A DNA stretch of 41,299 bases from a virus, in IMG/VR virus record IMGVR_UViG_3300044825_001568, positions 1-41,299 of that record; one strand, written 5' to 3'. How positions within the stretch are numbered: position 1 is the first letter of the stretch; each line of letters begins with the position of its first letter. Positions 1 to 41,299 of this stretch are shown here, piece by piece. The translations under genes and the position numbers were made by a program. The notes beneath the pieces are model-generated. The model saw only the letters and a list, made by a program, of their open reading frames with translations. It searched no databases and was not told the origin of the DNA.

Positions 1-127
1 CCCGGCACGGCCTCGCCGAACGGCAAGGTCGGCAAGCAGGGCCTCGTGTTCGGAGAGAACGCGTTCGCCGGCATCTGTCTCCCGCTGCCGATGCCCGGCA
101 AGGGCGTCGAGAAGGCGAAGCAGTTCA
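1..127. repeat. Left copy of 127-bp terminal direct repeat (circular contig overlap)
   Basis: The first 127 bases are the same as the last 127 bases of the window. They lie inside the coat gene, whose reading frame is continuous when the ends are joined. Real podovirus terminal repeats usually fall between genes, and a P22-like phage packs by headful, so an assembly overlap of one k-mer length is the simplest reading. Confidence 0.97.
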
Positions 128-270
128 CCGACCCCGACACCGGCATCAGCCTGTCGTACATCGTGGACTTCGACACGAAGGAACGTCGCTGGATGAACCG
201 GTTCGACGTGCTGATCGGCTTCGGCGTGCTGTGGGCCGACGAAGCGGCCGGCCGGGTGCTCTGCGCCTAG
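1..270 (+). CDS. Major capsid (P22-type coat) protein, C-terminal part
   Basis: This is the 3' end of the coat gene that begins at 40195. Base 1 is the first base of a codon and the frame runs open to TAG at 268-270. Joined to 40195-41172 it gives a 415-residue protein, close to the 430 residues of P22 gp5. The C-terminal segment reads LSYIVDFDTKERRWMNRFDV and then a glycine-containing tail, consistent with the last beta-rich part of the HK97 fold. It is split only because the circular genome was opened here. Confidence 0.93.
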   Translation, partial: PGTASPNGKVGKQGLVFGENAFAGICLPLPMPGKGVEKAKQFTDPDTGISLSYIVDFDTKERRWMNRFDVLIGFGVLWADEAAGRVLCA

Positions 271-314
271 CGCGGGGCCTGACCATCGACTCTCACAGGA
301 GCACCCAACCAGCC

Positions 315-1118
315 ATGTTTACCCGCATCCTTCGACTCGTCGCTCTTCTCCTGACGCTGGCGCTGCCGGCGTCGCTCTCGGCGCAGACCGCGCTGAACGA
401 GACCACGGCCGCCGCGGCCATGACGGCCTCGCAGACCACGATCCAGGTGGCATCCGCCACGGGCGCCGTGGCCGGCGGGGGCATCTACCTCGATCGCGAA
501 TACATGACGATCGCCTCGAGCTACACGTCGGGCACGACCATCCCGGTCATCCGGGCGGGTCGGGCCTCGACGCACGCGGCGGGCGTGCCGGTCTACATCG
601 CGCCGGCTGCGGCCTTCGTCAATCGCGACTATGACGGCTCGTGCGTGGCGGCCTCCGAAGGCTACCTGCCGCGCGTGAACGTCACCAACGGCAACATCTG
701 GGACTGCAATTCGGCGGTGGAGAAGTGGGTGAACCTGCGGGATCTGACCGTGGTCACCTGCCGCACGCTGCTCGTGGCCGACCAGATCGACCAGTCGTGC
801 TTCACGGCGAATCGGCCCTACCTCGTGTATCGCATCAACGAGGTGCATACCACGGCGGAATCGGCCGGTACGCTGACGCTGATTCCTCGTCGGCAGCAGG
901 GCACCGAAGCGCCGGCCTCCGGTGATTCGCTGGTGGCCTCGGCGATCGACATGGTGGGCGCCGGAGCCGTCGCGCAGACGGTCAAGACGCCCGCGCTGAG
1001 CGCGACCGAGGCCAACCTGATCCTCTTCACGGGGGATCGGCTCGGCCTGGACTTCACGGATGACGTGGCCGGCGAGCTGGCCGGCGTCACGGTGACGTTC
1101 TACCTCTACCCGCTGTAG
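315..1118 (+). CDS. Secreted-type structural-region protein with Sec signal peptide
   Basis: 267 residues, start ATG at 315 with AGGAG about 13 bases upstream; an in-frame upstream extension lacks this. Residues 1-22 form a classic signal peptide: Arg4, a Leu/Val/Ala core, and an S-L-S-A-Q cleavage site. The mature part is Thr/Ala/Val-rich with a beta-rich look, and has four Cys (in CVAASE, WDCNS, VTCRT, QSCF) that could form disulfides after export. It sits directly after the coat gene, where a decoration or head-completion protein would be expected. I do not recognise a family. An exported protein in a head-gene cluster is odd; it may decorate the virion late or act in the host envelope. 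Confidence 0.8.
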   Translation: MFTRILRLVALLLTLALPASLSAQTALNETTAAAAMTASQTTIQVASATGAVAGGGIYLDREYMTIASSYTSGTTIPVIRAGRASTHAAGVPVYIAPAAAFVNRDYDGSCVAASEGYLPRVNVTNGNIWDCNSAVEKWVNLRDLTVVTCRTLLVADQIDQSCFTANRPYLVYRINEVHTTAESAGTLTLIPRRQQGTEAPASGDSLVASAIDMVGAGAVAQTVKTPALSATEANLILFTGDRLGLDFTDDVAGELAGVTVTFYLYPL

Positions 1119-1127
1119 CTTCCCAAC

Positions 1128-1165
1128 GAGGGGCCGCGCCGCATCCTCGGATCGGCCGGCCCCTC
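1128..1165 (+). terminator. GC-rich hairpin between coat-proximal gene and gp4-like module
   Basis: GAGGGGCCG at 1128-1136 pairs perfectly with CGGCCCCTC at 1157-1165, and the stem can continue by about four more pairs past one mismatch. It lies between the stop at 1118 and the next start at 1187. No T-tract follows, so it may be a weak terminator, an mRNA-stabilising hairpin or a processing site. Confidence 0.5.
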
Positions 1166-1186
1166 TCACTGCGAAAGGCTGTCCCG

Positions 1187-1402
1187 ATGCTGCGGTTCCC
1201 TCGGATGCTGTTCCTGCACGGCTCAGACGAGTCGTGTTGCGTCGTCTCGAGCGAGGCCGAGCTGGCCGCGAAGGTGGCTGAAGGGTATCAGGCCCGCCCG
1301 CTGCCGGGGGAACCCGGTTACGGCGAGGCTCCAGCGCCGCTGACGCCCGCCGACGACGCCCCGCCCGTTCGCAAGAAGCCCGGCCCCAAGCCGAAGGAGT
1401 AG
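1187..1402 (+). CDS. Small virion-region protein with basic proline-rich tail
   Basis: 71 residues, ATG at 1187, with GAAAGG upstream as a weak ribosome site. The N-terminal half is a small mixed fold (FLHGSDESCCVVSSEAELAA), followed by a proline-rich linker and a C-terminal basic AT-hook-like end RKKPGPKPKE. Short proteins with this plan occur between coat and head-tail connector genes in P22-like and related podoviruses; their function is not known to me. The basic tail could contact DNA or the capsid interior. An internal ATG at 1205 is an alternative start. Confidence 0.7.
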   Translation: MLRFPRMLFLHGSDESCCVVSSEAELAAKVAEGYQARPLPGEPGYGEAPAPLTPADDAPPVRKKPGPKPKE

Positions 1403-1411
1403 CGCGCCGCT

Positions 1412-2170
1412 ATGGCGACCGTCTCGGACCTCATCACGTCGGCCCTGCGTGAACTCGGGATCGTGGGCCTGACGCAGACGCCCGGGGCTGAGCTGTCTGA
1501 CTTCTCGCTCGGGCTGCTGAATCGGATGCTCGACGCATGGAACGCGGACCGTCAGACGGTCTTTGCGGACGTGCATTCGCCGCTGTTGGCGTTTTCGGCC
1601 GGCACGAACCCCCACACAATCGGGCTCTCGGCCGATTCGCCGACGTGGACGGTGACGGGCCATCGGCCGGTGTCGATCGAGGGCATCCGCATCACCGAAG
1701 ACAACGGCGAAACGTTCCTGGCCCCGCTGGTGAAGCGAGAGGCCGCGTGGTGGCACAACGTCCGCACGCCGGGCACGCCGAACGCCTACCCGTCCGATTT
1801 CTACTACGACCCGACGTGGCCGAACGGGTCGATCTACTTCTACCCGGAACCGTCGTCGGCGGCGATCAAGGCGCAGCTGTGGTACCGCGTGCCGTTCGCT
1901 CAGGTGACGCTCAACACGGATCTTTCGGTCCCGCCCGCGTATCGCGACGCGATGACGGAGACGCTGAAGGAGCGGCTGACCGGGTTGCCGATGTTCGCGT
2001 CGATGGCCTCCGGGGACATCCGTGACGCGGCGCGCGTGGCGCGCGGGAAGGCGTTCGGGAACAACGCCCCGGTGCAGCGGATGACTACGGCGGATCTCGG
2101 CATGGGCGGCGTGGGTGGCGCGGAGTATGACCATCAGCTCGGCCCGTTCTCGCTGATGAGGGGCTTCTGA
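1412..2170 (+). CDS. P22 gp4-like tail accessory factor (head-tail adaptor)
   Basis: 252 residues, ATG at 1412. The start MATVSDLITSALRELGIVG and the following LxxLNRMLDAWNAD segment match the helical adaptor fold of P22 gp4, which binds beneath the portal and lets gp10 assemble. The family is often 150-250 residues; this one is at the long end, with a beta-rich insertion (about residues 60-150) containing WPNGSIYFYPEPS, a pattern common in the longer homologues. Its stop overlaps the next start (TGATG), and it precedes the gp10-like gene as gene 4 precedes gene 10 in P22. Confidence 0.85.
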   Translation: MATVSDLITSALRELGIVGLTQTPGAELSDFSLGLLNRMLDAWNADRQTVFADVHSPLLAFSAGTNPHTIGLSADSPTWTVTGHRPVSIEGIRITEDNGETFLAPLVKREAAWWHNVRTPGTPNAYPSDFYYDPTWPNGSIYFYPEPSSAAIKAQLWYRVPFAQVTLNTDLSVPPAYRDAMTETLKERLTGLPMFASMASGDIRDAARVARGKAFGNNAPVQRMTTADLGMGGVGGAEYDHQLGPFSLMRGF

Positions 2171-3612
2171 TGCCGGCGATCGCGGGCTTCGTGGGGGGCG
2201 CCTACAGCGCGCAGAACCCCGTGAGCGCCAACGAAACGGCGGTGAACTGGTTCGCCTCCGCGGTGGAGACGCCCAACGGGGCGACGCCTGCCGAGATGCT
2301 GCCGACTCCGGGCCTGTCGACGGTGGCTACGGCCTCGGTTGGGGGCTGCCGGGCGGCATGGGCTGGGGACGGCCGGTGCTTCTTCGTCTTCGGCAATACG
2401 CTGTTCGAGCTGTCGGCTTCGCTGGCGCTCACCAGCCGGGCCACGCTGGCGCTCGACGCGAATCCGGCCACCATCTCGAGCAACGGGGACGCCGGGAATC
2501 AGCTGCTCATCACCAGCGGCGGCAATGCCTACGTCTACGACCTGACGACGAACGTGACGTCGCTGGCGCTCACGGGCGACTGCCTGCAGGGCGGCGTGGT
2601 CGACGGCTTCGGCGTGGTGTTCGGCGGCGCGCGGTTCCGGATCTCGGATCTGTTCGACCTGGCGAGCTGGGATCCGACGCAGTTTGCGCTGCGCTCGATT
2701 CAGCCGGACTTGTGGCAGGCCGCGCTGATCGACCCCTACGGCTACATCACGTTGCTCGGCTCGAAAACGTCGGAATCGTGGTCGAACGTGGGCGGCGCGT
2801 CGTTCCCCTTCGCCCCGGATCGCTCCGGGTTGATGGAGGAAGGCATCGCGGCGCCGTTCTCGGTGAAACAGGCCGGGAAACAGAAGGTGTGGCTGGCCAC
2901 GAACGGGAATGGTGGCTACCAGGTGATGGCCGCGCAAGGCTTCACCCCGCGTCGGATCTCGACGCACGGGCTCGAGGTGGCGATCAAGGGTTACGCTGGC
3001 ATCGCGACGGCGTTCGCGGACACCTACGAAGACGAGGGGCGCGCGTTCTACCTGCTCACGTTCCCGCAGGCCGGCGCGACGTGGTGTTACGACTTCTCAA
3101 CGGGGCTTTGGCATCGTCGGGGCGCCTACATCGGCGGCGCGTTCACCTACTGGCGGCCGGCGTTCCATTGCTTCGCGTTCGGGCGGCACCTGGCCGGGGA
3201 TCTCGACTCGGGCGCGGTGCTCGAGCTGCGGGACGACGTGCATACGGACGTGGGCGGCATCCCAATCGTGCGGGAACGGCAGTTTTTCGCCGGGAACACG
3301 TCGAATCAGCGCGCGTTCTTCGACCATCTCGAGATCATCGGGCAGTCGGGCGTGGGGCTGGCGTCGGGCGCCGCGGAAGACGTCGATCCGCACGTCATGT
3401 TGGCGATTTCGGACGACTACGGGCAGACGTTCCACACGGAGCGCACGACGGCGATCGGCCCGGTGGGCCGGCGTGAGGTGCGCTGGGCGTGGTGGGGGCT
3501 CGGCTCTGGCGCGGGACGGTATTACCGCCTGCGGGCGAGTGCGGCGGTCCCGGTGCGGCTGACGGCCGCGACGCAGCGTGTCCGGATGGGTGCGCCGCTG
3601 GAGGCTGCGTAA
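2170..3612 (+). CDS. P22 gp10-like packaged DNA stabilisation protein (tail hub)
   Basis: 480 residues, close to the 472 of P22 gp10. The start MPAIAGFVGGAYSAQNPVSA followed by NETAVNWFA and PTPGLSTVA is typical of the family, which builds a beta-propeller-like ring under the gp4 adaptor and keeps packaged DNA in the head. Central strands such as WYLGS-type repeats (YGYITLLGSKTSESW) and the segment FPFAPDRSGLMEEGIAAPFS support this. It overlaps its neighbours by one base on both sides, so it is translated as part of the head-tail operon. Confidence 0.88.
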   Translation: MPAIAGFVGGAYSAQNPVSANETAVNWFASAVETPNGATPAEMLPTPGLSTVATASVGGCRAAWAGDGRCFFVFGNTLFELSASLALTSRATLALDANPATISSNGDAGNQLLITSGGNAYVYDLTTNVTSLALTGDCLQGGVVDGFGVVFGGARFRISDLFDLASWDPTQFALRSIQPDLWQAALIDPYGYITLLGSKTSESWSNVGGASFPFAPDRSGLMEEGIAAPFSVKQAGKQKVWLATNGNGGYQVMAAQGFTPRRISTHGLEVAIKGYAGIATAFADTYEDEGRAFYLLTFPQAGATWCYDFSTGLWHRRGAYIGGAFTYWRPAFHCFAFGRHLAGDLDSGAVLELRDDVHTDVGGIPIVRERQFFAGNTSNQRAFFDHLEIIGQSGVGLASGAAEDVDPHVMLAISDDYGQTFHTERTTAIGPVGRREVRWAWWGLGSGAGRYYRLRASAAVPVRLTAATQRVRMGAPLEAA

Positions 3613-3728
3613 TGGCGCTCCCGCTGCCGCCCGTGCGCGAACGACTCATCGACGATCGCGGGTTCATCTCGCCCCGCTGGCAGCGGTGGCTGGTTGAGTT
3701 CATCACGGCACTGGAGGCCGCGTTGTAA
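3612..3728 (+). CDS. Small protein between gp10-like and ejection genes
   Basis: 38 residues, ATG at 3612 overlapping the gp10-like stop by one base and ending in a TAATG overlap with the next gene. The sequence holds LIDDRGFISPRWQRWLVEFI, a pattern seen in many short podovirus proteins at this position. It could be a small tail-assembly or virion protein; I do not know a function. The tight coupling on both sides and strong third-position GC make it a real gene despite its size. Confidence 0.75.
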   Translation: MALPLPPVRERLIDDRGFISPRWQRWLVEFITALEAAL

Positions 3729-5098
3729 TGGCGTTCGACTACCAGTATGACGCGGCGGAAATGCAGCGGCTCGCCGACGAAGAACGGCGGATGCAGGAAG
3801 AGCAGCAGCGGCAGGCTGAGGAGGCCGCGCGCGCGCAGCAGCAGGCGCAGCGGCCGCCGCCGGGGACGAATCTCGGCGCGCTGATGCGTGAGCCGGCGCC
3901 GGCCAATCCCTACGCCTCGCCGCCGCCGGGGATGTCGTGGGAGGAGATCGCGCGGGAACGCGGGACGGTGCGCCCGCAGGACGCGGCGCCGGCTCCGGCC
4001 CCGCAGGAAGCGGCCCCGGCTCAGGCTCCGGCGTCCTACGCGCACGATCCGAATCGTGACTACTCGCGCAATCCGCTCACGGGCGCCGAGTTCGAGGCGT
4101 TCAAGGCCGCGGGCGGCAAGGGCTACCTCGAAGGCGCGACGAGCTACTACGGCGGCGGCGCGCTGCCCACGGGCACGGCGACGCCGGGGCGTGAGGGTTC
4201 GTCGATCGACGTGGACGAGTTCAACAAGGGCGTACGCGGCTCGGAGCTGTATCAGCAGTTCGTCGGGAGTCGCGGCCTGCGTAACGGGAAGTGGTCGGAC
4301 TCCGACCGTGAGGCGTGGCGGAACACGTTGCGCCAAGCGGGTGTGCAGGTGCCGGACGGCATGAAGATCGACGACGCCGGCAATCTGAATCAGGTCAACA
4401 AGCTGGGCAAGCGGCTGATTATCGGCGGTGCGATCGTCGGCGGAACGCTGCTCACGGCGGGCGCGCTCGGCGCGTTCGGTGGGGCGGCGGCGGCCGGCGG
4501 GGCGGCCAGTGGCGCCGCGGGCGCTGGTGCGGCGGCTGGCGCTGCCGGTGCCGGCGCTGCGGCTGCGGGCACGGGTGCGGCGGTTGCGGGTGGCGCGGCG
4601 GCAGCCGCAGGAGCGGGGGCGGGTATGGGCATCATGCCGTCAGTGATCACGGGGCTGGCCGGGCTCGGCTCGACCTACATGGGCGCGCGGGCGCAGTCGC
4701 AGGCCGGGAAACAGGCCGCGGCGGCCTCGGAGCGCGCGGCGGCGGCGAGCGAACGCACGCTGATTGCGGATCGCGAGTTCGAGCGCGAACAGCGGGCGCA
4801 GGAACGCGCCGACGCTGAACGGCGCTGGGCCGCGGAGCAGGAGATGGCCCGCAAGATGTGGGAAGCGCAGGAAGACGAACGTCTCTACGAGCGGAAGATC
4901 CGCGAAGAAGACCGCGCGGCGATGCTGGCGCGCAACAACAACGGCCCGGCCTACAGCGGCCCCTCGGGGCCGGACCCGCGACAGCTTCGGCGGGAACAGG
5001 CCCAGCGCAATCTCGCCGCGCTGCTGGCGCAGCACACGCCCGGACAGGCGAACCCCTACACGCCCGCGACGGCTGCCGGCCCGGTGGGACGAGGTTAG
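3728..5098 (+). CDS. Ejection (internal virion) protein with Gly/Ala-rich membrane-like segment
   Basis: 456 residues. Residues 1-60 are a charged Gln/Glu-rich helix, 60-120 a proline-rich linker, and a globular part follows. About residues 235-305 form a long Gly/Ala-rich hydrophobic stretch (GGAIVGGTLLTAGALGAFGG) that could insert into membrane. A highly charged coiled coil (about 325-395) follows. This plan fits the ejected proteins of P22 (gp7, gp20, gp16), which leave the virion with DNA and form a conduit through the cell envelope. Its first six residues, MAFDYQ, are shared with the next gene. The exact counterpart among gp7/gp20 is uncertain. Confidence 0.72.
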   Translation: MAFDYQYDAAEMQRLADEERRMQEEQQRQAEEAARAQQQAQRPPPGTNLGALMREPAPANPYASPPPGMSWEEIARERGTVRPQDAAPAPAPQEAAPAQAPASYAHDPNRDYSRNPLTGAEFEAFKAAGGKGYLEGATSYYGGGALPTGTATPGREGSSIDVDEFNKGVRGSELYQQFVGSRGLRNGKWSDSDREAWRNTLRQAGVQVPDGMKIDDAGNLNQVNKLGKRLIIGGAIVGGTLLTAGALGAFGGAAAAGGAASGAAGAGAAAGAAGAGAAAAGTGAAVAGGAAAAAGAGAGMGIMPSVITGLAGLGSTYMGARAQSQAGKQAAAASERAAAASERTLIADREFEREQRAQERADAERRWAAEQEMARKMWEAQEDERLYERKIREEDRAAMLARNNNGPAYSGPSGPDPRQLRREQAQRNLAALLAQHTPGQANPYTPATAAGPVGRG

Positions 5099-5101
5099 AC
5101 G

Positions 5102-5797
5102 ATGGCTTTCGACTACCAGACGCAGGATCCGAACGCCGGCTACACCCCGGAGCAGTTCGGGCAGTGGTATCAGTCGCAGTTCGGCCAGGCGGCGGATCCG
5201 AACGTGATGCAGCAGATCGGCGCGCAGGTCGGCCCCGCGGCTGGCCCGAACGGCAACTACAGTGCGGCGCAGTGGCAGCAGGGGCAGCAGATCGCGCAGC
5301 AGCCCGGCATGGTGTCGCACCCGGCGCCGTTCTTCTCGGAGTTCCAGGCGCCGAAGTTCGAGGCCGGCCCCGAGTTCCAGGCTCCGCAGCCGTTCCAGGC
5401 GCCGACGATGGCGCAGGCGCAGGCGGATCCGGGCTACCAGTTCGCGCTCAATCAGGGCATGGACGCGCTGCAGAACAGCCAGGCGGCGCGCGGGATGGCG
5501 CGCACGGGCGGCGCGCTCAAGGATCTGATGGCCTATGGGCAGCAGGCCGCGGCGCAGCAGTACGACAAGGTGTACGACCGCGCGGCGCAGCAGCACAACC
5601 AGGCGTATGCGCAGGGTCGCGACGCGTGGAGTATGAATCAGCAGCAGCGGGAAGGCGCGTTCGATCGCAACTACCGCGGCGCGTCGGACGCCTTCAATTC
5701 GAAGTTCCGCGGCCAGGAACTGAGCTTCCAGGATCTCTTCAACCGCTGGAACGTGAAGACGAACATCACCGCCCAGGAAGCGCTCGCGCGCGACTAA
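5102..5797 (+). CDS. Ejection-module virion protein (gp7/gp20-like)
   Basis: 231 residues, Gln/Ala-rich. It starts MAFDYQ like its upstream neighbour. Residues about 105-155 (DPGYQFALNQGMDALQNSQA and ARGMARTGGALKDLMAYGQQ) are a segment I know from many phage proteins placed among DNA-transfer or ejection genes. N-terminal residues 10-75 carry repeated YTPEQFGQWYQ / YSAAQWQQGQQ units. It lies between two larger ejection candidates, spaced by three bases from each, so a role inside the virion and in DNA delivery is likely. Confidence 0.7.
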   Translation: MAFDYQTQDPNAGYTPEQFGQWYQSQFGQAADPNVMQQIGAQVGPAAGPNGNYSAAQWQQGQQIAQQPGMVSHPAPFFSEFQAPKFEAGPEFQAPQPFQAPTMAQAQADPGYQFALNQGMDALQNSQAARGMARTGGALKDLMAYGQQAAAQQYDKVYDRAAQQHNQAYAQGRDAWSMNQQQREGAFDRNYRGASDAFNSKFRGQELSFQDLFNRWNVKTNITAQEALARD

Positions 5798-5800
5798 CCC

Positions 5801-7348
5801 ATGCCGGCCATCAAAGTCGATTACGTGCCGTTGCCCTACGTCGGCCCCCGCTACGAGAACAGCGGGCACGGCCGCACGCTGGCCGATCTGATGCTGCAGC
5901 GCGGCAATCAGGAGGCGGCGCTCCACCTGCAGCGCGGCGACAACGCGGCGCGCGCGTGGCAGGGCGCCGGGCAGTCCATCATGGGCGCCGTGAACGACTG
6001 GCAGCAGCGGGTGGAATACAACCGGCAGGCGGCGATCGACAACGCGCGGGAAGCGCGGCGCGCGGAGGCCGAAGGGCTGCAGATCAAGGCGAGCAAGGGC
6101 GCGCTCGAGGAACAGGAGCGGCGGCGGAAGGGCGCCGAGACGGCGCGCGCGGTGATGCCGCTGGCGCGGCGGGAGAATGGCGTCTACGGCTACGACCGTG
6201 ACGTGATTGCGCGCGAGATGGAAGCGGCCGGCCACGGCGACATGCTGCCGGATGTCTTCGCGAAGCTCGACGAACAGGAAGCCGGGTATCTCAAGGTCCA
6301 GGAAGCGCGCACCGATGCGGTGGCGGCCGACGCGTGGCGCGTGCTGCAGGGCGGCGCGGCCGATGCGGAGACGGTCGGCGAGCTGATGCGGGCGTGGAAA
6401 GAGAACAACCTGGTGCCGGCGTCGGATCTCAAGCTGTTCGAGAAGGCCATGAAGCAGCACGGCCCCGAGCGCGCGCTGATGGCGGCGGTGCAGTCGTCGC
6501 CCCGCATGGCGCAGATGCTGCAGCAGATGGAAGCGGCGAACGCGCCGAAGCTGCACAACGTGCCGGAGGGCGCGACGGTCATCGACGAGCGGAACCCGCA
6601 GGCCGGGCCGCTGTTCACGGCGCCTCGCGCGGAGAAGGCGCCCACGGACATCGAGGCGGCCATCCTGCAGGCGCGGGCGAGCGGCGACAAGGCGGCCGTC
6701 GATGAACTGGTGGGCATCAAGGAGCGGATGGCGCGCGCGGGTCGTGCGCCGGCTCCGGCCCCGGCGGCGGAACCCCTGCAGGCGGTCATCGGCGACGACG
6801 GCCGTCCGGTGCTGGTGCCGCGCTCGGAGGCAGTCGGCAAGCAGCCGGCGAGCACGCGCGAGACGGGCCGGCAGGTCACGAGCGGCGACGCGGGCGACAT
6901 TGCCGAGTTCAATACGGCGCTCGATGACGTGGCCACGCTCAAGGCGGCGCTGGCCGGCAACCAGGCCACGGGCGCGGCGGCGAACATCGGCGCGAACGTG
7001 CCGAATTGGGCCACTGAACTGACCGGCTGGGGCACGGACGCGAAGCAGAAGCAGGCCGTGATTGACCGCGTGAAGCAGGTCATCGGCAAGGCGCTCGAAG
7101 GCGGCGTGCTCCGGAAGGAAGACGAGGCGAAATACGCCAAGATTCTGCCGACCATCGGTGATCCGACCGCTGTCGTCGAGGCGAAGCTGGCCGGGCTCGA
7201 AGCGGCGCTGCAGCGTCGGCAGGAACGCAAGATCGACGCGCTCGACTCTGCCGGCTACGACGTGTCGAAGTTCCGGCGGCCGGCGGCGGACGGCTGGCAG
7301 GAGATCGACGGCATCCGGATCCGCGTGAAGCCGGGCGGGGGCGACTGA
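5801..7348 (+). CDS. Ejection-module virion protein, mostly helical
   Basis: 515 residues, ATG at 5801, three bases after the preceding stop, ending in a TGATG overlap with the next gene. The N-terminal 130 residues are predicted by eye to be long Arg/Glu/Ala-rich helices (coiled coil), followed by Ala-rich helical segments and a C-terminal domain (about 370-515) with DEAKYAKILPTIGDPTAVVE. No enzymatic motif is visible. Position and composition suggest a P22 gp20-like internal protein. I cannot name the family. Confidence 0.7.
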   Translation: MPAIKVDYVPLPYVGPRYENSGHGRTLADLMLQRGNQEAALHLQRGDNAARAWQGAGQSIMGAVNDWQQRVEYNRQAAIDNAREARRAEAEGLQIKASKGALEEQERRRKGAETARAVMPLARRENGVYGYDRDVIAREMEAAGHGDMLPDVFAKLDEQEAGYLKVQEARTDAVAADAWRVLQGGAADAETVGELMRAWKENNLVPASDLKLFEKAMKQHGPERALMAAVQSSPRMAQMLQQMEAANAPKLHNVPEGATVIDERNPQAGPLFTAPRAEKAPTDIEAAILQARASGDKAAVDELVGIKERMARAGRAPAPAPAAEPLQAVIGDDGRPVLVPRSEAVGKQPASTRETGRQVTSGDAGDIAEFNTALDDVATLKAALAGNQATGAAANIGANVPNWATELTGWGTDAKQKQAVIDRVKQVIGKALEGGVLRKEDEAKYAKILPTIGDPTAVVEAKLAGLEAALQRRQERKIDALDSAGYDVSKFRRPAADGWQEIDGIRIRVKPGGGD

Positions 7349-9741
7349 TGCCGCGCTACGAGATCCAGGCGAACGGGAAAACCTTCGAAATCGAGGCGCC
7401 GTCGATGCCGTCTGCCGCGCAGCTCAAGGGCATCGTGTCGCGCATGGGCGGATCGCCGCGCAAGCCGGCCAGCCCGGACGACTTCACGGATCGCAAGCCG
7501 GCGCCGCAGGGTTCCGCGCTCGGCCGGGCCGCGTCTGGCGCGTGGGAGATGCTGAACCCGGTCACGGCGGTGACAGGGCTGGCGCGCGCGGTGGCCTCGC
7601 CCATCGAGACGGGCAAGGCGCTGGTGGGCGCGCAGTTCGAGCAGGGCCGGAAGGCGGTTGATGCCGTGCGGGAGGGCCGATACGTCGAAGCGGCGGGCCA
7701 CGCGGGCGCGTCGATCCTGCCGGTGCTCGGCCCGGTGGCGGCGAACATCGGCGAAGGCATCGCGGAGACGGGCGACATCGCCACGGGCGTCGGCCGGGCG
7801 GCTGGTGTCGTGGCGCCGCTGCTCGGCGCGCGCGCCGCGGTGGCAAAGGCGCAGCAGGCCGGCGCGAAGACGGGCGCGGCGGTGAAGGCGGCGCTCGACC
7901 CGGGCGGCGCCACCACGGACGCGGTGCGCTGGGCGCTCCGGCACGGCGTGCCGGTGGACGCGGCGACGGCGACGGGCAACCGGGTGATCCGCGGCGCGAA
8001 GGATCTGGCCGATCGCACGCTCGGCGGCACGGTCACGGGCACGCGTGCGCAGCAGATGCGCGCCGAGTCCATGAAGAAGCTCGGGCGCAAGCTCGCGAAG
8101 GACGCGGACCCCTCCGGCGTCTCGACGGCGGAAACGGCCGGCGACGGCGTGCGCGGCTCGGTGGAAGGCGTCATCCGTTCGAAGGCCGACGAGGCGGATG
8201 CGGCCTACGGGCGCGTGCGGGCCGCTGAACGCAACGCCCAACCGGATGATGTGCCGGTGTCGCGGCCGGTGGCGGCCGGGCGGACGATCGATCAGGGCTT
8301 CATCGGGCACTGGCTCGCGGATGACCTGAACGAGATGGGGTATCAGGCCGGCGGCGGCTCCAAGAAGTTCTATGACCAGGCGGCCGAAGACTGGCGCCCG
8401 GGCGACTCGGACGCGTCGCGCTATGGCATCGGCGTGGGATCTGGGCGCGTGGCTGGCACGCCGACACTCGAGATGTTCCAGAAGGCCGGCATCTCGGGCT
8501 CGCGCGTCGAGATTGCCGACCGGATTCGCCGCGTGTTGCGGGGAGAGTCGAACGATCCGAAGGTGCTGGGCGTCATCGACGCGATGGGCGAGGCATGGGA
8601 CGGGCAGCGGTTCGATTTCCAGCTCGTGACGGATGACACGCTGGCGCGGACGGGCATGAAGCGGCGCGACTTCAAGTCGCCGATCACGCTGCCGGCGGAA
8701 GATGCGCCGGGCGCGGACAAGTTCTTCGGCGACAACGCCGAGGGGCTGCGCGCATCGGGCACGGAGCCGATGCAGTTTGCCGTCCCGCTGACGGGCGCCA
8801 AAGAGGCGCTCCGGCCCATCTTCGAACGGCTGCAGCGGAAGCGGGAGCTGACCGGGAACCTGATGGGCGACGAAGCGCGCGCGGCGACGGCGCTCGATGC
8901 GCTCGTGAGCGGCCCGGACTTCGCGGAGCTGTCCACGGTCGATGCCGCCCTCGGCGACCTGAAGGCGGCGGCGCGCGGCGCGGCCATGCCGGAACTGCGC
9001 ACGGCCGGCCAGGGGCTCGCGGCGCAGGCCGTGAAGCAGCTCGAAGAGGCGGTGCAGGCGCGCGCGAAGTCAGCGGGCGTCTGGGAGGATCTGCAGGCGG
9101 GCCGCACGGCGACGGTGGCGAAGTGGACGGCCGCGGAGACGCTCGACAAGCTGCGCGCCGAACCCGTGGGCACGTTCCGGGCGCTGACGCAGGCCGGGGA
9201 CGCCGCGGTGGAGAAGCTGCGCGACGTGAAGAAGCTGGCGCCGGGCGAGATGCCGCGGCTTGGGCGGGCCTACCTTGAGGGGCTGATGGACGTGGCCACG
9301 GCCGAAGGCGGGTTCGGGCGTGAATCGAAGCTGTGGGCCGAGTGGTCGAAGCTTGGGCCGGAGACGAAGGCGATCATCTACCCCGACGCGGAGCTGCGGG
9401 CGTCGCTCGACAAGTTCTTTCTGGTCGGGAAGAAGATGGCCGAGAACCAGAACCCGTCTGGCACGAGCTACGTGGCCGGTATCGGGGCGCAGGGCGCGCT
9501 GCTCTTCGCGGATCCGGTCACGGGCGTGGCCACGTCGCTCGCGGGCGCGGCGCTCTCGAAGGCGCTCAATTCGCCGAAGGTGGCGCGGCTGCTCACGCAG
9601 GCGATGGAGACGCCGAAGACGGCCCCCGCGGCCAAGTCCCTGCGGGCGCGGCTCGGCGTGGCGCTGCGGAAGGTGGCCCCGGCGGGGGCGCCTACGGTGG
9701 GTCAGGCGATAGGACGAACGCCGGCAGAGGCCAGCCGATAG
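7348..9741 (+). CDS. Large ejection protein (gp16-like)
   Basis: 797 residues; P22 gp16 is 609. The N-terminus MPRYEIQANGKTFEIEAPSM is a short beta domain that recurs at the start of large ejection proteins of podoviruses. Residues about 70-180 are Ala/Gly-rich with hydrophobic runs (AASGAWEMLNPVTAVTGLAR and GRAAGVVAPLLGARAAVAKA) that may enter membranes. The rest is helical and charged, with another Ala-rich hydrophobic stretch near 705-745. It is the last gene of the plus-strand virion block before an antisense gene begins to overlap its 3' end. Confidence 0.75.
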   Translation: MPRYEIQANGKTFEIEAPSMPSAAQLKGIVSRMGGSPRKPASPDDFTDRKPAPQGSALGRAASGAWEMLNPVTAVTGLARAVASPIETGKALVGAQFEQGRKAVDAVREGRYVEAAGHAGASILPVLGPVAANIGEGIAETGDIATGVGRAAGVVAPLLGARAAVAKAQQAGAKTGAAVKAALDPGGATTDAVRWALRHGVPVDAATATGNRVIRGAKDLADRTLGGTVTGTRAQQMRAESMKKLGRKLAKDADPSGVSTAETAGDGVRGSVEGVIRSKADEADAAYGRVRAAERNAQPDDVPVSRPVAAGRTIDQGFIGHWLADDLNEMGYQAGGGSKKFYDQAAEDWRPGDSDASRYGIGVGSGRVAGTPTLEMFQKAGISGSRVEIADRIRRVLRGESNDPKVLGVIDAMGEAWDGQRFDFQLVTDDTLARTGMKRRDFKSPITLPAEDAPGADKFFGDNAEGLRASGTEPMQFAVPLTGAKEALRPIFERLQRKRELTGNLMGDEARAATALDALVSGPDFAELSTVDAALGDLKAAARGAAMPELRTAGQGLAAQAVKQLEEAVQARAKSAGVWEDLQAGRTATVAKWTAAETLDKLRAEPVGTFRALTQAGDAAVEKLRDVKKLAPGEMPRLGRAYLEGLMDVATAEGGFGRESKLWAEWSKLGPETKAIIYPDAELRASLDKFFLVGKKMAENQNPSGTSYVAGIGAQGALLFADPVTGVATSLAGAALSKALNSPKVARLLTQAMETPKTAPAAKSLRARLGVALRKVAPAGAPTVGQAIGRTPAEASR

Positions 9742-9880
9742 CCAGGCAGAACAGGGTGTAGAGCACGAGGCCGAACATGATCGCGGCCAGCGCGGCTAAA
9801 AAGACTGCGTAGGCGCGAAACCAGAGGGTGACGATGAACGCCGGAACCTCCACAAACCAGAAGCGCCACATCGGCGCCAT
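9692..9880 (-). CDS. Antisense small two-helix membrane protein, SieA-like in position
   Basis: 62 residues on the minus strand. Two hydrophobic segments, about 10-30 (VEVPAFIVTLWFRAYAVF) and 30-52 (AALAAIMFGLVLYTLFCLAI), suggest a small inner-membrane protein. The middle of the gene (9742-9833) has no plus-strand gene, and there the minus frame shows the genome's third-position GC bias. AGGAGG lies 12 bases before the ATG, on the minus strand. In P22 the superinfection-exclusion gene sieA sits between gene 16 and the tailspike gene and is read against the late genes; this gene has the same place and orientation. SieA itself is longer (about 160 residues), so only an analogous role is proposed. 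Confidence 0.6.
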   Translation of the reverse strand: MAPMWRFWFVEVPAFIVTLWFRAYAVFLAALAAIMFGLVLYTLFCLAIGWPLPAFVLSPDPP

Positions 9881-11222
9881 TGTAGTCGGAATCCTCCTGT
9901 TCGTGGGCGCGTCTGCGTGGGCGCAGACCGGCCAGGTGATGCCGCCGCCCGTCTTCTACGCCTCCGACGCGAACGGTGATCCGTGCGCCGGATGCAAGCT
10001 CTTTTCGTATCTGGCCGGCACGACCACCAAACAGAGCACCTACACCACGTCGGCGCTCTCAGTGGCGAATGCGAATCCGGTGGTTCTCGACTCAGCCGGA
10101 CGCGCCACCGTTTTCCTCGATTCCACCAAGTCCTACAAGTTCGTGCTGGCGCCGGCTTCCGACACGGACCCGCCGGCCGCGGCGATCTACACGGTCGATA
10201 ACGTCGTCGGGCCGTTCTCGGGCGTCGTGTCGATCACGGCGGCGAACACCCGCGGCCTGCAAATCAGCCGCACGTCGGCCGATGCCGGGCTGAGCATTCA
10301 ATCCAGCGGCGGCAGCGGAAAAACCTACGGGATCGTCTCGAACACGTCGGGCGGGCTGCTGATTCGGGACGACGCGGACGGCACGCCCTCGATGCAGTGG
10401 CTCGGCGACAACATTACGGCCACGCTCACGGGCACGTTCACCGTTTCGGGCGGGCTGTTCGCGGCCGATGGGTTCGGCACGCACACGTTTTCGGCTGGCG
10501 GGACGGGCACGCAGCGCTTGCAGGTCCGGAACACCACGAGCGGCACCGGCAACCAGGCATCGCTCGACATTGGGAACAACTCGACGGCGACGCTTGGGCG
10601 GTTCGTGGCGCTCTCCAGCGCGTTCACGCCCTCCGGCTACTCGCTGGCGTCGGGCGTGGTGCTCGAAGGCAACGGCGCGGGCGGGCTGAGTCTGGCGGCC
10701 TCCGATGCTGCGGGCGATGTGCGGCTCTACGCGGGCGGCTCTGGGACGGCGCGGCTAACGGTGGACGATACCGGGCTGACGACGGTCACGAACCTGCAGG
10801 CGACGATCCAGAAGAGCGGCACGGCGCAGCCGGGGTTTCTCGCGTACAACTCGGCGGCCGATACGGTGGCGACCGGGGCGACGGTGGACTTCGACACAGA
10901 GGTGTACGACACCGCCAACAACTTCGCGTCTGACCTGTTCACGGCGCCGCAAACCGGGATCTATGAGCTGTGCGCAAGCGTCACGTACTCCGACAACGCG
11001 TCATCACAGTTCACGGTCAGCATCAATCCGACCGGCGTGCTCTATCAGATCTACCACGCGCTCGCGGAGACGGCCGGCGGCGGCGGCGGGTGTGTGTTCG
11101 TGTCGATGAGTACTGGCGATTCGGCTGGTGTCATCGTCAACACGACGGACCCGGCGGCTACGATTGAGGGCGTGTCGGGCTCCTACCGGCAGACGTGGTT
11201 TTCGGGGCGGTTGGTGCCCTGA
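9834..11222 (+). CDS. Tail fibre with signal-peptide-like N-terminus, virion-binding module and C1q-like tip
   Basis: 462 residues, ATG at 9834 with GAGGG five bases upstream; a GTG at 9828 is the alternative. Residues about 10-31 (RHIGAIVVGILLFVGASAWA then Q) look like a Sec signal peptide. Residues about 38-115 match the common tail-fibre N-terminal module, with GDPCAGCKLFSYLAGTTTKQ, then ANPVVLDSAGRA and YKFVLAP. The middle is repetitive beta, probably a fibre shaft. The last 135 residues (LFTAPQTGIYELCASVTYSD) resemble a C1q/TNF-like jelly-roll trimer tip for receptor binding. A signal peptide before a virion-binding module is unexpected. Confidence 0.8.
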   Translation: MNAGTSTNQKRHIGAIVVGILLFVGASAWAQTGQVMPPPVFYASDANGDPCAGCKLFSYLAGTTTKQSTYTTSALSVANANPVVLDSAGRATVFLDSTKSYKFVLAPASDTDPPAAAIYTVDNVVGPFSGVVSITAANTRGLQISRTSADAGLSIQSSGGSGKTYGIVSNTSGGLLIRDDADGTPSMQWLGDNITATLTGTFTVSGGLFAADGFGTHTFSAGGTGTQRLQVRNTTSGTGNQASLDIGNNSTATLGRFVALSSAFTPSGYSLASGVVLEGNGAGGLSLAASDAAGDVRLYAGGSGTARLTVDDTGLTTVTNLQATIQKSGTAQPGFLAYNSAADTVATGATVDFDTEVYDTANNFASDLFTAPQTGIYELCASVTYSDNASSQFTVSINPTGVLYQIYHALAETAGGGGGCVFVSMSTGDSAGVIVNTTDPAATIEGVSGSYRQTWFSGRLVP

Positions 11223-11233
11223 TCTGCACGAAA

Positions 11234-11276
11234 TCTTCGACAGGTCGAAGAAAATGCGTCACACTCTCGCTAGAAT
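11234..11276 (+). promoter_or_regulatory. 18-bp perfect palindrome and TAGAAT hexamer before lysis genes
   Basis: TCTTCGAC (11234-11241) and GTCGAAGA (11244-11251) are perfect inverted repeats separated by two bases; as RNA this is a seven-pair stem with a CAGG loop. TAGAAT at 11271-11276 resembles a -10 element and lies 12 bases before the ATG at 11289. No good -35 is visible. It may be an operator, a terminator-like hairpin for the fibre gene, or both. Confidence 0.45.
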
Positions 11277-11288
11277 GAGGCCGACACG

Positions 11289-11546
11289 ATGACCGTGGAA
11301 CGCGGCGTCGAGATCGCGGGTGCCTCTGTCGTCGCTGCGGCCACGGCCGCGGGTGCCATGACGGAGGCGGACATGGGCGGATGGCTCGTGCCGATGGTGT
11401 CGGCGGGATTGGCGGCGCTCGTGGGCTACTTCACGGCGCGCATCACCACGGAGCGTGAGATGGGCACGATGGTGGAGCGCGAAGCGAATCACTTCGACGA
11501 GACGATCCGTCGTCTCGAGCGCATCGAACGGAAGCTGGACGGATGA
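11289..11546 (+). CDS. Small membrane protein, holin candidate
   Basis: 85 residues. A weakly hydrophobic Ala-rich segment (residues 7-24) and a clear transmembrane segment (about 31-51, WLVPMVSAGLAALVGYFTAR) are followed by a charged coiled-coil tail (HFDETIRRLERIERKLDG). It overlaps the endolysin gene by four bases (ATGA), the usual holin-endolysin arrangement. One or two membrane helices plus a charged C-terminus fit a class II-like holin; a spanin-like or anchoring role is possible. Confidence 0.62.
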   Translation: MTVERGVEIAGASVVAAATAAGAMTEADMGGWLVPMVSAGLAALVGYFTARITTEREMGTMVEREANHFDETIRRLERIERKLDG

Positions 11547-11950
11547 CCGGCCCCTCGGCGCATCTGTCGTGGTCGGAGCTGGCCTGTCGGGATCGCATCC
11601 GCACGCCGTACCCGCTCGACTGGCGCGAGACGCGGGCGGTGGAGCTGGCCGAGGCGTTCGAGGCCCTGCGGGCCGCCGTGGGGCTGCCGCTGGTGGTCCT
11701 GAGTGCCTACCTGACGCGCGCGTATAACCGGGCGGTCGGAGGGGCGCCCAACTCGCAACATCTGCAGGGCCGGGCGCTCGACCTGGCGCCGCCTGACGGG
11801 TGGTCGCCGATCGCGCTGCTGGCGGTGACGCAGGACATCCCCGCGATTCGCGGGCTGGGGCTTTACGACACGTTCGTGCACATCGACGTGCGGCCGGCGC
11901 CGCGGGTCGTCTGGGATCTCTCGTCAACGGGCCGCAAGGCCGAAGGGTAG
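11543..11950 (+). CDS. Endolysin, peptidase M15 family (zinc peptidoglycan peptidase)
   Basis: 135 residues. The zinc motif of the M15A/VanY-type D-Ala-D-Ala-cleaving peptidases is visible: SAYLTRAYNRAVGGAPNSQH ends in His73, followed by Asp80 in QGRALDLA, and the third ligand His113 lies in FVHIDVR. Length matches single-domain phage M15 lysins. It would cut peptide crosslinks in host peptidoglycan at lysis. It has no signal peptide, so release depends on a holin, probably one of the small membrane proteins at 11289 or 13718. Confidence 0.88.
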   Translation: MTGPSAHLSWSELACRDRIRTPYPLDWRETRAVELAEAFEALRAAVGLPLVVLSAYLTRAYNRAVGGAPNSQHLQGRALDLAPPDGWSPIALLAVTQDIPAIRGLGLYDTFVHIDVRPAPRVVWDLSSTGRKAEG

Positions 11951-11960
11951 GTGGGTGGTG

Positions 11961-12785
11961 ATGGTCGCGCGTCTTCTCGTGCTGTTCGTGCTGGTGGCGT
12001 CGTCGGCGTTCGCGCAGGTGGCTAAGCCGGTCGGGGTGTTCGACGGCGGGCACAATCCGCCGTCGTGGGCGGCGTTCGCCACGATTTCGGATCTCGATCC
12101 GCCGCACGTCTGGGCCGAGGCCATCGCGCTCAGCCGCTCGCGGGGCACGCTCTGGTGGCTGAAACTCGGCTACCACGAGAACCCCACGACGCCCATTGGG
12201 GCGCACGCGGCGCGCGTCCGCAACCGGCTGGACGAATACGGCCTGCTGCCCTACGTGGCAGGCATGTCGGTGGGGGAGGAGTGGTACGGCTACTGGTCGG
12301 CGGGCGACCTGACGCGCTACGGGCTCCCTCCCGGCTACCCGAACGGGCATCGCATCATCCGCGACTGGCTCGGCTACCAGCACGCCGAAGCGAAGCGCCA
12401 CATCCCCGTGCCGGTCATCTGGATCTCGCCCGTGGTCACGGGCTGGGATGGCCCGCTGCCGATTCCGCTCAACACGGATGCCGTGGCGCTCGACCCCTAC
12501 ATCTTCCCCGGCGGGACGTTCCAGAGCGATGTCGAACCGTGGCTGAGGCTCGCGGAGGAAGTCACGCCGTTGCCGCTCGTGCTCATCGCGCAGTGGTTCG
12601 AGGCCCCCGGCTTCGAGGCTCCGCGCGCGGCGGACGTGTCGCGGTATCTCGCGTGGCTCTCCCGGCCCCGGTGGATCGCGCTGGCGGGCTTCACCTGGCA
12701 GGATCGGCCGACGCTGGCGATGCGTGGTCTTTCTTCGCTGCCGGCGCTTCGTTTGGCCGTAGAATCTTCGCTCAGGGGGCAGTGA
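11961..12785 (+). CDS. Secreted TIM-barrel-like protein, possible glycoside hydrolase
   Basis: 274 residues from ATG at 11961; GTG codons at 11955 and 11958 are alternative starts. Residues 1-19 (MVARLLVLFVLVASSAFA, then Q) are a signal peptide. The mature protein shows the alternation of strands and helices of a beta/alpha barrel: GTLWWLKLGYH, LLPYVAGMSVGEEWYGYW, VPVIWISPVV, DAVALDPYIF, PLVLIAQWFE, IALAGFTWQD. The Glu pair in GEEW and Glu in QWFE are placed like catalytic acids of barrel glycosidases, but I cannot assign a family. It follows the endolysin, so it could degrade cell-wall or capsule glycan from the periplasmic side. Confidence 0.65.
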   Translation: MVARLLVLFVLVASSAFAQVAKPVGVFDGGHNPPSWAAFATISDLDPPHVWAEAIALSRSRGTLWWLKLGYHENPTTPIGAHAARVRNRLDEYGLLPYVAGMSVGEEWYGYWSAGDLTRYGLPPGYPNGHRIIRDWLGYQHAEAKRHIPVPVIWISPVVTGWDGPLPIPLNTDAVALDPYIFPGGTFQSDVEPWLRLAEEVTPLPLVLIAQWFEAPGFEAPRAADVSRYLAWLSRPRWIALAGFTWQDRPTLAMRGLSSLPALRLAVESSLRGQ

Positions 12786-13714
12786 TGGGCATTCCGAATT
12801 GTCAGCACGTCGTGGCCGATCTGGCGGCGAAGTTTCCCGAGGAGTGGCGCAAGGCGCACAATCCTTCGGGCGGTGGTCCGGAAACCGAGGCGTTCATCCG
12901 GCGTCTCGCGTGGGTGCTGCACTCGACCGTGGACGCCCGGTTCGGCCTGAACGGCAAGCGTGGCAACCCGAACGATCTGAGCGACGACGCGATCAACTGG
13001 ATCGGCGACGGCCCCGGCCATGACCCGCTGACGGGGCGCCCGGTGACGGTGATCGACGTGATCGGCGGCGCGGGCGGCCCGAATCCGACGCCCCAGTGGA
13101 CGGTGTTCGACACGCTGCCCGGTCCCGGCGCGTGGGTGAAGCCCGAACCCGTGGGAGAAGCCCCGCCGAGCACGCCGCCGACATCGGAGGTCTGGACGCC
13201 CCGGCACGAGGCCCTGCGGGGCCGCCTGGGCACGCTCGCCACGACGCTCGTGGTGGCGCAGCAGCTCGCGCACAGCTTCCCTGATGAGAAGTGGGGCCAG
13301 AAGCGTGCCGGCGTGGGCCGGGAGGTCAGCAGCGACACGATCGCCCGCAAGATGCCGGATGGTCGGCTCTATGGCGTGCGCGTGCGGCCGTCGCTGAAGC
13401 TCTGGGGCCTGCTCGACCCCGGTCAGGTGCTCGAGCCGGTGGCCCCGGTCAACCATGTGGGCGATCCGGTGACGCCGGTCGATCCCGTGCCGGTCGATCC
13501 CGTCGATCCGCCCGTGACGCCCCCGGCCGATCTCGATCTCGTGCTCGACGCGCTGTCGGCGCTGTCGATGCAGGTGGCCGATCTGCACGAGACCGTGAAG
13601 GAGCAGCGTCAGGAAGTGCTCGACGCAGTGCGCGGGCAGTCCTACGAGATCGACGCGAACGTGCGGATGCTCGGCCCGGTGCGCGGCACCATCACGCCCA
13701 AGCGGCAGGAGTAG
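12785..13714 (+). CDS. Conserved phage protein of unknown function with proline linker and coiled coil
   Basis: 309 residues; its ATG overlaps the previous stop (TGATG). The N-terminal domain (residues 1-105) contains MGIPNCQHVVADLAAKFPEE and LHSTVDARFGLNGKRGNPND, a recurrent start in phage proteins I have seen without known function. Residues 120-205 are a second domain, then a repetitive Pro/Val/Asp linker (PVTPVDPVPVDPVDPPVTPP), and the last 75 residues form a coiled coil. The linker-plus-coil plan suggests a structural or membrane-tethered partner near the lysis genes. Confidence 0.7.
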   Translation: MGIPNCQHVVADLAAKFPEEWRKAHNPSGGGPETEAFIRRLAWVLHSTVDARFGLNGKRGNPNDLSDDAINWIGDGPGHDPLTGRPVTVIDVIGGAGGPNPTPQWTVFDTLPGPGAWVKPEPVGEAPPSTPPTSEVWTPRHEALRGRLGTLATTLVVAQQLAHSFPDEKWGQKRAGVGREVSSDTIARKMPDGRLYGVRVRPSLKLWGLLDPGQVLEPVAPVNHVGDPVTPVDPVPVDPVDPPVTPPADLDLVLDALSALSMQVADLHETVKEQRQEVLDAVRGQSYEIDANVRMLGPVRGTITPKRQE

Positions 13715-13717
13715 CAG

Positions 13718-13882
13718 ATGACCGGCAAACACTACGCCCTGCTCGCGGGCTGCCTCACGGGGATCGGCGGCATGTGCGCGGCGCTCACCGACTGGCATCA
13801 GGCGCTGAATCCGGCCTTCATCGGCGGCGCGCTGACGGTGTTCGGCACGCAGGTGGGCGCGATCTTCTCGGAAAAGCCGTGA
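13718..13882 (+). CDS. 54-residue holin candidate
   Basis: 54 residues. Two hydrophobic segments, about 6-23 (ALLAGCLTGIGGMCAALT) and 33-50 (FIGGALTVFGTQVGAIFS), joined by a short turn with Asp/His, and a Lys at the C-terminus, fit a small two-helix holin. It lies three bases after the preceding gene and overlaps the next by four bases (GTGA). A division of work with the 11289 product, holin and antiholin, is possible. Confidence 0.6.
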   Translation: MTGKHYALLAGCLTGIGGMCAALTDWHQALNPAFIGGALTVFGTQVGAIFSEKP

Positions 13883-13995
13883 AGATCCCCTGGAAGAAGC
13901 TGATCGGCAAGGCGCTCCGCTGGCTCGGCCGCGAAGTCGCCGACGAAGTGATGAAAGAAGCGGCGAAGCGCGCCGAAGGCGCGAAGAAGCCGTGA
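13879..13995 (+). CDS. 38-residue basic amphipathic peptide
   Basis: 38 residues starting at GTG 13879 inside the previous stop (GTGA). The sequence begins KIPWKKLIGKALRWLGREVA and is a single Lys/Arg-rich amphipathic helix. Its coupling to the holin candidate suggests a membrane-active or holin-modulating peptide, but that is inference. It is too short for a family call. Confidence 0.5.
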   Translation: MKIPWKKLIGKALRWLGREVADEVMKEAAKRAEGAKKP

Positions 13996-14091
13996 GCGTT
14001 TCGCAGCGCGGGCCTACGCGTGCCGGCTGGGAGCCGAGCCGCGTGTGATGCTGCCTCGCCCAAGGGTGGACCGGGCGGCTCGGAAAGATCG

Positions 14092-14106
14092 GGGCGCGTG
14101 GCGCCC
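14092..14106 (+). other. Hairpin in 184-bp gap before fibre cluster
   Basis: GGGCGC (14092-14097) pairs with GCGCCC (14101-14106) around GTG. The gap 13996-14179 contains no convincing small gene; an in-frame extension of the next gene starts at 14045 but has no ribosome site. No T-tract follows the hairpin. Confidence 0.35.
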
Positions 14107-14179
14107 GCGCTGTGGAGGGTTCGGGATGCGACGTGACGATCTGAAGGCGTGGGCCGCGGTAGCGCTGGAGGCACGAAAG

Positions 14180-15691
14180 ATGAGCATTACGAGATGGCGG
14201 ATTGCGGCGGCGCTGTGGTGCGCGGCGCTGCTGGCAGTAGGCGCGCAGGCGCAGGGACCATCCCGCGGCTCGCTCGGCGCGGCCAGTGCGGTGCATCAGC
14301 TCGACGTGCAGGGGATGGCGACGGCCTCCATCACGGTCAGCGGCACGTATTCGGGCACGGTGTCGTTCGAAGTCGTGCCGCCGCTCGGCGCGGCAGCCGT
14401 GACGGTGGACTGTGCCACGCCCGCGGCGCCGGGCACGGCGATCAACTCGACGACGGGCACGGGCACCTGGGTGTGTCCGGTGGCCGGCATGTCGCTCCTG
14501 CAGGCGCGGATGTCGTCCTACACGAGCGGCGCGGCCGATGTCGTCATGCTGGCGTCGGCCTCGGCGGGGCAGACGGTCGCGGCGGCGGGCGGCGGCGGGT
14601 CATTCGATGGCGTGCTGCTCGACGCGGCCGGCGGCGATGCGCTGACCGACACGGTCAACAACGCGCTGCGCGTGAACATCATCGCGGGCGCGGGCTCCGG
14701 CGGAACGGCGATGACCGACGATGCCGCGTTCACCCCGGGCACTACGAGCGTGACGCCGGCCGGCGCCGTGTTCGATGACGTGACGCCGGACAGCGTGAAC
14801 GAAGGCGATGGCGGCGCGGTGCGCATGAGCGCCAACCGGAACCTCTACAGCACGATCCGTGACGCTTCGGGGAGTGAGCGCGGCGCGAACGTGACGGCTG
14901 GCAATGCTCTGGTGGTGGACGGCTCGGCCGTCACGCAGCCGGTCAGCGCGACGAATCTGGACGTGCAGATCGGTGGGTCGGATACGGTCACGGTCACGGG
15001 CTCGCTGTCCAACGACGGCTCGGCGGCGAGCACGAACCGCATCGGCACGCTGCCTGCTGTGGTGCAGAATAGCGCCCCGACGCTCACGGACGGGCGCAAC
15101 GCGGCGCTGAGTCTGACCACGGGCGGCGCGGCGCGCGTCATCGTCACGAACGCGGCGGGCGCGGCGCAGACGCTGGCGAGCGATGTCGCGGAGGATGGCG
15201 CGCATTCGGACGGCGAGACGGGGCCGCTGGTGCTCACGCGGCGTATTGACACGGCGTCGTCCTCGGCGGGCACGTCGGGCGACCGCGCCACGTTCAACAC
15301 GGATGCGCTCGGGCGGCTCTGGACGCGGCCGGGCAACCCCTGCCAGGATCACGCGCGGGTTACGTCCGTGGCCATCGACACGAGTACGAGCGGGAACGTG
15401 CAGCTCGTGGCGCTCAATGGCTCCGACCTGATCTACATCTGCGGGTATTCGGTTGTCGTTGGCTCGACGGCGACGGCCGTGCAGCTGATCTACGGCACCG
15501 GCACCGCGTGCGCCACGGGCGAGACGGACCTTACTGGGCCGTGGCCCTTTGCGGCCAACGGCGGCATCACGCAGGCCAACGCGGGATCGCCGCAGTTCGT
15601 GGTTCCGGCGGGCAACGCGCTCTGCGTGGAACTGAGCGCGGCCAACCCCATCACCGGACACGTCACTTACGTCCGCACGGCGGCTCCATAA
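14180..15691 (+). CDS. Secreted beta-rich fibre/adhesin-like protein
   Basis: 503 residues, ATG at 14180 with GGAGG eight bases upstream, which decides this start over longer options. Residues 1-25 form a signal peptide (RWRIAAALWCAALLAVGAQA, then Q). The rest is Thr/Ser/Ala/Gly-rich with repeated short strands (TASITVSGTYSGTVSFEV; DTVTVTGSLSNDG), the composition of phage fibre or bacterial surface proteins. A glycine run (AAAGGGGSF, about residue 135) separates an N-terminal domain from the long repetitive part, and the last 120 residues form a compact Cys-containing domain. Probably a tail-fibre or accessory adhesin. Confidence 0.65.
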   Translation: MSITRWRIAAALWCAALLAVGAQAQGPSRGSLGAASAVHQLDVQGMATASITVSGTYSGTVSFEVVPPLGAAAVTVDCATPAAPGTAINSTTGTGTWVCPVAGMSLLQARMSSYTSGAADVVMLASASAGQTVAAAGGGGSFDGVLLDAAGGDALTDTVNNALRVNIIAGAGSGGTAMTDDAAFTPGTTSVTPAGAVFDDVTPDSVNEGDGGAVRMSANRNLYSTIRDASGSERGANVTAGNALVVDGSAVTQPVSATNLDVQIGGSDTVTVTGSLSNDGSAASTNRIGTLPAVVQNSAPTLTDGRNAALSLTTGGAARVIVTNAAGAAQTLASDVAEDGAHSDGETGPLVLTRRIDTASSSAGTSGDRATFNTDALGRLWTRPGNPCQDHARVTSVAIDTSTSGNVQLVALNGSDLIYICGYSVVVGSTATAVQLIYGTGTACATGETDLTGPWPFAANGGITQANAGSPQFVVPAGNALCVELSAANPITGHVTYVRTAAP

Positions 15692-15713
15692 CGGCGCACT
15701 GGTTGGGGGTGCT

Positions 15714-16481
15714 ATGACTCGAACCCGCATTCTGTTTCTTGCGGCGCTGGTCGCCGTGGCACTCGTGCTGCCGCCGTGGGTCGCCCGGCCTCGGGCGGCG
15801 TCGGCGTTCGTGCAGGCGTTTTCCAATCATCTCGTGGTGTCGGGCTCGCCCACGGTGGCGCTCACCGGGGTCACAGCCGGGAATACGCTGGTGTTCTGCG
15901 TCTACATGCAGAGCAACAACCGCACGCTCGACAGCATGAGCGGTGGGTCGAACAGCTACAGCGAAACCGTGGCGCGCACGATCAACACGGGCAGCAACCA
16001 CGCCATGACGATGTGGCGGGCGTTCAACGTGAGCGGCGGCGACTACACGGTCACGCTGACCATGAGCGCGTCGTCCACCTACTCGATTGGCGTGGTGGAG
16101 TTGTCCGGCGTCACCACGACCGATCCGCTCGACTCGGCCCCGGCGGGCGAAGTCGCAGAGCCCGGCCAGACGTTGGATGTTGGACCCACGGCGACGCTCG
16201 CCCAGGCCAACGAAATCCTCGTCGGATGTGGCGGCGGGTCGGTCTCGTCTCGCCCGTTCAACGCGATGAGCGGATGGACGAACCGGGTCGATCTGACGAA
16301 CCCGTATCTGGCGATGTGGACGAAGACGGTCAGCGCCACGACGGCGCAGTCATTGCCGCTTGATACGGCTCCCAATAATCAGTTCATCATCGGCAATCTT
16401 GCCAGCTTCACGGATGCCGGCGGCGGCGGGGGCGGCGGCAGCGCGCCTCGTCTGGGCCTGCTCGGCGTGGGGGGCGCGTGA
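15714..16481 (+). CDS. Secreted beta-sandwich adhesin-like protein
   Basis: 255 residues. Residues 1-31 form a signal peptide with two Arg and a long hydrophobic core (ILFLAALVAVALVLPPWVAR) ending A-A-S-A. The mature part looks like a lectin-like beta sandwich (NTLVFCVYMQSNNRTLDSMS; YSIGVVELSGVTTTDPLDSA), a fold found in surface and fibre proteins. It ends with seven glycines and SAPRLGLLGVGGA, a possible flexible C-terminal tag; the next gene ends similarly (SVPRLRLRGNE). Stop and next start overlap (GTGA). Confidence 0.65.
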   Translation: MTRTRILFLAALVAVALVLPPWVARPRAASAFVQAFSNHLVVSGSPTVALTGVTAGNTLVFCVYMQSNNRTLDSMSGGSNSYSETVARTINTGSNHAMTMWRAFNVSGGDYTVTLTMSASSTYSIGVVELSGVTTTDPLDSAPAGEVAEPGQTLDVGPTATLAQANEILVGCGGGSVSSRPFNAMSGWTNRVDLTNPYLAMWTKTVSATTAQSLPLDTAPNNQFIIGNLASFTDAGGGGGGGSAPRLGLLGVGGA

Positions 16482-18094
16482 TTCGTCGCGTGATCTGGGC
16501 GCTGCTGCTGGTGGCGCTCGCCGCGCCCGCGAGCGCGGCGGAATACTACGTCAACTGTTCAACGGGCAACGACAGCAACAGCGGGGCTATCGGCTCGCCC
16601 TGGCTGACCGTACAGAAGGCCGCGAATACGATGGTGGCGGGGGATACGACCTACGTGCGGGCCGGGACCTGCACGGAGGATGTGATCGGCTTCGCCAACT
16701 CGGGCACGGCGGGCAACCCCATCACCCTGCGTGGCTACCCCGGTGAGACCGCCATCATCGACGCGGGCCACACCACGTCGTTTCCGCCTGATGGCATCGG
16801 GCAGGAGCCCGTGTTCGACATCGACGGCCCGGACTTTATCACGCTGTCGTATCTCACGATCCGGCGCGGGCGCACGTCGAACATCTACATCAGCGACGAC
16901 GTGCAATCGACGGACATCACCATCGATCACTGCATCCTTGAAGACTTCACCACTGGGGATAACGCGGCGTCGATCTACGTCAACAACACGTCCGACAACA
17001 TCGTTATCACGAATAACCTGATCGACGGCTACACGCCTGACCTTCGGGCGAACGTGGCCAGCGGCATCATCCTGTTCTCGGTGCAGGACGTCACCATTGA
17101 GCACAACGAGATTCGCAACGTCATTCAGGGCATCAGTCAGAAATACTCAGCGGCGACGAACTACACGCAGCTGGTGCGCTACAACTACCTGCACACCATC
17201 ACCGATTTCGGGATGCTCTGGTCGGGGCATGACGGCGTCATCTCCCACAACCTACTGGAAGAAACATCGACGGCTGGCGCCTACGGGGCCATCCTGATCT
17301 TCCAGGAGGCGGGCTCGTGCTCGGCGCTCCCGAGCGACGATAATCAGATTCTCCACAACACGATCTACGGCGGCGCGGCGGGGATCGTCCTGAACCAGAG
17401 CACGCTCTGTGACGGCGCGGTCAATACGCTGGTGCGCGACAACATCGTCGCCGAATACGACGGCACCGAGTATCGAGGGCTGGCGATCAGTCCGTATCGA
17501 ACCGATGATCTCGGCTCGACCGTCACCTACAATCTCGTCTATTCGAGCATCGTGACGGGCACGGATGCGTTCGTGGCGAACACCTACTACGAGCTGGCCT
17601 CCCTGCCGGGCACGGTCACGCACTCGAACAACATCAACAGCGCGCCGACTTTCGTGAGTGTGGCAGGGCACGACTTTACGCTGTCTGCCGGGTCGCAGGG
17701 CGAGAACGCCGCGAGCGACGGCACAGACATGGGCGCGGACATGACGTGCGTCGGCATCGACGGCTCGTGCGGCGGGGCGACAGTGCCAGATGCCCCGACG
17801 ATTGGCGCGGTGACGGCGGGTGACGGGCAGTGCTCGGTCGCGTTCACGCCGCCAGGGAACGACGGCGGGGCGACGATCACCGGCTACACGGCCACGTCCA
17901 CGCCCGGCAGCATCACTGGCACCGGGGCGAGCAGCCCGATCACGGTCACGGGCTTGTCGAACGGTACCGGCTACACGTTCACGGTCTACGCGACGAACAG
18001 CGAAGGCAACAGCAGCAACAGCAGCGCCTCGGCGACCTGCACGCCTGTGGCGTCGGCGTCGGTGCCGCGGCTTCGCTTGCGAGGGAATGAGTAG
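16478..18094 (+). CDS. Secreted right-handed beta-helix protein with Fn3 domain, candidate depolymerase/tailspike
   Basis: 538 residues, GTG at 16478 within the previous stop. Residues 1-20 are a signal peptide (VIWALLLVALAAPASA). Residues 21-75 (NDSNSGAIGSPWLTVQKAAN, GDTTYVRAGTC) are the DUF1565-type start of parallel beta-helix proteins, which continue through repeated turns such as DITIDHCILEDF, NIVITNNLIDGY and DVTIEHNEIRNV to about residue 400. A fibronectin type III domain (about 435-525, APTIGAVTAGDGQCSVAFTP) follows. Such helices act on polysaccharides in tailspikes and in bacterial lyases. With its export signal it may be a released capsule depolymerase; substrate unknown. Confidence 0.72.
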   Translation: MIRRVIWALLLVALAAPASAAEYYVNCSTGNDSNSGAIGSPWLTVQKAANTMVAGDTTYVRAGTCTEDVIGFANSGTAGNPITLRGYPGETAIIDAGHTTSFPPDGIGQEPVFDIDGPDFITLSYLTIRRGRTSNIYISDDVQSTDITIDHCILEDFTTGDNAASIYVNNTSDNIVITNNLIDGYTPDLRANVASGIILFSVQDVTIEHNEIRNVIQGISQKYSAATNYTQLVRYNYLHTITDFGMLWSGHDGVISHNLLEETSTAGAYGAILIFQEAGSCSALPSDDNQILHNTIYGGAAGIVLNQSTLCDGAVNTLVRDNIVAEYDGTEYRGLAISPYRTDDLGSTVTYNLVYSSIVTGTDAFVANTYYELASLPGTVTHSNNINSAPTFVSVAGHDFTLSAGSQGENAASDGTDMGADMTCVGIDGSCGGATVPDAPTIGAVTAGDGQCSVAFTPPGNDGGATITGYTATSTPGSITGTGASSPITVTGLSNGTGYTFTVYATNSEGNSSNSSASATCTPVASASVPRLRLRGNE

Positions 18095-18952
18095 ATGATC
18101 CTCCTGACCAGCACGGCCGACTTGCTGCGTGTTACGACGTCCAGCACGGCGAATCTTGACGTCCACGCGTCCTACGTAGACCTGAGCGGGTCCACGGTGA
18201 CACCGGGCCGCACGAATACGACCATCAGCTCGGCCGCAACCACGACGGTCGTGGACAGTCCCGCGTCGTCCACGCAGCGCACGGTGAAGTCGCTGCACAT
18301 CCGCAACCGGCACGCGACCACATCGAACGACGTCACCGTGATTCATACGGACGGGACGACGGCCGTCGAGTTGATCAAGGTCACGCTCCCTGCTGGCTAC
18401 GTGCTGCATTACGACGAGGGCGCGGGCTTTGAGATCCTCGACCAGCTTGGTCGTTCGCTCCAGAACAACGCGGCGGGCAGTCTCGGCGCGGCCGTCAACG
18501 CCCTGAATCTTGTCGTGCTGGCCTCGGACGTGACGAACAACAACGCCACGGCGAACACCATCGCGGACGTCACGGGACTGTCGTTCTCTGTGACGGCGGG
18601 CGAAACGTACATCTTCTGGGCGACGATCTGGTATACGGCGGCGGCCACCACGACGGGCTCCCGGTGGAGTGTGAACGGCCCAGCTTCTCCGACGCGGCTG
18701 GCCTACAGGAGCACGTATTCGCTCACGGCCTCGTCGCAGACGACCAACAGCGGCCTGACGGCGTATGACCTGCCATCGGCGAGTAACGCCAGCAGCGCGG
18801 CCACCACGACTGGCGCGAACGTCGCCGAAGTGCAGGGCATCATCACCCCGTCCGCCAACGGCACGGTGATCATTCGTTTTGCGTCGGAAATCTCGTCTTC
18901 GGCCATCGTCGCCAAAGCGGGCTCCCTGCTCGAATGGTATCGGGTGCTCTAG
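18095..18952 (+). CDS. Phage tail/fibre-region protein with conserved N-terminal module
   Basis: 285 residues, ATG at 18095 directly after the previous stop. The first 115 residues (LLTSTADLLRVTTSSTANLD to HYDEGAGFEILDQLGRSLQ) match a module I know from tail-region proteins of many phages, of unknown exact role. The C-terminal 165 residues look like a jelly-roll (ETYIFWATIWYTAAATTTGS; GTVIIRFASEISSSAIVAKA, ending LLEWYRVL), as in fibre tips. No signal peptide here, unlike the three genes before it. Likely a virion adhesin. Confidence 0.7.
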   Translation: MILLTSTADLLRVTTSSTANLDVHASYVDLSGSTVTPGRTNTTISSAATTTVVDSPASSTQRTVKSLHIRNRHATTSNDVTVIHTDGTTAVELIKVTLPAGYVLHYDEGAGFEILDQLGRSLQNNAAGSLGAAVNALNLVVLASDVTNNNATANTIADVTGLSFSVTAGETYIFWATIWYTAAATTTGSRWSVNGPASPTRLAYRSTYSLTASSQTTNSGLTAYDLPSASNASSAATTTGANVAEVQGIITPSANGTVIIRFASEISSSAIVAKAGSLLEWYRVL

Positions 18953-19135
18953 ATGCTTGGCTGGTTCGATGCCGTGGCTACGCCTGCGGCGTGGTGGGAC
19001 GCCTCGGCGACGAGTCTCGGGCGGTGGGACGGTCTTCTTGTGTCGGCCGATGCCCCGCCGAGCAGCTTTACGGTCGCATGGGCGCGTGGGGCCAACGTGG
19101 TGATCAACGCACGGGCGGGACGGGTGAACGTATGA
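18953..19135 (+). CDS. Small Trp-rich tail-region protein
   Basis: 60 residues, ATG at 18953 right after the preceding stop; its own stop overlaps the next start (ATGA). It contains repeated WFDAV, AWWDAS and RWDGLL units. Short Trp/Asp repeats like these occur in small fibre-cluster proteins of podoviruses, function unknown. Coupling on both sides supports it being real. Confidence 0.62.
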   Translation: MLGWFDAVATPAAWWDASATSLGRWDGLLVSADAPPSSFTVAWARGANVVINARAGRVNV

Positions 19136-20067
19136 TCAAGAACACAGCCGGCCAGCGCGTCGGCGTCCAGATGGTCAGCGCGGCCGATGGCAGCGCGTTC
19201 ACGGGCGCCGTGACGGTGGCCGTGACGGTGGATGCCGGCACGCAGGCCACGGGCTCGGTGGGCTCCGGCGCGTGCGCGCACGAGGGGAACGGCTATCACA
19301 CGTACGCCCCGGCACAGGCCGAGACGAGCGGCGATCTGCTCGCCTTCACCTTCACGGGCGCGGGTGCGATTCCGACGACGGTGCAGATCTACACCGTGAC
19401 GGGGGATGCCTTCGCACGGCTCGGGGCGCCGGCTGGGGCGAGCATCGCGGCGGATCTGCTGGCCATCGACAACCTTGTGGATGATCTCGAAGCGCGGGTG
19501 GGCACGCCCTCGAACCTCGGCGGCGGGGCTACGCTCGCGGCGAACCTTGCGGACATCGAGGCGCAGACCGACGACATCGGCGTGGCCGGCGCGGGCCTCA
19601 CGGCGCTGGCGAGCGCGGCGAACCTGGCCACGGTGGCCGGCTATCTCGATACCGAAGTCGCGGCCATCCTCGCGGCGGTGGACACCGAAGTGTCGGCCAT
19701 CAAGGCGAAGACGGATCAACTGGCGTTCACCACGGCGAATCAGGTGGACGCCCGCGTGCTCACGAACAGCGACAAGACCGGGTACGCCATCGGCACCGGG
19801 GGCATCGGCGCCGCGGCCTTTGCGTCCGGGGCCATCGACGCGGCGGCCCTCAACGCGGATGCCATCGACGAAATCCTCGACGAGCCGATCGGGGACTCGA
19901 CGATCACGATGCGGCAGGCGCTCAAGCTGATGGTGGCGGCCCTGAGCGGCAAGGTGTCGGGTGCCGGCACGGGCACGATCACGTTCCGCAACGCCGGGGA
20001 TACGGTCGATGTCATGGTGGCGTCGGTGAGCGGCGGCAACCGGACGGCTGTGACGAGGACGCTCTGA
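19132..20067 (+). CDS. Tail fibre protein
   Basis: 311 residues. The start (IKNTAGQRVGVQMVSAADGS, then GNGYHTYAPAQAETSGDLLA) is a widespread phage fibre N-terminal domain. Residues 150-235 are a heptad-like region with LASAANLATVAGYLDTEVAA and IKAKTDQLAFT, typical of a trimeric fibre stem. The C-terminal part ends in a small beta domain (GTITFRNAGDTVDVMVASVS) that is common in these fibres. It lies in a run of fibre genes with one-base overlaps. Confidence 0.78.
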   Translation: MIKNTAGQRVGVQMVSAADGSAFTGAVTVAVTVDAGTQATGSVGSGACAHEGNGYHTYAPAQAETSGDLLAFTFTGAGAIPTTVQIYTVTGDAFARLGAPAGASIAADLLAIDNLVDDLEARVGTPSNLGGGATLAANLADIEAQTDDIGVAGAGLTALASAANLATVAGYLDTEVAAILAAVDTEVSAIKAKTDQLAFTTANQVDARVLTNSDKTGYAIGTGGIGAAAFASGAIDAAALNADAIDEILDEPIGDSTITMRQALKLMVAALSGKVSGAGTGTITFRNAGDTVDVMVASVSGGNRTAVTRTL

Positions 20068-20183
20068 TGTTCCCTGACGACATGTTCCCCGACGAGTTCT
20101 TCGACGACGAGTTCTGGCCGCGCGAAGTGACCTTGCCGCCCTTTTCGGACGGTGGCGGCGCGCTGCTGCTGGGGGTGGAGTAA
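20067..20183 (+). CDS. 38-residue acidic/aromatic peptide
   Basis: 38 residues, ATG at 20067 overlapping the previous stop (TGATG). It begins with repeated Phe-Pro-Asp/Phe-Asp-Asp units (MFPDDMFPDEFFDDEFWP), a pattern of very short proteins in phage fibre clusters. Ends one base before the next ATG. Function unknown. Confidence 0.6.
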   Translation: MFPDDMFPDEFFDDEFWPREVTLPPFSDGGGALLLGVE

Positions 20184-20588
20184 ATGCCCTACGTGGACGG
20201 AAAGAGCATCGCGGGCCTGAGCGGCATCGCGGATGAGGTCACGATGATGGCCCACGGGACGCGGCGCGTCCTGGTGGAGCGGGCGCCGATCGACGTGAAC
20301 GCGAGCGGGGCCACGGCGGTCGTGGCGGCGCGGCCGGGCTTCTCGATCGTCGTCGTGGCCTACAGCCTCATGTCGAACGGCGCGGTGAATGCGCACTGGC
20401 GATCGGCGTCCACGCCGATCACGGGGCCGGCCTACATGGTGGAGGCGGGCCGCGGGAAGGTGCTGCCCTACAACCCGAAGGGCTGGGCGGCCACAGCCAT
20501 CGGGGAGGCGTTGAACCTGCATCTGTCGGCCTCGGTGGCGGTGGGCGGGGAACTGACGTTCGTGGCCATCGATTCGGAGGCGTCGTGA
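20184..20588 (+). CDS. Small beta-rich tail/head fibre accessory protein
   Basis: 134 residues, ATG at 20184 immediately after TAA. Residues 30-134 (FSIVVVAYSLMSNGAVNAHW; WAATAIGEALNLHLSASVAV; ELTFVAIDSEAS) resemble a small jelly-roll domain that is found in phage virion accessory proteins. No signal peptide or catalytic motif. The position at the end of the fibre cluster suggests a fibre tip or decoration subunit. Confidence 0.65.
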   Translation: MPYVDGKSIAGLSGIADEVTMMAHGTRRVLVERAPIDVNASGATAVVAARPGFSIVVVAYSLMSNGAVNAHWRSASTPITGPAYMVEAGRGKVLPYNPKGWAATAIGEALNLHLSASVAVGGELTFVAIDSEAS

Positions 20589-20845
20589 TGCGCGCATGGG
20601 TGGCGGGGTGGGTGTGGCGGCTGGCGCAGTGGCTCGAGCCGCGGGACGTGCTGACGGTGCCGGCGCTCTCTCCGGCGCTGCGGGCGACCGCGGGCGAGCT
20701 CGTGGCGCGCGCGGAGCAGTTCGCGGACGGCACGAGCGGCGAGTATCGCCGGGCGTGGGTGTACGGCAAGCTGCGCAAGCGGCATCCCGACGCGTCGAAG
20801 CGGGCGGCATCGCTCGCGATCGAGCTGGCGCTGTTGGCACTCTGA
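20588..20845 (+). CDS. Last late gene; small helical protein, LL-H-holin-like C-terminus possible
   Basis: 85 residues from ATG 20588 (a GTG at 20585 is an alternative), overlapping the previous stop. The N-terminus (RAWVAGWVWRLAQWLEP) is an amphipathic Trp-rich helix. The C-terminal half (GEYRRAWVYGKLRKRHPDAS then AIELALLAL) resembles the C-terminal part of LL-H-type small phage proteins annotated as holins. I consider this a weak resemblance; a fibre-cluster structural role is equally possible. Confidence 0.55.
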   Translation: MRAWVAGWVWRLAQWLEPRDVLTVPALSPALRATAGELVARAEQFADGTSGEYRRAWVYGKLRKRHPDASKRAASLAIELALLAL

Positions 20846-20890
20846 TCGCTAGTCGCCGGAATCAGGCCGGAAGTATCGTGGCGCCGCTGG

Positions 20891-21063
20891 CTACGAACCC
20901 TCTATGATTTCATAGCGGTCGCGGTACGAGTTCGCGGCCTGCCATGCCGCGCGACTCGCGGCGATCTTGTCTCGATTGCGCGCCCATTCTCGGCGATCCA
21001 TTCGCGTCTGAGGCGCCTGATCTTGTCGAGCGCGGCGGCTCTCGTGGCGGCGGTGTGTGGCAT
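20891..21063 (-). pseudogene. Possible frameshifted small basic gene (minus strand)
   Basis: Two overlapping minus-strand frames each look coding over part of their length. From ATG at 21063 one reads ALDKIRRLRREWIAENG and then loses codon bias (stop at 20902). The second, from ATG at 21001 to TAG at 20891, reads MDRREWARNRDKIAASRAAW and QAANSYRDRYEIIEGS with good third-position GC. Together they look like one Arg-rich protein of about 55 residues with a frameshift, similar to short proteins with repeated R-x-W/N-x-D-K-I units found near HNH nucleases. The second frame alone (36 aa) could also be the gene. Confidence 0.35.
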
Positions 21064-21068
21064 GGCAC

Positions 21069-21076
21069 AGTATACC
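21069..21076 (-). promoter_or_regulatory. Leftward extended -10 promoter candidate
   Basis: Read on the minus strand the sequence is TGGTATACT, an extended -10 (TGn plus TATACT). The -35 region is poor, as tolerated with an extended -10. An ATG starts five bases downstream at 21063, so a transcript would be nearly leaderless. Confidence 0.4.
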
Positions 21077-21148
21077 ACGCGAACGGGGCGCGCTTGCCAT
21101 TGGGCTGCGCCCGGCGGGTGGTGCGCCCACAGTGCCCAAAAGAATTTG

Positions 21149-21177
21149 TTGACATCGCAAATGTAGCGCGCTAGAGT
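21149..21177 (+). promoter_or_regulatory. Early rightward sigma70-type promoter
   Basis: TTGACA at 21149-21154, a 17-base spacer, and TAGAGT at 21172-21177. This is the best sigma70-like promoter I found in the window. The first ATG of the early operon is at 21184, six bases after the -10, so transcription should start at or next to the start codon. No ribosome-binding site is present, consistent with a leaderless message. Confidence 0.8.
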
Positions 21178-21183
21178 GTGGGT

Positions 21184-21363
21184 ATGGACCTTCCGGAGAA
21201 ACCAACGCCCGCGCTGATTGCGCTTGCGCGTGCCGTCGTTTCGGAGATGGCGCGCAAGGCGGGCGCGACGAAAAGCCCCGCGCGTGCGGCGGCATCGCGA
21301 CGTAATCTGCAGGCCGCGCGAGACGCGAAGGCGCGGAAGCTGGCGGCACGGAGGACGGCATGA
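21184..21363 (+). CDS. First early gene: small basic helical protein
   Basis: 59 residues from ATG 21184; the GTG at 21178 would lie before the expected transcription start. The product is Ala/Arg/Lys-rich (KAGATKSPARAAASRRNLQA, DAKARKLAARRTA), mostly helical and strongly basic, so nucleic-acid binding is likely. Being the first gene after the early promoter it may be an early regulator or host-takeover factor. It overlaps the next gene by four bases (ATGA). Confidence 0.65.
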   Translation: MDLPEKPTPALIALARAVVSEMARKAGATKSPARAAASRRNLQAARDAKARKLAARRTA

Positions 21364-21458
21364 ATCGGTGGAACCTGCTCAGTTCGCTGGCGGTCATCGC
21401 GGGCGGTGAACTGCTCATCATCGCGGCCATCGTGGGCCGCTTCAAGGGGTGGTGGTAG
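21360..21458 (+). CDS. 32-residue single-helix membrane peptide
   Basis: 32 residues, start ATG at 21360 in the previous stop (ATGA). Residues 6-26 (LLSSLAVIAGGELLIIAAIV) form one transmembrane helix followed by GRFKGWW. It ends directly before the next ATG. Early small membrane peptides in phages often act in exclusion or host inhibition, but no specific role can be assigned. Confidence 0.6.
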   Translation: MNRWNLLSSLAVIAGGELLIIAAIVGRFKGWW

Positions 21459-21605
21459 ATGCGCGCGGCGTTTCAGTGGGCGTTCCTGGTGCTGATTCTG
21501 ACGGCGCTGGCGGCGGCGTTCGTGCGGGCCTGCGACATCGAGGCCGTGAACGACGAGGCGCGGATCAAGCAGCACATCGCGGCGAATCGCGCCGCCCAGA
21601 AGTAG
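21459..21605 (+). CDS. 48-residue single-pass membrane protein
   Basis: 48 residues, ATG at 21459 directly after TAG. Residues 5-24 (FQWAFLVLILTALAAAFVRA) are a transmembrane segment, followed by Cys25 and a charged helix (DIEAVNDEARIKQHIAANRA). The segment before Cys is not a good lipobox because of Arg. Possibly a partner of the preceding membrane peptide. Confidence 0.6.
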   Translation: MRAAFQWAFLVLILTALAAAFVRACDIEAVNDEARIKQHIAANRAAQK

Positions 21606-21610
21606 AACGA

Positions 21611-21633
21611 CCCCGGCGTGGGTAGCGCCGGGG
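21611..21633 (+). other. GC-rich stem-loop before 21663 gene
   Basis: CCCCGGCG (21611-21618) and CGCCGGGG (21626-21633) form a perfect eight-pair stem with loop TGGGTAG, six bases after a stop codon. No T-tract follows. It may attenuate early transcription or stabilise the downstream message. Confidence 0.5.
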
Positions 21634-21662
21634 CCAACCGGCTGCGATGGAGGCAGCCAGAC

Positions 21663-21884
21663 ATGGCCACAGTAGCACAGGGCACGAGTTGGTGGGCAAC
21701 ACGGGAGGCGCAGGAGTCGCGCGACGGCTTCATGGCGGCGCATCGGCAGGAGCTGGAGCGGATCACGACGAACACGGCGCCCGGGGCGAGCGTGGACGCG
21801 CTGGTGCGGCTCCAGTGGTCGATGGGCATGAGCGGCAGCAAGGCCGTGTCGGGCGGCCTGCACGTCGCGTGGAGCGCCCGATGA
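21663..21884 (+). CDS. Small early protein of unknown function
   Basis: 73 residues. ATG 21663 is chosen because GGAGG lies nine bases upstream; an in-frame start at 21618 would lie within the stem-loop region. The sequence (TSWWATREAQESRDGFMAAH) is helical and polar with no recognised motif. It overlaps the next gene (ATGA). Confidence 0.6.
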   Translation: MATVAQGTSWWATREAQESRDGFMAAHRQELERITTNTAPGASVDALVRLQWSMGMSGSKAVSGGLHVAWSAR

Positions 21885-22168
21885 GCGCCGTCGTCGTGCC
21901 ATTCCGTGGGGCGAGTGCGGAGCCTGACGAGTCGTGGCTGACGCAGGAGCGCATCGAGGCGTATTACGTCGCGCTTTCGTTCATGCCGGCCATCGTGGAC
22001 GCCTCGCCGCTGGCGCGGGAGGCGGTGATCGACAAGATGCTGGCGGGCCTGCGGGCGGCGCGCAAGCTGGACGACGCGCTCGACGCGAAGGGCCGTGAGC
22101 AGTGCATCGCGCTCATGCGCTACGACGCCGAGCAGCGGGCCGAGCGGCTGGCGAAGGGCGGCTGGTGA
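21881..22168 (+). CDS. Small helical early protein
   Basis: 95 residues, ATG 21881 overlapping the previous stop. Predicted helical after an N-terminal tail; contains LTQERIEAYYVALSFMPAIV and a regular amphipathic helix DKMLAGLRAARKLDDALDAK. This resembles accessory proteins in phage replication or recombination modules, without a nameable family. It is coupled to the next gene by TGATG. Confidence 0.6.
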   Translation: MSAVVVPFRGASAEPDESWLTQERIEAYYVALSFMPAIVDASPLAREAVIDKMLAGLRAARKLDDALDAKGREQCIALMRYDAEQRAERLAKGGW

Positions 22169-22395
22169 TGCCTATTGCGCACCGCGACGAGACCAGGAAT
22201 CGTCAGTTCGGCGTGAATCGGAACGCGGACGGGACGTGGCCGTATGACGCCATCCATGCCGCGGTGCTGATGGACATCCGCGACGAGCTGAAGCGCCTGA
22301 ACGATCTGCTGCACTGCGTCAACTTCACGCAGATCCCGGCGACGCTGCGCGGTCTGCGGCGCGACATCGCCAAGCTGCAGAAGGCGGCGAAGTGA
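22168..22395 (+). CDS. Small early protein with C-terminal coiled coil
   Basis: 75 residues, start overlapping the preceding stop. Central helix IHAAVLMDIRDELKRLNDLL, one Cys, and C-terminal helix LRGLRRDIAKLQKAAK indicate a small helical bundle or coiled coil. Proteins with the MDIRDELKxLN pattern are common in phage early regions, function unknown. Confidence 0.62.
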   Translation: MPIAHRDETRNRQFGVNRNADGTWPYDAIHAAVLMDIRDELKRLNDLLHCVNFTQIPATLRGLRRDIAKLQKAAK

Positions 22396-22628
22396 TGGCC
22401 GTGCCGAGCATAACGGGGCTGCCCGACAACGACATGGACCGCGACACCGTGAGCGGGAACGCGGGCCGCAGCACGGCCGCCGAGCCGGTGCGCGAACTGA
22501 GCTACGGCGAGACGTTCGCCGCGCTCACCGACGTGATGGCGCGCATCCGGGCGAAGTATCCAGACCAGTTCAAGACGCAGGCCGACGACCCGGAAGGGCT
22601 CGCCGCGCGCCGATGGAGCCAGCGCTAG
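22395..22628 (+). CDS. Small early protein of unknown function
   Basis: 77 residues, ATG 22395 overlapping the previous stop; a GTG at 22392 is possible. The N-terminal 35 residues are polar and probably flexible, followed by helix ETFAALTDVMARIRAKYPDQ. It lies 24 bases before the recombination ATPase and ends the first set of small genes. Confidence 0.58.
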   Translation: MAVPSITGLPDNDMDRDTVSGNAGRSTAAEPVRELSYGETFAALTDVMARIRAKYPDQFKTQADDPEGLAARRWSQR

Positions 22629-22652
22629 CTGGCAGAAAGAGACACGACAGTC

Positions 22653-23576
22653 ATGGCTCTCACAATCATCAAGGGCACCGAGCCCATCCCCGTGGAACAC
22701 CCGATCTTCGCGCTCTTCGGTCGCCCGGGCATCGCGAAGACCTCGCTCGGCTACAGCGCGCCGAGGCCGCTGCTGCTGGATTTCGACGGCGGCGCGCACC
22801 GCGCGGTCAATCGCCGCGACACCCTGCGCATCACCTCGTGGGACGACGTGGCTGAGTTGCTCGCCACGCCGGAGGCCATCGAGCCCTACGACACCTTCGT
22901 GGTGGATACGGTCGGCCGGGCGCTCGACATCATCACCGCGGACATCGCCAAGACGGAACCGAAGAAGGCGCCGGGGGGCGTGCTGAGCCTGCAGGGCTAC
23001 GGCACGCTCAAGACGCGGTTCCGCCAGTGGATGGCCACGCTGCGCTCGCACGGCAAGGATGTCGTGCTGCTGGCGCACGATCGCGAAGAGAAGGACGGAG
23101 ATTCGATGATCGTCCGCCCCGACATCATCGGCGCATCGCTCGGCGAAGTCATGCGCGTGGCGGATTTCGTCGGCTACCTCTACATGAGCGGCAAGGACCG
23201 CGTGCTCGACTTCAGCCCGACCGACCGATGGGTGGGGAAGAACCCGGGGCAGTGGGCACCGTTCAAGGTGCCGGCCGCCGACAAGGCGCAGACCTTCATG
23301 ACCGATCTGATGGCCAAGGGCCGCGAGGCGCTCGGCCAGGTGAGCGCCGAAAGCGCCAAGGTGTTCGAGCAGGTGGAAGCCTACCGCGAAGCGCTGAAGG
23401 CCATGACGGCGCCGGAGGAGTTCACCGCCGCCATCCCCGAAGTGAAGAAGCTGGCACCGATGGCCTCCGCGCAGATTGCCCGGCTGCTGCATGAGCGGGC
23501 CACCGACCTCGGTTTCACGTTCGACAAGAAGATCGGCGGCTACGTGGCGCCGGCCACGGTTGGGGCGACGGCATGA
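22653..23576 (+). CDS. Sak4-like RecA-type ATPase (phage recombination)
   Basis: 307 residues. Walker A is GRPGIAKTS at residues 23-31; a Walker B-like strand YDTFVVDTVG lies near residue 80, and VVLLAHD near 140 fits the next core strand. This is the short RecA-like AAA core of phage proteins known as Sak4, which support single-strand annealing recombination together with an SSB. The C-terminal 100 residues (from about 205) are an added helical part. The next gene overlaps by four bases and encodes a PD-(D/E)XK nuclease, a frequent partner. Confidence 0.85.
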   Translation: MALTIIKGTEPIPVEHPIFALFGRPGIAKTSLGYSAPRPLLLDFDGGAHRAVNRRDTLRITSWDDVAELLATPEAIEPYDTFVVDTVGRALDIITADIAKTEPKKAPGGVLSLQGYGTLKTRFRQWMATLRSHGKDVVLLAHDREEKDGDSMIVRPDIIGASLGEVMRVADFVGYLYMSGKDRVLDFSPTDRWVGKNPGQWAPFKVPAADKAQTFMTDLMAKGREALGQVSAESAKVFEQVEAYREALKAMTAPEEFTAAIPEVKKLAPMASAQIARLLHERATDLGFTFDKKIGGYVAPATVGATA

Positions 23577-24217
23577 CGCCGCTGCGCGTCAGCGCGACCG
23601 CCGTCGAGGCGTGGCGTCTGTTCATGGCGCCGGAGAACGACTGGATGTCGGTGACCGATCTTGAGGCGCAGATCCTCGGGCGAGCGCCGGCCTCGCCTGC
23701 GATGGCGCTCGGCACGGCGTTCGGGGCGCTCATCGAGCACGATGGCGTCGTCAACGCGGAGGGCCGCTACGTCTCGCGCGGCATCGCGTTCGACGGGGCC
23801 TCCATGCGCGACGTGCTCGCGCGCTACGACCGCCGCGGGCTCTTCGAGGTGAAGGGCACCAAGGCCTACGGGGACGTGCTGGTGGTCTCGAAGGCCGACC
23901 AGATGCTCGGGGCGCAGCTCATCGAGACGAAGACGACGCTTCACGGTTTCGACTTCGAGAAATACGCCGCCAGTCTCCAGTGGCGGTTGATGGCCGACAT
24001 GTTCGCGCCAGCGGTGGTGACCTATCGCGTCGCGCTGCTGGCGGAACCTGAGCCTTGTGTTTTCGCTGTCAAGGAACTCGTGCAGTTCGACCTGTTCCCA
24101 TACGCCGACCTGCACCGGGACTGTTGTGCGGCCGTGGCGGGCTTCCGTGAGTTCGTGGTGGCCCGCGGGCTCGACCAGGCGCTGCGTGAACGTCAGGCGC
24201 TCGTGGAGGCCGCATGA
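23573..24217 (+). CDS. PD-(D/E)XK nuclease of the RecB/Cas4/YqaJ-like type
   Basis: 214 residues. Motifs in order: ALGTAFGALIEH (residues 45-56, the GT...H/E motif), Asp109 followed by Glu118-Thr-Lys120 in ADQMLGAQLIETKTT (the D...ExK core), and YAASLQWRLMADMF (131-144) with Gln136, the Q motif. Such exonucleases make 3' single strands for phage recombination. Translationally coupled to the Sak4-like ATPase (ATGA), so the two form a recombination pair. Confidence 0.82.
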   Translation: MTPLRVSATAVEAWRLFMAPENDWMSVTDLEAQILGRAPASPAMALGTAFGALIEHDGVVNAEGRYVSRGIAFDGASMRDVLARYDRRGLFEVKGTKAYGDVLVVSKADQMLGAQLIETKTTLHGFDFEKYAASLQWRLMADMFAPAVVTYRVALLAEPEPCVFAVKELVQFDLFPYADLHRDCCAAVAGFREFVVARGLDQALRERQALVEAA

Positions 24218-24519
24218 GCGCATCCCACGGCTACACCCTGAACCGTGCCGCGCTGCTGGCGGACGCCGAGAAGGTGACGGCGTGCGACGTGTTCCGCGCG
24301 GAGGCGGGCGGCTCGCACTTCGTCTGCGCGGACTGCGGCGGGACCATCTCCGCGCACATCGTCGTGGCGCTGCGGCAGACCTGCGGGACGTGCGCGCACA
24401 GCAACCCCGACGATGCCGCGTGGCCGGGGGCGACGTTCTGCACGAAGCCGGGCAGCCCGTGGAACGGCAAGCTCCTGCCGCTCGTGGGGCGCTGCGAGGC
24501 GTGGGAGGCGCAGTCATGA
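24214..24519 (+). CDS. Cys-rich zinc-ribbon-like protein
   Basis: 101 residues, overlapping the nuclease gene. Cys38-x2-Cys41 and Cys57-x2-Cys60 look like one four-Cys zinc ribbon, with further Cys at 24, 76 and 94. The part FCTKPGSPWNGKLLPLVGRC fits small phage zinc proteins of unknown role near recombination genes. Probably a nucleic-acid or protein binder. Confidence 0.62.
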   Translation: MSASHGYTLNRAALLADAEKVTACDVFRAEAGGSHFVCADCGGTISAHIVVALRQTCGTCAHSNPDDAAWPGATFCTKPGSPWNGKLLPLVGRCEAWEAQS

Positions 24520-24719
24520 CGCGCGGGGAGCACTTCCGGGCCACGGTGGTCGATGCGGATCTGTCGGCACGTCGTGCGCGGTTCGAGGCGCTGCTGGCGA
24601 AGGAGCGGCGGCGAATCGCGGAGGCGCAGCAGGCGCGGGCCGATGCCGCGATCGTCGATGCGCGTGAGGCGCGGATCGTGGCACAGCGGGCGATTGCTGG
24701 CGCGCGGGAGGCCGTGTGA
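24516..24719 (+). CDS. Small Arg/Ala-rich coiled-coil protein
   Basis: 67 residues, ATG 24516 overlapping the previous stop and overlapping the methyltransferase GTG start. Nearly all of it is one charged Ala-rich helix (RRARFEALLAKERRRIAEAQ, then ADAAIVDAREARIVAQRAIA). Likely dimeric; function unknown. Confidence 0.58.
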   Translation: MTRGEHFRATVVDADLSARRARFEALLAKERRRIAEAQQARADAAIVDAREARIVAQRAIAGAREAV

Positions 24720-25339
24720 ACAACGCGCTCATGTTCGGCACCGGGAACAACGCGACGGGCACGCCGCTCGACTTCTACGCCGAGATCGACAAGCGGGCGG
24801 GCGGCTTTGTCTGCGACATGGCCGCCGACAAGCTGCTGACGCTGCACGAGCAGTGGTATGGCCCGGACCACGACGACCCGGCCCGCCGCGACTGCCTGTC
24901 AGTGGACTGGCCGACGAACGGCCCGGTATGGCTGAACCCGCCCTACGGCGACCCCGAGATGCCGTGTAAGCGGTTCAAGAAGACGGGCGAACTGAACTGC
25001 AAGAAGAAGCGCTGCCGTGAGCGTGGATGGCACACCGATGTGTATATCCCCGGCTGCGTGGATTTCATCCGCAAGGCGGCAGAAGAGCGGCTGCGCGGCG
25101 TGGAGACGTGGGCGCTGATCGCGGCTCGCACAGATGTGGAGTGGTGGCACGAATACATCTGGGAGGCCGAGTACGTGCACTGGCCGCTGGCGACTATCGC
25201 CGGGCCGGGGCCGACGTGCTACGGCCGGCCGCGGCGCGGCGTGCACGTCGAGTTTCTCCGCGGGCGGTTGGTGTTCCGGCGAGACGGCCAGCCTGACCCG
25301 GCGCCGTTCCCGTCTGCGCTGGTGGTGTTCCGGCCATGA
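24716..25339 (+). CDS. Phage N6-adenine DNA methyltransferase (Dam-type)
   Basis: 207 residues, GTG start at 24716 in a GTGA overlap. TPLDFYAEIDKRAG and FVCDMAAD near the N-terminus and the catalytic motif NPPY (residues 74-77) identify the phage DNA N-6-adenine-methyltransferase family (PF05869), which transfers methyl from SAM to adenine N6. A Cys/His-rich insertion follows the motif (Cys84, Cys95, Cys100, His106, Cys114), as seen in some phage members, perhaps binding zinc. It may protect phage DNA from restriction or mark it for regulation. The genome also has a cytosine methyltransferase. Confidence 0.87.
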   Translation: MNNALMFGTGNNATGTPLDFYAEIDKRAGGFVCDMAADKLLTLHEQWYGPDHDDPARRDCLSVDWPTNGPVWLNPPYGDPEMPCKRFKKTGELNCKKKRCRERGWHTDVYIPGCVDFIRKAAEERLRGVETWALIAARTDVEWWHEYIWEAEYVHWPLATIAGPGPTCYGRPRRGVHVEFLRGRLVFRRDGQPDPAPFPSALVVFRP

Positions 25340-25551
25340 GTGCTGAGATGGGCACCTGTTGCGGCCACGACATGATGCTCGTGGAGCTGCGAGACGTCTA
25401 CGACGGCGCGCTCTGGAGAGAGTGCGGCGACTGCGGCCGGCGCGAGCATCGGTGGCCGGAAGGCGACTGGAGGCGCGCGAGGGCCGAGGCGCTCTGGCGG
25501 ACCGTACGGCAGTGGCGAGACGCCAGCAACAACGATGGAGGCGTTTCATGA
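25336..25551 (+). CDS. Small zinc-ribbon-like protein
   Basis: 71 residues, ATG 25336 overlapping the methyltransferase stop. It has Cys8, Cys9 and Cys30-x2-Cys33 with His12 and His38 around them, suggesting a compact zinc site, and a C-terminal Trp/Arg-rich helix (GDWRRARAEALWRTVRQWRD). Function unknown. Confidence 0.58.
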   Translation: MSAEMGTCCGHDMMLVELRDVYDGALWRECGDCGRREHRWPEGDWRRARAEALWRTVRQWRDASNNDGGVS

Positions 25552-26066
25552 GCATCCCTGCCACGAAAGGCCAGACGGACGTTCCGGAGTTCTCGATGCG
25601 GCTGACCGAAGACGGCCGCGTGTCGTTCGTGCATCTGGCGCAGGCGCGCGGCTACCTGCGGCGGCTGTTCCAGACGGCCGGCGCCGAGATCGTGGCGCAG
25701 TTCTACGAATACCGGCAGCAGCGGAGCCATCGGCAGTCTCGAGGGTTCCACGCGATGGTGAAGCCGTGGCTGGCGGTGGAGTCGCGCGGCGGCTGGACGA
25801 TCGAAGCCCTGAAGCTCTACGCGCTCGGGGAAGTGTTCGGCTACCTGGAGTTCACGCATCCCGTGAGCGGGGAAGTCGTGCGGTTCCCTGCGAAGCCGCA
25901 CACGTCGAAGCTGAGCGTCGGGGAGTTCTGCGAGCTGATCGACCGAACGCTGGAGATCGCGGCGGAAGAGGACGGCGTGATCCTCACGGCGCCTGACGAG
26001 TATCGGCGCGCGAAAGAGGCCGCCGCAAAGAAGGCGGCACGCGCCGCCAGAAAAGAGGCCGCGTGA
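25548..26066 (+). CDS. Possible NinB/Orf-like recombination-associated protein
   Basis: 172 residues, ATG at 25548 overlapping the previous stop. Features are the basic stretch YEYRQQRSHRQSRGFHAMVK, a helical middle, and a C-terminal block TSKLSVGEFCELIDRTLEIA followed by a Lys/Ala-rich tail (KEAAAKKAARAARKEA). The T-x-x-L-x-x-x-E-F-x-x-L-I pattern near the end recalls the NinB/Orf family of recombination mediators, but the N-terminal half does not match what I remember. It lies between the recombination and replication genes, which fits. Confidence 0.45.
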   Translation: MSIPATKGQTDVPEFSMRLTEDGRVSFVHLAQARGYLRRLFQTAGAEIVAQFYEYRQQRSHRQSRGFHAMVKPWLAVESRGGWTIEALKLYALGEVFGYLEFTHPVSGEVVRFPAKPHTSKLSVGEFCELIDRTLEIAAEEDGVILTAPDEYRRAKEAAAKKAARAARKEAA

Positions 26067-26296
26067 AGCGCGAACTGTCCGGCATCAAGGTCGATTACCA
26101 CAAGCAAGACGTTTCCGTGTGCATGGTGGCCGGCTGTGAGCGGAGGGCGCTGTATCAGAACGCCCAGTCGCGCCGCATGGGCCGCAAGCGCGGGTACTGC
26201 TCAGCCCACAGAATCGGGGCTAGCACTAATCGGCGGGCTAGGGTCATGCCCGAACGGACGCCTTCTCACCGTCCTGCCCGCCGATTCTTCATGTGA
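26063..26296 (+). CDS. Small zinc-finger protein with 3' end inside an RNA hairpin element
   Basis: 77 residues, GTG 26063 overlapping the previous stop. Cys20-x4-Cys25 and Cys46-x2-His49 (VCMVAGCERRAL, GYCSAHR) form a likely C-C-C-H zinc finger, common in small phage proteins. After residue 50 the codon use loses its GC bias: this 3' part coincides with a strong inverted repeat (26228-26286). Either the hairpin element has extended the reading frame, or the DNA there serves mainly as structured RNA. Confidence 0.6.
   Translation: MKRELSGIKVDYHKQDVSVCMVAGCERRALYQNAQSRRMGRKRGYCSAHRIGASTNRRARVMPERTPSHRPARRFFM
26211..26287 (+). ncRNA. Branched RNA structure candidate between zinc-finger and replication genes
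   Basis: AATCGGCGGGC (26228-26238) pairs perfectly with GCCCGCCGATT (26276-26286). Inside lie two smaller hairpins, GGG-TCATG-CCC and GGACG-loop-CGTCC, giving a three-way junction of 59 nt. Just upstream, GAATCGG (26211-26217) could pair instead with CCGATTC (26281-26287), and AATCGGGGCTAG is nearly repeated as AATCGGCGGGCTAG, so two alternative folds are possible. It ends 33 bases before the GTG of the replication gene. It lacks a T-arm and is not a normal tRNA; no T-tract follows. Confidence 0.5.
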
Positions 26297-26319
26297 GGCC
26301 CGCTTGGAGAGGCGGCGCT

Positions 26320-27168
26320 GTGGCCCGAATCCGCACGATTAAGCCGGCGTTCTTCACGTCCGATCAGGTCTGCGCGTGCAGCCCCCTCAGCCGCTTGTTG
26401 TTCATCGGCCTGTGGTGTGAGGCGGACCGCGACGGACGGCTGCACGACAAGCCCAACCAGATCAAGTTCCGGGTGCTGCCTGGGGACGACTGCGACGTGG
26501 ACGCGCTGCTGTGGGAGTTGGTCAAGAACGGGCTGGTGGCTCGGTTCGAGGCCCCTGATCCCTACATCCAGATCCTCAAGTTCACGGACCATCAGCGGCC
26601 CCATCCGAAGGAGCCTCCGAGCGCGATTCGGGCGACCGGCCGTGAATTGCCGTGGAAAGAAACGGCGGGCCGTGATCGGGTTGTCATGCTTCCCGGCGAG
26701 TTCCCGTCGAGTCCCGTAGGAAGGGAAGGGAAGGAGATCTCAGGAAGGGAAGGAGATCTGGGAAGGGTGGGGAAGGAGGCGCCGCCGCCCGCGCGTGACG
26801 GCGTGGCGTCGAGGGTTCGCGCGTTGGGCATCGTGACGCCAGCGCAGTTCGAGCGCGAGCACGGGAAGCACGCGCTTCGTGACGTGCTGTGCGGCGAAGA
26901 CGGGTTCGTGTGTCTGCCGCAGTTACTGCACGACGAATGGCGTCGCCGACTCGTGAACGCGGGATCGTCTGCGGACGCGGCCGACAGCGACATCAGGGCG
27001 TTCGTCGTCGCGGTGAAGGCGTGCTGGCGCGCCAGTGGCGAGATCCCCGGAGACGACAACTTCGCGTTCTGGCGGCACGAGTGGGCGAGCGCGCACGGCA
27101 GTAACAGGCCGGCCCCGGCCGGACCTGATGCGCTGACCGGCGTCCGGGAGGCGCTGCGCCGTGTCTGA
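26320..27168 (+). CDS. O-like phage replication initiator
   Basis: 282 residues, GTG at 26320 with GGAGAGG upstream. The start (ARIRTIKPAFFTSDQVCACS, LSRLLFIGLWCEADRDGRL, then LPGDDCDVDALLWELVKNGL) is the winged-helix domain widespread in phage replication proteins. A Gly/Arg/Glu linker (about residues 132-152) is encoded by a purine-rich repeat array. The C-terminal domain (about 160-265) is helical. It should bind the phage origin and, with the next gene product, recruit the host helicase; no polymerase is encoded in this phage. Confidence 0.8.
   Translation: MARIRTIKPAFFTSDQVCACSPLSRLLFIGLWCEADRDGRLHDKPNQIKFRVLPGDDCDVDALLWELVKNGLVARFEAPDPYIQILKFTDHQRPHPKEPPSAIRATGRELPWKETAGRDRVVMLPGEFPSSPVGREGKEISGREGDLGRVGKEAPPPARDGVASRVRALGIVTPAQFEREHGKHALRDVLCGEDGFVCLPQLLHDEWRRRLVNAGSSADAADSDIRAFVVAVKACWRASGEIPGDDNFAFWRHEWASAHGSNRPAPAGPDALTGVREALRRV
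26719..26775 (+). repeat. Purine-rich tandem repeat in replication gene, origin candidate
   Basis: GGAAGGGAAGGAGATCT occurs exactly at 26724-26740 and 26743-26759 (period 19), followed by a diverged third unit GGAAGGGTGGGGAAGG. The tract is nearly all purine on the plus strand. Lambda carries its origin as iterons within gene O; a similar place is proposed here. The simpler alternative is a low-complexity linker (GREGKE-like), which is frequent in such proteins. Confidence 0.55.
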
Positions 27169-27622
27169 GCCGATTTGGGACGCGAGAACGCGGGAGGCGC
27201 GGGCGTTCTTCCTCGCCGACGTGCTCGGGCCGCTGGTGGCCGCCACGCGGCCCGCGGACCTGCGTAGCCCGCAGGCCGTGAACGACGCGGCGGCGGCCTG
27301 GATTCTCTGCCTGAAGGACGTGCCGGCTGATGTGCTCCGGCGTGGCGTCGAGTCGCTGCTGGCGGCCGGGCCGAAGTGGATGCCGCGGCCGGGCGATCTG
27401 CGGGAGGCGTGCGCGTCGGAGATCGCGAAGCTCCGGAAGGCGGCCGGCGCGCGCAGTGCGCAAGTGATCGCCGAGTGCGAGCAGTGCCACGGCTCGGCGT
27501 GGCGCGAGACGGAGCGCGGGATGGTGCGCTGCGACTGCCACGCCCACGCCCTGCGGCTGATGGAGGGGCTGCCGGCTGCGCTGGCGCTGCCGCCGGCAGA
27601 GTCTGAATCGGAGGTCGCGTGA
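27161..27622 (+). CDS. Helicase-loader-like (P-like) replication protein with zinc site
   Basis: 153 residues, GTG 27161 overlapping the initiator gene by eight bases. The N-terminal 95 residues are helical and end in KWMPRPGDLREAC, resembling the P-x-P-x-x-x-x-x-x-C segment of phage P-type helicase loaders. The C-terminal part has a zinc-like motif (ECEQCHGS then VRCDCHAH). No Walker motif, so it is not a DnaC-type ATPase. Position directly after an O-like gene supports a loader role. Confidence 0.55.
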   Translation: MSEPIWDARTREARAFFLADVLGPLVAATRPADLRSPQAVNDAAAAWILCLKDVPADVLRRGVESLLAAGPKWMPRPGDLREACASEIAKLRKAAGARSAQVIAECEQCHGSAWRETERGMVRCDCHAHALRLMEGLPAALALPPAESESEVA

Positions 27623-28014
27623 TGGCGTTCGTGAAGGCGCTCCGCGTGTGCGCGTTGGCGAGCTGTGACCGGTCGTTCATGCCGTCGCGCGAGTCGCACC
27701 GGTTCTGTTCGCGGAAGTGCGCGGCGCAGTCGAGCCCCTGGCGGCACGAGTGCGGCCGTCGTGGGGGCCTCAGCGCGGCCCGTGGGCGGCTCGAGCGGGC
27801 GGTACGTGACGTGCGGGCGGTGTGGCCTGGTATGCCCCCGGAGGCCATGCGCGTCGTGCTGGCGATGGCGCGGCGGAACTGGGCGTCCGGGTGGAAGGCC
27901 GGCGACCGGAGCGGGTTCCGGCGTGGGTTCGCGGCGGCGAACGGGGAAGCGCCCGAAATCACCTGGGGCCACCGTGAGGCCGCCCCGGCGCCGAGACAGG
28001 AGCGGTTGGCATGA
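27622..28014 (+). CDS. Small protein with N-terminal C4 zinc finger
   Basis: 130 residues, ATG 27622 (GTG at 27619 possible) overlapping the previous stop. Cys10-x4-Cys15 and Cys29-x3-Cys33 (VCALASC, RFCSRKC) form an N-terminal zinc finger of the MYND/FCS-like kind found in phage proteins. The rest is Arg/Ala-rich helix, predicted to bind DNA or RNA. It overlaps the cytosine methyltransferase start by four bases. Confidence 0.6.
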   Translation: MAFVKALRVCALASCDRSFMPSRESHRFCSRKCAAQSSPWRHECGRRGGLSAARGRLERAVRDVRAVWPGMPPEAMRVVLAMARRNWASGWKAGDRSGFRRGFAAANGEAPEITWGHREAAPAPRQERLA

Positions 28015-29270
28015 TTCGCGCGGCGGACTTGTTTTGCGGGGCCGGTGGTAGTTCGACCGGGCTCGCCCAGGCGGTGGCGGCGGTCGGCGGCCGTCTCGAT
28101 CTCACGGCCGTCAATCATTGGCCGATCGCCGTGGAGACACATGCGGCCAACCATCCCGACGCGCGCCACCTGTGCGAATCGCTCGACGGCGTGGACCCGC
28201 GCAAGGTGGTGGGCGGCAAGCTCGACATCCTCACGGCGTCGCCTGAGTGCATCCATCACTCGAACGCGCGGGGCGGCAAGCCGATGGATGACCAGAGCCG
28301 AGCCACCGCCTGGCATGTGCTGCGATGGGCCGACGCGCTCCGGCCGTCGTGGGTGCTCGTCGAGAACGTGAAGGAGTTCACGTCGTGGGGGCCGCTCGGC
28401 ACGAACGGCCGGCCGCTGGTGTCCCGCAAGGGCGTGCTCTTCGCGCAGTTCGTGACGACGCTGCAGGCGATGGGGTATCGCGTGGAATGGCGTGTGCTGA
28501 ACGCGGCCAACTACGGCGCCGCCACCACGCGTCAGCGGTTCTTCCTGATTGCACGGCTCGGCCGCGGGCCGATCCCGTGGCCGGAGGCGACACACTCGGC
28601 CAGGTCGGCACAGGCGGGGCTGTTCGACGGACGCCGCCCGTGGCGTTCGGCGCGCGAGATCATCGACTGGAACCTGCGCGGGCGTTCGATCTTCACCGGG
28701 AAGCCGCTGGCCGAGAAGACGCTGGCGCGGATCGCTGCGGGCGCGCGTCGGTTCTGGGGCGTGGACCTCGAGCCGTTCCTGTTCGTGATGCGGCAGAACG
28801 CGGACGCGCGATCGCTCGACGATCCGCTGCCTACCATCACCGCGAAGGGGACGCACCTCGGTCTGGTCGAGCCCTTCCTGCTGCAGCAGCAGTCCGGCGG
28901 CGTGCCACGGCTGGTGTCTTCGCCAGTGCCGACGGTGGCTACGAAGGGCGCGATTAGCCTCATCGAGCCGTTCCTGGTGAAGTACTTCGCCACGGCGACC
29001 GGCGCGCAGTCGATTCATGACCCACTCGACACCGTGACGACGAAGGACCGTCACGCGCTGGTGAGCGGCGAAGCCGGCGAGGCGCGGTTGGACATCCTGA
29101 TTCGGATGCTGCAGCCCCACGAGCTCGCCGCCGGACAGGGTTTCCCGGCGGGCTACAAGTTCGCCGGCAACAAGACCGAGCAGACGAAGCAGATCGGCAA
29201 CGCGGTGGAAGTGCATCAGGCGCGCGCGCTGTTCTCGTCGATGCTGGCCGAACGGAGGGCCGCGGCATGA
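28011..29270 (+). CDS. C5-cytosine DNA methyltransferase, with SPEC instead of PC catalytic motif
   Basis: 419 residues. Motif I DLFCGAGG (residues 6-13, SAM binding), motif IV SPEC with the nucleophile Cys80, motif VI ENV (118-120), motif VIII with Arg174-Gln-Arg176 (QRFFLIA), and motif X with GNAV near 396. The order is that of canonical cytosine-5 methyltransferases, which modify C in a specific sequence. The residue before the catalytic Cys is Glu rather than the usual Pro. The target-recognition region (about 265-350) has three related units (PLPTITAKG, PVPTVATKG, PLDTVTTKD). Likely protects phage DNA from host restriction. Confidence 0.85.
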   Translation: MIRAADLFCGAGGSSTGLAQAVAAVGGRLDLTAVNHWPIAVETHAANHPDARHLCESLDGVDPRKVVGGKLDILTASPECIHHSNARGGKPMDDQSRATAWHVLRWADALRPSWVLVENVKEFTSWGPLGTNGRPLVSRKGVLFAQFVTTLQAMGYRVEWRVLNAANYGAATTRQRFFLIARLGRGPIPWPEATHSARSAQAGLFDGRRPWRSAREIIDWNLRGRSIFTGKPLAEKTLARIAAGARRFWGVDLEPFLFVMRQNADARSLDDPLPTITAKGTHLGLVEPFLLQQQSGGVPRLVSSPVPTVATKGAISLIEPFLVKYFATATGAQSIHDPLDTVTTKDRHALVSGEAGEARLDILIRMLQPHELAAGQGFPAGYKFAGNKTEQTKQIGNAVEVHQARALFSSMLAERRAAA

Positions 29271-29563
29271 ATCAGCTCTCGATGACCTACCCCTCAGCCG
29301 TCGTCTCACGTCGCTCTGGCCTGCGCCGTGCGCGTCATGCCGGCGAGACGCTGCGAGAACGTTACCTGGCGCTGCTGGCCAAGTATCCGGACGGCCTGAC
29401 GGATCAAGACGCGGCGAGTCTGCTCGGGCCGCACATGCTGTCCACGACGGTCGGCGCGCGCCGGAAGGAGCTGATGACGGCCCAGCCTGGGCTGATCGAA
29501 TCGTGCGGGCGGGTGACGCAGCCGAACACGGTCAGCCGCACGAAATGGAAGCTCTCCCGATGA
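29267..29563 (+). CDS. Small protein, possible winged-helix regulator
   Basis: 98 residues, ATG 29267 overlapping the methyltransferase stop. After a basic N-terminus, residues 28-70 (ERYLALLAKYPDGLTDQDAA, then TTVGARRKELMTAQPGLIES) resemble a winged helix-turn-helix like those in phage proteins that sense gene dosage or bind DNA. The end (NTVSRTKWKL) fits the wing. It may act on the methyltransferase or neighbouring genes; target unknown. Confidence 0.55.
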   Translation: MNQLSMTYPSAVVSRRSGLRRARHAGETLRERYLALLAKYPDGLTDQDAASLLGPHMLSTTVGARRKELMTAQPGLIESCGRVTQPNTVSRTKWKLSR

Positions 29564-29844
29564 GGCCGGTCTACGCGGCGCGTCGTGTCGATACCGCCTC
29601 GAAGCTGCTCGTGAAGGCGGCGCGGCAGCTTGGCGTGGACGTGGAGCCCTCTGGCGGCTCCGTGGATGCGTTCCTGTGGCTCGGGCCGGTGGTCAGGCTC
29701 GTGGACTGGAAGTCTCCGGGGAAGGCCGAGCTGACGCCCTCACAGGCGAAGTTGATCGCCCGTGGCTGCCCGCTGCATTTCATCTCGACGGTGGAGCAGT
29801 TGCAGGCGCTCGTCGCCGGGATGAAGCGCGAGGCCGGGCGATGA
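29560..29844 (+). CDS. VRR-NUC/PD-(D/E)XK-like nuclease candidate
   Basis: 94 residues, ATG 29560 overlapping the previous stop. Asp36 in VDAFLW, then Asp49-Trp-Lys51 in LVDWKSPGKAELTPSQ, and Gln62 followed by KLIARGCPLHFIS match the small VRR-NUC fold (catalytic D...D/ExK, then a Q-x-x-x-x-x-x-x-G motif). Such proteins cut branched DNA in phages. Only 94 residues, at the small end of the family. Confidence 0.62.
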   Translation: MRPVYAARRVDTASKLLVKAARQLGVDVEPSGGSVDAFLWLGPVVRLVDWKSPGKAELTPSQAKLIARGCPLHFISTVEQLQALVAGMKREAGR

Positions 29845-30080
29845 CGCGCTGCGCGTGTGGGCGTCCAAAGCCGCCGCGTGCGGGCCAGTGCGCCGTGTGC
29901 CGGTCGGCCCGGAAGCGTGGGCGCCCACGGGAGCCGTGGCCGGTGCGCGAGCGGCTGGCACGCAAACGCGTGCTCGAGGCGGCGGCGGTCCTGTCGGAAT
30001 GGCCGGACAGCATCGCGTGGGCGATGTTCGAGCGCCGGCTGTGGCGGTATCAGCAAGTCGTGAAGCGGACGGCCGCGTAG
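29841..30080 (+). CDS. Small zinc-ribbon protein with helical tail
   Basis: 79 residues, ATG 29841 overlapping the previous stop. Cys4, Cys6, Cys17 and Cys20 (MTRCACG, GQCAVCRSARKRGR) form a short zinc ribbon followed by a basic region; the C-terminal half is helical (ERLARKRVLEAAAVLSEW). DNA binding is likely. Function unknown. Confidence 0.58.
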   Translation: MTRCACGRPKPPRAGQCAVCRSARKRGRPREPWPVRERLARKRVLEAAAVLSEWPDSIAWAMFERRLWRYQQVVKRTAA

Positions 30081-30091
30081 GGGGGAGAGAC

Positions 30092-30325
30092 ATGGCGACG
30101 ACACACGAGGACCGGCTGCGGGAGTTGGGAGAGTCGGACGGTTGGCTGACGGACGACTACAAGGCGGTGCTGGCGGGCGCCGAGGCGCTGCGACTGCTGC
30201 GGGAGTATCAGCGCGCCCACGCGGACCACCAGCGAGCGAAACACGAGGACGTGGGGCAGGAGATCACATGGGCGGCGCGGAAAGCGGCCAAGCGCGCCCT
30301 GCTCGCCACGGAGGTGACGCGATGA
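30092..30325 (+). CDS. Small charged helical protein
   Basis: 77 residues, ATG 30092 with a GGGGGAGAG ribosome site. Two helices (YKAVLAGAEALRLLREYQRA; EITWAARKAAKRALLATEVT) and no Cys. Its C-terminus overlaps the next start (ATGA). Function unknown. Confidence 0.58.
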   Translation: MATTHEDRLRELGESDGWLTDDYKAVLAGAEALRLLREYQRAHADHQRAKHEDVGQEITWAARKAAKRALLATEVTR

Positions 30326-30636
30326 CGGAAAAGATTCAGCGGTTGATCGACGACATCGTGTCATGTGCCGATGAGGCGGACGGCGGAAAGGAAGACGCCC
30401 GCGCCTACTGCGAGCAGCTTGTGGCGCTGCTCTCCACGCCCGCCCCGGTCGCGGCCCCGCCCGCTGACCTCGTGGCGATTCTTCGCAAGGCTCAGGACTT
30501 CGTGGCGCTGGCGAACACGGTGTGGACCGAGGACAGCGATGGCCGATGGGCGGCGAAGCTGGCTGATAAGCGCATGGCGGTGCTGGCCGAAGAGATTGCC
30601 GCCTTCCCACTCCCCGAGGTGCCCTATGGCCGATAA
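30322..30636 (+). CDS. Small helical protein of accessory region
   Basis: 104 residues, ATG 30322 overlapping the previous stop. An N-terminal helical domain (IQRLIDDIVSCADEADGGKE), a proline linker (TPAPVAAPPAD) and a second helical domain (DLVAILRKAQDFVALANTVW). This two-helix-plus-linker layout recurs in several neighbouring genes. No motif; the 3' end overlaps the next gene by 11 bases. Confidence 0.58.
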   Translation: MTEKIQRLIDDIVSCADEADGGKEDARAYCEQLVALLSTPAPVAAPPADLVAILRKAQDFVALANTVWTEDSDGRWAAKLADKRMAVLAEEIAAFPLPEVPYGR

Positions 30637-30844
30637 CGAGCGCGAGCCTCAACTCGACGGCCACTGCTGCGAAGAGGACTGCCCGGCGTGCAGCGACGAA
30701 CTTTGCATGACGCATGACGGACCCTGCGCGTGCGACACCGTGGCACGCCATCTGGACCCATCGGGGCGTCACTGGGTCGGCGTGGCGCAGGGGATCTTCA
30801 CGGTCATGGAACTCGATGTCGAGGTGCCCGATGAAACCCGCTGA
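30626..30844 (+). CDS. Cys-rich acidic small protein
   Basis: 72 residues, ATG 30626 inside the 3' end of the previous gene. It has a cluster of eight Cys in residues 14-40 (HCCEEDCPACSDELC, GPCACD), likely a metal site or two, then a beta-rich tail. Overlap by 11 bases with one gene and 14 with the next suggests translational coupling. Function unknown. Confidence 0.58.
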   Translation: MADNEREPQLDGHCCEEDCPACSDELCMTHDGPCACDTVARHLDPSGRHWVGVAQGIFTVMELDVEVPDETR

Positions 30845-31685
30845 GGTAGACGCCCTGGTAGCGCTGCAACGCATCAAGGACCGTGCGCGGGCTGGATGGA
30901 GAAGGGCGCCGAAAGCCGACGCGGAGTTGGCCTGTTGCGACATCTTCGACATCGCGTCCGAAGCCCTCGCGGCCCGCCCCGCTGCGCCCCCGGTCGGAGA
31001 GGGCCTGCCACGTTACGGCATGACGTGGCAGCTTTCAAAGCCATCACAGCCATTGCTCACGCCGATGCCTGATGGTTACTGGACGCCGTGGCATCTAGCG
31101 GTCGGAGAGGCCGAGCGACTGCTACGGGATGGCGACGCGAGCCGACTTCGGAACATTGCCGATGCGATGGCGGGCCGAGTCGATTGGGAGTTCTGGCAGG
31201 ACGCGATGGTTGACATGCGTGCTATCGCGCACGCAATCGATCAGGTGGCCGCCCTCGCGTCCCCTGCGCCCCAACCGGCCATAGATGGGATGCGCGCCGC
31301 GATTCAGCAGTGGGCGATCTACTGCTTCAACCATCACGGCGACGATGCGAACCTCTACAACGGGCTTGCCGAGCTTGGAGGGGTTGATCTTGACGGCAAG
31401 GGCTGGATACCGCCCGCTGCCCCTGCGCCTGTGCGGTGCCCGAACTGCGGCGGCATGGGCGAGACGACACACGACATTCTGGTCGGCGGCACAGAGCATG
31501 ACACCGAGCAGCGCGAGTGCGACGTGTGCAAAGGCACCGGCCTTGCCGCCCCTGCGCCCGTGGAGCCGCCGCCCGCCTCGCAGGAAGCGTTGCCGTGCAA
31601 GAACTGCCGTGGCTTCGACACGTTGTGTAACAGGTGTGGCGGCTCTGGTTATGTGGTCGTTGCGCGCCGGAAGGCGCAGGAGTAG
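30831..31685 (+). CDS. Accessory protein with DnaJ-like CxxCxGxG zinc repeats
   Basis: 284 residues, ATG 30831. The N-terminal 200 residues are mixed helical, including RIKDRARAGWRRAPKADAEL, with Ala/Pro-rich linkers. The last 85 contain CPNCGGMG, CDVCKGTG, CKNCRG and CNRCGGSG, the four-motif layout of the DnaJ central zinc domain, which binds unfolded or partner proteins. There is no J domain. Linkers rich in AAPAPV suggest modular, flexible architecture. Confidence 0.65.
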   Translation: MKPAEVDALVALQRIKDRARAGWRRAPKADAELACCDIFDIASEALAARPAAPPVGEGLPRYGMTWQLSKPSQPLLTPMPDGYWTPWHLAVGEAERLLRDGDASRLRNIADAMAGRVDWEFWQDAMVDMRAIAHAIDQVAALASPAPQPAIDGMRAAIQQWAIYCFNHHGDDANLYNGLAELGGVDLDGKGWIPPAAPAPVRCPNCGGMGETTHDILVGGTEHDTEQRECDVCKGTGLAAPAPVEPPPASQEALPCKNCRGFDTLCNRCGGSGYVVVARRKAQE

Positions 31686-31690
31686 CCCCC

Positions 31691-31891
31691 ATGTGGCAAC
31701 CGATTGAAACTGCGCCGAAAGATGGAACCGTGATCAACGTGTGGGCCGAAGACATCCGCTTCCCGGCCGTGTTCTGGACGGACCACGACATCGAGTGGTG
31801 GCACGTTACCGATGGGAAGCACGGGCCGTGGCCGCTTCGTGGGCCGAGCCCGACCCACTGGATGCCCCTTCCCGATCCCCCCAAGGAGTAG
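31691..31891 (+). CDS. DUF551-like small protein
   Basis: 66 residues, ATG 31691 after AGGAGTAGCCCCC. WQPIETAPKDG at the start, followed by WTDHDIEWWH and the closing THWMPLPDPPKE, are characteristic of DUF551, a small family common in phages and prophages, function unknown. Its final codons AAGGAGTAG supply the ribosome site for the next gene. Confidence 0.72.
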   Translation: MWQPIETAPKDGTVINVWAEDIRFPAVFWTDHDIEWWHVTDGKHGPWPLRGPSPTHWMPLPDPPKE

Positions 31892-31895
31892 CCCC

Positions 31896-32288
31896 ATGCC
31901 GACCAAGGACCAACTGCTGGCCGAGGCCGAGCGGCTTTTGAAGCACGTCAATGTGCTGGACTGCGGCGCGCACTACTGCCGCTACTGTCCGGCCAAATCG
32001 CCAGATTGGGATCACACGCCGTTCTGCCCCTACGAGCAGTCGCAGCGCGACAATGACGCGGCCAGAGTGCTGCGCGCGCAGATCGCCGCCGCCCTCGCCA
32101 CCCCGGACACCCTGCCGCCCGTGGCCGTGGGGGACTGGGTGTTGACAGACGGATTCCCAGGCGGGATGCACGCCGCCGTCATCGCACACACGCCCGGTGA
32201 CGCTGCGCGCCTTGCTCGCGGAGTGATCAACGAGATTCGCGGCACCCGTAACGGCATTGCCTTCCGGTGGCAGCGAGGGAAGGAGTAG
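31896..32288 (+). CDS. Accessory protein with Cys-rich motif
   Basis: 130 residues, ATG 31896. Cys23, Cys28, Cys31 and Cys44 (LDCGAHYCRYC, TPFCPY) lie in the first 50 residues and may bind zinc. A helix (DAARVLRAQIAAALATPD), then a small beta domain that has LPPVAVGDWVLTDGFPG, a KOW/SH3-like pattern. Ends again in KE-stop, providing AAGGAG for the next start. Confidence 0.6.
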   Translation: MPTKDQLLAEAERLLKHVNVLDCGAHYCRYCPAKSPDWDHTPFCPYEQSQRDNDAARVLRAQIAAALATPDTLPPVAVGDWVLTDGFPGGMHAAVIAHTPGDAARLARGVINEIRGTRNGIAFRWQRGKE

Positions 32289-32290
32289 CC

Positions 32291-32527
32291 GTGGCGAAGC
32301 TGGTTCCGCTCTCATGCCCGTTCTGCGGCAGCATCCCGAAGGTGCTGCCCGACAACCCAGAAGACGAAGGCAGCGCGTGGGGGGAGGTGCGCTGCGTCAA
32401 CAGGGGCTGCGCTGTGCAGCCGAGATGTATGGATGGCGCGACCGTGGCAGACGACCGCGGGTCTGCCGCCTACAAGCGCCTCGCAATTCGCCGCTGGAAC
32501 ACGCGCAAGGAGTCTCGCCGTGGCTGA
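32291..32527 (+). CDS. Lar-like restriction-alleviation-type zinc protein
   Basis: 78 residues, GTG 32291 preceded by AAGGAGTAGCC. Cys9-x2-Cys12 (LSCPFCGS) and Cys35/Cys40 (VRCVNRGC), with a terminal RRWNTR, match the small Lar family, whose Rac-prophage member eases type I restriction by altering methylation. Here the next coding sequence overlaps by eight bases. The match is by motif only, and many such phage proteins have no tested role. Confidence 0.65.
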   Translation: MAKLVPLSCPFCGSIPKVLPDNPEDEGSAWGEVRCVNRGCAVQPRCMDGATVADDRGSAAYKRLAIRRWNTRKESRRG

Positions 32528-33173
32528 CCATCCCGACATCCCGGCGCTCGTGGCGCGGCTGGAACACTACGCCCGTGAGCGCAAGAAGCTGCGATCACTC
32601 GACACGGACGCGATCCACACGCTGCACAGCCCGCCCGATCCGCGCCATGCCGAGCTGACGCTGACGGACGTGGAAGCTGCCGCCGCCGCCCTCTCCCGGC
32701 TCACCCGCGCATTAGGCGAGCGAGACGCGGAGATCGCAGAAGCTCGGGAAGCGTGCCCGGCTGTGCGGATGCAGGACCACGCGGACGCCCCGCTGCTCGC
32801 GCTGGTTAATCTGGAAGTGTCACGCGGGTTCAACCGTGACGCCGAGGTGCATCGGCTGGCGGCTGAGGCGTCGAAGCTCCGTGACTGGCGCGCAACCGTG
32901 ACGGCGGCGCTCGGCCGCGAAGGCGGCGCGCACTACGAGGACGTGCCCAAACATATCCGCGAGATGCGGCGGGCGTTGGACGGCATTCCGGGGCACACCT
33001 GCCACGTCTCTAGCGACACTTGCGGCGGGTGCGAGTATGCGATGGAGCGCGATCACCGGCTGATGGACGCCATCCATGAGCGCGATGACGCCTTCCGCGA
33101 ACGCGACGAGGCCCGCGCCGCCCTCGCCCGCTACGAGGCGGATGACCGGCGCATCCGGCGCGAACGGCCGTAA
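32520..33173 (+). CDS. Coiled-coil accessory protein, last gene of early operon
   Basis: 217 residues, GTG 32520 after AAGGAGTCTCGCC. Mostly Arg/Glu/Ala-rich helix (LSRLTRALGERDAEIAEARE; ERDDAFRERDEARAALARYE), so a coiled coil, with Cys-x6-Cys-x2-Cys (CHVSSDTCGGC) near residue 170. Phage proteins with this plan lie at the ends of early operons, function unknown. It is followed by a 58-base gap with the next promoter. Confidence 0.6.
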   Translation: MADHPDIPALVARLEHYARERKKLRSLDTDAIHTLHSPPDPRHAELTLTDVEAAAAALSRLTRALGERDAEIAEAREACPAVRMQDHADAPLLALVNLEVSRGFNRDAEVHRLAAEASKLRDWRATVTAALGREGGAHYEDVPKHIREMRRALDGIPGHTCHVSSDTCGGCEYAMERDHRLMDAIHERDDAFRERDEARAALARYEADDRRIRRERP

Positions 33174-33194
33174 CGCTAGACCGTGTAATTTTAC

Positions 33195-33225
33195 TTGCAG
33201 TAGAATCTACGACCTGGCGTAGAAT
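33195..33225 (+). promoter_or_regulatory. Promoter candidate opening the late operon, with palindrome
   Basis: TTGCAG (33195-33200), a 19-base spacer, and TAGAAT (33220-33225). The ATG at 33232 is six bases past the -10, as at the early promoter, and there is no ribosome site. TCTACG (33206-33211) and CGTAGA (33218-33223) form an inverted repeat around ACCTGG that overlaps the -10, and TAGAATC occurs twice (33201, 33220). The palindrome could be an operator. The spacer is longer than the optimal 17. Confidence 0.55.
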
Positions 33226-33231
33226 CGGCGC

Positions 33232-33480
33232 ATGATGTTCTCCCCGGTTGCGCTCGTCTCGTTCTCGAAGGTGGCGGCCCTGACGGCGGACGCCGCGTCC
33301 GAGGCTCGGTGGGCTGCGTTTCGCCGGGCGGAGATGGAGGCGCGCGAGCGGCTATACGCGGCTCTGCACGCCGCGCACGCCGCATATGCGAAGCGCGCAC
33401 GCTGCCGCTACTGCGGCCGTGACCCGAAGGCCGGGGACGAATCCTGCGCCGGGTGCGGCGCTCCCGTGAGGCGTGCATGA
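33232..33480 (+). CDS. First late-operon gene: small protein with C-terminal zinc ribbon
   Basis: 82 residues, ATG 33232 (ATGATG; the second ATG is also possible). A helical N-terminal part (ARWAAFRRAEMEARERLYAA) followed by Cys58-x2-Cys61 and Cys72-x2-Cys75 (RCRYCGRDPKAGDESCAGCG), a four-Cys zinc ribbon. Being the first gene after the promoter, it could be a regulator of late transcription. Its stop overlaps the next start (ATGA). Confidence 0.62.
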   Translation: MMFSPVALVSFSKVAALTADAASEARWAAFRRAEMEARERLYAALHAAHAAYAKRARCRYCGRDPKAGDESCAGCGAPVRRA

Positions 33481-33773
33481 GCCACTACGGCAACTGCCTT
33501 GGCGGCATGGTCTGCACGCCTGGCGCCGAACGACAGGCCCCGCCGGCCCGCCCCGAAGATCGCCCGCGCTACGGGCAGATCGGCCCCTCGGTGCTCGCGG
33601 CGCTCGAGACCCCGGCCACGGTGGCAGAACTGGCCGCGCGTCTCGGCTGGGACGAGGCCCGGGCGAAAAGCTGGGTCCACGCCTATAGCCGGCGGGGGCT
33701 CGTCAAGCGCGTGGATTGGGTGAAGGCGCCGAGCGGCCAGCGTGCCGGGCGCTATCAGCGGGTGACGGCGTGA
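33477..33773 (+). CDS. Winged-helix DNA-binding protein
   Basis: 98 residues, ATG 33477. Residues 35-90 (IGPSVLAALETPATVAELAA, LGWDEARAKSWVHAYSRRGL, VKRVDW then GRYQRV) form a helix-turn-helix followed by a wing, as in small phage regulators. It may control the late operon from its second position. Coupled to the neighbours by ATGA and GTGA overlaps. Confidence 0.68.
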   Translation: MSHYGNCLGGMVCTPGAERQAPPARPEDRPRYGQIGPSVLAALETPATVAELAARLGWDEARAKSWVHAYSRRGLVKRVDWVKAPSGQRAGRYQRVTA

Positions 33774-34000
33774 CCGTCGCCGATCTGCTCGCCGCCTCCC
33801 GTGCCGCTCATGCGGAATACCGCCGGATCGCGAACCGCCGCCGCATCACGGACAACGACCGTCAACTCCATGACGCGTTGGCGTTCCGACAGAAGGCGCA
33901 CGACGCGGACCCGGAACACCGGCACCCCGCCTGGCAGGCCGACATCGCGCCCCACGCGGACCTGATGGCGTTCTACCGGCAGAAGTTGGGCATTTCGTAA
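33770..34000 (+). CDS. Small helical protein
   Basis: 76 residues, GTG 33770 overlapping the previous stop. Helical, with ADLLAASRAAHAEYRRIANR near the start and a terminal MAFYRQKLGI. Phage proteins with this pattern lie close to terminase genes, role unknown. Confidence 0.6.
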   Translation: MTVADLLAASRAAHAEYRRIANRRRITDNDRQLHDALAFRQKAHDADPEHRHPAWQADIAPHADLMAFYRQKLGIS

Positions 34001-34018
34001 CTGAAGGAGGCACGCATC

Positions 34019-34360
34019 ATGTATCAGGCACATCAGGCAGCACACGGCGCGCTGGGCGCGTCGCTCAACATCGAGCGGGGGAGTTCGAGCGCGCAGGCCA
34101 TGCCGGGCGGCATTCCCTTGGCTGTCAAGCAGCTCGACGGCGCGATCGCAGGGCTGGCGCAGAGCGTCGAAATGTTGGCCGGCCGGCTCGAAATGGCTGG
34201 GGTGTTGATGCCTCAGCCGCCGCAGGTCGCTGGTGGTCAGCAGTCTGGCGCCCCGGCGCCGCCCCGTGCCCCGCTCGCCGACGAACTGGAGATGCACGCC
34301 CGCCGCCTCCACGCTGTCGAATCGACGGTGATGGCGCTGCTGGATCGCCTGCAGGTCTGA
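34019..34360 (+). CDS. Small helical protein upstream of terminase
   Basis: 113 residues, ATG 34019 with AAGGAGG nine bases upstream, one of the best ribosome sites here. Two helices (VKQLDGAIAGLAQSVEMLAG and ELEMHARRLHAVESTVMALL) separated by a Pro/Gln/Ala linker. It resembles oligomerising small terminase-region proteins. Function unknown. Confidence 0.62.
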   Translation: MYQAHQAAHGALGASLNIERGSSSAQAMPGGIPLAVKQLDGAIAGLAQSVEMLAGRLEMAGVLMPQPPQVAGGQQSGAPAPPRAPLADELEMHARRLHAVESTVMALLDRLQV

Positions 34361-34365
34361 AGGCG

Positions 34366-34593
34366 ATGACAGTTGCAGAGCTGAAAGCGGCGAAGGCGCG
34401 CGCGGACTACAAGCGGGCGGGCGGTGTGGTCACGATGTGCCCTGCGGGCGCTGCGGAAACGTGCGCGCCTGACTGGCATCGGACGCACCGCGCTCGGCGC
34501 GATCGCACGGCGCAGTCATGGCGTGGGGCGGATCCGGGTCGGGCGAAGCTGCATTCGGCGTCCAGTGTGGCGCGTGCGGTGTCTCGGTTCTAG
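34366..34593 (+). CDS. Doubtful small basic protein upstream of TerS
   Basis: 75 residues, ATG 34366. The first 25 residues (AELKAAKARADYKRAGGVV) look coding and resemble short phage proteins; the rest is Arg/Ala-rich without pattern. Another frame over the same DNA (34443-34596) reads CGRCGN, then a TGA, then VQCGACGVS, like the two halves of a zinc ribbon. The gene may therefore be a degraded zinc-ribbon gene or may contain a sequence error. Confidence 0.42.
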   Translation: MTVAELKAAKARADYKRAGGVVTMCPAGAAETCAPDWHRTHRARRDRTAQSWRGADPGRAKLHSASSVARAVSRF

Positions 34594-34596
34594 GCG

Positions 34597-35013
34597 ATGG
34601 CCCGGCAGACCTACGCCCCCCGTGGCGCCCTGAAGTCCAAGGCCGACCCCATGAGCCGGCCGGACCCCATGAGCGGCCCGGACCCGTCGCGCTGCAAGGC
34701 GACCAGTAAACAGACCGGGAAGCAGTGCGGCCGGCCGCCCATCCCCGGCGGGACGGTCTGCCGCTATCACGGCGGCGCGGCCCCGCAGGTCATGGCTAAG
34801 GCTAACGACCGGCTGACCGCCTATCAGGATAAAGCGATCGATCGCCTCTTCCAGTTGGCCGAGCAGACGGAGTTTCCGAGCACGGCCCTCGGGGCCGTCA
34901 AGGATGTGCTCGATCGCACGATGGGCAAGGCGCAGGAGAAGGTCGATCTGAACGTGACCGCCGACGCCGAATTGGTGGCCCGGCTCACAGCGGCTCGCTT
35001 GCGAAATCGTTAG
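34597..35013 (+). CDS. Terminase small subunit candidate
   Basis: 138 residues, ATG 34597. The segment with Cys33, Cys44, Cys55 and His58 (RCKATSKQTGKQCGRPPIPG and CRYHGGAAPQV) is a zinc-binding motif often found in proteins placed directly before phage TerL genes. The rest is a helical bundle (AIDRLFQLAEQTEFPSTALG, KDVLDRTMGKAQEKVDL). It would recognise the pac site and hand DNA to the large subunit at 35051. Confidence 0.7.
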   Translation: MARQTYAPRGALKSKADPMSRPDPMSGPDPSRCKATSKQTGKQCGRPPIPGGTVCRYHGGAAPQVMAKANDRLTAYQDKAIDRLFQLAEQTEFPSTALGAVKDVLDRTMGKAQEKVDLNVTADAELVARLTAARLRNR

Positions 35014-35050
35014 GAAAAATGGCACCAGTCCACCGTCTGGACACTCTCCG

Positions 35051-36535
35051 ATGCCTGCCTCGCCTGTAGACCTTGAGATTGCCGATCTGGTGGCGACCTG
35101 CTACCACGATCCGCTGCGGTTCGTGCGTCTGTGCTACCCGTGGGGCGAACCCGGCCCGCTGCAGCATCACGAGGGGCCGGATGTGTGGCAGACGGACTTT
35201 CTGCGCTGGCTCGGGGAAGAGACGCGGCGCCGTGCGTTCGGCGGGACCGTGGCGGTGGACCCGGTGCGCGCGGCCATCTCGAGCGGCCACGGGATCGGCA
35301 AGTCCGTCATGGTGGCGTGGCTGGTGGACTGGATCATGTCCACGCGTCCGCACTGCCAGGGCACCATCACGGCGAACACGTTCACGCAGCTCGAGACGAA
35401 GACGTGGGCGGCCATCACGCGGTGGACGAAGCTGTGTATCACCGGTCACTGGTTCGCCGTGACGACCAACCGCATGTATCGCCACGGCCATCGTGACTCG
35501 TGGTTCTGCGCGCCGCAGTCGTCGAAAGAGGAAAACTCGGAGGCGTTCGCCGGCCAGCACGCAGCGGATTCGTCATCGTTCTACGTGTTCGACGAGGCCA
35601 GCGCGATCCCCGATGCGATCTGGGAAGTGGCCGAAGGCGGACTAACTGACGGCGAGCCGTTCCTGTTCGCGTTCGGGAACCCCACGCGGACATCGGGCAA
35701 CTTCCATCGGGCGGCCTTCGGCGCCGGCCGTGAGCGGTGGACGCCGGTCATCGTGGACTCTCGAGACAGCCGGTTTACGAACAAGGCGCAGATCGCCGAG
35801 TGGATCCACGACTACGGGGAAGATTCGGACTTCGTGCGCGTGCGCGTCCGTGGGCTGCCGCCGCGGGCCTCGGATCTGCAGTTCATCGGCTCCGATGTGG
35901 TGTTCGAGGCGCAGAAGCGGCCGGCGTTCGCGCTGCCGGATGCCCCGCTGGTGGTGGGGCTCGACCTGGCGCGCGGTGGCGAGGATGAATGCGTCTTCCG
36001 GTTCCGGCGTGGGTCGGATGCGCGCAGTATCCCGCCGATTCGGGTGCCGGGCGAGCAAGCCCGCGACTCCATGAAGCTCGTGACGATCGCGGCCGACATC
36101 CTCGGGCGCACCTACGACGGCCGGAAGGTGGCGGCCATGTTCGTCGATGCCACGGGTGGCAGCATCGGCGGGCCGGTGGCGGATCGGCTGCGGCAGCTCG
36201 GGCACCGTGGCGTCATCGATGTGCAGTTCGGGGGCGAGTCGCCGGATCCGCTCTACGCGAACATGCGGGCGTTTATCTGGGGCCGGATGCGGGACTGGCT
36301 GGCCACGGGGGCCATCGACACGACGCCGGATCTCGAGATGGACCTGACCGGGCCGGGCTACTTCCACGACAAGCGGGATCGGCTGCTGCTCGAGTCGAAG
36401 GAAGCCATGAAGAAGCGCGGGCTGGCGTCGCCGGATGACGGGGACGCGCTGGCGTTGACGTTCGCGCAGATGGTGGCGCCGCGGGTGGATGACGTGGCGC
36501 CCGTGCGGCCGGTGCGCGTGAGTCCGTGGGGGTGA
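35051..36535 (+). CDS. Terminase large subunit (packaging ATPase and nuclease)
   Basis: 494 residues, about the length of P22 gp2 (499). ATPase: Walker A SGHGIGKS (residues 78-85), Walker B YVFDEAS with Asp181-Glu182. RNase H-like nuclease: Asp305 in VVGLDLARGG, Asp366 in FVDATGG, and a C-terminal acidic cluster SPDDGDALALTF (Asp462, Asp463, Asp465). It drives DNA into the procapsid through the portal and cuts at headful. The portal gene follows soon after, as expected. Confidence 0.95.
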   Translation: MPASPVDLEIADLVATCYHDPLRFVRLCYPWGEPGPLQHHEGPDVWQTDFLRWLGEETRRRAFGGTVAVDPVRAAISSGHGIGKSVMVAWLVDWIMSTRPHCQGTITANTFTQLETKTWAAITRWTKLCITGHWFAVTTNRMYRHGHRDSWFCAPQSSKEENSEAFAGQHAADSSSFYVFDEASAIPDAIWEVAEGGLTDGEPFLFAFGNPTRTSGNFHRAAFGAGRERWTPVIVDSRDSRFTNKAQIAEWIHDYGEDSDFVRVRVRGLPPRASDLQFIGSDVVFEAQKRPAFALPDAPLVVGLDLARGGEDECVFRFRRGSDARSIPPIRVPGEQARDSMKLVTIAADILGRTYDGRKVAAMFVDATGGSIGGPVADRLRQLGHRGVIDVQFGGESPDPLYANMRAFIWGRMRDWLATGAIDTTPDLEMDLTGPGYFHDKRDRLLLESKEAMKKRGLASPDDGDALALTFAQMVAPRVDDVAPVRPVRVSPWG

Positions 36536-36539
36536 TGTC

Positions 36540-36761
36540 GTGGACGGCTCCGACGACATCGACCCGTGGGGCCAGCCTCGGCCGGCGCTGCCGCGTCGTG
36601 GCTGCGGCAAGGCGTCGTATGCGAGCGAATCCGCCGCGCGGCGCTCGATGCGCACGATGCAGAAGTGGGGCCGGGGGCGCTCCTACGCTGGGCGGCTGCA
36701 TCCCTATCTGTGCCGCGAGTGCCGGGCGTGGCATGTCGGGCATACCAGTTACGAGGGCTAG
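36540..36761 (+). CDS. Zinc-ribbon-like small protein between TerL and portal
   Basis: 73 residues, GTG 36540 four bases after the TerL stop. Cys22 (GCGKASYASESAARR), Cys58-x2-Cys61 (YLCRECRAWHVGH) with His65/His68 form a known small phage zinc-ribbon family placed in packaging regions; function unknown. Its TAG stop is the start of a 20-bp repeat (36758-36777). Confidence 0.7.
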   Translation: MDGSDDIDPWGQPRPALPRRGCGKASYASESAARRSMRTMQKWGRGRSYAGRLHPYLCRECRAWHVGHTSYEG

Positions 36762-36777
36762 AGTGCGTAATTGCTTG
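36758..36777 (+). repeat. 20-bp direct repeat, copy 1, before portal gene
   Basis: CTAGAGTGCGTAATTGCTTG, identical to 39097-39116. The copy begins at the stop codon of the zinc-ribbon gene. It includes TAGAGT, the same hexamer as the -10 of the early promoter, and GTAATT-n-CTTG. Confidence 0.9.
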
Positions 36778-36809
36778 CCGGTGGTAGGGTCGTCCCGCAG
36801 GATGGCGGC

Positions 36810-36944
36810 ATGACCTTCCTGCGCGGCTCGTGGTCGCAGCGTGACGTAGCGGCGGTGCTCTGGGCGCTCTCTGGCCTGTCCGATCCGATGGCGGCCGTGA
36901 TGGTGTGCGACGTGCGCACGGTCGATCTGGGCACGGGGCGCTGA
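36810..36944 (+). CDS. 44-residue protein before portal
   Basis: 44 residues, ATG 36810, ending with a one-base overlap (TGATG) with the portal gene. It contains RGSWSQRDVAAVLWALSGLS and an Ala/Val-rich segment. Third-position GC is maintained. It may serve for translational coupling to the portal or be a tiny regulator; function unknown. Confidence 0.5.
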   Translation: MTFLRGSWSQRDVAAVLWALSGLSDPMAAVMVCDVRTVDLGTGR

Positions 36945-39100
36945 TGTCAGACGCTGATCTGACCGAGATTCGCGAAGGGTTCCGCGAAGACGACGCGAAC
37001 TGGGCGGACATTCGTGAGGCGCGCGCGGCCGACATCCGCGCGCTGACGCCCGATTCCACCTGGGACGAGAAGGACCGCGCGGCCCGCGAAGAAGCCGGCC
37101 GCCCGTGCTTGTCGTTCGACGAGCTGGGGCAGTACGTTAACCAGCTCGTGAACGACGCTCGCGAGCAGAAGCGCGCGATCGAAGTGAACCCGGCCGGCGA
37201 CGACTCCACCGATGATGTGGCCCGGTTCATCGGGGGCCTCATCCGGCAGATTGAATACCGGAGCAACGCGCAGCTGGCCTACACGCAGATGTTCGACGAC
37301 TGTGCGAGTGGCAGTTACGGATTCTTCCGCATCGTGCCGGAGTTCGTGCAGCAGAAGATCGCCAAGCCGAGTTTGCGCAGCTTCGACCAGGAACTGCTCA
37401 TCAAGCCGGTCCACAACCCGGATCTCATCACGCCCGGCTATTTCACCCGCCCGGACTTCTCCGACTGCACGCGGTTCTGGGTGCATGAAAGCTACTCGCC
37501 GGCCGAGTTCAAGCGGGCGTATCCGAAGGCGAAGACGCAGGACTTCCGCGGGCTCGACCAGGCCGTGGGTGTCGCGTGGTGGGACGGGACGCGGATCATG
37601 GTCCGCGAGTTCTGGGAGCTGAAAACGCGCGTGCGCACGCTCGTCCTGATGCCGCCGCCGCAGCCCGGCGCCGAGCCGATGGCGGTGTGGGAGGACTCGA
37701 TCCCCGAAGACAAGCGCGATGTTCTCGCCGGGGCGCTGAAGACGCGCAAGGTAGACGAGCCGTATGTGTGCCAGACCATCACGAACGGGTTCGAAGTGCT
37801 CGAACACCGAGAGGACTGGCCCGGCCGCTACATCCCGATCGTGGGGTGCGTCGGGAAGGTGTTGTGGACGGACACCGAGCGGCAGATTCTGAGCCTGATT
37901 CGGAACGCGATCGGCCCGCAGCAGCTCTACAACTACTACCGGACGAGCGAAGCCGAGATCGTGGGCATGACGCCGAAGGTGCCGTGGTTCTACTACGATG
38001 GCACGCTCGACACGGTGAACGAAGCGGCTCTGCGCACCTCCAACCAGGTTCCGGTCGGGGCCATCAAGATCAAGGCGCAGCCCGAGGGCTGGAATCCGGC
38101 GCTGGGGCCGGTGCCGTTCCCGTCCCGGCAGATGTATGAGCCGCCGATCATGGCGCTCGAGGCCGGCGCCGAGTCCACGCGGCGATCGATTCAGTCGGCC
38201 ACGGGCACGGGCTTCCTGCCGACTGAGGCGCAGCGGGTCAACCAGAAGAGCGGCGTCGCGCTGCGCGAGATCGCCACGTCGGCGGCCAAAGGCGCCTATC
38301 ACTTCGTCGACCACTACGAGCACGCGCTGAGGCGGGCCGGCGTGATCCTGGTGGATCTCATCCCGCACTACTACGACGCCCCCCGGACGGTCCACGTTCG
38401 CGGGGCGGATGACTCGACGGAACAGGTCCGCATCAACGACCAGAGCGCCCCGGCGCCGAAGCAGTACGGCGGCCAGCCGATCATCCTGAAGCCCGAATAC
38501 GAGTTCGATGTCACGATCTCGACCGGCCCAGGCTACGCGACCGAGCGCGACAAGGCGAGCGAGTTCGGCGACCAGCTCGTGAGCGCGCGGCCGGAGCTGT
38601 TCCAGATTCTCGGCCCGGAGATCATCGCGCTGAAGAACCTCGGCCCCATCGGCGACAAGATGGTGGAACTGCTCAAGGCGATGGCCCCGCCGCAGTTGCA
38701 GAAGCTCCGCAACGGCGACCAGCCGCTGCCGCCCGAAGCGCAACAGGCGATGATGCAGTTGCAGCAGGCGCAGCAGATGATCCAGCAGCTGCAGCGCATC
38801 ATCGAAACCGAGCAGATCAAGGGCCAGGCGGCGCTCGCGGCGAAGCAGCTCGACGGCCAGATCAAGCTCGCGCTGGCCGAGCTGCAGGGCCGGCAGAAGC
38901 TCGAGCTGGAGGCGGTGAAGGTGGCCGCGGCCATCGACACCCGCGAAGACGAGCAGGTGCACGAGATGGCGATGGCCGGCGCGGGGGCCGCGGTGGCTGC
39001 GTCGGCGGCCGAACGCATGGAAGCGCGTGCCCGGCTGGCCGCGTCTACGGCGCATCTTACGGGCGGCGGCGTTCGTCCTGCCGAAGATTCTGCGCCCTAG
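36944..39100 (+). CDS. P22-like portal protein
   Basis: 718 residues from ATG 36944 (P22 gp1 has 725). Conserved features are the N-terminal DLTEIREGFREDDANWADIR, the central segments (DDCASGSYGFFRIVPEF, FTRPDFSDCTRFWVHESYSP), and a long Gln-rich helical C-terminus from about 600 (QQAMMQLQQAQQMIQQLQRI), the barrel of P22 portals. As a dodecamer it forms the DNA entry and exit ring and binds TerL and then the gp4-like adaptor. The start is set by TGATG overlap with the 44-residue gene. Confidence 0.93.
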   Translation: MSDADLTEIREGFREDDANWADIREARAADIRALTPDSTWDEKDRAAREEAGRPCLSFDELGQYVNQLVNDAREQKRAIEVNPAGDDSTDDVARFIGGLIRQIEYRSNAQLAYTQMFDDCASGSYGFFRIVPEFVQQKIAKPSLRSFDQELLIKPVHNPDLITPGYFTRPDFSDCTRFWVHESYSPAEFKRAYPKAKTQDFRGLDQAVGVAWWDGTRIMVREFWELKTRVRTLVLMPPPQPGAEPMAVWEDSIPEDKRDVLAGALKTRKVDEPYVCQTITNGFEVLEHREDWPGRYIPIVGCVGKVLWTDTERQILSLIRNAIGPQQLYNYYRTSEAEIVGMTPKVPWFYYDGTLDTVNEAALRTSNQVPVGAIKIKAQPEGWNPALGPVPFPSRQMYEPPIMALEAGAESTRRSIQSATGTGFLPTEAQRVNQKSGVALREIATSAAKGAYHFVDHYEHALRRAGVILVDLIPHYYDAPRTVHVRGADDSTEQVRINDQSAPAPKQYGGQPIILKPEYEFDVTISTGPGYATERDKASEFGDQLVSARPELFQILGPEIIALKNLGPIGDKMVELLKAMAPPQLQKLRNGDQPLPPEAQQAMMQLQQAQQMIQQLQRIIETEQIKGQAALAAKQLDGQIKLALAELQGRQKLELEAVKVAAAIDTREDEQVHEMAMAGAGAAVAASAAERMEARARLAASTAHLTGGGVRPAEDSAP

Positions 39101-39116
39101 AGTGCGTAATTGCTTG
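39097..39116 (+). repeat. 20-bp direct repeat, copy 2, before scaffold gene
   Basis: Identical to 36758-36777. It begins at the portal stop codon (TAG at 39098-39100) and lies 31 bases before the scaffold start. Confidence 0.9.
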
Positions 39117-39147
39117 ATGCGCGGTCTCCGCGCTCACACACTGGCCC

Positions 39148-40191
39148 GTGATGAGTGATCCGACTCCAGGCGCTGACTCCGCGGCTTCGCCGACCGCACC
39201 GGACTTCTCCGCGTACGAGTCTGCCGCGAACGCGGCGGATGTCGCGCGCGTCTCGCCCCCTCGTGGCGCGAAAGACGCTGACTCGCCCTCAGCCGAGCCT
39301 GACGCTCAGGCCGCGGGAACGCCCGCGGAAGCCGCGGCCTCGGAAGCCGCGCCCCCGTCCGACCCGCCGAAGAAGAACGCCAAGACGCGCGGCCCGGAAC
39401 TGGATGCTGAAATCGCGGATCTCCGCGAAAAGCTCCGGATCCGTGCGGCGCTCCGTGAAGAACTGGCCCAGGCGCCCCGGCCCGCCGCAGATGCCAAGCC
39501 CGCGGAGTCATCGACCGCAAAGCCGACCGTCGCCGAGTGGCAGCGCTACCGACAGCATCCCGACGCCCCGAAAGTCGAAGACTTCGGCGAATACGAAGAC
39601 TTCGTGGCCGCGCAAGCGGTGTTCGTGGCGGATCGCCGATTCGAAGAGCGGCAGGCGCGTGAGCGCGCTGACGCGGAATCGCGCGGGCGGCTGAGCGAGA
39701 CGCAGCAGCACATCACGGGGTTCCACAATCGCCTGAAAGCGGCACGCGAGAAGGATCCGGCCTTCGATTCGAAGATCGATCCCGGCCTGCTCGAAGTGGT
39801 GCCGGCCTTTGCCCTTCGCCCTGGCGAAGCGCTCGGCCCGGCCAACGTGCTGTTGCAGGAGTGCGTGAAATCTGAGGCGGCGCCCGATCTGCTCGCCTAC
39901 TTCTCGACGCAGGAAGGCCAGGCCGCGTGGCAACGCGTGTGCTCGGCGCCGACCCCGGCCGAGATGTTGAAGCGGTTCGGCCGCATCGAAGCGCGGTTCC
40001 TATCGGACGGTGCCCCGGCTGCCCCTGCGGCGGCCATCCCTGTCAGTTCGGCCCCGCCGCCCCCGACGACGCTCGGGACGCGTCCGCCCTCCGCGCCTGA
40101 TCGCGCGGGCGCGGCCGTGAAGGCGGGGGATTTCTCAGCCTACGAGGCCGCCCAGAACGCGGCGGATCTCGCACGGCTGCGCGGGAGATAG
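39148..40191 (+). CDS. Scaffolding protein with duplicated terminal motif
   Basis: 347 residues from GTG 39148 (ATG at 39151 follows directly); no clear ribosome site. P22 scaffold is 303. The Pro/Ala-rich N-terminal 60 residues, a helical middle (REKLRIRAALREELAQA, ERQARERADAESRGRLS) and a basic C-terminus fit an assembly scaffold between portal and coat. Residues 19-34 (DFSAYESAANAADVAR) and 328-343 (DFSAYEAAQNAADLAR) are near-identical copies. In P22 the scaffold C-terminus binds coat, so the C-terminal copy is a candidate coat-binding helix; the role of the N-terminal copy is unknown. Confidence 0.8.
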   Translation: MMSDPTPGADSAASPTAPDFSAYESAANAADVARVSPPRGAKDADSPSAEPDAQAAGTPAEAAASEAAPPSDPPKKNAKTRGPELDAEIADLREKLRIRAALREELAQAPRPAADAKPAESSTAKPTVAEWQRYRQHPDAPKVEDFGEYEDFVAAQAVFVADRRFEERQARERADAESRGRLSETQQHITGFHNRLKAAREKDPAFDSKIDPGLLEVVPAFALRPGEALGPANVLLQECVKSEAAPDLLAYFSTQEGQAAWQRVCSAPTPAEMLKRFGRIEARFLSDGAPAAPAAAIPVSSAPPPPTTLGTRPPSAPDRAGAAVKAGDFSAYEAAQNAADLARLRGR

Positions 40192-40194
40192 CGC

Positions 40195-41299
40195 ATGGCG
40201 CATCAGTTTTCTACCGTCGATTGGGTCGCAATGGAGACCCTGCGGCAGTTCAAGCATCGGTCGGCGATCTTCGCCGCGATGAACCACAAGCACGAGGAAG
40301 AGTTCAAGAAGTCGTTCGCCGTGAACGACACCGTGCGCGTGAAGTTCCCCTGGCAGCCGGTCATCCGCGACGGCATGACCTACACGCCGCAGAACATCGA
40401 GCGTATCGAGACGACGGTCAAGGCTGACCAGCCCTTCGGCATCGACTTCGACTTCGACACGATCGAAATCCTGCTGCGCCGTGAACGCGGCGAAGACCAG
40501 GTGCGCAAGGAGTACATCGAGCCGGCCGGCAAGTATCTGGCGGCCGAGGCCGACAAGCGCGCGGCGAAGTTCGCGGCCGAGAACACCGGGAACATCTTCG
40601 GCGTGCTGCAGACCAACCCGACGACGTTCGACGCGACCAGCGCGGCGGCCCGTCAGCGCTTCGCCGAGCTGGAATCGCTCGACGACGACATGAAGATGTA
40701 CGTCCCGCCGGCCGTGATGCGTGCCATCAAGGGTGGCGCCGATGCGAACCTGACCCGGTTCGGCATCGAGGACGAGATCAAGAAGCTCTACAAGAAGGGC
40801 ATCGTCGGCAAGGCGGATTCGTTCGAGTGGTACGAGTCGATGAGCCTCAAGACGCACACCGCCGGCACCTGGGCGGGGGCCGTGTCGCTCGCGTCGGCGG
40901 TGGCGAACGGCGCCAGCGTGCTCAGCGTGAGCTGCACGAGCGGCGACACCTTCAAGAAGGGCGACGTGATCGGGATCGCGTCGGTCTACCGCGTGAACCG
41001 GTTCACCCGCGAAGTCACGGAAACCACGAACACCAAGACGGTGACGGTGGCGGAAGACGTGACGGCCACGGGCTCGACGGCGACCGTGCCGATCGTGGAG
41101 AAGCTGTACTTCTCCGGCGGCTACCAGAACATCAACGCGCAGCCGGCCGCGTCGGCCACGCTCACGCTCTTCCCCGGCACGGCCTCGCCGAACGGCAAGG
41201 TCGGCAAGCAGGGCCTCGTGTTCGGAGAGAACGCGTTCGCCGGCATCTGTCTCCCGCTGCCGATGCCCGGCAAGGGCGTCGAGAAGGCGAAGCAGTTCA
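40195..41299 (+). CDS. Major capsid (P22-type coat) protein, N-terminal part
   Basis: Start ATG 40195, three bases after the scaffold stop. The reading frame continues at base 1 of the window to 270, giving 415 residues after removing the 127-bp overlap. N-terminal MAHQFSTVDWVAMETLRQFK and the segments RVKFPWQPVIRDG and DFDFDTIEILLRRERGEDQV match the P22 gp5-like HK97-fold coat family (PF11651). Residues about 220-300 (AVANGASVLSVSCTSGDTFK, DVTATGSTATVPI) look like the inserted domain of this family. It builds the T=7 shell with the scaffold. Confidence 0.93.
   Translation, partial: MAHQFSTVDWVAMETLRQFKHRSAIFAAMNHKHEEEFKKSFAVNDTVRVKFPWQPVIRDGMTYTPQNIERIETTVKADQPFGIDFDFDTIEILLRRERGEDQVRKEYIEPAGKYLAAEADKRAAKFAAENTGNIFGVLQTNPTTFDATSAAARQRFAELESLDDDMKMYVPPAVMRAIKGGADANLTRFGIEDEIKKLYKKGIVGKADSFEWYESMSLKTHTAGTWAGAVSLASAVANGASVLSVSCTSGDTFKKGDVIGIASVYRVNRFTREVTETTNTKTVTVAEDVTATGSTATVPIVEKLYFSGGYQNINAQPAASATLTLFPGTASPNGKVGKQGLVFGENAFAGICLPLPMPGKGVEKAKQF
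41173..41299. repeat. Right copy of 127-bp terminal direct repeat (circular contig overlap)
   Basis: Identical to bases 1-127. Removing one copy gives a circular unit of 41,172 bp with an intact coat gene across the join. Confidence 0.97.

What the first reader, a model, noticed from the sequence alone, without database searches (positions are those of the whole stretch)
315..18094. Six genes of the structural and fibre region encode Sec signal peptides
Products starting at 315, 9834, 11961, 14180, 15714 and 16478 each begin with a Sec-type signal peptide; four have an A-x-A/Q junction with Gln at +1. Virion proteins normally stay in the cytoplasm for assembly. One of them (9834) even carries a standard tail-fibre attachment module behind the signal. 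Possible meanings: proteins displayed or released from infected cells (depolymerases, adhesins, envelope modifiers), or virion parts assembled from the periplasmic side at lysis. This looks like an undescribed secreted arsenal within a podovirus late operon.
Basis: partly seen in the sequence, partly recalled or inferred. Interest (0 to 1): 0.85.

Follow-up and report, generated by a model that had tools for sequence, protein, structure and literature searches.

The report
Phage tail fibres exported through Sec
A phage and its uncultured relatives put cleavable secretion signals on proteins that look like parts of the virus particle, including the receptor-binding tail fibre, and these proteins carry the paired cysteines typical of secreted proteins, which suggests that part of the particle is made outside the cytoplasm and added around the time the cell bursts.

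Summary
The window is a complete circular P22-like podovirus genome. All six products begin with Sec/SPI-type signal peptides; 15714 has the least certain cleavage site. The pattern is clade-wide: in 24 related phage records, 27 of 38 high-scoring signal-peptide genes have Gln at +1, against none in 15 more distant records. The 9834 product carries a tailspike head-binding domain (PDB 7eeq). Its relatives occur with or without a signal peptide at the same junction, with at least 4 switches on the portal tree, and exported forms keep the head-binding positions. Cysteines follow the signal: 15 of 16 exported relatives of 315 have the same Cys pair versus 1 of 10 without a signal, and 25 of 26 cysteine-containing Gln+1 precursors have an even number. 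So export into an oxidising compartment is very likely. Best reading: receptor-binding and decoration-type proteins are exported, disulfide-bonded and joined to virions at lysis. A secreted-only role is not excluded. Comparable genes occur in cultured phages (Xanthomonas PBR31, Burkholderia BcepC6B, Synechococcus Ssp-JY42/Yong-M4-211). The host is unknown; neither SignalP nor proteomics could be run.

The parts
315..1118 (+). Post-capsid-gene protein, 267 aa; signal peptide 315-383 (MFTRILRLVALLLTLALPASLSA|QT), mature 384-1115 with Cys110 and Cys131 conserved in exported relatives
   Evidence: signal; relatives, Cys pair; beta-rich N-terminal domain, confident for about the first 120 mature residues
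9834..11222 (+). Tail fibre, 462 aa: signal peptide 9834-9923 (...GASAWA|QTGQ), head-binding domain about 9924-10260, weak C1q-like C-terminal head about 10851-11216
   Evidence: signal; PDB 7eeq E 2.5e-15; homologues start at the module; C1q, sub-threshold E 0.02
9924..10260 (+). Tailspike head-binding module; CAGC pair (Cys51, Cys54) where SP-less homologues mostly have L-A-G-G
11961..12785 (+). Exported protein, 274 aa, signal 11961-12014 (MVARLLVLFVLVASSAFA|QV); no relatives found; alternating strands and helices in a low-confidence model
   Evidence: no homologue, model not usable
14180..15691 (+). Exported fibre-like protein, 503 aa, signal 14180-14251 (...VGAQA|QG), 6 mature Cys; relative in G039 (81% identical over q155-499) with its own, different signal; C-terminal domain shared with Synechococcus phages
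15714..16481 (+). Exported or membrane-anchored protein, 255 aa, signal about 15714-15806 (probable ASA|FV); relative in G039 73% identical with its own hydrophobic N-terminus
   Evidence: (weak minor-tail match)
16478..18094 (+). Exported NosD-like (beta-helix family) plus fibronectin III protein, 538 aa, signal 16478-16537 (MIRRVIWALLLVALAAPASA|AE); 84% identical relative in G039, whose signal is 50% identical
11543..11950 (+). Endolysin, peptidase M15 family, between exported genes; no signal
   Evidence: PF08291 E 6e-19
1412..2170 (+). Head-tail adaptor (SU10-adaptor family), no signal
2170..3612 (+). Head closure / packaged DNA stabilization protein (P22 gp10-like), no signal
   Evidence: (phrog_578 E 2e-76)
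3728..9741 (+). Probable ejection-protein genes, no signal
   Evidence: 5102: phrog_598 DNA ejection, E 6e-4; the rest by position
35051..36535 (+). Terminase large subunit
36944..39100 (+). Portal, used for the tree
40195..41299 (+). Major capsid protein (P22-like), continues across the circular junction to base 270

Best explanation
The six genes encode precursors that the host Sec translocase exports and signal peptidase I cuts, four of them in front of a Gln. In the oxidising periplasm most of the mature proteins form disulfides. At least the 9834 product, and probably the 315 product, are virion parts: the tail fibre and a decoration- or fibre-like protein. They wait in the periplasm while heads and tails assemble in the cytoplasm, and join the particles when lysis mixes the two compartments, through the head-binding domain that in relatives attaches tailspikes made in the cytoplasm. 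Shown by sequence: the signals, the junction, the retained head-binding positions, the repeated gain or loss, and the cysteine pairing. Inferred: actual export, joining at lysis, and presence in virions.
For: Signals stand above all other starts. The module of 9834 alone matches the solved tailspike head-binding domain 7eeq. SP-less homologues begin at the module, so cleavage gives nearly the same N-terminus (QGTVMP vs MSNFGTVMP). SP+ and SP- modules keep 16.5 and 16.4 of 19 conserved positions. The window and nearly all records with a module show one such gene. SP+ and SP- fibres are mixed within one 100%-supported clade of 24 portal rows, with at least 4 forced changes. Cys in the module: 6 of 9 SP+ vs 1 of 25 SP-, p 0.0004. 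Relatives of 315: the Cys pair in 15 of 16 SP+ vs 1 of 10 SP-, p 3e-5. 25 of 26 Cys-containing Gln+1 precursors have even mature Cys counts (p 8e-7), against 11 even and 9 odd for SP- fibres. Another exported clade protein, in G001, has a weak endosialidase-chaperone (tailspike-type) C-terminus, E 8e-4, just below the cut-off.
Against: No proteomics, no SignalP run and no known host. I know of no tailed phage shown to add a fibre from the periplasm. SP calls for five of the ten SP+ modules rest on reading the sequence, since the scorer gave them low values. Among the ten SP+ module proteins themselves Cys parity is only 7 even to 3 odd. Related genes are not independent samples, and tree-aware pair tests lack power. 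15714 may be an anchored protein, and 11961 has no virion-like feature.
Confidence: 0.55

Rival explanations
1. The proteins are exported and oxidised but never join the virion: free or surface-bound adhesins and enzymes that coat the infected cell or debris, block receptors against re-adsorption, or loosen the matrix before release.
For: The signals and paired cysteines show export as well as they do under the best explanation. 11961, 15714 and 16478 show no head-binding module. Some relatives carry both SP+ and SP- paralogues of the 315 type.
Against: Exported modules keep the head-binding positions as well as SP-less tailspikes do, and 9834 is the only such gene found in this complete genome, so the virion would then lack its normal fibre.
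Confidence: 0.27
2. Only part of each pool is exported: the same gene serves as virion fibre from the cytoplasm and as secreted blocker from the periplasm.
For: Repeated gain and loss of the signal on one fibre type suggests the virion role does not depend on it.
Against: Disulfide-type Cys pairs that track the signal point to a mainly oxidised mature form. Internal starts were not examined in detail.
Confidence: 0.1
3. The N-terminal segments are uncleaved membrane anchors that hold fibres at the inner membrane, or are inert.
For: 15714 has no clear cleavage site.
Against: Small residues at -3 and -1 with Gln at +1; A-Q-T invariant in seven relatives of 315; hydrophobic sequence diverging while its character is kept (signal 50% vs start of mature part 81% identical for 16478); Cys pairing.
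Confidence: 0.05
4. Chance or start-codon artefact in a 69% GC genome.
For: High GC gives many long spurious frames; 14180 and 15714 lay within the noise of the first scorer.
Against: None of 1349 other starts reaches 10. The pattern recurs at the same places in relatives, 38 sense vs 7 antisense hits in the clade; 14180 and 15714 have relatives with signals of their own.
Confidence: 0.02

Closest known systems
Tailspike head-binding domain of Pseudanabaena phage Pam1 (PDB 7eeq) and the matching N-termini of tailspikes in Xanthomonas phage PBR31, Vibrio phages and DSL-LC05
   Same: Same domain family and conserved positions; in most of them the same place in the genome, after the ejection genes
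   Different: There the protein starts at the domain and has no signal; here a cleavable signal precedes it and Cys pairs appear
Burkholderia phage BcepC6B gp19 and Xanthomonas phage PBR31 orf35 (annotated tail fibre / putative structural protein)
   Same: Signal-peptide-like N-terminus and a mature Cys pair in fibre-type genes next to the tailspike; C-terminus shared with ordinary autographivirus tail fibres
   Different: Not detectably homologous to the six; the PBR31 paper mentions a signal peptide only for esterase gp40 (PMC10975493)
Lambda Lom/Bor-type morons and other phage-encoded exported proteins (from own knowledge)
   Same: Phage genes with signal peptides, some near tail-fibre genes
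   Different: Those are host-envelope proteins expressed in lysogens, without a virion attachment domain
Bacteroidetes Q-rule (PMC5837995, PMC10653852)
   Same: Gln at +1 after SPI cleavage
   Different: Reported as specific to Bacteroidetes; the host here is unknown and no Bacteroidetes link was found

Membership tests
Sec/SPI signal peptide | Positive n-region, hydrophobic core, small residues at -3 and -1 | tested here: met
   Six of six above all other starts with softened weights, four of six with the first scorer; site unclear for 15714
Sec/SPI signal peptide | Cleavage and export in cells | not testable with these tools
   Needs N-terminomics or a PhoA fusion
P22/Pam1-type tailspike (9834) | N-terminal head-binding domain | tested here: met
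   phmmer to 7eeq E 2.5e-15; 16 of 19 conserved positions
P22/Pam1-type tailspike (9834) | Receptor-binding or depolymerase body | tested here: inconclusive
   Weak C1q match only, E 0.02, below cut-off
P22/Pam1-type tailspike (9834) | Present in the virion | not testable with these tools
   No virion available
P22-like podovirus (whole genome) | P22-type portal, scaffold, capsid protein and head closure protein | tested here: met
Disulfide-bonded exported protein | Even number of mature cysteines, pairs linked to export | tested here: met
   25 of 26 even in clade Gln+1 precursors; Cys pairs track the signal; the window's own 16478 (Ala at +1) has 9
Q-rule organism as host | Host exported proteins mostly start with Gln | tested here: inconclusive
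   Host unknown; small samples of three acidobacterial MAGs gave few signals, 4 Gln of 9

The most novel reading that the evidence does not exclude
A clade of tailed phages builds its virion in two compartments: capsid and tail in the cytoplasm, while receptor-binding fibres and decoration-type proteins are exported by the host Sec system, disulfide-bonded in the periplasm, and attached at lysis. The secretion signal is gained and lost repeatedly as an evolutionary switch.
Probability: 0.5. Interest if true: 0.87.

Novelty: new variant of a known kind. Interest (0 to 1): 0.74.

Why it matters
Virion proteins of tailed phages are assumed to be made and assembled in the cytoplasm. If fibres are exported, fibre folding, disulfide chemistry, lysis timing and fibre attachment become linked, and exported fibres could also act on the host surface before release. 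The trait can be tested in cultured phages, and a signal peptide in front of a tail-fibre gene would become a useful annotation mark instead of a curiosity.

Tried and rejected
Single-protein scans of viral contigs with the head closure protein, portal and 11961 found nothing; a portal alignment and then a relative's portal opened the clade. Host search: terminase relatives lie on contigs of MAGs named Ca. Eisenbacteria (71% identity, with a 68% relative of 315), Bryobacteraceae and other Acidobacteria, but the contigs are short, binning is uncertain, and scans of 396 genomes of the phylum of the Solibacteraceae MAG and 47 of the phylum of the Eisenbacteria MAG found no other close portal. The structure of 11961 from one sequence is poor (pLDDT 42) and its fold matches are not used. 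The 315 model is good only for about the first 120 mature residues; no PDB match below E 0.001, and the best viral match is an unnamed phage protein. A signal-like extension before the G023 capsid gene was judged a chance upstream reading, and G032's hit a wrong start. Paper searches found no report of Sec signals on tail fibres; the library lacks most subscription papers.

Full report
WHAT THE WINDOW IS. The record is a virus contig whose first 127 bases repeat at its end, so it is a complete circular assembly. It encodes a P22-like podovirus: terminase, portal, scaffold, P22-type capsid protein across the junction, adaptor, head closure protein, ejection protein, M15 endolysin. GC is about 69%.

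THE SIGNALS. SignalP could not be run. I built a scorer from 38 E. coli signal peptides written from memory, tested by leave-one-out, and used every start codon of the window as the null. At annotated starts no other gene scores above 2.2. Four of the six (315, 9834, 11961, 16478) stand far above the best unrelated start (9.8); 14180 and 15714 lie at 7.9 and 8.8. With softened cleavage weights, chosen after that result, all six score 10.9-20.5 and the best of 1349 other starts 9.9. Four have Gln at +1. Gene 15714 has a clear n- and h-region but an uncertain cleavage site.

THE KEY PROTEIN. The 9834 product, without its signal, matches the solved tailspike head-binding domain of phage Pam1 (7eeq, E 2.5e-15). 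In PBR31, Vibrio phages, Pam1, DSL-LC05 and others the protein starts directly at this domain; the window has about 30 extra residues, the signal, and nothing more, before it.

RELATIVES. A portal alignment found many IMG/VR relatives; 39 records were read in whole or large part (the more distant ones often only over about 20 kb). In 24 records of the clade (capsid protein above 37% identical, window included) there are 38 non-redundant sense-strand genes scoring 10 or more, 27 with Gln at +1, against 7 antisense hits, 2 with Gln. In the 15 more distant records there are few hits and none with Gln. Signals recur at two places: right after the capsid gene (315 type) and on fibre genes.

SWITCHING. 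The head-binding module is SP+ in the window, G001, G018, G020, G021, G023, G027, G036, G038 and an acidobacterial MAG contig, and SP- in all others. Five of these ten calls rest on inspection because the scorer is strict on the cleavage site. On a portal tree all SP+ fibres fall in one fully supported clade of 24 rows, mixed with SP- ones; at least 4 changes are forced by well-supported branches, 5 on the best tree. G039, whose 14180, 15714 and 16478 relatives are 81, 73 and 84% identical to the window's over the matched parts, has its own diverged signals on all three but an SP-less fibre. After cleavage SP+ modules begin like SP- ones (QGTVMP vs MSNFGTVMP). Conserved module positions are kept equally: 16.5 of 19 in SP+, 16.4 in SP-.

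CYSTEINES. If export is real, the proteins should look oxidised, and they do. In the module, Cys occurs in 6 of 9 SP+ and 1 of 25 SP- rows of the tree set (p 0.0004), as a C-x-G-C pair in the window, G036 and G027. In the 315 family the same two Cys occur in 15 of 16 SP+ and 1 of 10 SP- members (p 3e-5). Of 26 Gln+1 precursors with any mature Cys, 25 have an even number (p 8e-7; 18 of 19 outside the 315 family), while SP- fibres split 11 even to 9 odd. Cys makes up 1.7% of these precursors, 1.2% of the window's six mature proteins and 0.3% of its signal-less structural proteins. Limits: relatives are not independent; tree-aware pairs agree in direction but are too few; the window's own 16478 has nine Cys; SP+ module proteins taken alone split 7 to 3.

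BEYOND THE CLADE. Cultured phages have comparable genes. PBR31 orf35 and its homologue BcepC6B gp19, called tail fibre, have signal-like N-termini and a Cys pair, while their C-terminus is shared with ordinary tail fibres of autographiviruses that have no signal. Synechococcus phage Ssp-JY42 carries a relative of the 14180 C-terminus with a signal of its own, next to a second signal-bearing gene, and Yong-M4-211 has genes of the same lengths and order, the first matching 14180 equally. A Manatee Spring podovirus has an 847-residue relative with an A|QT signal. The PBR31 paper notes a signal only for another protein (PMC10975493).

INTERPRETATION. Export with signal cleavage and disulfide formation is very likely (about 0.9). 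That the exported fibre belongs to the virion follows from the retained head-binding domain, its single copy and the SP-/SP+ alternation, but is not shown. Joining at lysis is the simplest way to reconcile cytoplasmic capsids with exported fibres; P22 tailspikes are known (own knowledge) to attach to finished heads in vitro. Rivals are a secreted-only role and a dual role.

NOVELTY. Tail fibres are a known kind; Sec-exported, disulfide-bonded ones with repeated gain or loss of the signal are, as far as the held library shows, undescribed. The host remains unknown.

Noticed in passing
L002:24674-25483 (PBR31) and L383:3450-4523 (BcepC6B gp19): Signal-peptide-bearing tail-fibre-type genes in cultured phages, whose C-terminal domain is shared with ordinary autographivirus tail fibres lacking a signal.
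   Followed up: partly
L014:8863-11650 (Synechococcus phage Ssp-JY42): Two adjacent fibre-region genes with signal peptides and 4 and 10 Cys, in a phage group with a laboratory host (Synechococcus PCC 7002 for Yong-M4-211).
   Followed up: partly
records G022, G024, G028, G029, G031-G033, G037, G039 (head closure gene): The head closure match is split into two pieces about 1-2 kb apart in several clade members, often with a TGA inside the first piece, suggesting an inserted gene or domain.
   Followed up: no
L185:15261-16010 and the following gene (same phage type as G038): An SP+ and an SP- paralogue of the 315 type lie side by side after the capsid gene.
   Followed up: partly
window 28011-29270: DNA cytosine methyltransferase-like gene in the non-structural region, identified by reading, apart from a weak match in one relative.
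   Followed up: no
window 21356-21600: Two short overlapping ORFs with membrane segments that may be holin or spanin genes, far from the endolysin.
   Followed up: no
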